Assembly: GCF_010015585.1 (NCBI RefSeq)
Contig: NW_022985092.1
Coordinates: 245,811 to 309,810 of the forward strand
DNA from: Eremomyces bilateralis CBS 781.70
Lineage: Eukaryota > Ascomycota > Dothideomycetes > Eremomycetales > Eremomycetaceae
DNA length: 64,000 nt
Reading direction: 5' to 3'
Positions 1-64,000 of this stretch are shown in pieces. The translations under genes were made by a program, and so were the position numbers. The notes under the pieces are model-generated. The model worked only from the letters and a program-made list of their open reading frames with translations. It searched no databases and was not told the origin of the DNA. Position 1 is the first letter of the stretch. The number at the start of each line of letters is the position of its first letter.

Positions 1-54
1 CCTTTCCAAAGTATCCACACATGCGATATTCTTACAAACAAGATATCCAACTCC

Positions 55-2606
55 TCAACCAACAGCCAAAACACTCCTCCCCCCATCCGCGCTCATCCGA
101 TCCCGAATCTGGACGCGCAAGAAGTCCGTGCCCAACCGTCGCGCGTCACTTTTCAACACTGCCGACGGCGCGAACAACAACGCTTCGCCAACCCCAAGGG
201 TGACGATCGTTTCAAACACCTCCTTCACCGTTCGTCCACAGGCTTCCTCTTCTTCCTCCGCATCGTCTGTTCCGGCCTTGGCGAACTTCGAACGATTGTC
301 CGCGGTAGATAGCAAGGACAGTCCGCCGACGTGGCGTTGCAGGGCGCGGAGCCATTCAGGGCTACTGAACCGGTGGACGAAAATCATCGAGCAGAGGTCG
401 AGCAGGGCGGGGTTGATGGTCGGTTCTTGAGTAGCGATAACGACCCGCAATGCTCGGTGGCGTTGCTCGCGAATTCCCTTGAGGACAGCCGACGTGAATG
501 ATTGAGCGCTGGCCGACGAGTCAAGATAGTTGTGCGCTTCATCTAGGGCGACGATCTTGCCGACAGGGTCAGCCGCGCCGTTGGACGTAAGATCGGAACC
601 TGGGCCCGAGAGGAACAGTGCCATCGCGATCTCAAACAGGGCACAGGCCGAGGAATTGTCTATGAACGGATCGGTCAGATCCAAGATGATGAGCGCCCCA
701 GGTACCGGCTTTAGAAGGTCTTGTGAGACCTTCTTTTTCCGAGTCGAGCCCCTGGAATCGACGGCTAAGAGACTGTCCAGTAAGGCCAGTCGCAGATTTA
801 AGGGCCCGGATTGAAGTTTTGTCAACTCCTGATCGGCGAGCCGGCGACGAAACTCGCGATAGTTGAGGTTCGAGCTCCCTTGGTTTTCTAGCCTCATTTC
901 CCGAAGAATGCGAATCAAACCCTCCATATACAAAGGGACAGCACCATCCTTTTCGGAAAAGGCCATGAGCTTCTTCAGCCGCTCTGTGTTCAACTGGTTT
1001 GGCTGCAAATAAAATTCTTCAACTGTTAAAAACTTCGAAGCGTTCGGAACTTGCGAGTACAAGTCTTTCATCGTGAGATAGTTGCTGGGACTGACTAGCA
1101 CCTTCACAGGTACCCCGGCCGAGCAGAGATGGGCCGCTTCACAAACCGTGGCTTCGTGCGCGTCGTAATGAAACATGAGGCCAGCAAGAGGTTTGATCAT
1201 ATTCCCAATCGTTGTCGAAGGGTGGAGGCAGCCCTCGAGTATGCAAGAGAGAGTATGACTTTTCCCACTTCCTTGAGATCCACAAATGAACGCCGACCAT
1301 GGCGCATTGGTGTTGAGAAGAATTGGGTCAAACGGCTTCTCATCTTGCTCGTGGTCTTCTCTAAATCGTTTACTTATAGATTCTCCAAGAACCGAATACT
1401 GCGGGAATACCTTCCTCCCGCGAAATTGGGCATGTTGTTGAGATTCCATTTGGATCTGCTGTTTTGCGGTCCAAGTAATCAAAGGGGCGGTCCGGAGCTC
1501 TTCGGCTCGACTCTTTGGTTCACTAACCATGCCCTGTGCTTGGATATTTCGTCTCAAAATTGAACGGTACCTCGACAGCTCTGAGTCTTCGAAAAGAGGT
1601 GCTTGCATGGGAATAGTAGTGGGAATAGTAGTCTGTTTCTCCAAGGTTTCCAACCCAGTTTTACCCGCTAGCTCATGATGTAAGTTTTAGGCCAACAATG
1701 ATGCGTAATATACTTACAACTTGTGAAGATATTTTTCGTTAGGGTCGGGGAAGGCTTGACATCGGGGACTTCGTCCACTTCTGAGTTTGATATTGGGAGT
1801 CCACGAGTCGGCAGTGTAGAAAACAGGCTTCCTGGGACCGGTTGCGATTTCATTTTAAATGAAGGGAGAGCCTTTTGCGTGAAGCCTTTCGTGTACGTTC
1901 CAGCTACCGTGGTATCCTCTCTGCTTGGATCAGCGTTTACGGGATCTCGAATAGCACTAGGGACTGTGGTGGTGGTGGTTGCTTTAGAGGAACTTCGACT
2001 GGCATGGATGCTAGGTTGAGGCGTCCCATTTTGAGCTCCGGATTTGCTTGATGCGAACGCGAGAACGTTCGGGACTGGTCCAAAAGATATTGAGACGGAT
2101 GCCTTCGTATCAAAGGGGGCGGATTTCCTTGTGCCTTTGTTGGTGGGAGCAACCCCAAAATCGAACATCTTTGATCCCAAAGGATGCTGTTGAGATGTCC
2201 CTGTAGGAGAGCATTGTTGATTGCTAACTGCGACGCGTGTCGCCGAAGGGACTGGTCCTCGTTTGTCAGAGTCGCGCGTGTTGGTAGATCTCGTTGGCAA
2301 ACTCTCCTGTCTTTGTGTAGTTCGTTGTAAGCCTCCAGTTGGGTTTAAAAATTGATCGGAAATGGTTCGGACACCCCCAGTTCGAGACGAATAGCTGGAG
2401 GCGTTAGACCGGCGGAGCTGTTGTGCTTTCAGAGATTCTTCTTCCGATTCATCGTCCTCGCTGCTAGAGAGGTCGACCCGAGACGCTGCGAGACCTCTCC
2501 CATCCGATTCTTCTTCCTCATTCGCCGAGACATCAGTGATGATGCCATAAGATGATAGGGAGGAAGCCCGGTGACTTAGGAGAGTCATGTTGCTCGCAGG
2601 AAGCAT
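55..2606 (-). CDS. HerA/FtsK-like P-loop ATPase with long acidic disordered N-terminus
   Basis: Two exons, complement(55..1667, 1718..2606), joined across a 50-nt GTAAGT...CTAG intron; 833 aa. The downstream exon has no ATG of its own, and the join restores one frame in phase. Start is the first ATG of exon 1 (2606); an in-frame ATG at 2588 is an alternative. Residues 1 to about 300 are Ser/Thr-rich and low-complexity with acidic clusters (EEEESD, SSSEDDESEEES). The C-terminal half has Walker A GSQGSGKSH at about 426 and a Walker B-like GKIVALDEAHN at about 665, followed by IREQRHRALRVVIATQEP, the sensor-like strand of HerA/FtsK ATPases. Family assignment rests on motif order only. Role unknown; DNA or protein translocation would be a guess. 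The promoter has one MCB-like box. Confidence 0.8.
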
Positions 2607-3338
2607 ATGCTTTATCGGTAAGGAGGGGGACAACCAAAGCAAGTTGAGGGGAATTCGAAGGTTCGGTGGACTAAAAATAAACGAAAGTCTCCTCCAAAAC
2701 CAACTCCCACCTCCACGGCCAATGAATGAAATATAACTGCTAATGAGGGTAGAGAGACATGCAATGAGATGGATTTGCAGATAGGAGAAGTCGGGAAAAC
2801 GGGAAAACGCGTCTATAATTAAGGCGCGTCACGACACCATTGACCCTGCACCAGCGCGTGGTCACATGATCCAGTACTTACACACGTGACATTCAAAGTT
2901 ACTCCATGATTAGTAAGCTTGCCTCAATTATGGCGATCTAATTAGCTATCGAAGCCATCCAAAACAATACACCATCCAATGCACTGAAAGGTCCACATCT
3001 GTTTCAGCACGCATTTCAATTATTACAGTATCCTTCTGCTTGAGATATTCAGCTGGGTATTCATTGATATAAATGAGAAGAGGGGAGCTAGAAAGCACCC
3101 CACTGATCGTAGCCTATATCTACACCCAGTAGGAGTGAAGTGCATCAGTGCTATCAGATACGGATCATACCGTCCAAAGTCGCTTCATTCCCATAATATC
3201 CATATATTCAACCTGCAAACTAACAAGCTTCTACTATCAAAGTTCTTTCCTCTCCTCCATTCCATCTGACCAGCGCTACTCACCCACCGCAGCACCCGAG
3301 ATCAATCTCTCCACGAATAGAACTAACCCTCTTCAACC
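2607..3338. other. Divergent intergenic region
   Basis: It separates the minus-strand ATPase from the plus-strand SDR pseudogene. Apart from the MCB-like box and AT-rich stretches I see no gene or repeat. Confidence 0.5.
2807..2812. promoter_or_regulatory. MCB-like box ACGCGT
   Basis: A perfect ACGCGT hexamer, the MBF (Mlu1 cell-cycle box) site, about 200 bp upstream of the ATPase start. A second GCGCGT-like copy lies about 12 bp further on. A single hexamer can occur by chance, so a role in G1/S expression is only suggested. Confidence 0.3.
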
Positions 3339-4075
3339 ATGTCTGACTCCAACGAATGCATCACTGCCTACCCCAACGTCAAACCCAGTCCCCAACCCCG
3401 AACCCCCGGTGCGGCCTCGACAATAACTTCGACCCGCCCGCCAACTCCCCCCAACTCGAGTTCTGGCTCCAGAGGCAGCCGTATCTACAAGAATACGAGG
3501 GCCAGGACCTGCTCAAGGGCAAGGACGCATTGATTAATGGTGGATACTGGAATTGGTCAGTCTGTGGCGCTCTTGTTCTCGAGGGGGGGTGCCAGTGTCC
3601 TATTAACTACCTGCCTGTCAAAAAGACACGCGGGTTACCAAGCGGATGGTGGAGAGGGAGAGGTGGAAGTGTATGCTGGCACCTGCGGATCTGCAGGAGG
3701 AAACGAAGTATCGAGAGGTTATAGAGGGTACGTCGATGTGTTCGGGTGGATCGACATCTTGGGGATCAATAGTGGCTCTTCGGACAGCCTTATAATCCGA
3801 GCGTCGCGGGTTTGACTAGGATTCCATGAAAGACGCCAAAGTCAACCTCCAAACCGCCGAATCCACCTTCTGCACCAATCTCCTCGCTCCCTTCGCCCTC
3901 CCACACACCCCGCGGCAGTATCATCGTCAACTCCGCCTCCATCGCCGCCTACCCCGGCGACTAGGGGGGCATGGAGGGGTTGGAGGGAGGGGACAGACGC
4001 CGTTGGAGAGGGCGGGGATGCTGGTGAAGATTGCGGGGGCGTATGTGTTGTGGGGAGTCCGTTAGGGAGGATTTT
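3339..4075 (+). pseudogene. Short-chain dehydrogenase/reductase pseudogene, several frameshifts
   Basis: SDR motifs appear in the right order but in different frames. ATG at 3339 opens MSDSNECITAYPN. A second frame carries YLQEYEGQDLLKGKDALI, the run-in to the Rossmann fold. A third continues as GIGQSVALLFSRGGASV (cofactor-binding region), then GYVDVFGWIDILGINSGSSD (the NNAG-strand equivalent). Later comes KVNLQTAESTFCTNLLAPF, then GSIIVNSASIAAYPGD followed at once by a stop. The order matches bacterial and fungal SDRs of the glucose/ribitol dehydrogenase-like group. At least three frame changes and no GT-AG introns that fix them indicate decay. The YxxxK active-site segment cannot be found in a continuous frame. 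Confidence 0.75.
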
Positions 4076-4465
4076 ACGAGGGAAACGATGCATGGGAATG
4101 GGTTTGTTGAGTATCAGGGTTAGGATGGGGCTTGAGCGAGGGTGGCTGATGGTGGAGGTGCCAAGCTGGGTGGGAAATGTATCGAATCCAGTTCGGCAGG
4201 GCGGAATTGAATTGTATGTTCGTAACGGAACTAATAGATTGGAAGATAATATGAATGAGGCTCATCGTAGCTTTTCATTAAGTATTCGTATAGTCAGTCT
4301 ATCCTGCTTGTGAAACGTATCATGTCCATCGCACCTGGATGCTGCTTATCTCGCCAAACTCCCAGCTCCTAGCGTAGGACACACCAATCGAATATCCGCC
4401 ACAGCCTAACGTCTATCCTTCGCAATCCCATACACGAATAGCTCCATCCCCTCCCTCGAACTTTC
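4076..4465. other. Intergenic, no gene seen
   Basis: About 390 bp between the SDR pseudogene and the 3' end of the GH72 gene. No supported ORF or repeat. Confidence 0.4.
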
Positions 4466-6063
4466 TTACAGAAGAACCATCCCCATACCCACGGCCGCCA
4501 ACGCAACCACCACCCCCCAAACCCACTCTCGACTTGGCGCCATCCTCCCTGCCGCGCCCTCCTCGCCCGCTGCACCCTCACCCACAGCTCCCGCCCCACT
4601 CGTCGGCACCAGCGCACTCCCCGTTCCAGTCGCCGTCACCGTCGCCGTCGCCGAACCCTCGAGGTCCAGCTGCTGCCCGATCGACGGCAGGGAGACGTCG
4701 CCGTCGACGTCCCAGAAATCGGAGATGCGCGTTGGGCACGGCGGGGCGGCGAGGCTGGGGGTGTAGGCGGATTTCTGGACGCCGCTGGGGGTGAGGGTCT
4801 GCCATTGGGACTTGAGGTTGTCGAAGTCGGGTTGGACGGGGGTAGGGGTGCCGGAGCGGGTGAAGCCGTCGGGAGGGGCGTCGGGGAGGGAGGGGTCTAC
4901 TTTTTCGCCGTAGCTGATGAGGCCGTAGTTGTTGGCCTAGAGGGGTTAGTGCGGCTCTATAGGAGGGTTGATTTCGAGGGGATTTACCTCTTGGATCCAT
5001 TCGTACACGATGGAGCCGGACCAGTAAGGGGCCATCTTCGGGCCGAAAATGGCTGCTTGGTCGGCGAAGGTACGGGGACGCACGGTGTTGCAGCCCGTCT
5101 CGGAGAAGTAGATTGGAATCGAGTACTCCGTGACGTTTTTAGTCAACGCAGCATACCCCGACTCTTCGAAAGTCGTTTTGCCGCACCACTGGTTGAACAT
5201 TGTCAGCATCCGATACCGTTTCAACTATGTGCGCATTGCAAACGTACCTCATATGCGTTCAACGCGAAGAAGTCGAGAGACTCGGAATAGTTGGTGCCGC
5301 ATGCCAGATAATTCTGCAACATGGGGCGAAGGGTAGCGATGTCCGCGGCGGAGTAGCCGATGGGAATCTGGCGGTAGTCCTTGCTATCACGGTAGGCCTT
5401 CATGTCTCGAGCTGCGGCTTTGACATACGGGGCAGCAAGAGAGCCATTCTTCATGGTGATGACTTCGTTGCCGACGAAAAAGCCGGCCACGTTTTCGAAC
5501 GTGTGGAACGCATCCATGACATCGCTGAACATGCTATGCTGGGTTTCATTCCACCACGGGTGATTCTAAATACACATTAGATATGTCATCTTGTTGTAGG
5601 TCTGTGCAAGCTTACCTGCTCGATCTGGGTATCGAAGTCATCGAGGTCAATAAAAGCGTAGATGCCTTTCTCAGCAAATGCGCTCATACATCCAGTATGG
5701 TCACCGCTCGGATTCACACTGCGAGTCTCGTTAGAAGGTTACGGAGGCACGAGATCCCCGGCCCTCAGGGGAGCTTACTGGTAGACGCGGATTGCGTTCG
5801 CACCCAGCTCGGACATCAGACTTGCATCGCGTTCGCATTGATCAGTGTCGATGAGGGGATCCTCCGGGACGAGCTGGTAGGCAATTCCTGTTGGCTTTAG
5901 CAACATTCCCATATCAGGGGACAGAGAAAGCTTGGTTACCCTTGATGAACCATTGGTCGCCTTCACTAGTGAAGAACTTTGAACCTTTGACTTCGATGGT
6001 GGGGATAGCAGCAGAAGATGCTGTCAACGCAGCCAACGTCGCGGCCAACAGTGATGAACGCAT
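4466..6063 (-). CDS. GH72 1,3-beta-glucanosyltransferase, GPI-anchored (Gel/Gas type)
   Basis: Six exons, complement(4466..4936, 4988..5188, 5248..5565, 5616..5718, 5719 to 5778 being intron, 5779..5887, 5940..6063); 441 aa. The family lengthens 1,3-beta-glucan chains at the cell surface by transglycosylation. Residues 1-19 (MRSSLLAATLAALTASSAA) are a signal peptide. FFTSEGDQWFIKGIAYQ and ERDASLMSELGANAIRVYH are GH72 hallmarks. The acid/base Glu is in GFFVGNEVI and the nucleophile Glu in YFSETGCN. The tail is small-residue-rich and ends in the hydrophobic run VWGVVVALAAVGMGMVLL, a GPI-attachment signal. No Cys-rich CBM43/X8 module is present, so it resembles the Gel1/Gel2 subgroup rather than Gas1. 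The short exons explain why no single long ORF is visible. Confidence 0.92.
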
Positions 6064-6176
6064 TTTGGTGGGATACCGTCTCTTTCTATTCTTTCTTGAA
6101 AGTAATGACCAACGAGTTTGACCAAATCAAGGGAACCAGAGTTTAAGGCAATTGGGAAACCAAACTGAGTCAATGG

Positions 6177-6230
6177 CTGTTGTCGCGGTCGTTTTCGCGG
6201 TCGTTGTCGCGGTTGTTGTCGTGGTCGTGG
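6177..6230. repeat. Degenerate 12-bp tandem repeat upstream of GH72
   Basis: Imperfect copies of GTCGTTGTCGCG and variants run for about 54 bp, 114 bp or more upstream of the GH72 start. It may fall in the 5' leader or promoter. No function is evident. Confidence 0.6.
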
Positions 6231-7209
6231 ATATTTGCGAAATCGTTCACAAAGAAAGACGTTTGCGTACGTATGGACAGGTATTTACAATGTATAAGCA
6301 GCGCATGAGGCTCTTCACATAGTTGTATTGAATGACCGTGATTGAAGTGTCGGCGAAGGATCTCAAAACATCTCGGCTGTGAAATGAGGGCGATGGCAGG
6401 AGCGGGTCTCAGGTTGCCGATGGCGACTATCTCGTCACCTTCAAGTAAACTTCGATGCGAGATGAAAACGGATGTCGATAATGAACGTTATCCTTTACAT
6501 TGGATTAAGTATAGTGACGACGATGGGATAAAAACAAGCAAACTTAAACATAGTCGTCTAACTAGTTTGGATCCACCACTAGACTAGAGAGGAAAGGTTA
6601 AGGAAAAGGGCGATGCTACTGTCGCCGCCCATTGTCTGAGAGGTGGAAGTTGACCTTGGAACTTGGAACTTGGAAATTGGAAGTAATTACAGGACACAAG
6701 AATCATCAAGCAAGGAGACCAATAACCTGGAACCGGAAGGCTTCTGGAAGTGTTCGGCTTCAACCCCACTTGGCTAGATTCGATCTTCCCCATTAAGAAC
6801 ACCAAAACCCCGTATCTTGGAGGTTTGGCTTCCATTGTCAAACCCCGATCCAACGAACACAGCGAAGGGAATACCGGAGCCAATTTCATTTCGTACATCG
6901 GTGTCATTCCATACCGGTGTTGCGATCACGGTAAATACGAAGTTATCTACGATGATTGATGAGACTGGTGATGGATTGATCTGAGCTGATTTCCGAATAT
7001 GCGAGGTGATAATACTACGTAGTAGACATTGTGATACACGGACATACCATACAGTGTCCAGCACCGGTGTCCGGTACTACCATACTGGTATATGGGATGC
7101 AAGGCATCGTAAGCCAGCACAGGTGAGAAAAGGAGGTATCCGGATCCCGAGAAGATGGAGCAAGGTATGCTATGGTTCTTAGCCCTCTGGAAGGCCCTGC
7201 ACTGAATAG

Positions 7210-7653
7210 ATATCAGATTCGCGGCATCTCATCGAAGTCAAAGAATCACTGCTGAAAGGTCTAGGTGTCTTTGCGAAAGCTGATATATCGCGCGGCACTC
7301 GTGTCATTGCAGAACCATATAACAGTCCGAAGGTTTGCTGGATAGAGAGCTTGGAATTTCGCAAGTCTGATATCATGCTCCGACTCTGTCCAGTCTTACA
7401 TTTCTTCAGCTATCATGATGGAGCCAGGTTCTCTTTGAGGTTGGGGGATACAGGAATGTCATTTTTATGGACTGAGAAAGAGCTGGAGATCGACCACTAC
7501 TGCGTGGGAGAAGGTCATCCCGATCGTAAGAAAGAACTTGAAATCGTAGAACGATTGGGAGCGGCAACAACAAGCTCAGAGCCGATTAATGAATCCGTCA
7601 ATCGATGGTTCGACCTACAAAATTCGCGGGAGAACTCTTACAGAACGATGTAG
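7210..7653 (+). pseudogene. SET-domain fragment, truncated
   Basis: An open frame bounded by stops at 7207 and 7651 encodes, at 7234-7315, VKESLLKGLGVFAKADISRG followed by TRVIAEP. This matches the opening block of SET domains (E..GKG.GVFA...I..GT.I..E). The rest of the frame (to NSYRTM) lacks the NHSC and GEELT-type blocks that carry cofactor and catalytic residues, and no ATG precedes the block. The simplest reading is a relic or a single exon of a decayed fungal SET protein. I could not find other exons by eye. Confidence 0.4.
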
Positions 7654-8401
7654 ATGGTGACCAATTCAGAGCTGGTCCTCAGCAGGTTCAAATTGGGACA
7701 TTTTCGTTGTCGCATAGGTATGGTACGGCACAGGGATATCCACGATCAGAGATACCGCTGTTAGACTATTAGTACGGGGGAGATCTGTATTATCATCGGT
7801 GGCGCGTTTCAACTGCTCGCAGCCACTCATCGGAGGTTGGCACCGATTCTTGGAAATTCAGGGAGGGGACTGCTGACTGGGGATGATAGATTGGTTTCCT
7901 TGGAATTGCGATATTAGGGGGGTATCAGGCTGGGAAGGGGGGTTAGGGGTATAGATAGTAAGGAGATGAGGCAATATCAGATCGCAGGATCGCCAATGCG
8001 ATATACAGATATGCTGATCCCACATTGCAGACTACATGTTTGATGATACTTGACTACTTGAGCGCTGTATCTACTTAGGCTTCAGTCTTAAAGACATTGA
8101 GGCTCTACAGTCTACATTATCTTTCGAAACTTGAGAGTGGCCCGTTTGCACTCTGTACGAGTTGAGCTGCCGAAGGAAGGATCACAGCCGGGATCGCACA
8201 TGACTCGTGTGATTAATTGGAGACACGAAGGACCGGTTCAACTTCACGCGTCGCAAGAGCCGTACTACGTAATCGTGCAAGTCGCAATGATCAATGATGA
8301 GATGGTGAGAGATCACTTGTGTTCAGAATCCAAGTAGGAGTCTGGGGTCTATCATGCTTTAAGGCACAATCATCACTTTTCAGTATTTCACTTCCGCCAT
8401 C

Positions 8402-10272
8402 ATGAATCACCCCGTCCAGGTCGTCAACCTCGTCTCCGACGATGAGCCTACTCCTAAGCGTCCCCGATACAGCGCGCCGGCACTGGGCAAACAGAATATG
8501 AGTTCATACCCCCAGAAAGCTGTGCAATCATCCAAACCAGTGGTTGTGAGCGCGGCAAGACATCATCATATGCCGGGGAACTCAGGCGTCCAAAGCGACA
8601 TGAAACTATCGTGGACCAAGCAGGAGCTCAGGCGGCTCACCGGGGATTCCCCCCGCAAACTGTTCGAGATATGCCAATTGGTCATCTCTCCATGGCGTGT
8701 AAGTTGACTCAACATCTCATCCTCTCCAGTCTCTCTCGCCTCGATCCGAAACTGACCGCAATGCAGTCAGCGCCTTATACTCCACTCCGAATCGACTACC
8801 TTCCCGATGGCGTCCTACATGCGCTTCACCGCTACCTCAGGCATGGAGAGTTGCGCCACTATGACGAAGGGGATAATGGGACATGCAAAGTCACGAAACC
8901 TCCCCAGGGCCCCCCACAAGCACCGTCCGCGCCCGCTGCGGTGGACATGTCGAAAATTTCTAGAGTGGGAATCCAAGAGACGCTCAGACTGGTCCGACTT
9001 GCGCATCCTACGGAGTTAGAGAAGATCATTTCCGAGCTGGCGTTAAAGAGTCCGTCCTTACGACTTGCGCTGCTGAAGTACTTGGATCCCAGGGCACACC
9101 GCGAGGTGGAGGCAGAAATGCAAAAGCGGACGCAACCGACAAACAGCGTCCATCCGCACTGGAAGATGGAGCAGAAAATAAAACCAGAAGTGAGGTCGCC
9201 GTTTGCGGAAACTCCAGCATCTCCGGGGTCACACAGCAAAGTTAAGGACCTGGGTTGTTCTCCAACAGCTCCTGGTCAGGCAGATGTCCCTCCCACACCC
9301 CCCTCGGCTTTCCAAGGACAGCCGTATCCGGACCTTAACACCTGGCGTGGGACCCTCTACTCTTTACCACCTCAGCATGGATCGTCACATCAAGCACCTG
9401 GACCCAGCAATACCGTCCCATCCTCCCTAACAGCCCACCAAAGACCTTCACACCAATCAGTTCGCACGAGCAACGGCTCTATGTCCTCTCTCCCATCCTA
9501 CCAAGGACTTACGTGTCAAGCCCCTGGCCCCATGAATGGACTGGCATATACCATACCGCCGTACAATCCATCCTCGATGCCACTGCAAACCTCCGCCCCT
9601 TCAAATGTTCAGTGGCGACCCACATTGACGAACACAAACTACCCCTTACCGCCGCCAACCCCACAACTCAAAGAAAACGTCAACGGACACACGACGCCAC
9701 ACGCCAACATCCCCGGCTACCATCCATCCTTGAATCAATATAGCTACTCAACAACCCGTTCCGGCCCGAATGGAACCTCTTTAGAATCGAGACAACAGCC
9801 CCAACCGCCACTTCAAACCCCGAAACCAAACTCCTTGTCACCCACTATGGGACCATCCCCCTCAGCACGACCAGCGTGGCTAAAATCACGAGAAGCCCCA
9901 AACCTTGCCACTAACCTCCTCACCAACCCCCAAAGTCCAGCGGACGAAACAACCGGAACCACCAATTCCACCTCGGAAAAGGACCCCAGCATCAACGTCC
10001 CCGTCCTCAACTTCAACGACACCGACACCGCCAGCAGCAGCCCAAGCGCGCCGGCGAATCGAGTACGCAAACGGGTTGTGGAGGGCTCAGAGGACTCAGA
10101 GGATGGGAGTGCGGATGGTGGGAGCGGCGCTGAAGGACAGGAGCAGGTGGCGGGAGAGCCACGACAGAAGAGACTGCGGGTTGGGGAGGGGGATATGATG
10201 TCGAGTTCTTTGAAACCGGATTGGTCGGCGACACGGATGAGTTTGTTTGGGCGATCGGAGTCGGCGGCGTAG
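8402..10272 (+). CDS. Unrecognised Pro/Ser/Gln-rich protein with N-terminal SIM-like motif
   Basis: Two exons, join(8402..8698, 8767..10272), with a 68-nt GTAAGT...GCAG intron in phase 0; 600 aa. I do not recognise the family. The N-terminus MNHPVQVVNLVSDDEPTPKR has a hydrophobic VVNLV followed by SDDE, the pattern of a SUMO-interacting motif, next to a basic PKRPR stretch that could act as a nuclear signal. A likely folded helical part spans about 70-210 and includes LRLVRLAHPTELEKIISELA. The remainder is low-complexity Pro/Ser/Gln, ending in an acidic and then basic tail with KRVVEGSEDSEDGS. A nuclear role is inference. The last 200 bp of coding sequence turn G-rich after a long C-rich run. 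Confidence 0.75.
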
Positions 10273-10506
10273 GTGGCAGAGGGGCTTGGTGGGCAGCTTG
10301 CGGTATAGGAAAGGGTTATTTGCCATCATGTTTGAAGATTTCACGTTCAGCCGTCTCCTGAGATATACAGGCAAGGATTCACGGAGGGAAAGACCGGTCG
10401 CGGCAGGATAAACGGCCGAATCGTTGGTATAAAACCGCCGATCGGCGATCGATTGAGTGAAGTTGTTATCTATACGAAATGAATATCGAGTGGTGTCACG
10501 TCATCT

Positions 10507-12039
10507 TCATGACTTTCTAAGAGGCATCACCGGCCTACCTCCCACTCCCTTCCCTCCTTGCTTCACCTTCATCTTCACGAGATTAACCACCTTACTCGAC
10601 ACCCCCAACCGATTCCGCAGCACCAACGCGCCGGTCAGCAACGCCAAACTTCCCGCCTGATGACCCGCCGCCAACCACGTCGGCACCAAATACAACAACG
10701 TCGTGATCCCCAGCGTCACCTGCGCCATCACCAGATGCGTCAGCCCATTCAGTCCCCGATGCACGTCCCGCGGCAACATCGCTCTCAACCGTCCGCCCCG
10801 CCGCTTCCCATACACCCACAGTCCAAACACCGCCGCCGTCGTCGTCATCGCCAGGATCCGGTGGTCCAGCTGCACGAGCGACGGGTTCGCCGTCATATTG
10901 CGCCACACTAGATCGGACTGGTCTTCCTGCTGCGAATAATGCGGGTCCCACAGCTCAGGGCTCGGCGGCGTAAGCCCGAGTCCCATGTACGGAAACTCGT
11001 TGTAGATCAACCCGGCGTCGAGGCCGGCGACCAGCGCGCCGGACATGGCGGTCGTGAAGACCAACGCGGCGACGGCGGCGGTCGCGATTCGGAAGTGGCG
11101 GACGACGGGTGAGCGGAGGGTGGCGAGGAGTTTCTGGGAATCCGCGGGGGATTTGAGGAGGCGGTGGGCGCGCAGGATGCGCAGGCCAGAGGTGAGCATG
11201 AGGGCGTAGACAACGAAGGCGAGGCCGAGGTGGACGGTGAGGCGATATTGCGAGACGCGGGGGTAGGAGCCCGGGGCGAAGAGGTCGTCTTTCAGGCCGG
11301 ATTTTACCATCCACCAGCCGACGAAGCCCTGAAGGCCGATGAGGCCGGAGATGGCAGTCAGGCGAAGGGCAGTGCGGGGAGAGATGCGACGGCGGGCGAT
11401 GAAGTACATGGTCGGGAGGAGGAAGGAGACGCCGATAACGCGACCCCAGAGGCGGTGGCCCCATTCCATCCAGTAGATCTTCTTGAACTCCTCGAGGGAC
11501 ATGTTGGGGTTGAGGCGCTGGAACTCAGGGGAGGAGCGGTATTTGTCGTACTCGGAGGTCCATGCCTCCTGGCTCGTGGGTGGCAGGCTGCCGGTGACCG
11601 GACGCCATTCGGTGATACTTAGCCTGAGAAAGTGTTAGTCGATGTCAGGTCGACGGTTGGGGAGGGAAGCATACCCCGATTCCGTCAATCGCGTAAGACC
11701 GCCGAAGACGACGATCCCGAAGACACTGGCAGCGCTGCCTATCAACCAATATGCGACCTTCTTGTCGCTGATTTCGGGGTATTTCCTGCTCGACTCCGAT
11801 GACGATTTCGAGCCTTCGGGGGAGACAGACTTCGAAATCGATGCGGCTTCAGAGATAGAGGCGGCTACAGATGTCCGCCGGGGATAGGAGTGGTTGATAT
11901 TAAGCCGTCGAACGGCATAGTTTAAAGGAGAGGCATGCCGTGCTTCTTTTCGAAGACATGAAGTGCAGGTAAAAGAAGGTTTGATAATGCGCAGGGCGCT
12001 GCTGCGGAACCCCGCGAGCGGACGGACTAGCGACGCCAT
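10507..12039 (-). CDS. COX15: COX15, haem A synthase (mitochondrial inner membrane)
   Basis: Two exons, complement(10507..11623, 11675..12039), with a 51-nt GTATGC...TCAG intron whose splice restores GLTRLTESGLSITEW, a strongly conserved Cox15 segment; 493 aa. The enzyme oxidises the C8 methyl of haem O to formyl, making haem A for cytochrome c oxidase. The first 60-100 residues are Arg/Ser-rich, consistent with a mitochondrial presequence. Haem-ligand candidate His residues sit in WMEWGHRLWGR, VHLGLAFVVYAL, VQLDHRILAM and THLVMAQVTLG. Several hydrophobic helices match the eight-helix CtaA/Cox15 fold. The start is the ATG in MASLVRPLAG; upstream in-frame codons are not ATG. Its 5' end faces the lysyl-tRNA synthetase across 465 bp. 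Confidence 0.95.
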
Positions 12040-12504
12040 TGTAGAAATGTCGAGCAACGAATTCCCCCAAATCCTCCTCTAATCAACGAGTTGTTAAAGT
12101 CCCATCACCGAGTCCCAATATATTGTCTGAAGGGACACGCTCCTGAAGGGTGAGGTTCTTCATCTGGAGTTGGATGACCATCGAACGATACATGTGGAAG
12201 CCTTAGGCACCAACATATAAATTTATAAAGCTGAGTCAGCAGGAATTCAAGCGCTCAATTTGATTCGTGCCTTAGGCAATAAGGCGTATTCACCCCTCCC
12301 GCACAAAAAGTTCCTGTTCGAGATAAACACGAGCACAACGATTGATGAGTCGAACCTGTGCCCATTCTCACACTTGAACCTTGCTCCGAGTGACTCAACA
12401 CACCTTCTGTACGTATTGGCTTCTTATATGTCCTCCCGACCTAACTGATTTTGTTTTTAGCCGGTCAGTTTCTATCACCAATTCCTCCATTGCCCCGCAC
12501 CAAA
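12040..12504. promoter_or_regulatory. Shared divergent promoter, COX15 / lysyl-tRNA synthetase
   Basis: A 465-bp spacer between two divergent starts must hold both promoters. On the plus side it contains a likely leader intron (12409..12460). Confidence 0.55.
12409..12460 (+). other. Probable 5'-UTR intron of lysyl-tRNA synthetase
   Basis: Donor GTACGT at 12409, branch-like CTAAC near 12441 and acceptor TTTTTAG ending at 12460 (52 nt), 44 bp before the start codon. All three signals fit introns elsewhere in this window. Confidence 0.55.
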
Positions 12505-14532
12505 ATGGCGGGCGAACCGTCCCAAGAAGCCACGCCTGTGGAACAGATGCAAAACCTTCTCCTAGACGAAGTCACCGGGGAGAGGGTCTCCAAGTCGGAA
12601 CGTATGTTCTTCGCGATCCTCATCGATGTGCGTAGCTGATAATGGGTGGAATAGTCAAGAAGAGGCAGAAGAAGCGCACAATTGATGCGAAGAGGGCCGA
12701 GAAGGCAGCGTCCGCTCCCGCTCCCGCGAAGCCGGTCGCGAAGGAAGCTAGTGCGGAGGAGAAGGAGAAGGATCTGACTCCCAATGTACGGTTATTCCTT
12801 CTGTGAGAAACAACAGAGTACTTATGACAGCGCAGCAATATTTCGAGATTCGAAGCAGAGCGATCAAGAAGCTGAAGGATACTCGGAACCCTGACCCGTG
12901 CGTGGAACGAAATTAGCGTTTAACACCATTGCTGATATATCCAGATACCCCCATAAGTTCCAAGTCAGCACTGACCTCCGCGAATTTTTGAAGAAGTACG
13001 ACTCACTCGAGACCGGTCAACTAGTCGAAGATGCCGAAATTCGCATCGGAGCTCGGATATACACCAAGCGCTCATCAGGGACCAAGCTTCTGTTCTACGA
13101 TGTCCGCGCCGAGGGAGCGCGCGTGCAGATCATGTGCCAGAATCAGTACGCCCAGGGCGATGTGTCGTTCGAGAAGCAGCATGAACACCTTCGACGTGGA
13201 GATATCATTGGAATCGTCGGGTTCCCAGGACGGACGAACCCCAAGAACCTGAAGGAGGGCAAGAAGGGGGAGCTGAGTATCTTCGCCAAGGAGATAATCC
13301 TGCTGACCCCTTGCCTTCACCAACTTCCTGGCGAACATTACGGCTTCAAGGACCAGGAGCAGCGGTTCCGACAACGCCACCTCGACCTCATCATGAACGA
13401 CAAGACTCGAGATACGTTCGTCACCCGCTCCAGGTTGATCAGCTACATCCGCCGATACTTCGACGATCGGGACTTCATCGAGGTGGAGACTCCCATGATG
13501 AACATCATTGCCGGCGGCGCCACGGCGAAGCCGTTCAAGACGCACCACAACGATCTGAACATGGATCTGTTCATGCGTGTTGCGCCCGAATTGTATCTGA
13601 AGATGCTGATCGTCGGTGGACTGGAAAGGGTGTACGAAATCGGGCGACAGTTCCGTAACGAGGGAATCGACCTGACGCACAACCCGGAGTTCACGACCTG
13701 CGAATTCTATCAGGCGTACGCGGATGTCTATGATATTATGGAGACGACCGAAGATCTGGTGTCCGGCCTTGTCAAGCACCTTACTGGGGGATATCAAACC
13801 AAGTTCCACACGCAGCATGGCGAGGTCTACGAGGTGAACTGGGCTCGACCATGGCGAAGAGTCGAAATGATCCCGGCTCTCGAGGAAGCCATCGGCGAGA
13901 AGTTCCCTCCAGGCGATCAACTGCACACCCAGGAAACCAACGAATGGATGCGCGGCGTCCTGAAGCGCATGAAAGTCGACTGCTCCCCCCCCCTCACCAA
14001 CGCCCGCATGCTCGACAAGCTCGTCGGCGAATTCATTGAAGAAACCTGCGTCAACCCCACCTTCATCTTCGGCCACCCGCAGATGATGTCCCCTCTCGCG
14101 AAGTACCACCGCACCCAACCCGGCCTTTGCGAGCGCTTCGAGGCCTTCGTCTGCAAGAAGGAGATCATCAATGCGTTCACTGAGCTGAACGACAGCTTTG
14201 ATCAGCGACTGCGCTTCGAGGAGCAGGCGAATCAGAAGGATCAGGGCGACGATGAGGCGCAGTTGATCGATGAGACTTTCTGTCAGTCGCTGGAGTTCGG
14301 ACTGCCGCCGACGGGAGGATGGGGCATGGGGATCGATCGCATGGTGATGTTCTTGACGGATAACTACAGCATCAAGGAGGTGTTAGCGTTCCCGATGTTG
14401 AAGCCGGAGGATCAGGGGGCGAAGTTGGCGGCGGAAATCACCGGCGTGGAGCCTATGCCTGAAGAGGGGATCCGTAAGTGCTTGCCAGACTCTTAACTTT
14501 TCTTTTGCTAACAGCGTCCAGCACACAAATAG
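12505..14532 (+). CDS. KRS1: Cytosolic lysyl-tRNA synthetase (class II)
   Basis: Five exons, join(12505..12601, 12655..12785, 12836..12897, 12945..14473, 14522..14532); 609 aa. It charges tRNA-Lys with lysine. The Lys/Ala-rich N-terminal extension ([18 protein letters not shown]) is the tRNA-binding tail of eukaryotic LysRS. The OB-fold anticodon domain covers about 100-230 ([20 protein letters not shown]). Class II motif 2 is [20 protein letters not shown] and motif 3 is [19 protein letters not shown]. The fourth exon's donor GTAAGT leads to an 11-nt last exon giving the ending GIPHK. The third donor is GTGCGT, less usual but it is the only one that keeps the frame. The lack of a presequence argues for the cytosolic enzyme. 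Confidence 0.95.
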
Positions 14533-15251
14533 ATGTCTGTGGAACGCGTCTCACGTTGATATGGAATCAGGCGTGAGAAGCGATGAGTTATCATATGAAC
14601 ATAAATGGTGGTGATCCGCCTTTATCCCTAAATTGTATCGGCTTAGGTGGTATGGGCACCAAAAAGCATCTGAACAAAACGAAGAAACGATACGGTTTTA
14701 CTAAGAATACCTGTCCTTCTAAGATAGGTCGATTCCTAACTCAAAAGGTAGATTCAATGGTCTCGTGTCGGACTTGAATTCCTTTCCTTTGATATTTTTC
14801 ATCGTCCCAGAATCGACCGCCGCTAGCCCATCTAGTAAATACGTCAGTAATGCTAACCCTTCCTCTGCAACTGTGGCACGGAACGCCTATGTGTTACGCC
14901 AAAGGAGTGGTCTGAGGGGAATAGGCTGGAAATTTTATTGAGATCAGCAATACCTAAGGTTGACGATGTTCCGCTGCACATCCCTTCGCAACAATCAACC
15001 TACTTAGCGATATCTTCCTGACATGTAACTGTCCTGTTAACTCTATTAATATTAGGAATTACGGTACTAATGTCTATTTACAGCACTTGCGAAGGTATCT
15101 AAGTGTCCGAATGCGCCAATCTATAACAATGGAACCAAAAGAGATTCGTGATTGTGTCCCAAAAGACAATGGGCGCTAGAACTCGCCCAGCGACGTTCCA
15201 ACCGCAGCTGCCAGCAGCCCAGAAACGCAGCGCGAGAGGTACCGGAAAGCC
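14533..15251. other. AT-rich convergent intergenic region
   Basis: About 720 bp between two 3' ends. Only short, unsupported ORFs; presumably 3' UTRs. Confidence 0.5.
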
Positions 15252-16251
15252 TCACTTCGTATTGCTTCGATTCCGACATCCGACGCCATCGCGAACCACG
15301 CGAATCTTCCAACTCGCCCCGTCGCCCGCATACACCAGCGTATCCTGCTTTCTCCTAATAAAGCCGCCACGGACTCGGCCGGTCACGGTGACATCCTTCG
15401 GGAGCGGTGCCGTCCGTATCGGCACCAACTCCGACTCCCGGCCCTCGTCGTCCATGCCGAGACCGCTGTCCATTCTCTTTGCGGATGGATGCTGGGACGG
15501 GGTGGGCGGGGTGCTTAGGACCGCTTCGAGGTCATTGGCTTGGGAGATTAGTGCTTTGATGCCGGCGACGGAGGATTCGGCGCGGGAGCGGAGGTGGGCA
15601 GCGCAGGGAGGGCCCCAGTACGGGTCGTTGCTGATGGCGGAGACGAGAGGGGGAAGGAGGGGGGTAAAGTTGGGGAGGGTTGGCTTGTCGGGTTGACTGG
15701 GGGAGGCGGAGAGGAGACATGCGGTTAGGAGTAGGCGGATGGTGGATTCGGTTGAGAAGGAATAGACGGTGATGCAGGCTGTGGAATCACTTGGCTTAGT
15801 GGGGGGTCATTTCAAGTTGCGAGCTTTTCGTACCTGGACAGCTCCACGCCTTCGTTTCCATCCAGTCGAGCTCCTCGTTGACAAATATCCCTAACCAAAC
15901 AAATGCACTCCTCGCGTCACGACTGTACGCAAGCTCCAAGTCATCCGGCAACGGGCGGCGGCCCTTGTTATTCGCGATATATCGCCGTTGCAGGACGTCT
16001 TCCGCATGCCTCTCGGCATGAAGGTATAACTTCGCCAACGGAGCGATCAGAGCATGCAAGATGTCTCGATACAGCAGCCATGTGTGCCGATCCGAACCGC
16101 TTCCGCCGTGCGCAGCGCAGAAAGTACAGTTCAACGTCGCGGAGAGATGTTGACGGAGGATCTGAAAGGTCGCGGAATCGCGCAATTGCTTCTCAAAAGC
16201 CGCCGGAAGCACGAACGGCAAAGCATCATGTTGAGCCGATGCGGTCGCCAT
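15252..16251 (-). CDS. Hypothetical protein, family not recognised
   Basis: Two exons, complement(15252..15778, 15834..16251), with a 55-nt GTACGA...CACAG intron; 314 aa. Start taken at the ATG of MATASAQHDALPF; an in-frame ATG five codons upstream (16266) is possible. The N-terminal half looks helical and folded (RHTWLLYRDILHALIAPLAK; ARSAFVWLGIFVNEELDWME) with a CTFCAAHGG segment. The middle has TVYSFSTESTIRLLLTACLL. The C-terminus has a possible beta-rich part (TVTGRVRGGFIRRKQDTLVY). No signal peptide, no clear membrane span and no catalytic motif that I can name. The clean in-phase splice and composition support a real gene. Confidence 0.7.
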
Positions 16252-17392
16252 TGTGAAATCCCGCATTCCGAACCACCTCAGTCCAGACTTCGATCCGATG
16301 GCAGCGATTGGGGGTCGTACCGTTTTCGTCGCGAGATGTCGGGGACGGGTCGCATCCCTCGAACAATGGCAGATAAGTAGCGAGTGTTGTCCAAGTCCAT
16401 CGCCGAGCGTCTTTGACGGCCTTCAGGAGAAAGGATGATCGGGAATCATCAGGAAGCGCGACTCGCGCTGCGCCTACCTACCTCTTATGTCCTGGCTTCC
16501 TGGGGCTGGTCGACAGTTGTCAGCAAGTGCTGAAAAGGAGGTAAGGATAAAGGAGGTCGCCGCGACGTTAGTCGGGAGGATCTAGCGCGATCCAGAGCCG
16601 TAGCGCTTTTTCTCCATGCGAATTGCGAAGCGCCACGCGAGTCGGCGGTAGGTCCCGTGGGGGAAACTGTTCCATTTTTGTACCCACCGGCCCGTTGGAG
16701 GTCGATGCGGATTTAGGGCGGGACCTAGTTGGCGACTAAATGAGATTATGCGAGGCTGGACCGCCAGAGGGCGGAGGCCGAGCTGGATATGATGGATATG
16801 GCTGAGTACAGACAGCCAAGTACCTCGTATTCTTGTCATCTCTATCGACCCAGGTCGACTTTGAAGGTTATTTGTGCTTATTGTTACCTTGAAGCTGAAA
16901 CCTATTCTAAGTGCAGCGGTCTGCAGAAACATCCTGGAGGCTTGGAGCTGGAGTATATATTTGATATTCCTGGTTCAGACTCTGGCAAACTTGCTTTGTC
17001 CAAAGATAAGGATACCCGTCAACACAAATGATCTGGTACAAACGAAAGGACCTAAGTCACTTGTACTGGTGATACTACACAACAGTAAACGGTCAACTAG
17101 CAGATGATGATTTTGGACACCAAAGTCTGTCCTATTTATTGTTGTCACTAAGCCAAGAAGGTTAGACTATCAATCGTGCTGACGTTAGGCTCGATGCGAG
17201 AATGTAACATGAAGCCTGTAGAGTACTAGGGGCGTCCGATGGCCAGCTATTAGGCTTTCCTGCAGTCATCAGGATTATACCTCGGAGAGAGCCCCTCATC
17301 GATCTTCCGATCATCCTCGGAGTGCTCCCCAGAGCCTAGCATCCACATTACTCGATCGCTAATCAGAAGGATACCGAACCCGTATGGCGAAC
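16252..17392. other. Intergenic, 1.1 kb
   Basis: No convincing gene. A minus-strand ORF at 16582-16932 is arginine-rich but unlike known proteins and lacks support. Confidence 0.4.
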
Positions 17393-19099
17393 TCACCCCC
17401 CCGTCGTAATCGCCATCCCAATTTCATGCTCCCGCCCATAACAACAGATCCCCTCCGCCGCCATCCCCACATGCCCAACCAATATCCCCGCCACCCGATC
17501 CCGCGTCTCCCTCGCCGACGGCCGCTCCTCCGGCAACGGCGAGACCATCCTCCGACATAGTCGCAGCAGCGCAGGCACTGCGCGAAACGCGCGGTGTTCC
17601 CGCGTTGCTGCCACCCCCTCCAAGTGATCCATCCAGGTGAGCAGCTTCGGCACGTTCGCGTGGAACGACGCGTCGACGCGGCTGGGCCCCTTGGATTTCG
17701 GGCGGTCGGCGTCGAGTTTGGTGGCGCGGTGTTTGAGGAAGTCGGCGGGGCGTTGCTTGAGGAGGAAGGAGAGGAGGTCGAGGAAGAGGCAGCCGAGGGA
17801 GAAGATGTCGGAGTGGGGGGTGGGGATGGGGGGGTCGACAACGGGTTGGAGAGAGGAGGTGCGGGGGGTGCGGAAGTAGGTGAGGGCGCTGGTGGACTTG
17901 CGGCTAGAGGTGGAGGTGGTGCTGGAGGTGGAGACGGAGGGGCAGCGGTCGGAGGAGCTGGTGCTGGTGTTGGAGGCGCGTTCGAGGCGGAAGGAAGGGG
18001 ATTTGATGGAGGTGAGGGCGGGCTGGGACTGTCTTCGGGTCGCTACTTGAAGCTCAGGGGCACTGTAGGTGTATTCTTCCTCGCGGTTCGCTTTCTTATC
18101 GCGCTGAAAGGTCCTTAGGCAGCCAATATCGCTGAATGCGATCGAGTTCTTGGAGTCGATGACGACGTTGCTCGGGCGGATGGCAGCATGGCAGAGACCA
18201 TTCTGATGCATGACGATGAGAGCGTCCGCCAAGCAGTGCATCCAACCCAGCAGCAATCGATGTCGATCCGGCTTTGCCAGCCTCTGGTATTGCGGCGGAT
18301 TACGGTGTGAGATGAAGGACTGTAGAGTATGCTGACCGCTGAACGTGGTGATCGTGTATCCATCCCCTTGAAAGGTGTAAGACGCATATATTGGCGCGAT
18401 GTGCGGGTGCACGATCGACCTCGAGGTTCGCACATCTGCGATGAACTCTTCCTCCAACGCAGTGGACGACTGTGGCTCCTTCAAGCTCACTTTTCGTCGC
18501 ACGAAAACTTCATGTGGCCGCTTCGGGAAATGCACTCGGTACCAGTCCTGCAATGCCACAGCTGGGGGAAGTCGATGGACATACTCGATGGGAACAAACT
18601 CGTTGTGCGCGTAGTCGATATGCGAGCCTTCTTTGAGCTCCCGCAACAAGAAAGTGAATTGGGTGTTGTAAAAACGCCGGAACAAGGCATGATCAGGTTT
18701 CACCGACATCTTCAATTGGGGTACGGTATCCTCAGGAATCGGCAGGTCATCATCGTCAAACGAATCATCCACGATGGCAAAGATCCGATCCGGAATTCCC
18801 AGGTCCTCCAAGATCATGAACCACCGTCGCGCCTTCTTGAGGATCCAGTCGAGGTAACAGTCGTTCGTCAGGCTGTCGCCGAACGCGAGCGGACGACGCA
18901 GCAGAACGCGTTGGTCTGGTCGCACCCGCGATAGGATCAACTCCGGCGTCACCTTCGAGTCGATCCGTTCGTCGGTCCACCACAGCTGCTGGAGGGGCGC
19001 GTGAGGCGTGACGAGGGAGTGCCCGGCATAACCGAAGATGAAGGCGTTCAGCGCGATGGTGTTGGGCGTGACGACGCTTGATATAGTTCGGGGAACCAT
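17393..19099 (-). CDS. Pseudokinase-like protein (degenerate Ser/Thr kinase fold)
   Basis: Single ORF of 568 aa from ATG 19099. Residues from about 190 on follow a protein-kinase layout: EVFVRRKVSL (beta3 with a Lys), SIVHPHIAPIYASYTF, then LADALIVMHQNGLCHAAIRP in place of the HRDxKP catalytic loop, then IAFSDIGCLRTF in place of DFG. An APE-like YSAPEL follows and the C-lobe Arg is present in PEERPSARE. Loss of the catalytic Asp and of the DFG motif predicts an inactive kinase acting as scaffold or regulator. A Ser/Thr-rich insert (NTSTSSSDRCPSVSTSSTTS) sits in the C-lobe. The true N-terminus may lie upstream at ATG 19209 in another frame (see findings). The stop follows a possible GTGAGT donor, so a small 3' exon is not excluded. 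Confidence 0.7.
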   Translation of the reverse strand: MVPRTISSVVTPNTIALNAFIFGYAGHSLVTPHAPLQQLWWTDERIDSKVTPELILSRVRPDQRVLLRRPLAFGDSLTNDCYLDWILKKARRWFMILEDLGIPDRIFAIVDDSFDDDDLPIPEDTVPQLKMSVKPDHALFRRFYNTQFTFLLRELKEGSHIDYAHNEFVPIEYVHRLPPAVALQDWYRVHFPKRPHEVFVRRKVSLKEPQSSTALEEEFIADVRTSRSIVHPHIAPIYASYTFQGDGYTITTFSGQHTLQSFISHRNPPQYQRLAKPDRHRLLLGWMHCLADALIVMHQNGLCHAAIRPSNVVIDSKNSIAFSDIGCLRTFQRDKKANREEEYTYSAPELQVATRRQSQPALTSIKSPSFRLERASNTSTSSSDRCPSVSTSSTTSTSSRKSTSALTYFRTPRTSSLQPVVDPPIPTPHSDIFSLGCLFLDLLSFLLKQRPADFLKHRATKLDADRPKSKGPSRVDASFHANVPKLLTWMDHLEGVAATREHRAFRAVPALLRLCRRMVSPLPEERPSARETRDRVAGILVGHVGMAAEGICCYGREHEIGMAITTGG

Positions 19100-19209
19100 T
19101 GTCCCCGGCCGGTGGAGGGAGGAATGGGGAAAATTGGGTCGTGCTTCAAGAGGAAAGGATTCTGGATCATCTCCAGCATTTGAGGAGTGAGAGGAGCCAG
19201 TGCCCCCAT

Positions 19210-19937
19210 CGCTACACAGCGTTATTCACTCGTACCAAGAAGGCAAGGGAGTGCGACGGCCTGGGCACAAATACTGGACATTTGCAAATTGCCTGGGTAG
19301 GGTGAAGGCAGGATGCGCATGCAGCAACGCGGTGCTACGTGGAAGAAATGACTGAACCAATATACATAACCGTTGTATGCAGTGCCATGTGGATACAACC
19401 GATTGTGCGGAGGTTTCTTTGACAGTTCCGAAGCTAGCGAAGATTCGCCCAGTGGCATCGACATGCATTGCCTTCACCCTGCCGGAGATTAAAATAAGAC
19501 AGAGCTGAGATCAATACTGCTGGATCTTGATATGTCGTGCATTGAGGCGGCGCCAGGGCACACGTTCTTCCGATCTAGAAACCGTTGTGGGACCAAACTT
19601 AGAACGACACAACGTGCAGAAGCAAGGCGACAAGTTCATCGACTCGTGGACCCCCGGTACCCTTCGTTCCAATCTGGTTCCTTGCAGGCGTGGAGGTTGT
19701 GTCCAACGGTGCTAAGCGAATGGGGTCGTAGGATGTCCACCGATGGCGCGAAGTACGGTGAGACGCAATATTGACAGGTCTAGCAAAAGGTGTCGAATCG
19801 GGGTCCAGAAAGCGGGATGGGTCCAACGCCAGCGATTGGTACGGTCAGGTTACACAAAATCCAACGCTGCACAACACCACGTCAACACCGCCATATCGAT
19901 GCGGGGAACCACTGACCGAAAAGGACGCATAACTCCC
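19210..19937. other. Intergenic, about 730 bp
   Basis: Lies between the 3' end of the actin-related gene and the 5' end of the pseudokinase gene, both on the minus strand. No gene or repeat seen. Confidence 0.4.
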
Positions 19938-21608
19938 CTACGCCCACATCCCCAACGACCACTTTCCCCTCTCCCCCGCCGCCCCGATCCCAGGCCCAAA
20001 GCTTTTTCTTGTAGGTCCCCCATCGGCGTCCTTGTCCTTCGCGTAGCCCGCCAGCCCTTCCTTGAGGAACCGGTCCCTGTCGACCTCGACGACGCCTTTG
20101 ACGCGCAGGAACGCAAGGAGGCTAGCGCCGCTCCAGGCGCCTTGCGTCTCGACGAGGCGAAGCATCCCTTGGATCGGGGCGGTCGCGGCGCGGCGATTTT
20201 GGATGGATAAGGCGATGGGGTCGGGGTCGGGGGTGCGGTGGGCGGGAGGGATGTATTCTTCTTCTGAAGCAGAGTCGTTGTCTGTCGGAGTTGGTTTCGT
20301 GGCACCCGGGGACGGCGTGGGATTTTTGTTCGTAGTTCTTGGCCGACGAGGTCTCCCTTTGCCATAGTCGCCCACGGGGTCCCATCCACGCGTCTGAATC
20401 AAATATTCCAGCTCTTGCTTGATCCTTCGCTTCAATCCAGGGACGTTTGCGATACCGCCGGTGACAATGATCCGAGACATGCATATCTTGCGCACATCAA
20501 TCGGCAGGGCTAGCAAGGAGCGGAATATTGCTAACTGGATGGATTGTTCGTGGTCATCAAGGTCTTTGGTAGCAGAGCCATGAGCAAACAGTGCCGATTC
20601 TATTGCAGCTGCAATGTCTTGAAAAGGTATTTGAAGGGTGACTGGCGGATCCGTCGTCGTGATTTCAATGTCGCTCCGGGGAAGGTCCGTTTCGTCATTT
20701 GAAAGATTGGCTTTGGAAGCGCTTCGAGCGTCAGCCAGCTGTCGACACCAACCGAGCCGGTATAGGACTTCTTCCGCCTCATTGAGACCCAATGTAGGAC
20801 ACTTCCCCGACTCCGATTGACCGTCCGCGAACCGCTTCGACACCTGCTCGTTCAACAACTTCGCCAACTCCCGCAACACTCTCTTCCCGGCTCGCACGCT
20901 CCGTGAATGTGTAATCTCTCGGTACTCCGCCACCGACGTGATGCGCGTCTCCGCCCAACCCACGTCCACTACCAGACAAGACCGCACCCCTGCCCCGATC
21001 GCCGTCGCGATCGAGGAGGAAATAATACTGATGCTCGGAACTTGGATCGAGCTGAATAGCGTGGACAACACCACCGAGAGGAGCGGCCGGGGGAAGACCG
21101 AAGGGAGAACCACCGTCATCTTCCTCGGAAGCAGGTCCAACATCAAATTCGTCCTCTCAGCCAAGCGTACCGCGCGCTCGATCTTATCCCGCACCAGATC
21201 GAGGTCCAACTCTCTCGTATCCATATCCCACAGCTCATACTCGTTCCCCCACCCCTGCGCCTCCAGTGAAACAGGCCCATCCTCCCGATACCCCGGCAGC
21301 CACGGCCGGAAGTCCCCAACGCGCCGCTCATCTTCGGGGCCGAACGTCATGGCGACCCGATGCGCATGCTCGCCACCGAAGCCGACCCGCAAGTAGCGGC
21401 TTCCGAATTCCAGGACGAGGAAGTTCTCGTCCCGGTGCATGAGCGAGCTGGGGGAGCCGTAGAGGGAGGCGAGAGAGCGGCTGTAGGCGCCGGCGATGGG
21501 GGTGTGGGGAGAGTTGGGGGAGGACAAGGCTGAGGCGGTGATTTGGGAGGGAGAGGGCCGGGCACGCATGGAGGAGGGCTTGCGGAGGGTTTCTGATGAA
21601 GAAGCCAT
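19938..21608 (-). CDS. Divergent actin-related protein (possibly Arp10/Arp11-like)
   Basis: Intronless 556-aa ORF from ATG 21608. Actin-fold landmarks appear in order: phosphate-1 strand LVLEFGSRYLRVGFGGEHAH (about 65-84), MTVVLPSVFPRPLLSVVLS, phosphate-2 SCLVVDVGWAETRITSVAEY, adenosine motif IIVTGGIANVPGLKRRIKQE, and AWSGASLLAFLRVKGVVEVD near the end. Residues 1-50 are a Ser/Pro-rich tail, and an acidic Pro-rich insert (about 430-470, with SASEEEYIPPAHRTPDPDPI) interrupts subdomain 3. It is much more divergent than actin or Arp1-Arp4. The fungal dynactin pointed-end subunit Arp10/Arp11 is my best guess, because that subunit is poorly conserved; a nuclear ARP is the alternative. Confidence 0.75.
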   Translation of the reverse strand: MASSSETLRKPSSMRARPSPSQITASALSSPNSPHTPIAGAYSRSLASLYGSPSSLMHRDENFLVLEFGSRYLRVGFGGEHAHRVAMTFGPEDERRVGDFRPWLPGYREDGPVSLEAQGWGNEYELWDMDTRELDLDLVRDKIERAVRLAERTNLMLDLLPRKMTVVLPSVFPRPLLSVVLSTLFSSIQVPSISIISSSIATAIGAGVRSCLVVDVGWAETRITSVAEYREITHSRSVRAGKRVLRELAKLLNEQVSKRFADGQSESGKCPTLGLNEAEEVLYRLGWCRQLADARSASKANLSNDETDLPRSDIEITTTDPPVTLQIPFQDIAAAIESALFAHGSATKDLDDHEQSIQLAIFRSLLALPIDVRKICMSRIIVTGGIANVPGLKRRIKQELEYLIQTRGWDPVGDYGKGRPRRPRTTNKNPTPSPGATKPTPTDNDSASEEEYIPPAHRTPDPDPIALSIQNRRAATAPIQGMLRLVETQGAWSGASLLAFLRVKGVVEVDRDRFLKEGLAGYAKDKDADGGPTRKSFGPGIGAAGERGKWSLGMWA

Positions 21609-22953
21609 GATTTTGCGAGGTGAATTTGCTCAATCGGGACTTGGATGGGTGTTGGGGGCAGGCTGGCTCATATATCGGGCTTTGTTCTTAGGGATTCGTC
21701 ACGCATATGAAGAATTGCCAGGTAACCGCCAAGACTTTGAGCGCGACTGAACTGAAAAATGGTCGAACAAATGTAATATCCGCATAAACGCTCAATAAGA
21801 CTCCAGGGGCAATTTGTGGAATGGTAAGAAGTGCTCAACAGCACATGATTAGGCGAGGAGAAGATGGGTATACGATCGCAAATCCGAGCTCACTCAATCT
21901 TAAGGATTATCACAGCAAATGGTCCCAACACCTTCATGGGAGTTTTCATGTCGCGGAGTAAAGGAGGTTGTGATGTTTATCCTGGACAGCTCGTGGTGGT
22001 CTTATTGGGAACCGTTTGATGGGGGATGTCTGTGTAATTATATGTCTGTGTCGAAATTGAGGCATTAAGGCAAGAAGTTTGCATGTGGGGTGGTTCTCTA
22101 ATTATCGGATTCAGGAGTTAAGTTGTTCACGATTGTTTTGTTCTCCGAGTCTCTCTCCAAAGAAGTTCCGTATATTCAAATGCTACAGATGATAGGACGT
22201 AATGGGTATACATGCTCGGATCATACTTGATATGTCCCTTGAAATTGCGAAACTTATGAGGAGTGATAGGTAAAACGTACCTGAAGCAGCGGGATACATC
22301 CGTATCAGTAGCAGAACTGGAGTGAATGGTGGAAATCAACTGCATTATCATCTGGAACTTCTCGTTGGCGGGTGAAGGAACTGGACGAGGAACTGGATTC
22401 AAGTTTCACTGGATTCCATCGCAGGTGAAGCGTCTTGAAAGTGGAGGAGGAAAGGAAAGTGACTCTCACTTGCTCTTCTCCAGGATCGATATTCCATCCC
22501 ACATCTTCCACTCTTCATCTTCTTCCACTCTCTTGCCCACACCAATTTTGGGACTGACCTTGAATTCGGAGACCCCCTAATATCCCACCACCTTTTCCGT
22601 TGTCTATACATGCTCTTTGTTAATTGCTATACCCTCGATAATTCCCTGACCCTTTTTACCGCCGACCACTCCTCTGCCACCCACCACTTGGAGAGATCGC
22701 CTGATTGGCCAGCTTCCGCGGCTACCCAACTTCGACACCTTCGAATCGAATCGCTCTCCCAACCACGCAACACGGTCTTGCACCGCTGCCTGTCTCAGGC
22801 GTCGTTCTACCCAATTTCTCCTGACCGTCAAGGCGTGGCCAAACCCTCTTCCTTTCTCGCCGCTCATCCCGTCCGTCCGCCGCCATCGTTCCCTCTTCCA
22901 TCCGACCCGATCCATCGTAACTCGACATCGGGTGACCCCCGAAATCCGCCAGC
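21609..22953. promoter_or_regulatory. Divergent promoter region, ARP / MAPKK
   Basis: About 1.3 kb between divergent genes. The 350 bp before the MAPKK start are pyrimidine-rich, typical of a fungal transcription start zone and 5' leader. No gene seen. Confidence 0.45.
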
Positions 22954-24677
22954 ATGTCTGCCGACCAATTCAAGACGCGGACGATGAAGAGGAAGAATGT
23001 GAAGGGCCTGGCTCTATCGTCCACTCCGCGTCCGCCGGTTACTGCTACCGGCGACTCACAGGTCGCTGGCGCCAGTGGCAATTCTCGCTCAGATCGCGGC
23101 GATACGTTGGAGATTGGCGTGGAGTTCCGGCTGGATCTTCGGGCGGAAGATCTCGTCGTCCTGAAAGAGCTGGGTTCGGGCAATGGTGGGACCGTCAGTA
23201 AGGTCCAGCATGCTGCCACCAGGGTGATCATGGCCCGCAAGGTAAGCCCTTCTTAATCCTCCGGTCCATCGTGACGCTGACATGGTGAACAGATCATCCG
23301 TGTGGAAGCCAAGGAGGAAGTGAGGAAGCGCATCGTTCGCGAACTCCAGATCATGCACGAATGCAATTCTCCCTACATCGTCTCGTTCTACGGTGCCTTC
23401 ATGAGCGAGACAGGCGACGTCATCATGTGTATGGAGTATATGGACTGCGGGTAAGTATAGCTACACACTTCAACTCGAAGCACCCATGACTCTGACACAT
23501 CTGTAGATCCCTCGATTCCATTTCTCGCAACTTCGGTCCTGTCCGAGTCGATGTCCTTGGCAAGATTGCCGAGGCCGTGCTCGGTGGACTCAGCTACCTC
23601 TACCGCACCCACCGTATCATGCACCGCGACATCAAACCTTCCAACGTCGTCGTGAACTCACGCGGTGGAATCAAGGTGTGCGACTTCGGCGTCTCCTCGG
23701 AACTGGAGGGCTCGATCGCCGAAACTTTCGTCGGCACCGGCACCTACATGGCCCCCGAGCGCATCCAGGGCTCCCCGTACACCGTCAAGAGCGACGTCTG
23801 GAGCGTCGGCCTCACGCTCATGGAGCTGGCGATCGGCCGGTTCCCGTTCCAAACCGACCCCGCGGATGGTGGACCGCAGGGAATCCTCGACCTGCTCCAG
23901 CAGATCGTCCTTGAACCTGCGCCGAAGCTTCCGAAGTCCGATGCGTTCCCACAGATCCTCGAGGACATGATTTCCAAGTGTCTGCTAAAGGATCCGGCTC
24001 ACCGACCCACGCCGCAGGAACTCTTCGTAAGTCTACATCCCTCCGTGACTTTGTGGTGGAAACCCTTACTAACAGCCATTCAGGAAGCCGATCCCTTCCT
24101 CCTCGCCGCCAAACGCACCCCCGTCGACCTCGAAGCCTGGGCCATCAGCATGATGGAACGCCACAACCGCAAATCCCACCTCATGCTCGGCCAACCCGCC
24201 TCCAACGCCACCAAAGCCCACATGCTCCGCTCCATCCCCGACACCACCGTCACCTCCTCCCTCCCCTACGCCCAACCCCCTTCCTCCCTCCCTACCGACT
24301 CCCCCAGCTCCGGCTCCACCTCCACCTCCGGCACCGCGCCTCCCGTCCCCCTCGGCCACCCCATGTCCGCTACCGACGCATACATGGATGTCGACGTGCA
24401 CATGAGCAACCTCTCCATCGACGCCCCGCGGATGGCCTCCTCCGCCCGCGACCCCCCGATGTCCCGCGAATTCCAGCACCGCCCCGCCGATCGCCAATAT
24501 CCCGCTGACCGCCAATACCCTGCCGATCGTCAATATCCCGCCCGCACCAGCAGCGCCAACAGCTTCGGAAGCATGTCAGCCGGCATGGGCGGCGTGTCGA
24601 ACCACGGGAAGCTCGCTGAGCGAGGCCCGTCGACGGGCGGACTTCCCGGGCGCGACGTGAGGAAGCTGGGTCTCTGA
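22954..24677 (+). CDS. MAP kinase kinase, Ste7 type
   Basis: Four exons, join(22954..23241, 23293..23450, 23507..24026, 24084..24677); 519 aa. It is the middle kinase of the fungal pheromone/invasive-growth cascade (Ste7; MkkB in Aspergillus), activated by a Ste11-type MAPKKK and acting on a Fus3/Kss1-type MAPK. Gly loop LGSGNGGTV, beta3 Lys in VIMARKI, catalytic loop MHRDIKPSNVVVN, CDFGVSSEL, an activation loop with the MAPKK pattern S-x-A-x-T (GSIAETFVGTGTYM) and MAPERI are all intact. The N-terminal basic segment TRTMKRKNVKGLAL resembles a MAPK docking site. A 180-residue Pro/Ser tail includes a triple hexapeptide repeat. Assignment to Ste7 rather than the Pbs2 or Mkk1 class rests on the activation-loop sequence and N-terminus. 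Confidence 0.92.
24489..24542 (+). repeat. Three tandem 18-bp units coding DRQYPA
   Basis: In-frame triplicate hexapeptide in the disordered MAPKK tail. Copies differ at synonymous sites, so it is not a very recent slippage product. Confidence 0.8.
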
Positions 24678-25805
24678 TTGAAGTTCGGGGGGTTTGCGGT
24701 TTGTCGACCCCAGCCGGTTATTGATGGATCGCGACGGTGTCCTACCTACGTCCCGTTGTCTTGCGCCGGAGTTTCTCGGACAGCTTTCACGATGGAATTG
24801 GCGCGTGGATGGATTTGCCAGGGAGCGGCATTGATGGATGATACGCACTCGTACGCTCTGCTTCACGCTGCATGGATTGTCGACTGTTGTCTTCCCTTGA
24901 CGAGGCTTTTCGGCCGTAGAGCATTGGTGGCATATTGATGGAGTAATGCAGGCGTTTTCGGGGGTTGCTAGTTGCTATACGCTGTTGGGCGACGGCGGAC
25001 TGGATTGTCGTTACGTGCAAAGTTTAGCGGTTAATTCGGCTCTTGAGCGAAATACGATTCAGAAATCAAAATACATCATGCGGGATGTGGGATATGAGAT
25101 ATGGGATGATGTGGTTAGAGTGGTGGCTGGATGCTTTAAAGACCGTGTACCGTATCTGGATTTCAAATCGAGTCTTCAGTCTTGTCCATACCTTAGTTTC
25201 TATTTCCTTTCATCACTCAACTTTCATGACGATGCATCTGTAGGTCCATGAGGGATTATCGACTACAGTATCGTGGCGTGGTTGCGTCACCGGGACTAGA
25301 CTAAGGTACCAAGTCGCCCTCCTCGGCTGGAAGCTTGAAATTGGCGCTTCAGCTGCTCAGCAGACCACCGCCACCAACACCACCAATGCCATCACTTCAT
25401 CCCATCCCACAGCTTGCATTCCCTCCTGACTTGTACATACGTACCTTGACTTGCATTTTCGTGCCGATTCTAGATTCCAGATTCCAGATCCCAGAACTTC
25501 GAATTCCCTCGTCCTACCGTTCCATTATCGTTCAACCATCTCTCCTATTGTTCATCCCTCTTTTGTGTGGTATATCTCATCTTCATTCGTCCATTGCAGG
25601 CATCCCCTCTCCTATCTAGTCCTCCGTGTACAATCAATCTCTCAATAACAACCACTGTCCCGTTTCCTATCCTACGTTCTCTCGACTTCGGTTATCTTCC
25701 CCGGATCACCGTGTGCGACACCGACTCATATCCACCCACCCCGTCAATCTCGGCGCCGCTCCCCGCATCCAGCGGAGCGCTCCGGATTGTCCACCCTCCT
25801 TTCAG
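24678..25805. other. Intergenic, 1.1 kb
   Basis: 3' region of the MAPKK and pyrimidine-rich upstream region of the next gene. No gene seen. Confidence 0.45.
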
Positions 25806-27086
25806 ATGAACCCGTCCGACGCTCCGGCGACCACCACCACGTCGTTTGATGCCGGATTGGCCTACCTGGACGAAGACAGCAACCGTCCTCCCGCAACCGA
25901 ACGCGTGGAAGATAGCACGGCGAGTCGCGGACCTGAAGACGAGAGCACTAGCGCTCATCTAGATCGTCCGACAGGGAGAAAGCCGGCGCCGCTGAAGAAG
26001 AAGAAGCTAGCTATGGAGGATAAGAAAGAGGACAAGAAAGAGGGATCGCCTCCATCAGACACGCAATTCGACGCCAAACCGTCCGCCAGTCTCCCCATCC
26101 AGCCGCGCCCTTTAGCAGCATCCGCATCACCACCGCAATCCCCTCCCGACGACCGAATCGTCCCCGGATCACCGCACAGCACATCCAACGCCTTCGGCCC
26201 CTCCTCCCCCCGCCACCGCCTCCGCTCCACCTCTCCCCGCGTCCACTCCCCCGCGTCCTCCCAGATCTTCGAACGCAACGTCCAAGAGAGCGTCGACCCG
26301 GAAGACATGCCGCGCGCGATCCCCTCGCACATCCAGACTGAAGACCACATCCCCCCCGTGCTCGAGGCGTCCTCGCTCGCCATTACCGACGACCACCTGA
26401 ACCCCGACGAGGTTGAGATCGTGATGCACTCCGCCCACCAACCCGCCGCCGCCTCCGTCGCTGCTGGCACCGACAGCCTCCACTCCGCTCTCTCCGCCTC
26501 CCTCCACTCCGCCACCCACTCCCCCCTCCCCGACGACGCCCCATCCCTCGACTCCCTCCCCCCCACCTCCCCCTCCCCCGACTCCTCCGACGCCTCCCCC
26601 CTCGACGCCGCTGACCCCCGTCGCCTCTCCTTCATCTCCTTCGCCGACCTCCTCCAAGCCGAACACATCGAGACCGCCTCCTCCGCCAGCCCCAACCGCG
26701 AATCCCTCTTCCTCCCCCTCCACGCCTCCCCCCTCCCCAACCGCTCCCCGTCCCCCGTCCCCCGATCCCGCACCTCCCTCTCCTCCGCCCCCCCCGCCTC
26801 ACCCCCCACCTCTGGCGCCGCCAGTGTCAAGGGGCTCGAGATCTCCGGGGCGCGCTCGCCGCCGAGGCCGTTGGTGCTGGGGTCGCCCGGGCAGAGCGCC
26901 GCGGGGGGGGCGCAGAGTCCGCCGCTGTCCGGGGATTTGATGGTCGAGACGATGAGTCAGGCGTTGAGGCGGACGGGAAGTGGGGATTTGAGGGATGGGG
27001 GGATGGGGGGATTGGGGGGAAGGAGCGCGCCGGTGAGTGCGGTGACGTTGGAGGATGCGGGGGCGGATGATCGGTTGTTTAGGTAG
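25806..27086 (+). CDS. Ser/Pro-rich low-complexity protein, unknown function
   Basis: ORF of 426 aa from the first in-frame ATG (MNPSDAPATTTTSFDAGLAY); upstream codons in frame begin at GTG and look untranslated. Almost the whole protein is Ser/Pro/Asp-rich and disordered, with a Lys-rich patch (LKKKKLAMEDKKEDKKEG) at about 60-77. A short more hydrophobic part contains SLAITDDHLNPDEVEIVMHS, and RRLSFISFADLLQAEH (about 280-295) is the best candidate for a conserved linear motif or helix. No domain recognised. The coding strand is extremely C-rich up to about 26825 and then G-rich to the stop. Such bias can keep spurious frames open, so this gene is less certain than its neighbours. Confidence 0.55.
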   Translation: MNPSDAPATTTTSFDAGLAYLDEDSNRPPATERVEDSTASRGPEDESTSAHLDRPTGRKPAPLKKKKLAMEDKKEDKKEGSPPSDTQFDAKPSASLPIQPRPLAASASPPQSPPDDRIVPGSPHSTSNAFGPSSPRHRLRSTSPRVHSPASSQIFERNVQESVDPEDMPRAIPSHIQTEDHIPPVLEASSLAITDDHLNPDEVEIVMHSAHQPAAASVAAGTDSLHSALSASLHSATHSPLPDDAPSLDSLPPTSPSPDSSDASPLDAADPRRLSFISFADLLQAEHIETASSASPNRESLFLPLHASPLPNRSPSPVPRSRTSLSSAPPASPPTSGAASVKGLEISGARSPPRPLVLGSPGQSAAGGAQSPPLSGDLMVETMSQALRRTGSGDLRDGGMGGLGGRSAPVSAVTLEDAGADDRLFR

Positions 27087-30000
27087 GGGGGATCGTGGGT
27101 GTATAGGGAATTGGTTACGAGATGGGGTTCGGACGGAGGCGATTTTACTCGAGCTCATTTTTGACGCGGACAGCGTCCATTCCTTCTGACGAAGGCGTTT
27201 CGAGGGCAGGCGTCACTGGATACGGCCACGCTGGCATATTACCTATTTTTTTGGATTTCTTCTTCAAGTCACCAGGCGTTCTTGGATATGCGACAGTTAT
27301 CGTCACTCCGAACGAGAGCTTTAGTCTATGAACGCCCATTCCTATCCCCCGTAGTACATCTGTGTTTTCCATGCTACCTTTGCGTTTCGTGATAGCACCG
27401 CACTAGCTTTCGCCCACATCAGGATATCGTACATCTCCTTACTCCTGAAAAGCCACTAGCCACGGATTTCAACGATACCAAGGCCACTCCCCCTGACAGA
27501 AAATCCGAACCCCTTGAAGTCCCTTGCAACAGCGACACCACCGCAAACAAAGATGTCATGCTCCTCGCACTCCATCGCAAACCCGATCGTTAGGCCCGCA
27601 TGGATTCTATCTGCAGCCCGCATGGATCCTCTCTGCAGCCCCCAACCGCTGTATCCATTATCCCACGACGTGCACCTCCACGCACCAGTCCCTGCCGTGC
27701 GCAGCCATGGATGCTCCGTACCTGCATGGATTCCCACCACTCGTGTACCCTTGGCATTACTTATGGTGGTCGACGCACATAGGTGATAGTCTGATAGAGG
27801 ACGGAGGACAGGTCACATCGATGCGCCGAGAGAGACAGACATGGATATCTGGAATTCTGGAGGCCTGGTGTGACGCGTTGCCGCGGCGGTCCACCGTCTC
27901 GGCTGCATCTGCCAGGAACCGGACCGATGCCGACGGACGCGGGAGTCTCAAGTTGCCGTGTTCGGTGCCGCGGAGCCTAGGAGATTTCCCATCGGCAATA
28001 CAGGAGTCAGCGATACGGTTTCATGATTCCCCCCCAAATCTACGGACGTTACGATAATAGGAGCGCCCAGCGTTCAGCGTTCATCGTTCTAGAATCGAAA
28101 CCATCTCAGAGCCGAGAAAAGGGACAACTCATCCAAGCTGGTGTTACACCGTTATTAATAGTCCATGCTACAATGATTGAAAACGCGGTTGATGTTTCAG
28201 TTTTGAACGGTTATCTCCGCTCCCACTTATTCTTGAGATGATGTATGGACATCAGGGGTATGGACTGTGGACAGGAATTACCTAGCTGACGATCAGATGG
28301 GGTGGTAATTAGGGTCTAGGAGAGGAAATGAGCAATCATATGTTGGTCGTGTAACTAAAATTTGATGAATGCTTATTGCTTTCTCATTTCTGGCGCCGTT
28401 CGATCATCGGTATTTGGTGTATACCATTCTGGTCGTGATGCTGCATCCAACAGACACGACAACCATGATATATCTGTCGCCAGTGACCAGTCACCACTCA
28501 CCAGCTAGCCATCCATCCGCCATCTCAATCGAATATCCTGATTTCAGGATCTTCAGCTCATCTCGATTCTAGCCCTATTATGGACCCCCATCCCATTTCC
28601 TCTGGGTCGCTTAGTCGCATCTTCATTTCGGGGATCCATCCGTGCGCTCTGCCTTGTGCGCCGGTGCCGTCGTGCGACTTGTCAATTGTCATCAGATTCA
28701 GGGACGCAGGCGAGTCATCTAAGCTTGTGCGTACCTGGCGTTTGAATTCTGGATCCAGGATTCGCATGGGAGGCAGGGAGCGAGGTGGATTGGAATGAGT
28801 TGCCGGATCGCGTCTTGGACTTTGGAGGTCAAGAGGCGCGTAATAGTGGATGCTTACTGCTAAAATCTCACCAGTTACCACCACGTGAAATTCACAACGA
28901 GTCAACTCATCTTGGAACATGGCAGCAGGGGAGCCTGGACTGGATATCAAGATGATTAATGGTTAATGTGTACAGATGGTTGCGCCCTGTGCGGGAAAGG
29001 AACGGGCCTTCCAGAGCTCAAGACCGGGTCGGCTGAATCTCTCGATAGTCTTGAATAACGATGAATCGGACGAATTGCCAAAGACAGACTCGACATGTAT
29101 CGGGATTCGGTAGATAGCAACATGCGCCCTCCAGCCTTACTATGTAGTATGTACATCTCATTTGCTTTGGTCTTTCCATGTGGACATCGTCGGGAGTCCC
29201 GACCATCGGTAGCCATAAGCCAAGGCATTGTCCGTGCGAAGCTGTGAATTGGTCTCATGGTCTGGGTGACGAGTTGCACGTATCGAATAATTAGCACATC
29301 GGGATTCAGTTGTTTCGCTTCGACCCGCCGAGTTCGAGATTAAGGCTTGTGACGGCATCGGGATCGAATGGTGTTGGGTCCTAGATATTTTTCATAGAGT
29401 GGACAGTTGTACCATAAGCCCATAGCCATAAGGGTAAAGGGAGAGCTGTTGCTTGCGGTGTTACGATGCCGTTCATCCTGTAAACTCCATCTTCGCTCGT
29501 TCCATTCACATCGCCATATGCCAACGGATACCTATTGTTTATACCCTATTGTCTATACCTATTATCTATTGTTCAACCTTATTGTATACCACTCTCACCT
29601 GCTAGTCTCGGTGTATTTGCTTATTCCTTAGCATCCCTCGATACCCATCATTGCCCATCCTGGTGTTAGCTAAACCTCCCCCTGTTGCTGATCCGTCGTC
29701 GTTCGCTTCACCAGACAGTGCGGAGTTGTCCGTCTTAGCTAGCAGTCTAGCACCGAGAACTCCCCTCCCCAACTGCCTCACATTCGGTGAGAGGTGCTCG
29801 AAAAGTGCATCGATCACTTCCGATGACGGCCTGCCTTAACCTCCACCAATCGCCCTTTTCGAACCTAAACCCTCCATGTCCCTCGACATACATATCCTCG
29901 ACATACACATGATCGATGCGCGCTGACCGTCGGCTGCTCCAACTCTCCCAAACTCCTCCCAACGCCCCCGGACGAACGCCGTATATATAGACCGAAGCTA

Positions 30001-30109
30001 CCTGGAGTAAGGTGGATGCTTTCACCGGGACCTGGGCTGTTGGTGTGACGGAGAAGGTTGTTTCCGATTCATCTTCGCGGAGGTTCTAGTACGGGGAGTG
30101 GACAATTCG
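27087..30109. other. 3-kb gene-poor gap
   Basis: No ORF with recognisable content on either strand; a 130-residue minus-strand ORF at 28558-28950 is unsupported. It holds a short tandem duplication at 27595. The last few hundred bases are probably the RasGAP promoter and leader. Confidence 0.45.
27595..27638. repeat. Two tandem 22-bp units
   Basis: CCCGCATGGATTCTATCTGC... followed directly by a copy with two substitutions. Non-coding as far as I can see. Confidence 0.7.
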
Positions 30110-33100
30110 ATGATGCGCGAGATGGATACGAATCGCTCGCTGCGACGTCGCAACGACCAGCGCCGACGGGAATTATCTCCCGTCTCGTCCTCCTTCGCCA
30201 CCGACCGACCGCGGATCGATGAGCGTGAACTGCGAAATATCCCCGCATTGACAGACCGGTCGGTGTCGGGGTCCAGTTCCCTCTACTCGAACCGCAATCC
30301 CATGGGATCCACCATCCGCACTGTGACACCGGACTCCATTCCAGAAGGCCACACTTCCGTCACCACGCCAGTCAACGAAGATGACCCGGACTTCCTTTCT
30401 TCCGCGCCCGCATCGCCGCAAATCACCCCGAGAAACCCCTTCGATCTTGACCGCCAAGACCCATCCACCATACGGGAAACTCTACCACCACTTCCACCGC
30501 GTCCTTTGCTATCCAGGCCGGGTTCGAGCGATCGAATACCCTCCCTTCGCAACGTGAGGGAACTTCGGGCGTCTGGAGACTCTCATTCACAAAACCGTCC
30601 GCGCACCCGCACCCTGGACGAGGTGCGGGAGTCGAGCCCCTCGACGCGGTTAATCAAGGGACGGGGCCGGATTGGTTCGGTGCATTCGAGCAGTCCTACG
30701 CGGCAGTATCAAACCTTAGAGGAGACAGTCATGTCGATTGGACATCCGTCTACCGTCCCGGCATTCGCGCTCCAGAACCGGTCGGTAAGCAATCGGAACC
30801 GTTTGGTCAAAGCGCCACCAAGGACAGCGGATAGCTTCAATTCCAACTCCATCGACCCCGTGAACATCGGGCAACCGGAGAGCTTCCCAACGCCAGTCCA
30901 AGCGACCAACGCGCGGAGGATCCTCGAACTCATGCGATCGTCGTGCGGCAGAATGGAAGGAAGGCTCGCGTTCCGGAGAGGGAACGTCGACCAGTGGACA
31001 TTGGCGTACTGTAGCGTGAACGAAGAGGCCGGGAGCTTGGTGTATGAGATATACAGCAACAAGAACGACATGAACCCAAAGACCTTGATCCCCGACCTTC
31101 GAAGCTGTCAGATCCGCACCGGCTTCGATGGCGAAGGTCGCATGCCGTACTTGGATGTGTGTCCGCACTGCTCCAACCTCGAAGTCCACCTTCGCCCGCA
31201 CACCCAGGATGAATTCGACTCCTGGTTCGCCGCCCTACTCTGCTGGCAACCCATCCGCCCCAAAGGCCTCCAGAATCGCATGACGAAGCCCCAATCGCCG
31301 GTGATCAGCGAACGTCGCCTCGCGGACTCCCGCCGCCATTCCGAAGTCTCGTTGCTCAAGGAGGCGCCCATCATCAAGGTCGGCAAAATGACGTTTTGGG
31401 ACACCAGCGTTTCGCACAGCAACACAAGTGGCACCCCACGTGGCGTGCGGCCGCAGGTGCAGCGGATGGAGAGCTTCGCGTCGAAGCGGTGGCGACGCGT
31501 ATCTTGCACGTTGCGCGAGAACGGTGAGCTCAAGCTCTATTCCGAGTCGGACGTGACGCTGGTGTCGGTGGTACAATTGTCCCACCTGTCCCGATGCGCC
31601 GTGCAGCGATTGGACCCGTCTGTGCTGGATGAAGAGTTTTGCATCGCCATCTTCCCGCAGTACTCCATGACCTCGACGCACATTTCTCTAGTTCGCCCCA
31701 TCGTCCTTTCTCTCGACACCCGCGTGCAGTACGAAGTGTGGGTCGTCTTATTACGCGCATTTACTATTCCGCAATTATACGGGCCGAAACAACAATCCAT
31801 CCAGGACGAGAGGTCGTCGCCTCAGCCTTCGCAAGGCCTCTTTAGTCCTACGACCGCAGACATGTTCCGTATGGAGCGCTCTTTGAACGTACGGATCATG
31901 GAAGCACGCATTATAGATCACTCTTCCTCGAAGGCTCCGGAATCGAGTCATAATGGGAAATCCCCCGACCCAGGAAGCCCGTCTATTGCGCACTACGCCG
32001 AAATGCAGCTGGATGGCGAGACACGAGCGCGCACTATGGCCAAGGACGGGAACAATCCGTTCTGGCGAGAAGAGTTCGACTTCCATGACCTCCCCGACGT
32101 CACGTCCATCGCTACGATCCTCGTGAAAAAGAAAATCCCGCAACATCTGCAGAAGGAGAAGAATAATAAAGACGAAACGAGACGCATCTTTGACGTGCTA
32201 AGTTCCTCAGCCAACCATACTTCCAACGGCGGCTACTCCGACGTCAACTTCGACGCGACGGTGGGAAAGGTGGATATTGTGCTCGACGACGTTGACCCCG
32301 CCAAGGAGGGAGAAAAGTGGTGGCCCCTCGTCAACAGCTACGGCGCCCGCGTCGGCGAAGCGCTTCTGCGCCTCGAGGCGGACGAGTGTGTCATCCTCAT
32401 GGCACGCGACTACCAGCCGCTATCGGAACTACTCCACCGCTTCTCCAGCGGGCTCACGCTACAGATCGCGCACATGGTCCCGGGCGACCTACGACGGTTG
32501 AGCGATTGCCTGCTCAACATCTTCCAGGTCAGCGGCACGGCAGGTGACTGGATCATGGCGCTCGTAGAGGAAGAGGTTGACGGCACGGTGAAGGAGACCC
32601 CCGTGTCGCGGTTGCGGTTCGCGCGGCGGATGGGGTCCAACGAGTCGTCGGAGAACTTCGGCAGCACGAGCGAGCGTGAGCAGCTGGTGCGCGACCTGGG
32701 GAAGAACGCGACGCTGGAGGCGAACCTCCTGTTCCGCGGCAACACCCTGCTAACGAAGAGCTTGGACACACATATGAAGCGGCTGGGGAAGGAGTATCTG
32801 GACGAGATCCTCGGGGAGAAGTTGACGGAGATCGCGGGGCAGAATCCAGACTGCGAAGTGGATCCGAATCGGGTGGCGTCGGGAGCGAGCCTCGATCGGA
32901 ATTGGAAGCGGTTGATCAAGTACACGGAGGAGATCTGGTTTTGTATTTTCCATTCGGTCACGCGGTGCCCGCCGGAGTTGCGGCTGATCTTCCGCCATAT
33001 TCGAGCGTGCGCGGAAGATCGGTATGGGGACTTCTTGCGGTCGGTCAAGTACAGCAGCGTGAGCGGCTTCCTGTTCCTCCGGTTCTTTGTGCCGGCAGTG

Positions 33101-34244
33101 CTCAACCCCAAGCTGTTTGGGCTACTGAAAGGTGTGTCTCGTATCCCAACCGCCCTATCATGTGCTGAACTCTACAGATCATCCCCAGACACAAGCCCGC
33201 CGCACATTAACCCTCATTGCCAAGTCCCTGCAAGGGCTCGCCAACATGAGCACCTTCGGCTCCAAAGAGCACTGGATGGAGCCCATGAACGTCTTCCTCA
33301 CCTCGCACCGCCAAGAATTCAAAACTCTCATCGATAACATCTGCAGCATCCCCTCCTCCGCGTCCCCCCTCCCCACCCTCACCCCCTCCTACAGCACCCC
33401 CATCCAAATCCTCCAACGCCTCCCCCCCACTTCCCGTGAAGGCTTCCCCTCCCTCCCCTACCTCATCGATCACGCTCGCAACTTCGCCAACCTCGTCGCC
33501 CTCTGGCTCGACCGCTCCACGCCCATGGCCAACAACATCCGCCCCTCCGACGGCGACCTCCTTAAGTTCCACCGCCTCTGCGTCGCCATCGCCGCCCGCA
33601 CCACCGACTGCCTCGCTCGTGCCGAGCGCGCAGACCGCCCGTCTAGCGCCCTCAGCGTCCGCTGGGAGGACCTCATAGATCAGCTGGGTCATGTCGCTGG
33701 CATCGAGGCGCAGCAGGGCGCCGATTCGCCGCGTCCTAGCCATGGGCAGCAGCCGTCGCTGAGCGGGTCTGTCGCGAGTACGAATCACACCGAGACCGAC
33801 GACATGGGGAGCCCGACGGCAATGTGGGCGTCACCGCCAGTAAACGGGTCTGGGCGACGGGACCGCCGCGATCGGAGTAGCAGCGCGAGTGGCGCGCACG
33901 GACCGTATGCGCCATCCAGCGCGAGCACAACAGGGCCGGAGTTCACGCCTCCCGGCAGCGCGTCCGGAATGGAAGAGCGGAGCACGGGACGCAGTACAGA
34001 AATGGAGTTCAGTGCGGGGAGAGCGCTGGATTATCCGCTGGAAGGACGGCGGGGGAGTAATTTTGCGTTGCATCGGAGTGGACCGAGTAGTACGGTGAGC
34101 AGCGACGCGGAGGGGCCGACGGCGTTGCCGCGGTTTGAGCGGCGGGGGAGGGGAGAGAGGGTGCTGAGGGAGGGGGGGGAGGAGAGGAGGGAGAAGGGGT
34201 TTAAGCATGGGTTTATGCCGGGGTTTAAGAAGCGGAAGGGATGA
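30110..34244 (+). CDS. BUD2/CLA2-like RasGAP with PH-like and C2-like domains
   Basis: Two exons, join(30110..33131, 33178..34244), with a 46-nt GTGTGT...TACAG intron; 1362 aa. Start is the ATG of MMREMDTNRSLRRR; the frame opens at a GTG four codons earlier. Residues 1-270 are disordered. A PH-like domain spans about 275-385 (RMEGRLAFRRGN ... DEFDSWFAALLCW), and a C2-like domain about 590-700 (LNVRIMEARIID; GNNPFWREEFDFHDLP). The RasGAP domain covers about 770-1110, with the arginine-finger loop LLFRGNTLLTKSLD and the signature SGFLFLRFFVPAVLNPKLFG. The intron falls directly after that signature, and KDHPQTQARRTLTLIAKSLQ follows. Such proteins stimulate GTP hydrolysis by a Ras/Rap-family GTPase in polarity control. 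The C-terminal 250 residues are low-complexity. Confidence 0.9.
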
Positions 34245-34580
34245 TTAATGGGGGTGAGCGGTTGATGTGGATGTTCTTGCTGATGTTGTTGATACCAATA
34301 CCTACCTCTTCATCGGTGGGTAGACGCCGTGTTGGCATGTCATACGTTGGATGCACGGAAGGCTGGATTCCCACGGCCGGATTAGGTGCCTAGATTTCTC
34401 ATTCTACAATGGCTTGGTTTGCGATCGGCGATGATACCTACCTTACATATAAAGATCGACGCGGGAGATGGCGGTTGATAAGCGTTTGCATAGCATATAA
34501 ACGGGTACCTCGTATCACCGTTGTTGGCTATGGTGACTGTCACCATGTGAATATCCATTTCGAGTACTCTGTAAACTGTA
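34245..34580. other. 3' flank of RasGAP
   Basis: 336 bp, no feature seen; it ends where the TIR element begins. Confidence 0.4.
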
Positions 34581-35269
34581 TGGGGGTATCACTAAATGAA
34601 CACGCACGGTTTTCTCCATGAACACGTTCCCAACCCGGTTTAGTACGGGTCTCCATAGGAGTCCATCAAGATATAGATCATAGGACATGAGATACGCTCA
34701 AAGCAAGCAGAAAAACTATTGTATACTGAATCAGAGATTGAGCATCATGAAAAAAGCACCACCTGAGGTCCTCCGTGTCTCCTCGGGCTCGTTTCCAGTC
34801 CCCATTCCTGTTCCCCCATAAGGCTGTTGAGGTCGGGCGGCGAGGTCTATATCATCATCAAGATCGATTGGGAGGTCGAGTATGTCGTTAGGGTCTTGAT
34901 CAGACGATTCGTCAGTTGATAGTTCTTCAATTTTGTCGCTAATCTGTTCGTCTCTAGGACCAACCTATCCCCTCCGCGATAAGGCTCTCGAGCCTCATTT
35001 CCTATCTCGTCTTCACCGGCATCCGACGAATATCCGTACGCATCGAGGCCGGGCACTTGGAGACAGAGACGAGCCATTTCAAGGCGCGATTAAGTGACAT
35101 TTCTACATACAATTGACACCAGACAGATATTGGGAGGTTTGGAGGGGTATGGAGACATGCACTAAACCGGTTTGGGAACGTGTTCATGTATCAATACGGA
35201 ACGTGTTCATGTATCAATACGGAACGTGTTCATGGAGAGAACTGGGCGTGTTCATTTAGTGTTACCCCT
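34581..35269. mobile_element. Non-autonomous TIR element, about 690 bp
   Basis: The left end GGGGTATCACTAAATGAACA is repeated in reverse complement at the right end as GGGGTAACACTAAATGAACA. The similarity runs about 60 bp inwards to a shared CCGGTTTAG. The right terminal repeat is longer because a 23-bp unit (containing GTATTGATAC and ATGAACACGTTCC) is present twice more in tandem. No transposase ORF lies inside. A TA target duplication is possible (34579-34580 and 35270-35271), but the two ends do not align perfectly beside it. A Tc1/mariner-type MITE is the likeliest class. Confidence 0.7.
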
Positions 35270-35455
35270 TAAATACATAGAGAAGACTGAGGAGTCCTGA
35301 TTAGGCCTAGCCCAGGGGTAGAGGGCAGTGAAAGGAATGTTAGGTGGCAGTAGAAACTAACATGGGCATCTTGCGACACATTCCAGCTCTTTCGACCAAT
35401 TGTAGGATTCCTGCTCTTAAGGATCAAGGTCAATCTATCTACGCTCTTTTGGAAT

Positions 35456-35655
35456 CTAACGGTGTTTTCCCACTGTGTCGCTGCATTCATCACCTGATTG
35501 AGCGATACCGCTATTTAACTCACACATATGCCCAGCCAGTTTGATCAGTGCGGCTTTAGAAGGCACTTCGAGGAACACGGATACCGAGTCGAGCTGTACA
35601 ACGCTATTGCGATAATAGCGCTTAAAGAGACTTGCACGAGCATGGCCTATCACAA
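35456..35655 (-). pseudogene. Relic resembling the C-terminus of a DUF3435 (FluG-domain, tyrosine-recombinase-like) protein
   Basis: A short frame reads VIGHARASLFKRYYRNSVVQ then LDSVSVFLEVPSKAALIKLA. The pattern GH.....F..YY....V..D....F matches the C-terminal catalytic block (GH ... YY) of DUF3435 proteins, the family that includes Starship captain recombinases. An in-frame stop lies about eight codons upstream of the block, the frame ends at 35456, and no start is visible, so it is dead. The identification rests on one block recalled from family knowledge. The adjoining transposon may have cut off more of it. Confidence 0.4.
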
Positions 35656-35835
35656 AGCTCCTTAGTTATATCTGAACCAGCTACGTTAAGAAATGATGTT
35701 AGCGTGGGAAGCCCTAACAACGCTAAGAAAGTACGTGGATGCAGGGAAATTGCTGGCATACTACGTAGGAATGTACACAGGAGTGAGAATGTGCCCTTAC
35801 AATCAATCGCTTCACTAGCACCTCTACTATAGCTA

Positions 35836-35880
35836 CTCGTGCCAGGCTTCCCCCCCCTCTAGGGTGGGTGCGCCACAGAA
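35836..35880 (+). repeat. Left TIR of the Fot/pogo element
   Basis: Starts right after a TA at 35834-35835 and mirrors the right end at 37741-37784 with one mismatch, including a run of eight C. Confidence 0.9.
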
Positions 35881-35942
35881 CAACGCAAACCACAGATCAA
35901 CGCAAAATCGAGTAAATCAAGCAACAAAACAATCAATTTATT

Positions 35943-37670
35943 CTACCACGGTTGAGTATCTATAAAATAAGGGATATTTTCTTGATCCCCAGTAGCTGTA
36001 GCAGCTGTTTCACCATTTATTTCTCCCCTGCGAGCCTCCTCTGTGAGCTCACGTTGCCTTTTCTTCGTATCGCGCGCCCGGCGTCGCTCACGCTTCTCCC
36101 ACTCCTCCCTCATTTCCGTAGCCTTCCGCTCGTCAATCCGGCGATTTGCATCCTTAACATAAAGAGGACCTCCTGCATTAACACGTCGACGAGTTGTTTT
36201 TCGTTTGCGATTGTGGCTGGCATCTAAATAGCGATCTAAGTCGCTGCCTTGTTGCGCGCCGAGCTCTGCTTGCAGTAAACTGCCATTGAAAATCTTGTTT
36301 ATCTTTTTATTAAGCGACGGCGAGACTTCGCCAAGGACATCCTCTATATCCGCAAGGTTTTTCTTCACCTTCTCAATACTGTGTCGGAGTTTTTGTACAT
36401 TCTTTGGCGAGGAAAGTTGGGAGGAAGATATAGAGGGGGTCTTTTCACGTTCGGGTTCGCCGTCCAAAAACTCAAGCACAGGGCCATCATCTGCACATAA
36501 CTTTTCCAACTCTTTAATAACAAGCTCAGGCTTAATTGGCCATACTCTTCGTCTTGTCCAGCCGGCGCGGAGAACTCGTGGGGTAAAGGCTTTCTCCCTT
36601 ATTGCAGGTAGAGCCGAAAGGAACTGCCGATGGTTGAAGCTCTCATCACCCAGGCGTGCAGCCTCATTGACAGCCTTTGCATGCCAGTGCTTGTACTGCT
36701 GAAAAGGGATTCCATCCAGAGGTTGTAAATGGTGTGTCATGTGTGGTGGAAGGAAGTAAGGAATAATTCGGCGGTCCTCACAGAATTTGAGGAAGTCGTA
36801 TGTCAGGTGTGAACCATGGTTGTCAAGTAAGAGGAGCCGGTATTCAGAAGATATAGCTGGGCGCGTCTCTATATCGAAATGATGAATCCAATCATATCCT
36901 CCTTCATCAGTGATATACCCATTAGGTGTAAGGGTGATCATCCAGTTGTCTGGAAGCCCACAATCCTTATACCAATCCAGATGGTATGAGCCTGCCAGAA
37001 CAAGAAAGGGGTTAGTTGGTTTGCCTTCAGCAGAGATACATTCAATGACAGTGACCAATTTCCGTGTCATGGCACTTCCGATGTTTGCATTTGCTTCAGG
37101 AAAAGCAGTTATAACCTTCTCAACCTTTCCCTGGCCAATCTGGAAGCCTGTCTCATCCATGTTGTAGATGTTGCATGGGCGGATGTGATGGCTTTTGATA
37201 GCAATCTCCCAGCGATCATAAAAAGTCTGCACTATCCCAATATCTTCAGCCTGTATACGCTTAGGATCCATTGGACGCTGTTTAATGCGCTTATATTCGG
37301 GTGGAAGGCGTTTAAGGAAGCGGTACGTCCACATTTTTGAGACTGTTGGAGGTGGGGTTTCTGGGTTTGCGTGGTTTCGAGAGAGGATGGCATTGGCGCA
37401 ATTTGTCACCATTTCAGCAGTCGGCGGGCGGCCAGCTTCGTCAAGCTGTTTGATCCAGTGTTTAACTGCATCCTCCTGTGCTTTATCAAGTATTCGGTTG
37501 GCAGGCTTTGGAGCTTTCTTCGACGGCTTGCCATTGATACGTGATCGAAGGGCGTAGTAAGGAACGCGATACTCGTTGTGTAACGACGTGATATTTTTAT
37601 TTTCACCACGTCGGTACTCGGTGACAGCTGCAAGGATTCGACTCTCTTGATCATCTTCCTCAGGAGGCAT
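35943..37670 (-). CDS. Fot/pogo-like DDE transposase, intact
   Basis: 575 aa from the ATG of MPPEEDDQESRILAAVTEYR; the frame is also open upstream to the TIR, but only from a GTG. Residues 1-60 form a psq-type helix-turn-helix. Residues 70-140 form a CENP-B-type helix-turn-helix (AVKHWIKQLDEAGRPPTAEM; MWTYRFLKRLPPEYKRIKQR). The catalytic triad is visible: Asp in IYNMDETGFQIG, Asp in LLLDNHGSHLTYDF, and Asp in HHLQPLDGIPFQQYK. The C-terminus is Arg/Lys-rich and coiled-coil-like (REEWEKRERRRARDTKKRQR). No stop or frameshift. It is AT-richer than the flanking genes and lacks their C-to-G composition switch, consistent with independent origin. Confidence 0.95.
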   Translation of the reverse strand: MPPEEDDQESRILAAVTEYRRGENKNITSLHNEYRVPYYALRSRINGKPSKKAPKPANRILDKAQEDAVKHWIKQLDEAGRPPTAEMVTNCANAILSRNHANPETPPPTVSKMWTYRFLKRLPPEYKRIKQRPMDPKRIQAEDIGIVQTFYDRWEIAIKSHHIRPCNIYNMDETGFQIGQGKVEKVITAFPEANANIGSAMTRKLVTVIECISAEGKPTNPFLVLAGSYHLDWYKDCGLPDNWMITLTPNGYITDEGGYDWIHHFDIETRPAISSEYRLLLLDNHGSHLTYDFLKFCEDRRIIPYFLPPHMTHHLQPLDGIPFQQYKHWHAKAVNEAARLGDESFNHRQFLSALPAIREKAFTPRVLRAGWTRRRVWPIKPELVIKELEKLCADDGPVLEFLDGEPEREKTPSISSSQLSSPKNVQKLRHSIEKVKKNLADIEDVLGEVSPSLNKKINKIFNGSLLQAELGAQQGSDLDRYLDASHNRKRKTTRRRVNAGGPLYVKDANRRIDERKATEMREEWEKRERRRARDTKKRQRELTEEARRGEINGETAATATGDQENIPYFIDTQPW

Positions 37671-37740
37671 GTTGGTGTTGAGATAATTAACTATTTGAGT
37701 TGAATTTACAGATTTTGCGTTGTTGTGTGGTTTGCGTTGA

Positions 37741-37784
37741 TCTGTGGCGCACCCACCCTGGAGGGGGGGGAAGCCTGGCACGAG
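37741..37784 (-). repeat. Right TIR of the Fot/pogo element
   Basis: Reverse complement of the left end, followed by the second TA of the target duplication. Confidence 0.9.
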
Positions 37785-37786
37785 TA

Positions 37787-38469
37787 TATAGCCCGAGAGT
37801 ATCTGTAAAGCTAGCAGATTTACCTAGTCGCGCGCTCTGGTAGTAGAGATTCATATACTAAACCGATTTAACTAGCTAGCTAGATATCTTTTCTAAACAA
37901 TGGGAATCGTCACTAACAACTTGCGTTGCGTCTCTGCAGTACTCTAACTGCGTTTAGGCAGCGAACTTGCTTAATCATCACCCCCGCGTAATGCAAGTTT
38001 ATGCAACAGTTGCAGGCTGAGGAATCGATCCACAGTAGCATCTGGTTAGCCGTTAGATTTCGGTCTACTAGTAGTCCAGTAAGCTGTTGAGAAAATCAGA
38101 TATTAGACCGGCGCCGTCGGTCTAACTATTCCCCCGTGTAGAGCTAACTTAGCGCAAGGTCTCTCTTGTATAGATCTGGTGGATCTGACAGGAGCGAGAT
38201 TACACCTTACTACACAATGTGGTCCTTTCGACAGCCCGTTTCAACCCTCCTAATATGATCACTGTTGTGCTAACTATTGCACAATTGATAATATGGATGT
38301 CTGCTTTATAATTCTTTGATTATGAATTCGAGCGACCAATTCGATTTCGAGGGAACGCCTTGCGCATCTGCGCTTCAGTTTCGCCATTGCCATGGAATAT
38401 ATAAGTATTGCTTGAATCATTCCTCTCTACTTTGCATTCAGTTCATTTTCAAAGTCATTTGCATCTGCC
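37787..38469. other. AT-rich degenerate sequence beside the transposon
   Basis: No ORF of interest; stop-rich, with short CTAG-rich stretches. Probably old repeat sequence plus the promoter of the following oxidoreductase. Confidence 0.4.
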
Positions 38470-39663
38470 ATGGCACCAATTCGTACCGCTATCATTGGCC
38501 TCTCCGCCGCACCCACAGGCTCAGCCTGGGCTGCCTTAGCTCATTTTCCGTATCTGTCCCAGTCTCCCGAATATCAGGTTGTTGCGCTTCTTAACAGCAG
38601 CAAAGAAGCAGCAGAAACAGCAATCAAGAAGTTCAACTTCCCAGGAGACACGAAGGCTTACGGCACCTCTGAAGAGCTGGCTGCGGACGATGAAGTGGAT
38701 CTTGTCGTTTGTTGCATCCGTATCGATGAACACTACGCTAGCTAGAAACCTATTTTGGAGAGAGGAAAGGCGTCGGTGTTCTGTGAATGGCCGCTTGGGG
38801 CAGACTTGAAGGAGTTTCGTGAGATGACAGATGCCATTGGGGAGACCGGGGTCGGCAATGTTGTTGGATTTCAGGGCGGCTTCACTCCCCTAGTCACTAC
38901 TCTTAAGGCCCTCATCGCGGATGGGAAGATTGGGAAAGTCCTTTCTAGTACCGTGACGGCCTCTGGCATGCATGGAGGCCCGTCTACCCCGAAGGCTTAT
39001 GCATTCACCGACGACCGTAAAATTGGAGCAAACACCCTCACAATCGTATTCGGCCATTGTTAGTATTTCAATCATGCAGCCCCGAACTGAGCTACCTACT
39101 GACCCTTCACAGTTACCGAGGCCCTCTTCGCCGTTGTTGGGAAATTGGCTTCATTCAACTTGATCCTAGACACTAAGTGGCGAACGGCCACCGTTCTTGA
39201 TGAGCATAATGACCTTGCAGTTTTCGGGACCCAGGACCGGACTTCTCCCGATGATGTACTCCTGCAGGGGCGCGTCGAATCCGGGGCCCTCCTGTCTGTC
39301 CACCTTCGAGGCGGGCCGCCGAGTCCAAGCGAAACGGTCCCCGATACGATCTGGAGAATCTATGGGGAGAAGGGGGAAATCACCATCTCTTCCCCCCAAC
39401 CCAACATTATTAATACCGTAGAGGGGGTAAGCATTGAGCTCCACGATCATGCGAGTCAAAAGGTGGAGAAGATCGAGATACGGAAAGATAAGCTGGAACA
39501 CTTGCCAGAGCCCGCTAGGAACATAGGGAGAGTTTATGAGGCGTTTGCGGACAAGACGTGGTACCCAGATTTCCAGCATGCCCTCCGGAGATATAAACTT
39601 GTCTATGAGATTTATCGTCGCTTTGACAACGGACAACAGGATACCAAGCCTCATTATGCCTAG
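38470..39663 (+). pseudogene. Gfo/Idh/MocA-family (Gal80-like) oxidoreductase with one in-frame stop
   Basis: Structure join(38470..39058, 39113..39663), 380 codons including an internal TAG at 38743-38745. The N-terminus APIRTAIIGLSAAPTGSAW is the Rossmann cofactor loop of the family. DLVVCCIRIDEHY precedes the stop, and ERGKASVFCEWPLGADLKEF continues in the same frame, matching the EKP strand region of these enzymes. The 54-nt GTTAGT...CACAG intron is intact and joins FGH to FTEALFAVVGKL. The C-terminal alpha/beta domain is complete (DTIWRIYGEKGEITISSP). No GT-AG intron long enough removes the TAG. So this is a fresh pseudogene, a sequencing error or a read-through gene. It lies next to the transposon island. 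Confidence 0.75.
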
Positions 39664-40379
39664 TGTTATGGTTCCAGGCCGGTCCCCTGAAACGATAGTC
39701 ACGTGGCTAGGTTAGCAGTCGACGTCTTCAACATCGTGTACGCATTAGTGTCACAGAATATACACGTCTATTTCGTAGGGAATAGGTGCCTATAGCAAAA
39801 CAGTGTGGGACCCCGTCTCTGAGGTGAAAAGGGTAGAATTTGAGTAGTTAATTAACTAACTTAGTTAGTGCCAGTTGACACTTGACATGGGCATGGATAG
39901 GGGATATCTCAGCCTTAACGCCTTAGTGCCCTTGCATTGCTGCAGCTGGCATCATCTCCGCCCTGAAAGTCACATCGATCATCATCAAATCAGTGGTCAA
40001 ATCAGAATCAAATCATGTGTAACTCTCGGCAATCAAACTGGTTCTAAATCGATGATGGGGGCTGCGCAATAATGCTTTAGGGGGGATTTCGAATTGAAAC
40101 CGTCCGAATCCCCAAGTCCAACATCTCACTCTCCCCTCTCTTCCGATTCGACTAACCACGTTCTCCGCCTTCTACTCCGCCAGATCAGCACTGCCTCAGT
40201 CCATACCTCCATACTTGACCCCTCCCCGTCCTTCATGAAACGTTTCTGTCCCGTTTGATCCTGAACAGCTTCACTAAACACCCGTTTATGGTTCTCTCCC
40301 AGTTCGCGCCTTCATTTCGTCTACTATTCATGCCCCGTCCCTTCGTTTAACTACGCGTTTCGGTGGATCAACCTTCACC
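39664..40379. promoter_or_regulatory. Upstream region of the homeobox/C2H2 gene
   Basis: 716 bp; includes a palindrome-like AGTTAATTAACT near 39845 and a CT-rich zone from 40100 to the start, as expected for a fungal promoter. No gene seen. Confidence 0.4.
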
Positions 40380-42890
40380 ATGGACTCTTATACTCCCTAC
40401 CTCGACCCCTTCACCAACTCTCAGCAGACCTTCCCTCCCTCCGCGACGCCTGCCGACCTCTCCCTCGACTCCTCCGGCTTGAGTTTTGACTTCGAGAGTC
40501 AACTCGGCCTCGACAATGAAGACCTGACCCTCCTCCCCTCCATCACTCCCCCTGAGCTCATGTCCGACACCCCCGAACAATCCGACTCCTCCGGCGTGTT
40601 TCCACCCCACTTCGGCATGCCCTGGAAGGGTCCGTTAACGTTCGACGACACGTCTCTCGCACAGACGACCGAATTCGACGCCGCCTTCGCACCGAACCAG
40701 AGCATGGAAGCGCATTGGGTGTTCCAACAAAATGCATACGGTTACGATGTGGGGAACCTGGGACAGCCCGTCGATCACGGTTTCCCCGCGAGCGTGCTTG
40801 AGAGCCAGAAGGCCAGTTCCCCAGACCTGATGTTTCCTCCGCCCCCCGTTCCGAGCTTTCTCCCGTTGCGCACGCGCGGCGGCACGATTTCAGCCAAGAC
40901 GCAAGAGGTGGACACGCCGGTGAAGGCGTGCAAGGGGTTTCGGATCCCGGCGGAGACGCGCATCGTGCTGGAGCGATACTTTCAATCGCAACCGTATCCG
41001 GGGAACGCGCAGTTGGAAGAGCTGGCCTCTTCGACGAACCTGCAGCTCGCGACCATCAAGAATTGGTTCAGCAATACACGCGCTCGGAGATTGAAAGGTA
41101 CGTGACCATCAGCCAAGACAATGTCTTGCTAACGACTAGCAGGTGAAGCCAACGGTCATGGCGCTCGCGCACCCGCGAAACCGGAGAGCATCAAACTGAC
41201 CAAGTCCTCACTTGATGCCTTATCTGCCGATCAGCCCGTCGCCAAAGACAGTAACCCTCTAGAACGCTTCTTGGCGACACCGTTAGAAGAAGACAATCGA
41301 GCCATCGCGATCATCAAGAATGCCTCCGCCTCTCCATGCCCCACTCCTACCCCGAATCCCATTCATAGATACACGCCGTATGGTCGAATCGAATCGGGTC
41401 GGCGAAGTCGAGCGGACTCGGTTTGTTCGGCGGCCAGCTCGGTCGGTTCAGGTGCATCATCCCCCGCACCCAGCGTGTCGGTGGTATCGTCCACCGGTCG
41501 AGCATCAAGGCGCGGGCGCCGCAGACACATACAGGCCGGTCCATCGGGCTACGTCCTGGATTCGAAGAAGGTTGTCCAATACGTGAAGAAGTTCTACTGC
41601 ACGTTCTGCGGACGGGCCTTTTCCAACAAATACGAATGGAATCGGCACGAGGAATCGGTTCACGTCCCTCAGAAGCTGTGGATTTGCTGTCCAAGCAGCA
41701 TCGCTGAGCAGGAGAGATTGAGTGAATGTCCATTGTGTCCTACGACATCACCATCCAAGGAGCATTTGGCAGCGCACAATTTCTACGAATGCGCCAACAA
41801 GCCACAAGAGCAGCGGACGTTCACGCGACGGGACCATCTTATCCAGCATATCCAGCAGTCGCACCGGAAGGAATGCACCAATCGTGATCAACTATTATCC
41901 GACATCCGCTCCACCCCCGATGACTGGGTCTTCCCCATCAGCCAAACCCAACTCGGCGACCTCCCCCTCCTCTGCGGCTTCTGCGGCAAAAAATCTGACA
42001 CCTGGCCCGACCGTGTCGCGCACATCGCCGACCACTTCCGCCAAGGCACCGACCTCTCCGAATGGTGGCTGAAGCGCCAAGCCCACTCCCTCCCCACCAC
42101 GCACCCCGCCGAGCAACGTCGCTCCCGCGAGCTCACCGCTGCCGACCACTCCCTCTTCGGCCCCGCTGCCGCCCTCCACCCCTGTCGCTGCACCCACTGC
42201 CACCGCGCCTTCCCCTCCCTCGACGTCGCCCGCTCCACCCACACCATCTGCGAGTTCTTCTCCTGCTCCCTCCTTCCCGGCATCCGCTCCGCCTTCGACC
42301 CCCTCTTCACCTCCCGCTGCTACTACTGCCCCCAGGCCTTCGACAACTCCCCGGACTGGGCCGACCGCCTCATCCACCTCACCCTCATCCACAAGTACCG
42401 CGGCTGCGCGCAGGAGCAGTTTTTTAGTCGCGAGGCGTTCGCGCGACATCTGATGGCCGAGCACCGCGGCGTGATGGAGGAGAATCGGCGGGGGGAGCTG
42501 CTGAGCGTGACGAGTGAGTGGGTACCGGAGGAGCAGCATTCGCACGGGAGGCCGTCGTCGGTAATGTTGGGGGCTGGGAGGGAGTTCGCGACGAAGAGTC
42601 GGTTGCATAAGTTTCAGGATATGTGTCAGCGAGTGGTACGAGCGCATTTCGAGGCCGTGCCGGTTGAGGTTGAGCCGGAGACGAGTCTGCCGAGAGGAAG
42701 TGAGTTGGCGGACGCGACAGCGGGGGCGGCGGTGGAGATGGAGATAGAGATGGAGATGGCGGGGTCGGGGTCGTTCGGGGAGGCAGGAATGGGTGATTCG
42801 TTTGTGGAGGATCCGTTGCGGTCAACGGTGGACCTGGGGCTTGGTCCGATGGATACAGCGGCGTTCTATACCCAGTCATATTTGTCATAG
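40380..42890 (+). CDS. Homeobox (KN/TALE-type) plus C2H2 zinc-finger transcription factor
   Basis: Two exons, join(40380..41097, 41143..42890), with a 45-nt GTACGT...AGCAG intron; 821 aa. Residues 1-170 are an acidic, Pro/Ser-rich likely activation region. The homeodomain (about 185-240) reads IPAETRIVLERYFQSQPYPG ... LATIKNWFSNTRARRLKG, with the invariant WFxNxRxR of helix 3 and the KN-type PYP loop. The intron sits just after it. A classical C2H2 finger follows at about 390 (FYCTFCGRAFSNKYEWNRHE), then irregular Cys/His pairs (LLCGFCGKKSDTWPDRVAHI; CRCTHCHRAF; CYYCPQAFDNSPDWADRLIH). Homeobox plus C2H2 proteins are a known class in Aspergillaceae, where they act in development. Target genes cannot be told from sequence. 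Confidence 0.9.
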
Positions 42891-43305
42891 TACTCGAGAC
42901 ATCTGAGGAATTTAGTGAGGGACTAAGGTTTGGTCGCTGACTTACAGCTATATTACCTCTTTGTATGCTACATCATCGTCCGGTGTTTACCTCGGATCGG
43001 TGTAATTTTGTATGACGGCTTCGTTGTTACCTACATGTAGGATGTATTTAAGTCCGCAGCCTGATGGAGAGGACGAGGAGTCTGTCAACCTCGGTGATGA
43101 TGCGAGTTATAGCCTAATACATTCAAAGCCCTGTCTATAGACAATTCATCACCGCATAGTCATAGATAAATATGGATAGAAAAAAGCTCCATATGGGAAG
43201 ATATCTCCAATACTAACACCTCTAGTTATAAAAATATACTCCAATTTTAACACTTCCGGTCCTTTACATTGACATCGTCATCTCGAGCATAAAGTCTTAA
43301 CTGCA
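42891..43305. other. Convergent intergenic region
   Basis: 415 bp of AT-rich 3' sequence between two converging genes. No ORF. Confidence 0.45.
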
Positions 43306-45563
43306 TCATATTTCAAAGCGCCCCGTCCTCTCCAAGTCCCGATACACTTCCCCAACCATGCTCCCACCTTAACGTTCAACTGCCGTCGAATCATGCTAGG
43401 AACATTAGCAACCCATCCCCTCCTACACAACCAGAGACCACTTACCAGCGCCCGCAGTCGTCGCGGCATCCGCACTGCTCTCCGCCGCTTCCGCTTCTTC
43501 CAAGCCACTAAGATTGATCCCCACCGCCTTCGCCCACACCGGGTCGATATTCTCCTCCTTGAAATAATACGAGACGTCGGAGCCGGGCACCGTGTCGAGC
43601 AGGGAGTAACCCATGCCCAGGAACGCCCAGGGGTTCTTGTTGTAGTATTTGATCTCGAAGTCCTCGTAGCGGGGCTTCGAGATGGTCTCAACTACTGGGG
43701 GTTAGCAAGGAGGTTAGAGGAGGGTGGGGCGGACGAACTGTAGTGCAGGGAGGAGCCAGGCCAGATGGCGTTGACGCGGCCAGTGTCGTTGTTCTTGTAC
43801 CAGGAGCGGCAGGAGTCTTTCCAGACGGTGTGTTTGATCCATTCCTGGGCACGTCAGTCGATCAGTGGCGCGGAGGCCAATGGGGGGTGCGCACCTGTGC
43901 GTGCTCATTGAAGAGGTCGCTCATCTCTTGCTTTGGGACCCAGCTCTTGATGTTCTCGTTCTGCATCTTGTGGATGACGTCAACAGTGTAGTTCACCACG
44001 TACTGGAGCGGGCCTGCCACACTGCCGTTCTCGACGGGCCATGCTGCTCGGTGGTTAGCGGACGCTCAGTGAGGAAGGATAGTGACTGACTGGGTCCGAT
44101 GAACATCACCATGTTCGGCATGTCGGAGACCGCGAGCCCCAGGTAGGATTCGGGGACCTTGGCCCACTTGTCGTTCAGAGAGACGCCATTTCGGCCGATG
44201 ATGGGGAATCGTGGACGATAGGTTACGTCGAAACCGGTGGCGCAGATTATCGTGTCGCACTTCCGCTCTTCTCCATCGGCACCGACCACGCCCTCTTCGG
44301 TGATTCTCTCCACGGCCGTGAAGTGGACATCGATGTTCTTCTCCTGGATTGCGAGCATGTAGGGATCGCCGGGGGTGACTCTGCGGCCTGCCACGGAGAC
44401 TGATCAGCTCTGGGATGGTTCCTCGTCCCGGGTTGACTTACATCCGACTTGGAACTTTGGTGTATATCCTTGCAGCAACCTTTCGTCCTTGATGAACTCC
44501 TTCATCCTCTCCCTGAAGAGCGCTTGCCCCAGTTTCTGTCCTTCCGACTCGTGGTAGAAAGTTCCCCACATGCCGTTGATTTGATTCTCAATGTCTTTCG
44601 AGTGGGCGACCATGTTTTTCGGGTTGCTTCGGAAATTATCCTGCTCCTCTTTGGTGTATATCTTGTTTTGGCTGTGGCTGTCTGCGAATTGAACGAACCA
44701 GACACCTAGGACGATTTAGCAACTCCGTCCTGGTCTATGGGGGGGCAGTACGGACCAGTGCGAACAAAGATATCCATATGATTGACGTGCGGCTGCATAT
44801 TTGGGACGGTCTGTATTGACGATGCCCCTGAGCCGATGACCGCAACCCTGTCGTTCTTCCACTCCTCTTCTTGATAATCCTTGGGCCACCGTGCGGTATG
44901 CACAACCCGACCTTTGAACGACTTGAGACCAGGTAGATCCGGCCATTTGAAATCGTTGAGAATCCCTGATGCGTACAGGAATAGATCGCATGTCTCCTCG
45001 AACTCTCGGACTGATCCGTCTGGTGCGGACTGACGCAAAGATATCTTCCATTTGCCTTCATCCTCCAACCACTCTGCGCGTGTCACTAAAGTATTAAAGG
45101 TCATGTATTTTCGAAGGCCAAACGCCTCGCAGACTTTGTCTAGGTACGCCCAGATGTCAGCGGAGCGACTGAAGAATCTGGGCCAGTCAGGGTAGAGCGC
45201 CCAGTTATACGTGTATGCTGCCGATGGGACGTCGCACGCGGCACCAGGATAACGATTCTCCAGCCATGTTCCTGGTCACCGTAAGTATGTGTGGCTACTA
45301 CGACTTTCGTCATCCATGGGGTGTCAATGGGATGCGTTACCTCCAATGTCATGGTTTTTGTCGTATATGACCAGGTCCACATTCTCACAGAACTTTTGAA
45401 TACTCCGCGCCATCATGATGCTGGAGAACCCAGCGCCGATAGTGAGAACCTTCAACTTGCGGTTCTTCGGGTCATTCAACACGATATTCGGAATATCATA
45501 CCCACCTGCACCGGGCGTGGAATAGTCCACCTTCCCGTCGATGAGGTTGAGATTTGGAGCCAT
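43306..45563 (-). CDS. Baeyer-Villiger-type FAD monooxygenase
   Basis: Eight exons, complement(43306..43367, 43446..43694, 43739..43844, 43895..44043, 44091..44387, 44442..44705, 44756..45271, 45341..45563); 621 aa. It inserts oxygen into a ketone with FAD and NADPH. FAD-binding Rossmann motif [17 protein letters not shown] is at about 40. The Baeyer-Villiger fingerprint [14 protein letters not shown] is present, followed by the NADPH motif [27 protein letters not shown] and [14 protein letters not shown] are further family landmarks. The last exon gives [19 protein letters not shown], a better family ending than the read-through alternative WSLVV. Relatives work in secondary metabolism (for example StcW-type). 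An O-methyltransferase lies 1.2 kb upstream on the same strand. Confidence 0.92.
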
Positions 45564-46772
45564 GGCGAACTTGGAGAACGACTTTGAACAGTGAAAAATG
45601 TATAACAGAAGATGAAATATTCAAAAAGGACTTTGAAGACTGTAAGATAAACTTATAGAACAGCCAAAATCGGGAGGCGTGCGGCCATTCTACGCCCGGA
45701 GTCCCCGATCTTGACTCGATCCCGTTGCGGAGTCCAAGCCATATCGTGTGGACGAACGCCATACCCCGCTATTCCTTCTCGCCTCGGATCTGGCTTAGGT
45801 TACAATCTGAAATTAACGTGACGATAGGTTGCAGCGAATACAGTCAAAGAAGAGGGGAATCCTTTCCCAGACAGATGTTCCTTTTGGCCCCTTGGGGCGG
45901 TTGAAGCTCTGGTAACATAATTGGATGGGGGTACAGGGTGCCCCCCACTCATAGGGAATGATCAGGTACAGAACACTTCATCTGCACCTATTTCATGTTG
46001 TAAGACGAGTGAGGGACTAGTTCCAGTTCTAAGCAGGCGGTGGGAATTATTCATTCTAATCGTGAATCGGGGATCTCTGGAGGACGAACCCCACAGCCCC
46101 GCAGTGGGGAGGGAGGATCTGTGGAAGGACTCAATCAACGTATTGACGTATCCGTGGCCCTTGGACCCACACCGAAGGGCCACGGTGTCAGGGCACGAAG
46201 AATGAGGCAAAACTCTGTGATTCGTGATATACTAGAATCAATCTACAAAGGGGAAAGGGAGATCTAAGTGTGAGGGGAAATATTCAGTAGGCCTTGGGGT
46301 GACCACAACACATCGTGAGGCCGTAAGGCATCCACATCCCAAGGCCCCAAGGCATCAAACTGAATTCAATCTTCGATCCTTCACACACGGATATAACTTC
46401 ACGTATAACGTACTCAGTAATACTTCAGCTTTGACGTCCTTATACTGCCCTATTGAGAGACTGTATATAGGATGAGCTTACTGACTAAACGGGGTATAAA
46501 TTTGTGATTCTATCTTTAGACAAATAACATAGGCAAAAAATTTCAATGATTGAGGGCTTTCGACTAACTTATGGGATGCTAAAAAAGGTTATATATTGCT
46601 TTCCGCTATTTCCAAATACCTCCAAAAGTCCAGCCATTAGTCACGACCGTGAGAAGAACATTGTTAAGCAGCTAAAAAATGAAGACATCTCTTGGTTACA
46701 GACAGGATTCGGCCCCGTTGATCATGCCGTGCCGGACGAGTCCGATCATCGACTATCTTTATCCCTTTCCAT
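45564..46772. other. Intergenic, 1.2 kb
   Basis: Upstream of the monooxygenase and downstream of the methyltransferase. No gene or repeat recognised. Confidence 0.45.
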
Positions 46773-47522
46773 TCAGCCCCTAACAACCGCCAGCAAGAAC
46801 CCATCATACCCCTTCTCCCCCACCGTTTGCAACACCACCGCGTCCACCCGACTGTCCTTCCCCGCCAATTCCACCACCTTTCGACTCCCCCGAATCCGCT
46901 CATCCTGCTTCCCCAGCTCCTCGTCCGCCAAATTCCCTCGCCGCACCACGTTATCCACCACGATCGTACCCCCGGGCACCGACAACTGCACCGCCACATC
47001 AAAATACTCCCAGTTATTCTGCTTGTCCGCATCGATGAACACGAACCCAAACGGCTCCCGCTTCCCCGCCTTCACCTCCTCCAACAGCCGCGGGAGCACC
47101 TCGACCCCCGCGCCCACCTCCACGCTGACCCGGTCGCTCACGCCCGCGCGCTCGAGGTTCTCCCGCGCGATCTTCGCATGGTGCGCGTCGAACTCAACCG
47201 TCACGACATTGGTGTCGGCCTTGTTGGCACCGGCACCGGCGCTGTGGCTCAGCCAGATGGTGCTGAAGGCGCCGAGGGTGCCGACTTCGAGGATGTTCGT
47301 CGCGCGCGCGGCGCGGGCGAGCAGCATGAGGAATTTGCCTTGCGAGGCGGTGACGGCGATGTCGGGGAGGCCGCTGGCCTGCGCGTGCGCGTGAGCGGCG
47401 TCTAGGGTGGATTTGGTGGGCGCGAAGGGAGGGGCGGAGGTGTCGAGGCTCTTTTCGGTGTATTTGTCGACGGCGATCCACGCGGGAGCAGGAACACCGA
47501 CTGAAGAGTTAGTGGTCGACAT
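46773..47522 (-). CDS. SAM-dependent O-methyltransferase, family 3 (caffeoyl-CoA/catechol type)
   Basis: Intronless, 249 aa, ATG at 47522. SAM-binding motif I is NILEVGTLGAFSTIWL. The acidic residue binding the ribose is in VVTVEFDAHHAKIARENL. The metal/substrate strand is FVFIDADKQNNWEYFD, and GGTIVVDNVVRRGNLAD carries the DN pair typical of cation-dependent O-methyltransferases. Length and motif spacing match the family. Substrate unknown; small catechols or acyl phenolics are typical. Confidence 0.9.
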   Translation of the reverse strand: MSTTNSSVGVPAPAWIAVDKYTEKSLDTSAPPFAPTKSTLDAAHAHAQASGLPDIAVTASQGKFLMLLARAARATNILEVGTLGAFSTIWLSHSAGAGANKADTNVVTVEFDAHHAKIARENLERAGVSDRVSVEVGAGVEVLPRLLEEVKAGKREPFGFVFIDADKQNNWEYFDVAVQLSVPGGTIVVDNVVRRGNLADEELGKQDERIRGSRKVVELAGKDSRVDAVVLQTVGEKGYDGFLLAVVRG

Positions 47523-48765
47523 GTCTGTTGTGGGCGGATGATATTGCGATGGTTAAGTAAAATCCTTCCCGTTGATCGCGTCCACTCAAATTGTGAAGTA
47601 CAGGTAATGGAGATGGAGATGTCGACGGTCTGAGTTCGATGGAAAGATGGTCTCTGGCTTTACTGATATAGGCATCGATGTCCTCCCGATGTCGCTGCTG
47701 TCCTTATCACATCATTCCTACTTTGAGAAGGTGCCATCTTCCTCTGACTCACTTGGACCATGATGTTGTGACTGAGGACGCGCAATCCGTGGGAAACTTG
47801 TGGAATGCAACGCCGCGCACCCCAGACCGGATATGGAGTCGGCGTTAAGCCATGCGGACCGAAGTTCGCTTGAGTGGACGGAATAGAATTGTATCATAGA
47901 TGTATTCGTTACGTCGCTTTTCTCGGCGGTTAGCTGAACTACCTAGCTAAAACTCGGGAAGCTCGGGAGCTCCGAGTTCGTGTTGTGACGACAGGATGGC
48001 TTCCCTGTTCTTTACCGTGCCCAACCTAATTACGTCCTCCTTCGCGATAGGACATTGTTGAATGTATGGAATATTCATGTGTGCTCCTCCAAGGAGGCGC
48101 ACACGCTTTGCTCCTGAGATGGATAGACGGAATTACCAATGTGTACCAAGAGGATAAGTTGATAGAGCGAAGGGGTTCGTTTGATTTTTCCAGTTGTTGG
48201 GACGACGCCCCACAGTTCAGAAGCATCTGATTCCGTCACATTCATCATGTTTCTCGTCTTCACCAACGCCTGCAAGCGGATTTTCTTCTCACCAGAACGA
48301 AGCACATGAGAAACCTACTGTGAACTGTAATCACCGGTACTCTTTATATCTCATAGTATTAGTCGCTCTCTCTGGTTCAACGTTCTATCCGTCATCAATC
48401 ATCTGGAGCTCACTTCTCAAGCGGTGGTCCACTTACATAGGACCGAACCGTGGATGAGACTATCGCCGCGAACCACCTAAATCGAAGTAATCGGCGCTGT
48501 CTAGACTCTGGAGTAGCTACACAATTGAGACGTTTCCTATTGCGCTCCCTTCTCCTGGAATCCTCCTTCCCACCGCGAGGAACCTGTTCCTAGCTCTATC
48601 AACAGCGTGCTCTCAAAATTTTCTCAAAATTCCCTTAATTTTTAATACCGGTCACAGTCATCTCTATCCATAATCTTCTACCAGCACGCACTCGCACAAT
48701 TGCTAGGTTCCGATTCAATCAAGAGCTGGAAAATTCCGATATCTGGGACTTCACCCGCTGTCGCC
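47523..48765. promoter_or_regulatory. Divergent promoter region, methyltransferase / phosphatase-like gene
   Basis: 1.24 kb between divergent starts. Short ORFs at 48026-48305 are unsupported. Confidence 0.4.
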
Positions 48766-49794
48766 ATGGCGGCTCCCCCCAGGATACACTTCGTCCGTCA
48801 CGGACAGGCGTTTCATAACCTCTCTGCAGACTTATACCACCTCCCCGATCCCTTACTGACTCCCCTTGGGAAACGCCAATGCGAAGAACTCCGCAATACC
48901 TTCCCCCACCACGCCTCGATATCAATCATCATCTCCTCCCCCCTAACGCGGTGCCTCCAAACCTCCGTGCTCGCCTTCCCCGCCACGATATCCCGTCCAG
49001 GCACCCCACGACAGTCATCCTCGCGCTCGCCCTCCTCCAACACCTCCTACGCAAACTCCCCAACCAGCTCCCGCCACGAAAAATCCCGCGACCGACCCCC
49101 CCACCCCGACCTTACCTCCCCGACCGCGCCCGCCTCCGAAGTCCACCCCCGTCCGATCGTCGCGCAACCCCTCCTCCAAGAAACCTCCCATCTCCCCTGC
49201 GACACCGGCACCGCCTTTCCCCTCCTCCTTGGCGGCCTCCCGAACCTCCTCGGCATCTCCGCCGCGCGCGTCGACCTCTCGCACCTCACCGACCACGAGT
49301 GGCTGGACAAGCGGGCGAACGGCCCGCACGGGACGTCGGGGAAGTCGCTGGAAGCGCGGGCGAAGAGTGCGCGGCAGTGGTTGCGGATGCTAAGGAATAA
49401 GGGGCACACGGACGTGGCGGTGGTGTGTCATGCGGGGTTTCTGGGATGGTTGACGGGGACGCGGAGGGCGAGTTGGGCCGTGCAGAAGGGGAAAGATCAG
49501 TGGGAGAACTGCGAGTGGCGGACGTATGAGTTTGTGAGCGGGGATGATAAGGATGCGGTGTTGGTGGAGGCGGCGGAAAGTCGGGTGAGGAGGGGGGTGT
49601 GTTCGGAGGAGGAGGCAGCGCATGAGGAGACGGAGAAGAGTGCGGCGAGGAAGAGCTGGAAGGACTTGTTAAAGCCGAAGAAGGGGGAGAGGGATGAGGA
49701 TGGTGGAGAGGGATATGGGGGGGAGATGGAGAGCCTGAATAAGGCACAGCACACTACGCTGATGAAGAATCGAGACTGGGTAGGCGGGTATTGA
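48766..49794 (+). CDS. Histidine phosphatase (phosphoglycerate-mutase-like) protein
   Basis: 342 aa from the ATG of MAAPPRIHFVRHGQAFHNLS; the upstream frame is open only from a TTG. The catalytic RHG motif lies in IHFVRHGQAFHN at about 9. The second catalytic His is in VVCHAGFLGWLTG, and SSPLTRCLQT supplies the conserved Arg. A Ser/Pro-rich insert of about 50 residues (SRPGTPRQSSSRSPSSNTSY onward) splits the usual fold after the first helix pair. The C-terminus is highly charged and probably disordered. Similar fungal proteins are annotated as phosphoglycerate mutase family without known substrates, so a glycolytic role is unlikely. Confidence 0.88.
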   Translation: MAAPPRIHFVRHGQAFHNLSADLYHLPDPLLTPLGKRQCEELRNTFPHHASISIIISSPLTRCLQTSVLAFPATISRPGTPRQSSSRSPSSNTSYANSPTSSRHEKSRDRPPHPDLTSPTAPASEVHPRPIVAQPLLQETSHLPCDTGTAFPLLLGGLPNLLGISAARVDLSHLTDHEWLDKRANGPHGTSGKSLEARAKSARQWLRMLRNKGHTDVAVVCHAGFLGWLTGTRRASWAVQKGKDQWENCEWRTYEFVSGDDKDAVLVEAAESRVRRGVCSEEEAAHEETEKSAARKSWKDLLKPKKGERDEDGGEGYGGEMESLNKAQHTTLMKNRDWVGGY

Positions 49795-50297
49795 TATCGC
49801 ATGGAGGTTATGGCGAGTCTTTGGAGGATTTTTCCACTCATATGTGGACATGTCACGGATCCGACTTAATCAGGGTTTCGACTTTCACTTCCAGCTTGGG
49901 GATGGCATGGAAGGTCTAAAGTACCGTATACCTCCAGGGGCGTAAGTAACCCCACATTGCTCCTATTAACTCCTAATTTAACGACATTGATCAAGTTCTG
50001 AATGGCACTATTCCAGATAACACTTAAGTATGCATGCATCGGGTCTAGATACCATCTCCCGACTTCATGACCACATCATCCATCGAATATCGCGCTACAC
50101 CGCTGTATATCCCCCCGCCCGTACATGTCTATCCGCCTGCGAAACTTATCCCACGCCCAACCACCCCTCTCCCTCGTCCTCATCCCACAATTCAGCGAAT
50201 CCTACTCTACTCAACACCATAAAACCTCAACATCGAACTTCAATCCATTGCTAGCCACGCAGCCTAGCTCTCCCCACATCAAGCATCCCTCATTCCC
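49795..50297. other. Convergent intergenic region
   Basis: About 500 bp of 3' sequence. No feature recognised. Confidence 0.4.
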
Positions 50298-50414
50298 TCA
50301 CAGAATGGTGCAGGGAATAATACAGCAGCTGCAGCTGTCGCCGCATTCGAGGCATTTGGTGTCGGCGGGTTTGGGTTTGAGGACGGAGGGGACCGAGGTG
50401 GTGGAGGCGGGCAT
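50298..50414 (-). CDS. Small Cys-rich protein, 38 aa
   Basis: An ATG at 50414 opens a 38-codon ORF with six Cys in its last 18 residues (positions 21, 24, 28, 30, 31, 35): TKCLECGDSCSCCIIPC. The N-terminal half is Thr/Ser/Pro/Lys (SVLKPKPAD). It is too short for usual gene finders. A well-formed intron (50465..50529) just upstream fits a 5'-UTR intron and supports transcription in this direction. No signal peptide. Spacing is not that of CuMT-type metallothioneins (CxC repeats throughout) or of CYSTM. Metal binding, or membrane association through Cys acylation, is speculative. Confidence 0.5.
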   Translation of the reverse strand: MPASTTSVPSVLKPKPADTKCLECGDSCSCCIIPCTIL

Positions 50415-50464
50415 TGTGGCGGTTCACAATGCGATTGTTCTGAGGTAGACGTGCGATGGAGCTC

Positions 50465-50529
50465 CTGGGGGAAGTCAGAGGTTGGTATAGATGATAGATG
50501 ATAGGGTCGGATCTTCGGCGGGGACTTAC
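50465..50529 (-). other. Probable 5'-UTR intron of the Cys-rich ORF
   Basis: Donor GTAAGT, a CTGAC branch-like site and a CCCCCAG acceptor, 65 nt, ending 50 bp before the ORF start. Confidence 0.45.
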
Positions 50530-52376
50530 CTTTGGCTTGGAGGTGTGAAAGATGGGAGTGAGAGGAAGGGTAGAACGTTGAGCTTCGGAGAAGTTGCTGC
50601 GGGAAATAGGGAGCAATGGCAGATTACTGGAGGTACTGTATTTAGGAGACACAACTGGAGGGAACCATAGGGATGTTATTTGAAGTCAAAGAGAGATATC
50701 AGCGCTTCGTGAATCGGAGTTGAAACATGAACAGCCCCATCATGTTGATCAAGCAGAGGAGAGCAAGTGAGGTCTGTGGCTGTGCAACTATATTTTTGTG
50801 GGGTAACATAGGGTTTGCCTACGAATTGAAACGGCGCCAGTCTATTCTTGGATCGGTGATGACGTCGACTCTGGGTAGGGTTGTTGTGCTCGGGATACCG
50901 GAGTAGTGAAGTTCAGATCTATTGTGTTCCATCTTCCAGCTTTGAGCCTTCTCAAAGGAATTCAAGGCGGTGTCTACGGAGTAGATATGTGGATAATTGG
51001 CAGTTGGATACAGATCATTGCCGACCCTCAGACTTCAACTGGTGGAGGGTAGGATGTGTCGAACTTTGCTATATCTACCCTTCTTCTATATTCCTAGAGG
51101 GGGCTTCCCTTGTGGGGGTTTAGCTTGGTTGGGTAGATTCATCAGGATGGACATGCAGGCTAGGAGACTTCAAGGCCGTGATAGCATAAGGGGTATCGTA
51201 AATCGTAGCAGTCTTAGACTTCAGCGACCATATGCTCTCCGGCGCCTGTGTATAGTAGACATTAGAAACATCCCGAATCCAAGGCACTGAAAGCATCGAT
51301 GAGGTACCTATCTAGAGGCACCATCCCACCAGTTCTACCATTGAGCTGTCGGCTTTCAGCCTTCCTCAACTTGGTACAGGATACTTTGGATAATGGATAG
51401 GATCCTCTTTACATTAGAATGCATGGAATACAACATATCTCGCAGCAGCCTCCATCACACGTAGGACATGCTATGCAACCGGTCTGGACGGTCAACTTGA
51501 TAGATTACTGATCGAGGAGGTTGAGCTGATCATTGACGACAGCACCTTGCTGATTGATGATGTCAGCGCGGTATATGTGCTGGGTGGTCTTGTTCAGACA
51601 GTATTGTTCAAGTTAGCGGGTAAACCCGTAGTATAGGATCGAACAGGTGCGAATGACATATCGAAGTCTCTTGGTGGGTAGGAGAGTATTGAGGGACCGA
51701 TGGAGTGATGCGAAGGGGATTCAGGGGTGGCAAGTTGGGCATTGGGGTATTAGGAGATTGTTCACAGAAGCAATAACACAGTTGAAAGTAGTAGATTGAC
51801 AAAATAATGTGCCCATGGTCAAGAAATAAGCAAAGTACCTCGAGTACGGTTAACGGTACAGAAAGCTGAGGATCCATCTTCTGCTGGGGCAAAGGCCCGA
51901 GCCGCACCCCATCCCATCAGATCGCGTACCAGATATGAGATCAGATAAGGGACCGACGTAGGGCTACGCTAATATTTCTATCTCATATTATTTCCTACCT
52001 TACCGGGCTTCCCGCCGTCATTTTCTCTGCCTACTCTTGTGCAGTCTCTCCGCAACCTTTCCTCCCACTAGTTAGAAAGGAGAGAGTTAGTACTCCATCC
52101 TTCGCCTTCGACGTGCTTGTCTAGCCTCCGGAATCGGAGAGTCAGACCAAGCTGCCTAATTCAAAGGCGGATAAAACGGCGATTTTATATCTAAGGATGT
52201 AACGTAGATGGCTAATTGATCACGGAATAGATGGACGAGGTTAGGAGATTACGAAGCCCACCGACGATCTTATCTTATCTGATGGAGTCGGTGACTCCAC
52301 CCATGCGTGCCATGCACTCCATGTCACATGCAGAACCAGGGATAGAAATTACATGTAAAACCAGCCTTTGTATGTA
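50530..52376. other. Gene-poor region
   Basis: 1.8 kb with only short unsupported ORFs. A tRNA-like segment at 51287-51358 was rejected. The right end holds the 9-bp target site (52368-52376) of the next element. Confidence 0.45.
52368..52376. repeat. 9-bp target-site duplication, left copy
   Basis: TTGTATGTA, identical to 52790-52798. The seven bases ACCAGCC found one base upstream equal the element's own outer end. Confidence 0.85.
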
Positions 52377-52789
52377 GGCTGGTGAGATTTTCCCCCCTCA
52401 GAAGTACCAAAATAACCAGTTTTGAAATTTACAAGGCAATGTAGCCACATTTTCACCATTATTTTCAAATTAAAAACTCAGAGAGAGTTCTTTAGAATTC
52501 CCTCTTGCTCTTGGACCCCAAAATTTGATTCTAATAAGCTGCGGGGTTGCGTGATTTGGAATTGAAGTCGTGGTAGTTTTTTCATATAACTCATCAAGTT
52601 CAACACACAATTTAACCACAACGCAACGGGGATTTGGAGCTCTAAATTAGCAGGATCGGTTATCCAGGCTTTAGTATTCTTCTTATTTTTTAAAAATTAT
52701 ATTATTTCGAAGCTGGCGTTGAGCTGTTTGGAGTTGAAGTTGAAATATGGTGGTTTTGATACCTCTGAGGGGGGAAAATCTCACCAGCC
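52377..52789. mobile_element. MITE with 42-bp TIRs and perfect 9-bp target-site duplication
   Basis: Left end GGCTGGTGAGATTTTCCCCC and its mirror at the right end agree at about 38 of 42 positions. Both sides are flanked by TTGTATGTA (52368-52376 and 52790-52798). There is no ORF inside and the interior is AT-rich. A 9-bp duplication with long TIRs is the signature of Mutator-like (MULE) elements; hAT elements make 8 bp. Confidence 0.88.
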
Positions 52790-53268
52790 TTGTATGTAAC
52801 AATTGGAAATGTAACGTAAATTAGCAATTTTTTGTATTACTGTGACATTTACAGCTAGTCCCAATGCGGTTAAAATTAATGCCTTATTATCTATCTCAGT
52901 CTAGTTTATTGATACCTTGATGCCTCAGGTAGAGGTAATTTATCCTGAATTTGGCGAGTTGGTCGGCTTGGTCCATTCCTCACAGAAATTCCCTGGGCCC
53001 ATCAAAACGCGCCTGTAAACTTGGCATGCAACGGAAATATTTTGGAGCGAACTATACTAGCTGAATACCTCCGTTGGCGCGGCCCTTTTTTCAGCTACGA
53101 AGTCCTGACTCTCATCCTGTCTCTTCAGATCGACAATCCTTTCATGCATTCCGTATAGAACATTGACACGCAAAAGAGCTAGGACGCTGCTACCAGGTGG
53201 CAGTTGGGGTTGCGAGTTGTCAGCAGTAGAATCATTTTTTCCAGATACGCTGTTATATATTGTCCATA
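52790..53268. other. Upstream region of the MFS transporter
   Basis: Begins with the right target-site copy; AT-rich, no gene. Confidence 0.4.
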
Positions 53269-54991
53269 ATGACTGCCCAACACGATCCGACTCTGCCCGA
53301 CGAGGAACACGCGCCGCTTCTCTGCGAGGGGGATCGGGTTCAAAACCATGGCGCCATTCTGGATGCATATGGATCTGGGGAGGTCGACAATGCCGAAGAA
53401 GGTGGTCTCGCATCCCCTGACTTGAAAGAGCCGAGTACTTTGAAATTGATCGTGATCATGGGCAGCATATGGGTTGGCGTTTTCCTTGGTGCTCTCGGTA
53501 GAACTCTCTGCCCAATCCTTTTAATATCCGAACTTCGCTAATATAGTTCTAGATGCCACGGTCATTGCGACTCTCAGCGCCCCTATTTCCACTTCGTTCC
53601 ATTCCTTCACCCTCGTATCCTGGCTCGCATCCTCGTATCTCATCTCCAATGCGGCCCTCCAGCCCCTTTCCGGCCGCCTCACCGACATCTTCGGCCGTCG
53701 GTCCGGCCTAATCTTCTCCAACGTCTTCTTCGGGGCCGGGAATCTGATCTGCGGTCTTGCCAGCTCTGAAGCCGCCATGATCTTTGGCCGCGTCATCGCC
53801 GGAATGGGAGGCGGAGGCCTGTTTGCCATCAGCACGTTCGTCGCTTCGGACTTGATTCCGCTTCGCCAGCGCGGCCTCTGGCAAGGCTTTGGGAATGTGT
53901 GCTATGGCCTTGGCGCGGGTCTCGGAGGCGTGTTCGGTGGGTGGATTAACGATCGCTGGGGATGGCGGTGGGCGTTTCTTATCCAAGTGCCTTGTGTTGC
54001 AGTCTCGGGCGTCCTGGTCGCTTTTACGGTCAATATCCCGGTGAAGGAGAATAATCTCTCTAGAATTCGCCGCGTCGATTTTCTTGGGGCGATGACGCTG
54101 GTCGTGTCGTTGACCCTTCTCCTTCTCGGTCTCAACTCGGGTGGCAACATCGTGCCCTGGACCCATCCCCTGGTTTTGACCGCGTTGCCACTCTCTTTGG
54201 TGTTCCTCGTGGCATTTATATTTGTGGAGGACCGAGTCCCCGAACCTATCATACCTACACGTCTTCTAACGCGTCGAGCGGTCTGGGCTCCATGTGTTGT
54301 CAATTGGCTTCAGACGATGGCTGTCTTCGCGGTTGTGTTCTACATTCCAATCTACTTTCAAATCCGCGGCCTCAGTGCGACTCAATCAGGAGCAAGGATG
54401 ATTCCCCAGGCGCTTGGCGCTGCTATTGGATCCCTGGGCTCTGGATTGATCATGCGAGCGACAGGACGCTACTACTACTTGAACCTCGTTACTCAAGCCT
54501 TATTTTTGGCCGGTTTTGCACTTATCGCGATAACCTTCGACCAGGACACCCCCGATGCCCCCCCCTATATCTACATCCTTATGGTCGGAATTGGATATGG
54601 AGGGATGCTGACCATCACACTTCTTGCACTGATCAGTGCGGAGGATCATAAGCATCACTCGGTCATTACTTCCGCGTCGTATGCATTCAGAAGCACTGGC
54701 TCGACTCTCGGAATCGCGATCGCCAGCGGCGTTTTCCAAAACCTGCTGAAGTCGGGCCTCTGGAAGAGATTCGGTGATCGAGAGAATGCGGGAGAGATCA
54801 TAGGGCGGGTGCGAGATTCCATTGATGAAATTCGTCATCTGCCTCCTGGATGGCAGAAAGGCGTACTAGAGGTTTACATGGCGAGTTTCAAAGGTGTTTG
54901 GTGGACCATGTTCGGTCTTGCAGTTTTGAGTGCACTCTGCAGTCTCCTCATGAAAGAGCACGTTTTGCATAATACCCTAGCGAGGGATTAA
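53269..54991 (+). CDS. MFS transporter, DHA2-like (14-TM drug/amino-acid type)
   Basis: Two exons, join(53269..53497, 53553..54991), with a 55-nt GTAGAA...TTCTAG intron; 555 aa. The splice restores LDATVIATLSAPISTSF, the loop at the start of TM1 typical of DHA2 exporters. Motif A is GRLTDIFGRRSGLIFS, and GVFGGWINDRWGWRWAF is the TM5 antiporter motif C region. About 14 hydrophobic segments can be counted. The 60-residue N-terminal cytosolic region is acidic with an EEHAPLL dileucine-like motif, which in fungal relatives often goes with vacuolar targeting (Vba-type). Substrate unknown. Confidence 0.9.
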
Positions 54992-55093
54992 TATCACTCG
55001 GGGCTGCATCTCCAGGCACATAAAACCAACGTTGGGCCTAGATATAGGATTAGAGCGATCTATACTATATCGACTTTTAGCCAATTCGCGAGC

Positions 55094-56492
55094 TTAGTCA
55101 AGCTTCACCACGCTGCCTGTAACATCGTTGGTCGTGCTAGGCGGCAACTTCCCTGCTCCAGCGATCAACAAATACCGCGGATCCTGCTGGAACACCAACA
55201 ACGACCTCGTGTAAGACTTGCCCTCCGGCGTGGCCACTTTCTCCCATGCGTCCTCGGCCCCCAGCGCTTTGTTGATGAAGATCTCCGTCCTCGTTCCGCA
55301 CGACACAACGATCGTACCATGCTTGCCGCCGACCGGCGTCCACACGACGTACGGCGAGCCATCCGGCACGGTCCCGTCCTTGGAGACGATGGGATGGTGG
55401 GGCGCGTCGTTGAACTTCTCGGGGTTCTTGGAGAGGCGGTAGAAGACGGGGAAGCTGTAGTTCGGTTCGGTGGGGTTGGGGCCGCCTCCATACTCGTATA
55501 CGTAGATGTATTGACCTGATATAGTGAGCGGAGTGAGAGGAACACTTCCTTAGGGACTTACCGTTGGGCAGATACGCGACGGTCGGCATTCCTGGGCGGT
55601 CGGTATAGGTTGGGTACGCGACATCAGTAACAGGAGGACCCCAGTTGATCAAGTCCGACGACGTCTGATGGGAAAGCTTCTGACCATACGTGGCGTTATC
55701 GCGCTGGTCCGCATAATAATAAATGAGCTTCTTCTGGTATGTCATCAAGAATGGCTCCCCTGTCAACGATCAGCTTCGAACTTTCGAGATTGCAACGATT
55801 CGGAATGAAATCTCGGCAATATGGCTCTTGTCACTTACACACTGGAGTTTCTCCCTGTCATCCGGCTGTCAGTCCTCGTGGATGCTAGAAGGGGTCTAAG
55901 TCCACTTACATTGTTCGGAATCGCCACTCCTCCCTTCGCTACATGAGACACAAACTCCCACGTCCGCCCCCAATCTTTGGATGCGTACAACTCAAGCTAT
56001 CCAGCATGTTAGCTACTAATAACCCATCCTTAGGGATAATCTTACCTGCGTTGACGACAGATCCATCGGAATCGCCGACCCAGCAAGCAGCAGCGTCCCC
56101 TTCTTAAACCCCCCAATCGTCTCCGGAAGCAGATACAAAAACGGCTGATATCGCAGCCCAACCCCCAGCTCCGTGTCCTGCACGCGGGCGATCTCCGCCC
56201 ACGTCTCGCCGCTGTCGGCCGATCGGTAGATGGGGAAGTGCACTAACGGCGGCTCGGGGCTGTAGTTCTCCCAGGTGGCGAGAAGGTCGTTGTTCGGGAG
56301 CTGGACGGTCCGCGCGTACAGGACGTGCGGGTCGGTGTAGTTGCGCGGCGGGCTGTGGATCACGACGCTGGAGAGCTCGTGGGGTCGGGTTTGGGGTCGC
56401 GGAGGGGATTGGGCGTCCACGGGGGTTGAGACAGCCGTGGAGATGATGGCGGCGGCGGCGACGAGCCACGCTTTGATGGGGAGGGACAACAT
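55094..56492 (-). CDS. Secreted BNR/sialidase-fold glycoside hydrolase, GH93-like
   Basis: Five exons, complement(55094..55515, 55562..55759, 55839..55854, 55910..55996, 56046..56492); 389 aa. Residues 1-27 are a signal peptide. An Asp-box-like repeat (YRSADSGETWAEIARV) and YASKDWGRTWEFVSHV mark the six-bladed propeller. The 16-nt micro-exon completes GETPVWEPFLMTYQKKLIYY, a conserved strand in fungal exo-arabinanase-type GH93 proteins, so that exon is well supported. NATYGQKLSHQTSSDLINWG and GPNPTEPNYSFPVFYRLSKN are further family-like blocks. Probable substrate is arabinan; other sialidase-fold families cannot be excluded. It converges with the MFS gene 100 bp away. Confidence 0.85.
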
Positions 56493-57512
56493 GTTGATCG
56501 CGGAAACGAGGTAGTGCGGATGTCGTAGCTCTGCACCGTGACTTCAGATTCTTCGCGATGTGGAGATCAGTCCATGATAATTTATATTCGGCGCTTTCCG
56601 CCCTCTTTTCCCCTGCACGCATCATTGCTATATGCCTCGCATTGGCAACCAGGTTTTCATATATCTAGCCTGTTCCCCGGAAACCCGAATTTAACCATTC
56701 GCTATGGTACTTGTCCTCCACCAATGGCGAGACCGTTCCCGTTCGCAGATCCCTGACTAGGATTGATGAAGCCAATTAGACAAGACATGTCGTATGACCC
56801 GACGGGCATTTCTCGCAGGTCGCTTCGATCTTTGAGGGAAAATTAGAGAAGTTTAATGCCTTTGCATTGGAGATGCTGAGGATTGCGGTATTCCAAGCCG
56901 GAGAATTGCAAACTGTTGGATGACTGTCTTCGGTAACTCGGTAAGCATCCTGGCTCAGCCAATATACCCATCGACAGGCCATCCCTATTCCCTGATCGAA
57001 AATATTCCAAGCTGAATATTATAAGAATATTATAAGATCTCGAAAATGTGTAGGACAGGTACAGTTTTCTACCTGTTTTGGTTCCTTCCTTTTCATGCTC
57101 CATGGTATGACTGAAACATGTTTGGCCAACGCTTCGCCAGCGTCATGCGGATGAGCTGTGGAGTGGTTTATAAATCGTGGCTGGTGGTGTTATGTGATCT
57201 ATTCTTGAAGTTGGCATTGAAGGGGACGAACGTGAAACTTGCATTAGTCAAACTTTGTTCGATATTCTTTTGCTCCCCTATAGATCATATCCAACATTCG
57301 TATCATACATCAAGTCGACACCGTCAGTCCTCATCCCAAACCGTTGTATTTGGAACTTTAGCAGGTTATTTGGTTCCAGTGCATTGCATCCGTGCAAGTT
57401 TCTAGATGGCATAAATCACAGTCTCGAGTGCAAGTAGGGTCCCAGCCACCTTGAGTCAATGACTGTTGTGCCCAAAAGAGTGGGATGTGTTCAGGTAGCA
57501 TTAAGTAAAATT
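56493..57512. other. Intergenic, 1 kb
   Basis: GH93-like gene promoter and 3' region of the acyltransferase. No gene seen. Confidence 0.45.
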
Positions 57513-58985
57513 CTATACCCGGACCTGGGAGCTGCTTTTCTCAAGACTAGGAGCGAACCGAGCAACAATAGCACGACCAACCCTAATGCTTGGCTCGTCC
57601 AGAATCCTCGTGCCCAGCTCCGCAAGGAGCATAGTCAACGGAAAAATAAACGCCTGCGAGACCAAAAACCCGGTCGAAAATCCAATAGGCCCGGCATCCG
57701 GGATCGCCAGCTTATAGTCGAACCAGGTCCTAATATCGCCCGGGACTCTGCCAAACATGCGCTCGATACGGTCGCCGACCGTCCATAGGAAAGGGATGTG
57801 GAGGAGATAGAGGGAAAAGCTGATCCGTCCCAGATATTTCAGCCATCGGGTGGTGAAGAAGGACTGCAACCATTTGAGTCTGAGGACGGCGTAGACGAGG
57901 AGAATGGCGCCGGGGGTGTTCCAGAAGCGCCAATACTCGTCTTTGAAATACATCGCTGGAATGAGCATCGTCATGTAATACCACCCGGGCGTGTTGTAGG
58001 AAAGCTCCGGATCGTCGTGTTTATCAGACGGTTGACACACAATCCACCAAGCCAAAACGAACAGCACGTTATAAACCACGTTTGTCACTCGGTTCGAGAA
58101 GCGCTTGATCAAAACACGGTCGATGCCATCCAGATCGTTGATGGCGAGAGCCACGCCACCCATAAAGCAGGACATCGACCACTGCTTGATGAACAAGAAG
58201 ATGATACCGGTGATGCTGAAAAGGCTCATCCGATATCGTGGGACAAACGCTGTCACTGCGAGCATTGAATACACTAGCAGGGAGCCTGTGAATTCAATAG
58301 GCATCGTCCAAGCCGGCGGATCGTACGGATACCACTGCGTAAATGACCCATGCTTGATGAACGGATTCATCAGCAAAGCGGTTTCATATACCCAGTTCCT
58401 GAGCTCCAGAAGAAGACTGTCTTGCGGCACCGGCCATTCCAAGACAGGCGCCAGTCCAAATGGCAGGTGCATGATGAAAACAAACGAAAGCGCTATGGTG
58501 AGCGCTGGGATATACAGCCGAAACGGGCGGCGAATAACCGCAGAAAGCAGCCGGCGATGTGCTGCAGCTGTGTCCCCATCGCGAATGAGTCGAAGGGGAC
58601 CGGCACTGAGCACATAGCCTGAGAGGACGAAGAAGATCGCAACGGCGGCATTGCCACCGTTGAAAAAGATGCGGAGGAAGGGGAAGGTGGCAAACGCTGT
58701 TCGGCCGTGATATCCAAAGCCTTCATGGAGGATGTCATGTGAGCTATACCATGAGGGGTGTTGATGGCTCATGTAGACCAGGAAACAGGCGAGACCGCGT
58801 AGTCCATCGAGAAATGCAGTAGCCCGAGCCGGCGGTTTGGGTGCCGGTATGCTTGGTTCATCTTCCGTGGAAAGTAGCAGATTTTCGTTTTCAGAGTGGT
58901 CTTGGAGACCCTCATCTTCGACAGCCCATTCCAGTTCTATATCGTCCACCCATTGCTCTTCTATGTCATCCGGGTGTGAAACCAT
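57513..58985 (-). CDS. Acyltransferase 3 family membrane protein
   Basis: Intronless, 490 aa; start is the ATG of MVSHPDDIEEQWVDDIELEW (upstream frame opens only from a TTG). The first 50 residues are acidic and cytosolic. TAFLDGLRGLACFLVYMSHQ and the following HPSW contain the LDGLRG entry motif and the His of the active site. NAAVAIFFVLSGYVLS is the second family block, and RISFSLYLLHIPFLWTV the late conserved helix. About ten membrane spans. Such enzymes move acyl groups onto sugars, lipids or small molecules; the substrate is not predictable. Single-exon structure sets it apart from most neighbours. Confidence 0.9.
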   Translation of the reverse strand: MVSHPDDIEEQWVDDIELEWAVEDEGLQDHSENENLLLSTEDEPSIPAPKPPARATAFLDGLRGLACFLVYMSHQHPSWYSSHDILHEGFGYHGRTAFATFPFLRIFFNGGNAAVAIFFVLSGYVLSAGPLRLIRDGDTAAAHRRLLSAVIRRPFRLYIPALTIALSFVFIMHLPFGLAPVLEWPVPQDSLLLELRNWVYETALLMNPFIKHGSFTQWYPYDPPAWTMPIEFTGSLLVYSMLAVTAFVPRYRMSLFSITGIIFLFIKQWSMSCFMGGVALAINDLDGIDRVLIKRFSNRVTNVVYNVLFVLAWWIVCQPSDKHDDPELSYNTPGWYYMTMLIPAMYFKDEYWRFWNTPGAILLVYAVLRLKWLQSFFTTRWLKYLGRISFSLYLLHIPFLWTVGDRIERMFGRVPGDIRTWFDYKLAIPDAGPIGFSTGFLVSQAFIFPLTMLLAELGTRILDEPSIRVGRAIVARFAPSLEKSSSQVRV

Positions 58986-59374
58986 CTGAGCTGATGAATC
59001 AGGGCAACCGATCGTTAACGTCAACACTCCCCACGTAGCAACATTGCTGGCCTCGTGATGGTGTTTGCGACGAAAATATGTCTGTAAATGTGTAATTTCT
59101 TGTCGAGGACACGAAACAACTCACAAACCACGATCCAAGATCGCAAGGTTAAACGTATCAAAGTTCCAGCCATCCGCAATCTGCATGTGATTACGTTAGT
59201 CCGGATCTGGGCTAGTGACGCCCCTGAACAGGGGATTGCAGATTAAATAATCCACATTTGTTGATCGTTTTGGCGTGTCAATCAATCACAGAAACAATCG
59301 GTAACTGTCGCACGTGATGTGCTAAAATGGTTGGGAGTGAGATGCTGTTGTTCCAGCAGCGAAGTTGTTGTATT

Positions 59375-59407
59375 GTGTAAGTTGTGTGTAAGTTGTGTGT
59401 AAGTTGT
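59375..59407. repeat. Three perfect 11-bp tandem units (GTGTAAGTTGT)
   Basis: Direct repeat, non-coding, upstream of the acyltransferase. Confidence 0.85.
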
Positions 59408-59959
59408 GTGTTCTAGCTGAATGCCTGGTCCCCCGGCCCTACAGATATACGAGAGTCACGGCAAGATTATTAATGCAGTTTGTAGCCTTGGACTCCTAGA
59501 GCTCATGCCTTGGCCTGCGACAGTAACCTATCAGAGGTAGTGAGATGCTTGTATTCGGTCAGAAGTACATAGTTTACCTTGGAGGGTATATATATACCCA
59601 GGCTTATGTAATCTTATGTAATCTACAAGAGGCGGTGACTAAGTAATAGTCGCGGATTTCCGACAACATGTTACTTTGGAAGTTTGGATAATTACCGAAG
59701 ACCGCGGGCATAATATAGCATTACAGTAGTCAAATGAAGTTCCCAGCTTTCTCGAAGACGTCTTGAGAATCTGGCAATGCTAAATGTAAGGGTCTCACTG
59801 TAGGAAATCTCCAATCGTGAGGCAAACATTGAATTGTTGCTATGAAGGAGGAATCTATCTAAAGTGTGCAAGGCGTTATGTCCTGATGCTGCAGAGCAAA
59901 CAGCAGGGCGCATACCGGGGTTTATGTAATCGTCTATTGACTGTTAGTATCCCGTTACG

Positions 59960-60110
59960 GCTGCAAACGGTAAAAATTAGCACTTGGCTACTTAACGGAT
60001 GCTTACCATGTAAACGTCAGACCATATAAGCGCTTGACTAGGTTAGGCGTTTGGTTATTTTACGGTATGTGTAAATACCGGTTGTTCAACGGTTTGTGAA
60101 CGGTTTGTTA
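59960..60110. repeat. Subterminal-type AACGG(T)/CCGTT motifs
   Basis: At least six copies of CGGT/AACGG-type pentamers to octamers lie in 150 bp, including ACGGTTTGTGAACGGTTTGT. They sit about 250 bp beyond the transposase stop, where CACTA-type elements carry binding-site arrays. No clear CACTA terminus was found. Confidence 0.4.
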
Positions 60111-60355
60111 AGGAATAGTGGGCCCTAGTGGCTGCCAATAGGATCTCCTCAATTTTAATGCCTGACAGCCTGAGGCGCTCAAAATACACATGATTTTCAG
60201 CGTCACGTGCCTCATTGCCGATGTTCTCCCAGCCTTGGTCTAACATGCCTTGCCTGGTGCTACCCCCATGCACTCCTCCCATACCAACACGATGCTCCAC
60301 CAGCCACACCACGAGTTCCATGCCACTAGTTACAGTGGCCAGCAAGCCCCCATTG

Positions 60356-63300
60356 TTACATAAACTGGATCCTCGAGTCGACATACATCACGGTGCGAGA
60401 GGCGTTGTCGAGCGTAAGCTGAGCATTGTTCTCTGTAATCGGGACAACGTATAACTGGCGTCCGGTGATCGAGGGGAGGCCGACGAGGGTCTGCTCTTCG
60501 CTGAGCTCGAAGAGGGGATAATTAAAGACGCGATCTTGACGTAACGGTTCGAATGGAACGGCGGGAGTAATGAGGAAGAATATGCGGCAGTTATCTAGGG
60601 ATATTAGCAGTAAACTCGGGCCAAGAGGGAGGCTGCTTACCTTTCAGGGCCTCATGGATAAAGATCTGGTCGATACGACCAAGCATACCACTGTCATACT
60701 CTACGTAATGGCCACGGCTTAGAGTGATACGCTGCTCAGATCTCCTATAAGCAGAAGGTCAGCCTGTCTTACCCATTAAATGCCACTGCATAGTACTTAC
60801 ATCTCCCCCTCCCGGCGCGGCTCCCTCCAGACAAACGATACCTTCTTCCACCAACGAAGTCGACGGGTGCCAGGATGGTTGACAGGCATCTTGTAGTCGG
60901 CACTATACGACCGGAAAAGTTTGGCGCGAAACCCGGCGGAGAACTTAGAGACAGACACTGGGAGCTGGAGTGTCTGCTCTACGTACTTGTTAGGAATCCG
61001 ACCAAGCACAGACGGTTGACGATGCGTATCGTCCTCCCTGGTAGCCAGGGAGATATCATGGTCTGCGTCCAACTCCCCAGCTCCGGTAGCTCCAGGGACC
61101 ACTTGGAGCTGAGCGATCGTAGCGTGAGGCATCAGGGAGGTAAACAACTGGGGACAACGTACACGGAGGTTTTGGAACTGGGCACTAAGGGCGGGATGCG
61201 TGACCTGGAAACTCCCATGGAGTAAGAAGCGGAGCGTCATGGTAAAGCTCTCAATTTCAAGGAGATCCTTCTCAGGGTGCTTCTTATTCGTCCTAAGGAT
61301 GTTCTTCTTATAGGATCGATGCTTCAGCTCACCACCAAGAGCATGGACGTTAGAGACGAGTGCATACTGGTCCTGTACCAGTGGGTAGTGAAGGGCAGCA
61401 TGGACATTGGGGCGACTGATATTGTTCCTGTATCCCGCCGCCTTGTTTTTGGTCGACGCAGCCTCTTTCTTGGTGATGGCTACTGGAGTTGTAGAGGCAG
61501 TAATGATAGACATAGGGGTCTGCGTTGGCTGCGTCGACGAACCTGGCTCAACGGATCCTGTACGAGAACCAACACGAGAGAATGCCCTGGTCTGAATTGC
61601 CGCAGCACGAGAGGCCACTTCGCAGAGCCGTTGGAACATAGAGCGAGACGCCGTAATCTCCATATGTAGGGATGCGCGCTCCGCGGTAGTCAGATAGGCG
61701 GCGGAGAGGAGAGTATTTACCTTTGCCACTGATGCAACAGCCTTGACCAGAATAGTAACGATATGGTCATTGGTAGGGAGCTTGGGGTTTTCCACAGCGG
61801 CCAGCTCAAGGACCTCGGTGCTAAAGACAATATGTGCCTCCTGGAGAAAGGTCGGCTTGATATGCGAGGCACGCAGCCAAAGGCGGAAGAGAACGGGTAT
61901 AATAACAGACCAGCGAGCGTGCTCTTGGAGCGTATAGGAGCCGATATAAAATAGCGGCGACTGAATGCGGTTCCATCCTGGTGGAAATGGGAACGAGCGT
62001 ACTTTCTGCGTATATCCAATAGCCGCTTGGGGGGTTAGTACTTGGTCAAGTATAGCCAAGTGTAACAGCTCCGTAATACCACCTGCTTCGGAGTGCGCCA
62101 TATCACCAGGGCAATCAATATTAATAGGATTGCAAGGGGCCAGCTTCTTCAAGGCAGGGAATTCGACACGCATGCCGTTGGCTCTGGCGAATGCCTCGTG
62201 GTGCGTCTTTTGCCAGACCGAATCCATATGCTGGCGTTGACGCATGACTTCGAAATGGTACCGACCACTGTGGACGATATTAAAGTCCAGGTTGCCTCGT
62301 CGAGGAGCGTCGATGGTACAGAAACGGCAGTTGAAATTTGCGGTCGGCCCCAGGAACCCTCCATTTAGCTGTTGCTGCGGCATATCACCGATGAATGCAA
62401 GGAAGGGAATACATACGAAGTATGTCTTGCCGTTGATATCCATATCAACGCCCCTATCCAGTCTTTGCATCAACTCTAGGGCGTCGACGACGTCGTCAAA
62501 GTTGCTACCGTGAGGGCCCAAAGTCAGTGGAAATACATTGGCCGGAATATTCCGCTCGGCTTGGACAAGGCAGGCCAGGAGAAGATAGAAGCCCATAATA
62601 GTACGGTGCATGTTACGGAAGAGCCCGAAGCCATCGAGATACCCAAGGATAGGTACAGACAAGATATCCGTCCCCCTAGGCCTATTCCGCTTTGCGAAAT
62701 TGCTGACGAAATATTCTCGCCCATAGACCTCAAGCTCAAGTTCGCCGCGGATCGGGTGGGTCTTAAAGATAGGCCGGATACCTGTATTCTGGTTATAGAC
62801 CCGACGTACAATATGCTCGTTTGGAGAGAGGCTGTCTGTTGATCGATCGCTAGGGAGTTGTACAGAGCTCCTGAAGGCATAGTCGAAATAGACAGTAATG
62901 TCTGTTAGGCGCTCAATCAATTCTTCGGGGACAACGTCGATAGTATCATCTAGCATAATGAATTCGCGGGAGTGAGGAGGCGGGTCGAGAGTAAGATTTT
63001 GGTACGTTGGGCGAGAGAGGAACTGGTTTATTAGCTGAAACCGCTGGACCTTGAGGACAATCGAACCCTCTGGGCTACTATGCTCGCGATATGTGCGGAA
63101 ATCCCTTCCAAAAGCCACGATTTGGCCAAGATGCGGCTTTTGCGTCATCGTCTGACAGAGACACTGTGTATCGTTGCATTTGAAACGGACGAGATCCGAA
63201 GGAAAAACTGGCTCGGTCGTATTTGGATAGTAGCCGTACTGACCAGAAGAGCAACGGATTGACGACGCCCAGGCAATAGATTCCCAGAGCTCTTTAGGCG

Positions 63301-64000
63301 AGTCGACGAACCTAGCCATCCCAAAGAACATATTTGAGCGTAGCTCGGTGTTCAAGATTGTCCTAAAGAGCTCGAACGGGTTAAAGAAGTAGAGGTTCTC
63401 TGCATGCGTTCGTAAACCGGCCTCAGCCTCCCCACGGCGGCCACTCGGGAGCTTGTTAGCACTGAGGGTAATCGGTTTAGAGCGGATTTCGAGGAGGGGC
63501 AGTTGTTCGTTCACTTGTTTCTTTATAGTATCAACCCTTTTAGGGAGCTTGCTGATCTCTTTATTGCTAGTAAGGTTCAGAACCTCAACGAGCGCCTTAT
63601 ACTGGGACCGAGGGACACCGTACTGCTGTACCCATGTGCCCATTGCAAGGGCGAAGTCAGTCATTGGCTGGGTGGCAATCCTGCGTGGCAGAGGTAGAGA
63701 GGTATCTGAAGGAATGAAATACTTGGAGTTGGCAGCGAAGGGGTGAGGAGCTTCTTGGGTAACTTGACTTGTCTCCGTGTTAGCCACCGTCTGACTACTA
63801 ATAGTAGCGGTCTCTTCATCGGATTCGATATCGTTAGCAACAGGCGTTAAATCCTCGATATCCTCTGCCGGGAACTGGTATTCAGCAAGTTCACGACGGT
63901 CATCCAGGGTAGGCATCGTCTCATTAAGCTCGCTTGCTAGCATGGCCTGCGTACCCCCGAGTATGGCTTCGAAGCTATCAAACCCAAGGTCTTCTTCAGT
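60356..64000 (-). CDS. CACTA/Tnp2-like DDE transposase, 5' end beyond the window
   Basis: Three visible exons, complement(60356..60594, 60641..60744, 60801..64000), introns 46 and 56 nt, both in phase; 1180 aa visible. The frame stays open to base 64000, upstream of the ATG at 63943, so the gene is probably cut by the edge. The core reads SVPILGYLDGFGLFRNMHRT, LAFIGDMPQQQLNGGFLGPT, CRFC and NIDCPGDMAHSEAGGITELL. That order (DGF, GD, CxxC, D-H-E) is how Tnp2-type CACTA transposases are laid out. Residues 60-90 are low-complexity. The two C-terminal exons encode LSRGHYVEYDSGMLGRIDQI, then NCRIFFLITPAVPFEPLRQD. No stop or frameshift. The exact superfamily (CACTA or Plavaka) is uncertain. Confidence 0.75.

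Follow-up and report, generated by a model that had tools for sequence, protein, structure and literature searches.

A C-rich to G-rich switch on the coding strand near gene 3' ends in Eremomyces bilateralis

The window analysed here, a 64,000-nt stretch of contig NW_022985092.1 of Eremomyces bilateralis CBS 781.70, raises the question of why the coding strand of many genes turns from C-rich to G-rich shortly before the stop codon. A sequence-only reading of the window had noted the switch, placed 14 switch points by eye and named position-dependent synonymous codon choice, transcription-linked mutation bias and mRNA folding between the two arms as possible causes. We analysed 80 predicted gene models, drawn from the window and from two further contigs (C1 and C6); the shuffle-tested models comprise 19 clean window genes, 45 genes of C1 and 16 genes of C6.

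Coding-strand skew aligned on the stop codon

In the stop-aligned profile of the 80 gene models, coding-strand GC skew is about 0 in gene interiors, with an intermediate mid-gene level of −0.08 to 0 more than 840 bp from the stop. Skew is −0.12 to −0.18 at 360–780 bp before the stop (the C-arm), crosses zero at about −300 relative to the stop and reaches its maximum of +0.35 at 60–120 bp before the stop (the G-arm), the last two 60-bp bins standing at +0.31 and +0.35. The G-arm extends about 100 bp beyond the stop, with skew of +0.18 in the 60 bp of 3' flank adjoining the CDS; skew in the 60 bp of 5' flank adjoining the CDS is −0.22. Specifically, G gains and C, A and T lose in the last ~300 bp of the gene and ~100 bp of 3' flank, C gains and A and T lose in the preceding ~400 bp, and the two zones join at a GC-rich crossing ~300 bp upstream of the stop. 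The GC3 maximum adjoins the zero crossing in this unselected average and also lies at the switch in switch-aligned genes, a set selected for having a switch. AT skew over all codon positions is flat and positive (+0.02 to +0.14) in all stop-aligned CDS bins, and is mostly negative at third positions alone. The sign of the profile is identical in all three genome regions. Among the 47 genes with a CDS of at least 1400 bp, the C-arm differs from the interior in 32 (p = 1.8e-4) and the G-arm in 35 (p = 2e-5), and GC3 is up by 0.09 (36 genes, p = 2.6e-7).

Synonymous shuffles fail to reproduce the switch, with p ≤ 0.01 in 50 of 80 genes (200 shuffles per test; lowest attainable p, 0.005). In the window, the two-arm switch reaches p ≤ 0.01 in 15 of the 19 clean-model genes against synonymous-codon shuffles, and again in 15 of 19 against codon-order shuffles. 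Outside the window, synonymous shuffling gives p ≤ 0.01 in 26/45 genes of C1 and 9/16 genes of C6. With a profile that is not flat and shuffles that do not account for it, the C-rich then G-rich switch near the 3' ends of many genes is confirmed. It had been described as taking place within a few tens of bases. Logistic fits find both arms in 37 of 84 genes, and the description suits a minority of these 37, the best width being ≤20 bp in 8, 40 bp in 6 and 80–160 bp in 23. An abrupt switch is seen in a minority of genes.

Strong C-to-G flips number 74 per 334 kb, compared with 1–2 in each of five shuffles, and their density is 6.2 per 10 kb near 3' ends, 0.34 mid-gene and 3.5 near 5' ends. Replication-origin skew was considered as their source and rejected: 74 strong flips in 334 kb are too many, and the arms are too short (a few hundred bp) and lie near gene ends. 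Skew of that kind is long-range and independent of gene ends, whereas the flips of E. bilateralis are short and mostly near gene ends. The argument first brought against replication skew, that on either strand the polarity goes with the direction of the gene, is empty because a C-to-G switch remains a C-to-G switch when reverse-complemented, and the flip at a replication origin likewise reads alike on either strand. The flip count and the locking to gene ends argue better, the informative part being the position of the flips near 3' ends rather than mid-gene.

Switches at individual genes of the window

With 150-bp arms, 13 of the 14 by-eye switch points rank among the highest 5% of the window's C-to-G jumps. 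The remaining one, COX15 at 11030, ranks at 9.9%; the best point within ±60 bp of it is 11090, at the edge of the search range. Since the by-eye points come from the scored sequence itself, this ranking is a check and not an independent test.

Six plus-strand genes each give p = 0.005. The gene first read as a Pro-rich protein (9700–10272) is G-rich from ~10050 and C-rich before (−0.38/+0.52 at 10065; best width, 10 bp). The class II (Lys) tRNA synthetase gene (13800–14496; Pfam tRNA-synt_2) switches at ~14126–14181; a tiny last exon of its model, past 14496, is doubtful. The Ser/Pro-rich protein gene (26400–27086), read directly in the sequence, is C-rich up to ~26815 and G-rich after (−0.69/+0.25 at 26825) and is among the two strongest coding cases. 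The RasGAP gene (33200–34244; Pfam RasGAP) has a broad switch within 33580–33836. The switch lies at ~42401 in a C2H2 zinc-finger gene (42000–42890; Pfam zf-C2H2; homeobox in the earlier annotation) and at ~49297 in a histidine-phosphatase-like gene (48900–49794; Pfam His_Phos_1), where the sequence was also read directly.

Seven minus-strand genes likewise give p = 0.005. At the 3' end of a gene first named GH72 (4466–5100; last exon without a Pfam match), the G-arm occupies 4466 to ~4680 with the C-arm beyond (−0.40/+0.39 at 4690). The change at the 3' end of COX15 (10507–11400; Pfam COX15-CtaA) is gradual, within 10890–11090, with a best width of 160 bp, and an unknown protein gene (15252–15800) also has a gradual fit, at ~15480. 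Switches are located at ~17635–17690 in a protein kinase-like gene (17393–18000; Pfam Pkinase), at ~20097–20135 in the actin-related protein gene (19938–20450; Pfam Actin), at ~47206–47244 in the O-methyltransferase gene (46773–47522; Pfam Methyltransf_3) and at ~55381 at the 3' end of the gene first named GH93-like (55094–55700; scanned exon without a Pfam match). The gene first named monooxygenase (43391–43900, minus strand) switches at ~43570 (−0.27/+0.34 at 43600); its unclean model stands outside the Pfam scan and also outside the shuffle test, because the model held an extra stop.

Two further strong flips lie at less certain genes. One, on the plus strand at ~50305 (50100–50448; −0.66/+0.47), coincides with the ATG of a 47-codon ORF whose reality as a gene is uncertain (model score 1); its C-arm is 5' UTR, or coding if an in-frame 107-codon ORF from 50125 is used. 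At the other, at ~3961–3964 (3750–4150), the gene model is no more than weak (score 7).

The transposases and the MFS gene were said to lack a clear switch. That is borne out for the DDE_1 transposase at 35943–37854 (synonymous shuffle p = 0.76), the MFS gene (p = 0.24) and gene 60356–63943 (p = 0.22). A weak pass is given by gene 55–2606 (−0.20/+0.35, p = 0.005), whose scanned exon has no Pfam match and which could itself belong to the transposons in question.

Of 80 scanned gene models (86 models in all), 55 match a Pfam family above the cut-off in their predicted orientation; the 53 models termed Pfam-supported below are these without a transposase and without half of a gene that had been split. 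Wrong-strand or overlapping antisense genes were rejected as a source of the pattern: long antisense ORFs exist, but the scan, which covered the gene models, matches 55/80 of them as predicted.

Codon sites, introns and the published fungal skew

At 4-fold sites, C and G frequencies are 0.52 and 0.25 in the C-arm versus 0.21 and 0.52 in the G-arm. A and T are about equal there in both arms, and are lost about equally; simple C-to-T deamination therefore misfits. Codon positions 1 and 2 also shift with the arms. About half of the G-arm skew (0.161 of 0.349) survives synonymous shuffling, indicating that amino acids contribute; in the last 240 bp Gly, Glu, Trp, Met and Val are up and Pro, Cys, Ile and Asn are down.

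Intron skew tracks the skew of flanking exons (126 introns of predicted genes, slope 0.58 ± 0.14, p = 9e-5; introns within 30 coding bases of a CDS end left out). This regression replaced a grouping of introns by how far they lie from the stop, in which the 16 introns up to 250 bp away gave no G shift (their skew was −0.17); several models behind those 16 introns look doubtful or sit in unskewed genes. Intron GC does not rise in the skewed bins, of which the extreme ones hold 7 and 6 introns only. The skew is thus not confined to synonymous coding positions. Position-dependent synonymous codon choice is real at 4-fold sites and yet insufficient as a cause, because introns, positions 1 and 2 and ~100 bp of 3' flank move too. 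That synonymous sites, positions 1 and 2 and introns co-vary points to action on DNA or the nascent transcript, not on codons or mature mRNA alone.

Switch amplitude is not linked to expression as approximated by codon bias (rho 0.06, p = 0.69, 40 genes) and is weakly linked to body GC3 (rho 0.33, p = 0.04). Within the 80 genes or their measured subset, amplitude is lower with more introns (rho −0.26, p = 0.02) and G-arm skew is lower with longer CDS (rho −0.22, p = 0.049); switch distance is shorter with greater length (rho −0.30, p = 0.03, 56 genes).

We favour, with somewhat less than even confidence, a bias of composition that differs between the strands and is anchored at the ends of genes; it is probably the fungal skew of McLean & Tirosh and would be produced by a transcription-linked asymmetry of mutation or repair. 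Most likely, the asymmetry would change as RNA polymerase II goes from elongation to termination, for example at a polymerase pausing site with an exposed non-template strand. Counting against this reading are the balance of A and T at 4-fold sites, the unraised GC of introns, the missing G shift in the grouping by distance, the lack of a link between amplitude and the expression proxy, and the polarity of the 5' end described below. Transcription-linked mutation bias is compatible with the data and is the leading candidate among the three causes proposed from the sequence, an interpretation that is partly supported overall.

Fungal genes have been reported to be C-biased at the 5' end and G-biased at the 3' end, with skew that reaches the flanks (promoter and 3' UTR), 4-fold sites and amino acids, is intermediate mid-gene and is accompanied by flat, positive AT skew in the CDS; the cause was left open between mutation and selection (McLean & Tirosh 2011, PMC3315797). 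All seven features compared (5' C, 3' G, 4-fold sites, flanks, AT skew, amino acids and mid-gene level) are shared by E. bilateralis. A test built along the lines of theirs is passed by 58 of 85 genes, versus a published 33% in C. albicans (PMC3315797), the set-ups being different. In E. bilateralis, in contrast, interiors are near 0, the C bias before the switch forms a discrete zone and GC3 peaks near the crossing; introns, neighbour orientation and switch width are treated here and are not taken up in the passages of that paper used for the comparison. The C excess near gene starts is also shared with plants and fungi in a report on GC-compositional bias that concerns transcription start sites (PMC555766). 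The average phenomenon is therefore already published, and is found here in a strong two-part form; the additions are the discrete C-arm, the GC3 peak, the high frequency and, possibly, an excess where genes converge. Among the matches listed, which include mitochondrial-genome work, there is no later work on gene-end GC skew in fungal nuclear genes and no later answer on its cause.

Competing explanations and significance

An unlikely alternative is selection on the nascent transcript, in which G-richness at the 3' end, with its C-rich template, would promote R-loops or polymerase pausing and hence efficient termination, above all near a convergent neighbour, with the upstream C zone as a boundary mark. 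GGG runs are consistent with it: before any correction for base composition, their density is 25/kb over the final 300 bp of the CDS versus 11/kb both at 400–800 bp and beyond 1 kb. Measured over the last 240 bp, the G-arm is stronger at convergent than at tandem genes, both at 4-fold sites (0.50 vs 0.19; 34 vs 29 genes, p = 0.009) and over all bases (0.38 vs 0.21; 30 vs 29 genes, p = 0.02). However, this difference falls short of significance when only the last 120 bp are taken (p = 0.17), when the comparison is limited to Pfam-supported models (p = 0.10) and when spacers are matched to 150–1000 bp (p = 0.20 for 20 vs 10 genes), and the C-arm is alike whatever the neighbour orientation; the convergent excess is suggestive only. 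GC skew at human gene 3' ends, as Ginno is said to have found in 2013, is linked to R-loops and termination. Positive coding-strand skew is common to both systems.

More speculatively, and with little confidence, each gene may contain, ~300 bp upstream of its stop, a zone that spreads a strand-asymmetric repair or conversion bias, from A/T to C upstream and from A/T to G downstream, which would give the GC peak and the mirror-image skew as a genome-wide footprint of recurrent lesions where transcription prepares to terminate. Strand-asymmetric GC-biased repair or gene conversion at recurrent breaks near the crossing, with A/T changing to C on one flank and to G on the opposite one, is doubtful. 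It agrees with a GC3 peak at the crossing, in the unselected average as in the selected genes, and with C gained on one side, G on the other, and A and T lost about equally; but intron GC is not raised, and GC-biased conversion is reported to be extremely weak or absent in Zymoseptoria (PMC5844332).

Equally doubtful is a boundary rule by which each intergenic spacer makes the strand reading outward from it C-rich whatever the transcription direction, for example through bidirectional initiation from both gene ends. The 5' end has the same polarity relative to the spacer as the 3' end, and the direction of transcription therefore cannot by itself set the rule. Skew is similar in size at the two ends, with 4-fold skew of −0.31 ± 0.05 in the first 120 bp of the CDS (57 genes, CDS of at least 1200 bp) and +0.37 in the last 120 bp, and 26 of the 58 G-to-C flips are outside genes but no more than 300 bp from one. 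Spacers whose adjoining plus-strand DNA is G-rich to the left and C-rich to the right make up 16/18 of convergent and 11/16 of divergent spacers, but just 14/28 of tandem ones (one of the 28 is false, inside a split gene). The strong second wave, moreover, exists at the 3' end only, with 4-fold skew of −0.23 to −0.38 at 360–800 bp against +0.06 ± 0.07 for its 5' counterpart.

Selection on codons or protein tails (a translation end ramp or C-terminal amino-acid preference) is very improbable: the skew left after synonymous shuffling and the amino-acid shifts fit it, but introns disfavour it, and the 3' flank and 4-fold sites shift too. Selection for pairing of the C-arm with the G-arm in mRNA is hardly credible: the arms are compositionally complementary and 58% of predicted pairs link them, but no extra stability was found in 36 of the 37 two-arm genes (one left out for a short arm), with mean z of 0.16 against arm-wise synonymous shuffles and −0.04 against arm-mixing shuffles.

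Over the final ~800 bp of genes, the skew may influence codon-bias indices, gene finders and the calling of antisense ORFs. Most tested genes show the skew and some have a visible change-point, which gives switch coordinates for single genes and not just an average; hypotheses of mutation, R-loops and recombination thereby become testable gene by gene.

Gene models and the stop-aligned profile

The window (C26:245811-309810), whose right edge is the end of contig C26, was analyzed together with C1:100001-300000 (8,423 N), C6:100001-150000, and C26:225811-245810 of the 26.6 Mb, 62-contig genome. Genes were predicted with a purpose-made hidden-Markov gene finder, without RNA data. A filter (score above 20, a single stop, no N, 450 bp or more) kept 80 of 105 models in the first gene set, and 86 models of the extended set pass it. 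Eighty of these 86 were scanned against Pfam, one exon per model, and 55 have a family above cut-off; without a transposase model and one of the two halves of a gene that was split, the Pfam-supported set numbers 53. The transposase model is kept within the counts of 80 and 85 genes. The predicted introns are short, with GTAAGT...CTAAC...AG, which together with the gene content would fit a filamentous ascomycete.

An NGP1-type GTPase gene at C1:178255-180391, running from sequence piece L012 (L012:8255-10000) into L013, was cut into two models by the gene finder. It was removed from the switch-width, gene-end, convergent-neighbour, regional, McLean & Tirosh-type, long-gene, and proxy analyses. 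Its halves are still counted in the 80-gene profile and shuffles, in the 4-fold, intron, and flip counts, and in the neighbour comparison for the last 120 bp, and 3'-end counts call for caution. Two other models, L026:1950-4928 and L026:5496-8000, are adjacent; one has HET, NB-ARC, and many TPR domains, and the other has VWA and alpha-kinase domains.

Aligned on the stop codon, the 80 genes have a coding-strand GC skew, (G-C)/(G+C), of -0.08 to 0 at 840-1800 bp upstream and of -0.12 to -0.18 at 360-780 bp, a zero crossing at about 300 bp, and a maximum of +0.35 at 60-120 bp. Third-position skew spans -0.28 to +0.41, and third-position GC (GC3) has its maximum, 0.77, in the 300-360 bp bin, compared with 0.60-0.65 beyond 1.3 kb. 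In the 3' flank, successive 60-bp bins have skews of +0.18, +0.06, 0.00, and -0.10. The sign is the same across three regions (+0.25, +0.25, and +0.32 at 0-240 bp; -0.16, -0.12, and -0.06 at 420-780 bp).

Synonymous shuffles, by which the sequence-only reading had proposed that its C-rich to G-rich switch be refuted, do not refute it: after shuffling, 0.161±0.011 of the observed skew of 0.349 remains at 60-120 bp, and -0.044±0.011 of the observed -0.151 at 480-540 bp. Per gene, 50/80 reach p≤0.01 against synonymous shuffles, with 30/80 missing it, and 51/80 against codon-order shuffles.

Location and sharpness of the flips

The sequence-only reading also held that the polarity tracks gene direction on both strands. 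This is uninformative, because C-rich-then-G-rich is its own reverse complement; the informative fact is the position of the flips. Across 334 kb there are 74 strong flips from C to G (1-2 in each of five shuffles): 32 of them fall at most 650 bp from a gene 3' end, 18 are close to a 5' end, 2 are in the middle of a gene, and 22 are outside any model. G-to-C flips fall within 300 bp outside genes in 26 of 58 cases (0-3 in each of the five shuffles). A two-arm model fits 37/84 genes, with a switch width of at most 20 bp in 8, 40 bp in 6, and 80-160 bp in 23; sharpness is mixed overall, and a flip within a few tens of bases, as first described, fits a minority of genes.

The ARP and GH93-like genes also have strong C-to-G flips at their 5' ends (window 21405 and 56213). 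A 47-codon ORF (window 50305-50448), nested in-frame within a 107-codon ORF from 50125, starts at a C-to-G flip that ranks among the sharpest in the window and may be a small gene with a C-rich arm in its 5' UTR. The four clean models within the final 14 kb, at the contig end (window 50000-64000), show a weaker switch or none, and these genes may be young or acquired. The last 3 kb contain one TTAGGG and no telomere repeat array.

Gene ends, neighbours, and introns

In 57 genes with a CDS of at least 1200 bp, 4-fold skew in the first 120 bp (-0.31±0.05) and the last 120 bp (+0.37±0.08) are mirror images. A second wave, with skews of -0.23 to -0.38 at 360-800 bp upstream of the stop, sets the 3' end apart from the 5' end, where the counterpart is only +0.06±0.07. 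Where the CDS reaches 2000 bp or more (22 genes), the pattern is weaker, at +0.23 over the final 120 bp and -0.27 at 600-800 bp.

On the + strand, spacers have G-rich DNA to their left and C-rich DNA to their right in 16/18 convergent, 11/16 divergent, and 14/28 tandem cases, the tandem count including one false spacer from the split GTPase. A convergent neighbour goes with a stronger G-rich arm (4-fold skew 0.50 versus 0.19 in tandem genes, p=0.009), but the difference is not significant in the Pfam-supported genes (p=0.10), when spacer lengths are matched (p=0.20), or over the last 120 bp alone (p=0.17).

Two-arm folding was no better than shuffles in 36 genes. Skew of 126 introns regressed on that of the surrounding 240 bp of spliced exon gives a slope of 0.58±0.14 (p=9e-5); 42-bp exon pieces give 0.99 (1,379 pieces). 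Intron GC is not higher in skewed bins, which hold only 7 and 6 introns, and an earlier split of introns by distance to the stop gave no skew shift. On balance, the skew process extends to the predicted introns and to roughly the first 100 bp of 3' flank, a reach that would place its action on DNA or nascent RNA.

Base composition of the arms and relation to published skew

More than 1.5 kb from the stop, 4-fold sites have A, C, G, and T frequencies of 0.19, 0.32, 0.27, and 0.21; the values are 0.12, 0.52, 0.25, and 0.12 at 480-600 bp, and 0.14, 0.21, 0.52, and 0.13 at 60-120 bp. Thus, A and T are lost about equally in both arms, and C or G is gained; the equality of A and T argues against simple cytosine deamination. 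Two-fold codons agree, with the C-ending share going from 0.73 to 0.51 and the G-ending share from 0.60 to 0.81 between the C-rich and G-rich arms. Codon positions 1 and 2 shift too, as do amino acids.

The main effect is already described in the text of McLean & Tirosh 2011 (PMC3315797), whose species include filamentous fungi, Aspergillus and Neurospora among them, and which leaves the cause undecided between transcription-coupled mutation and selection. Significant genes are given there as 33% in C. albicans, 14% in S. cerevisiae, and 7.5% in S. pombe. A test modelled on theirs finds 58/85 genes significant here, although gene sets and length limits are not the same as theirs. The localised C-rich arm, the maximum of GC3 close to the zero crossing, the test on introns, the rule for spacers, and the per-gene change-points appear to go beyond their text. 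Transcription-linked asymmetric substitution, ranked first, is the leading though still tentative reading. With its main effect published and these features added, the switch in E. bilateralis is a strong form of a known phenomenon.
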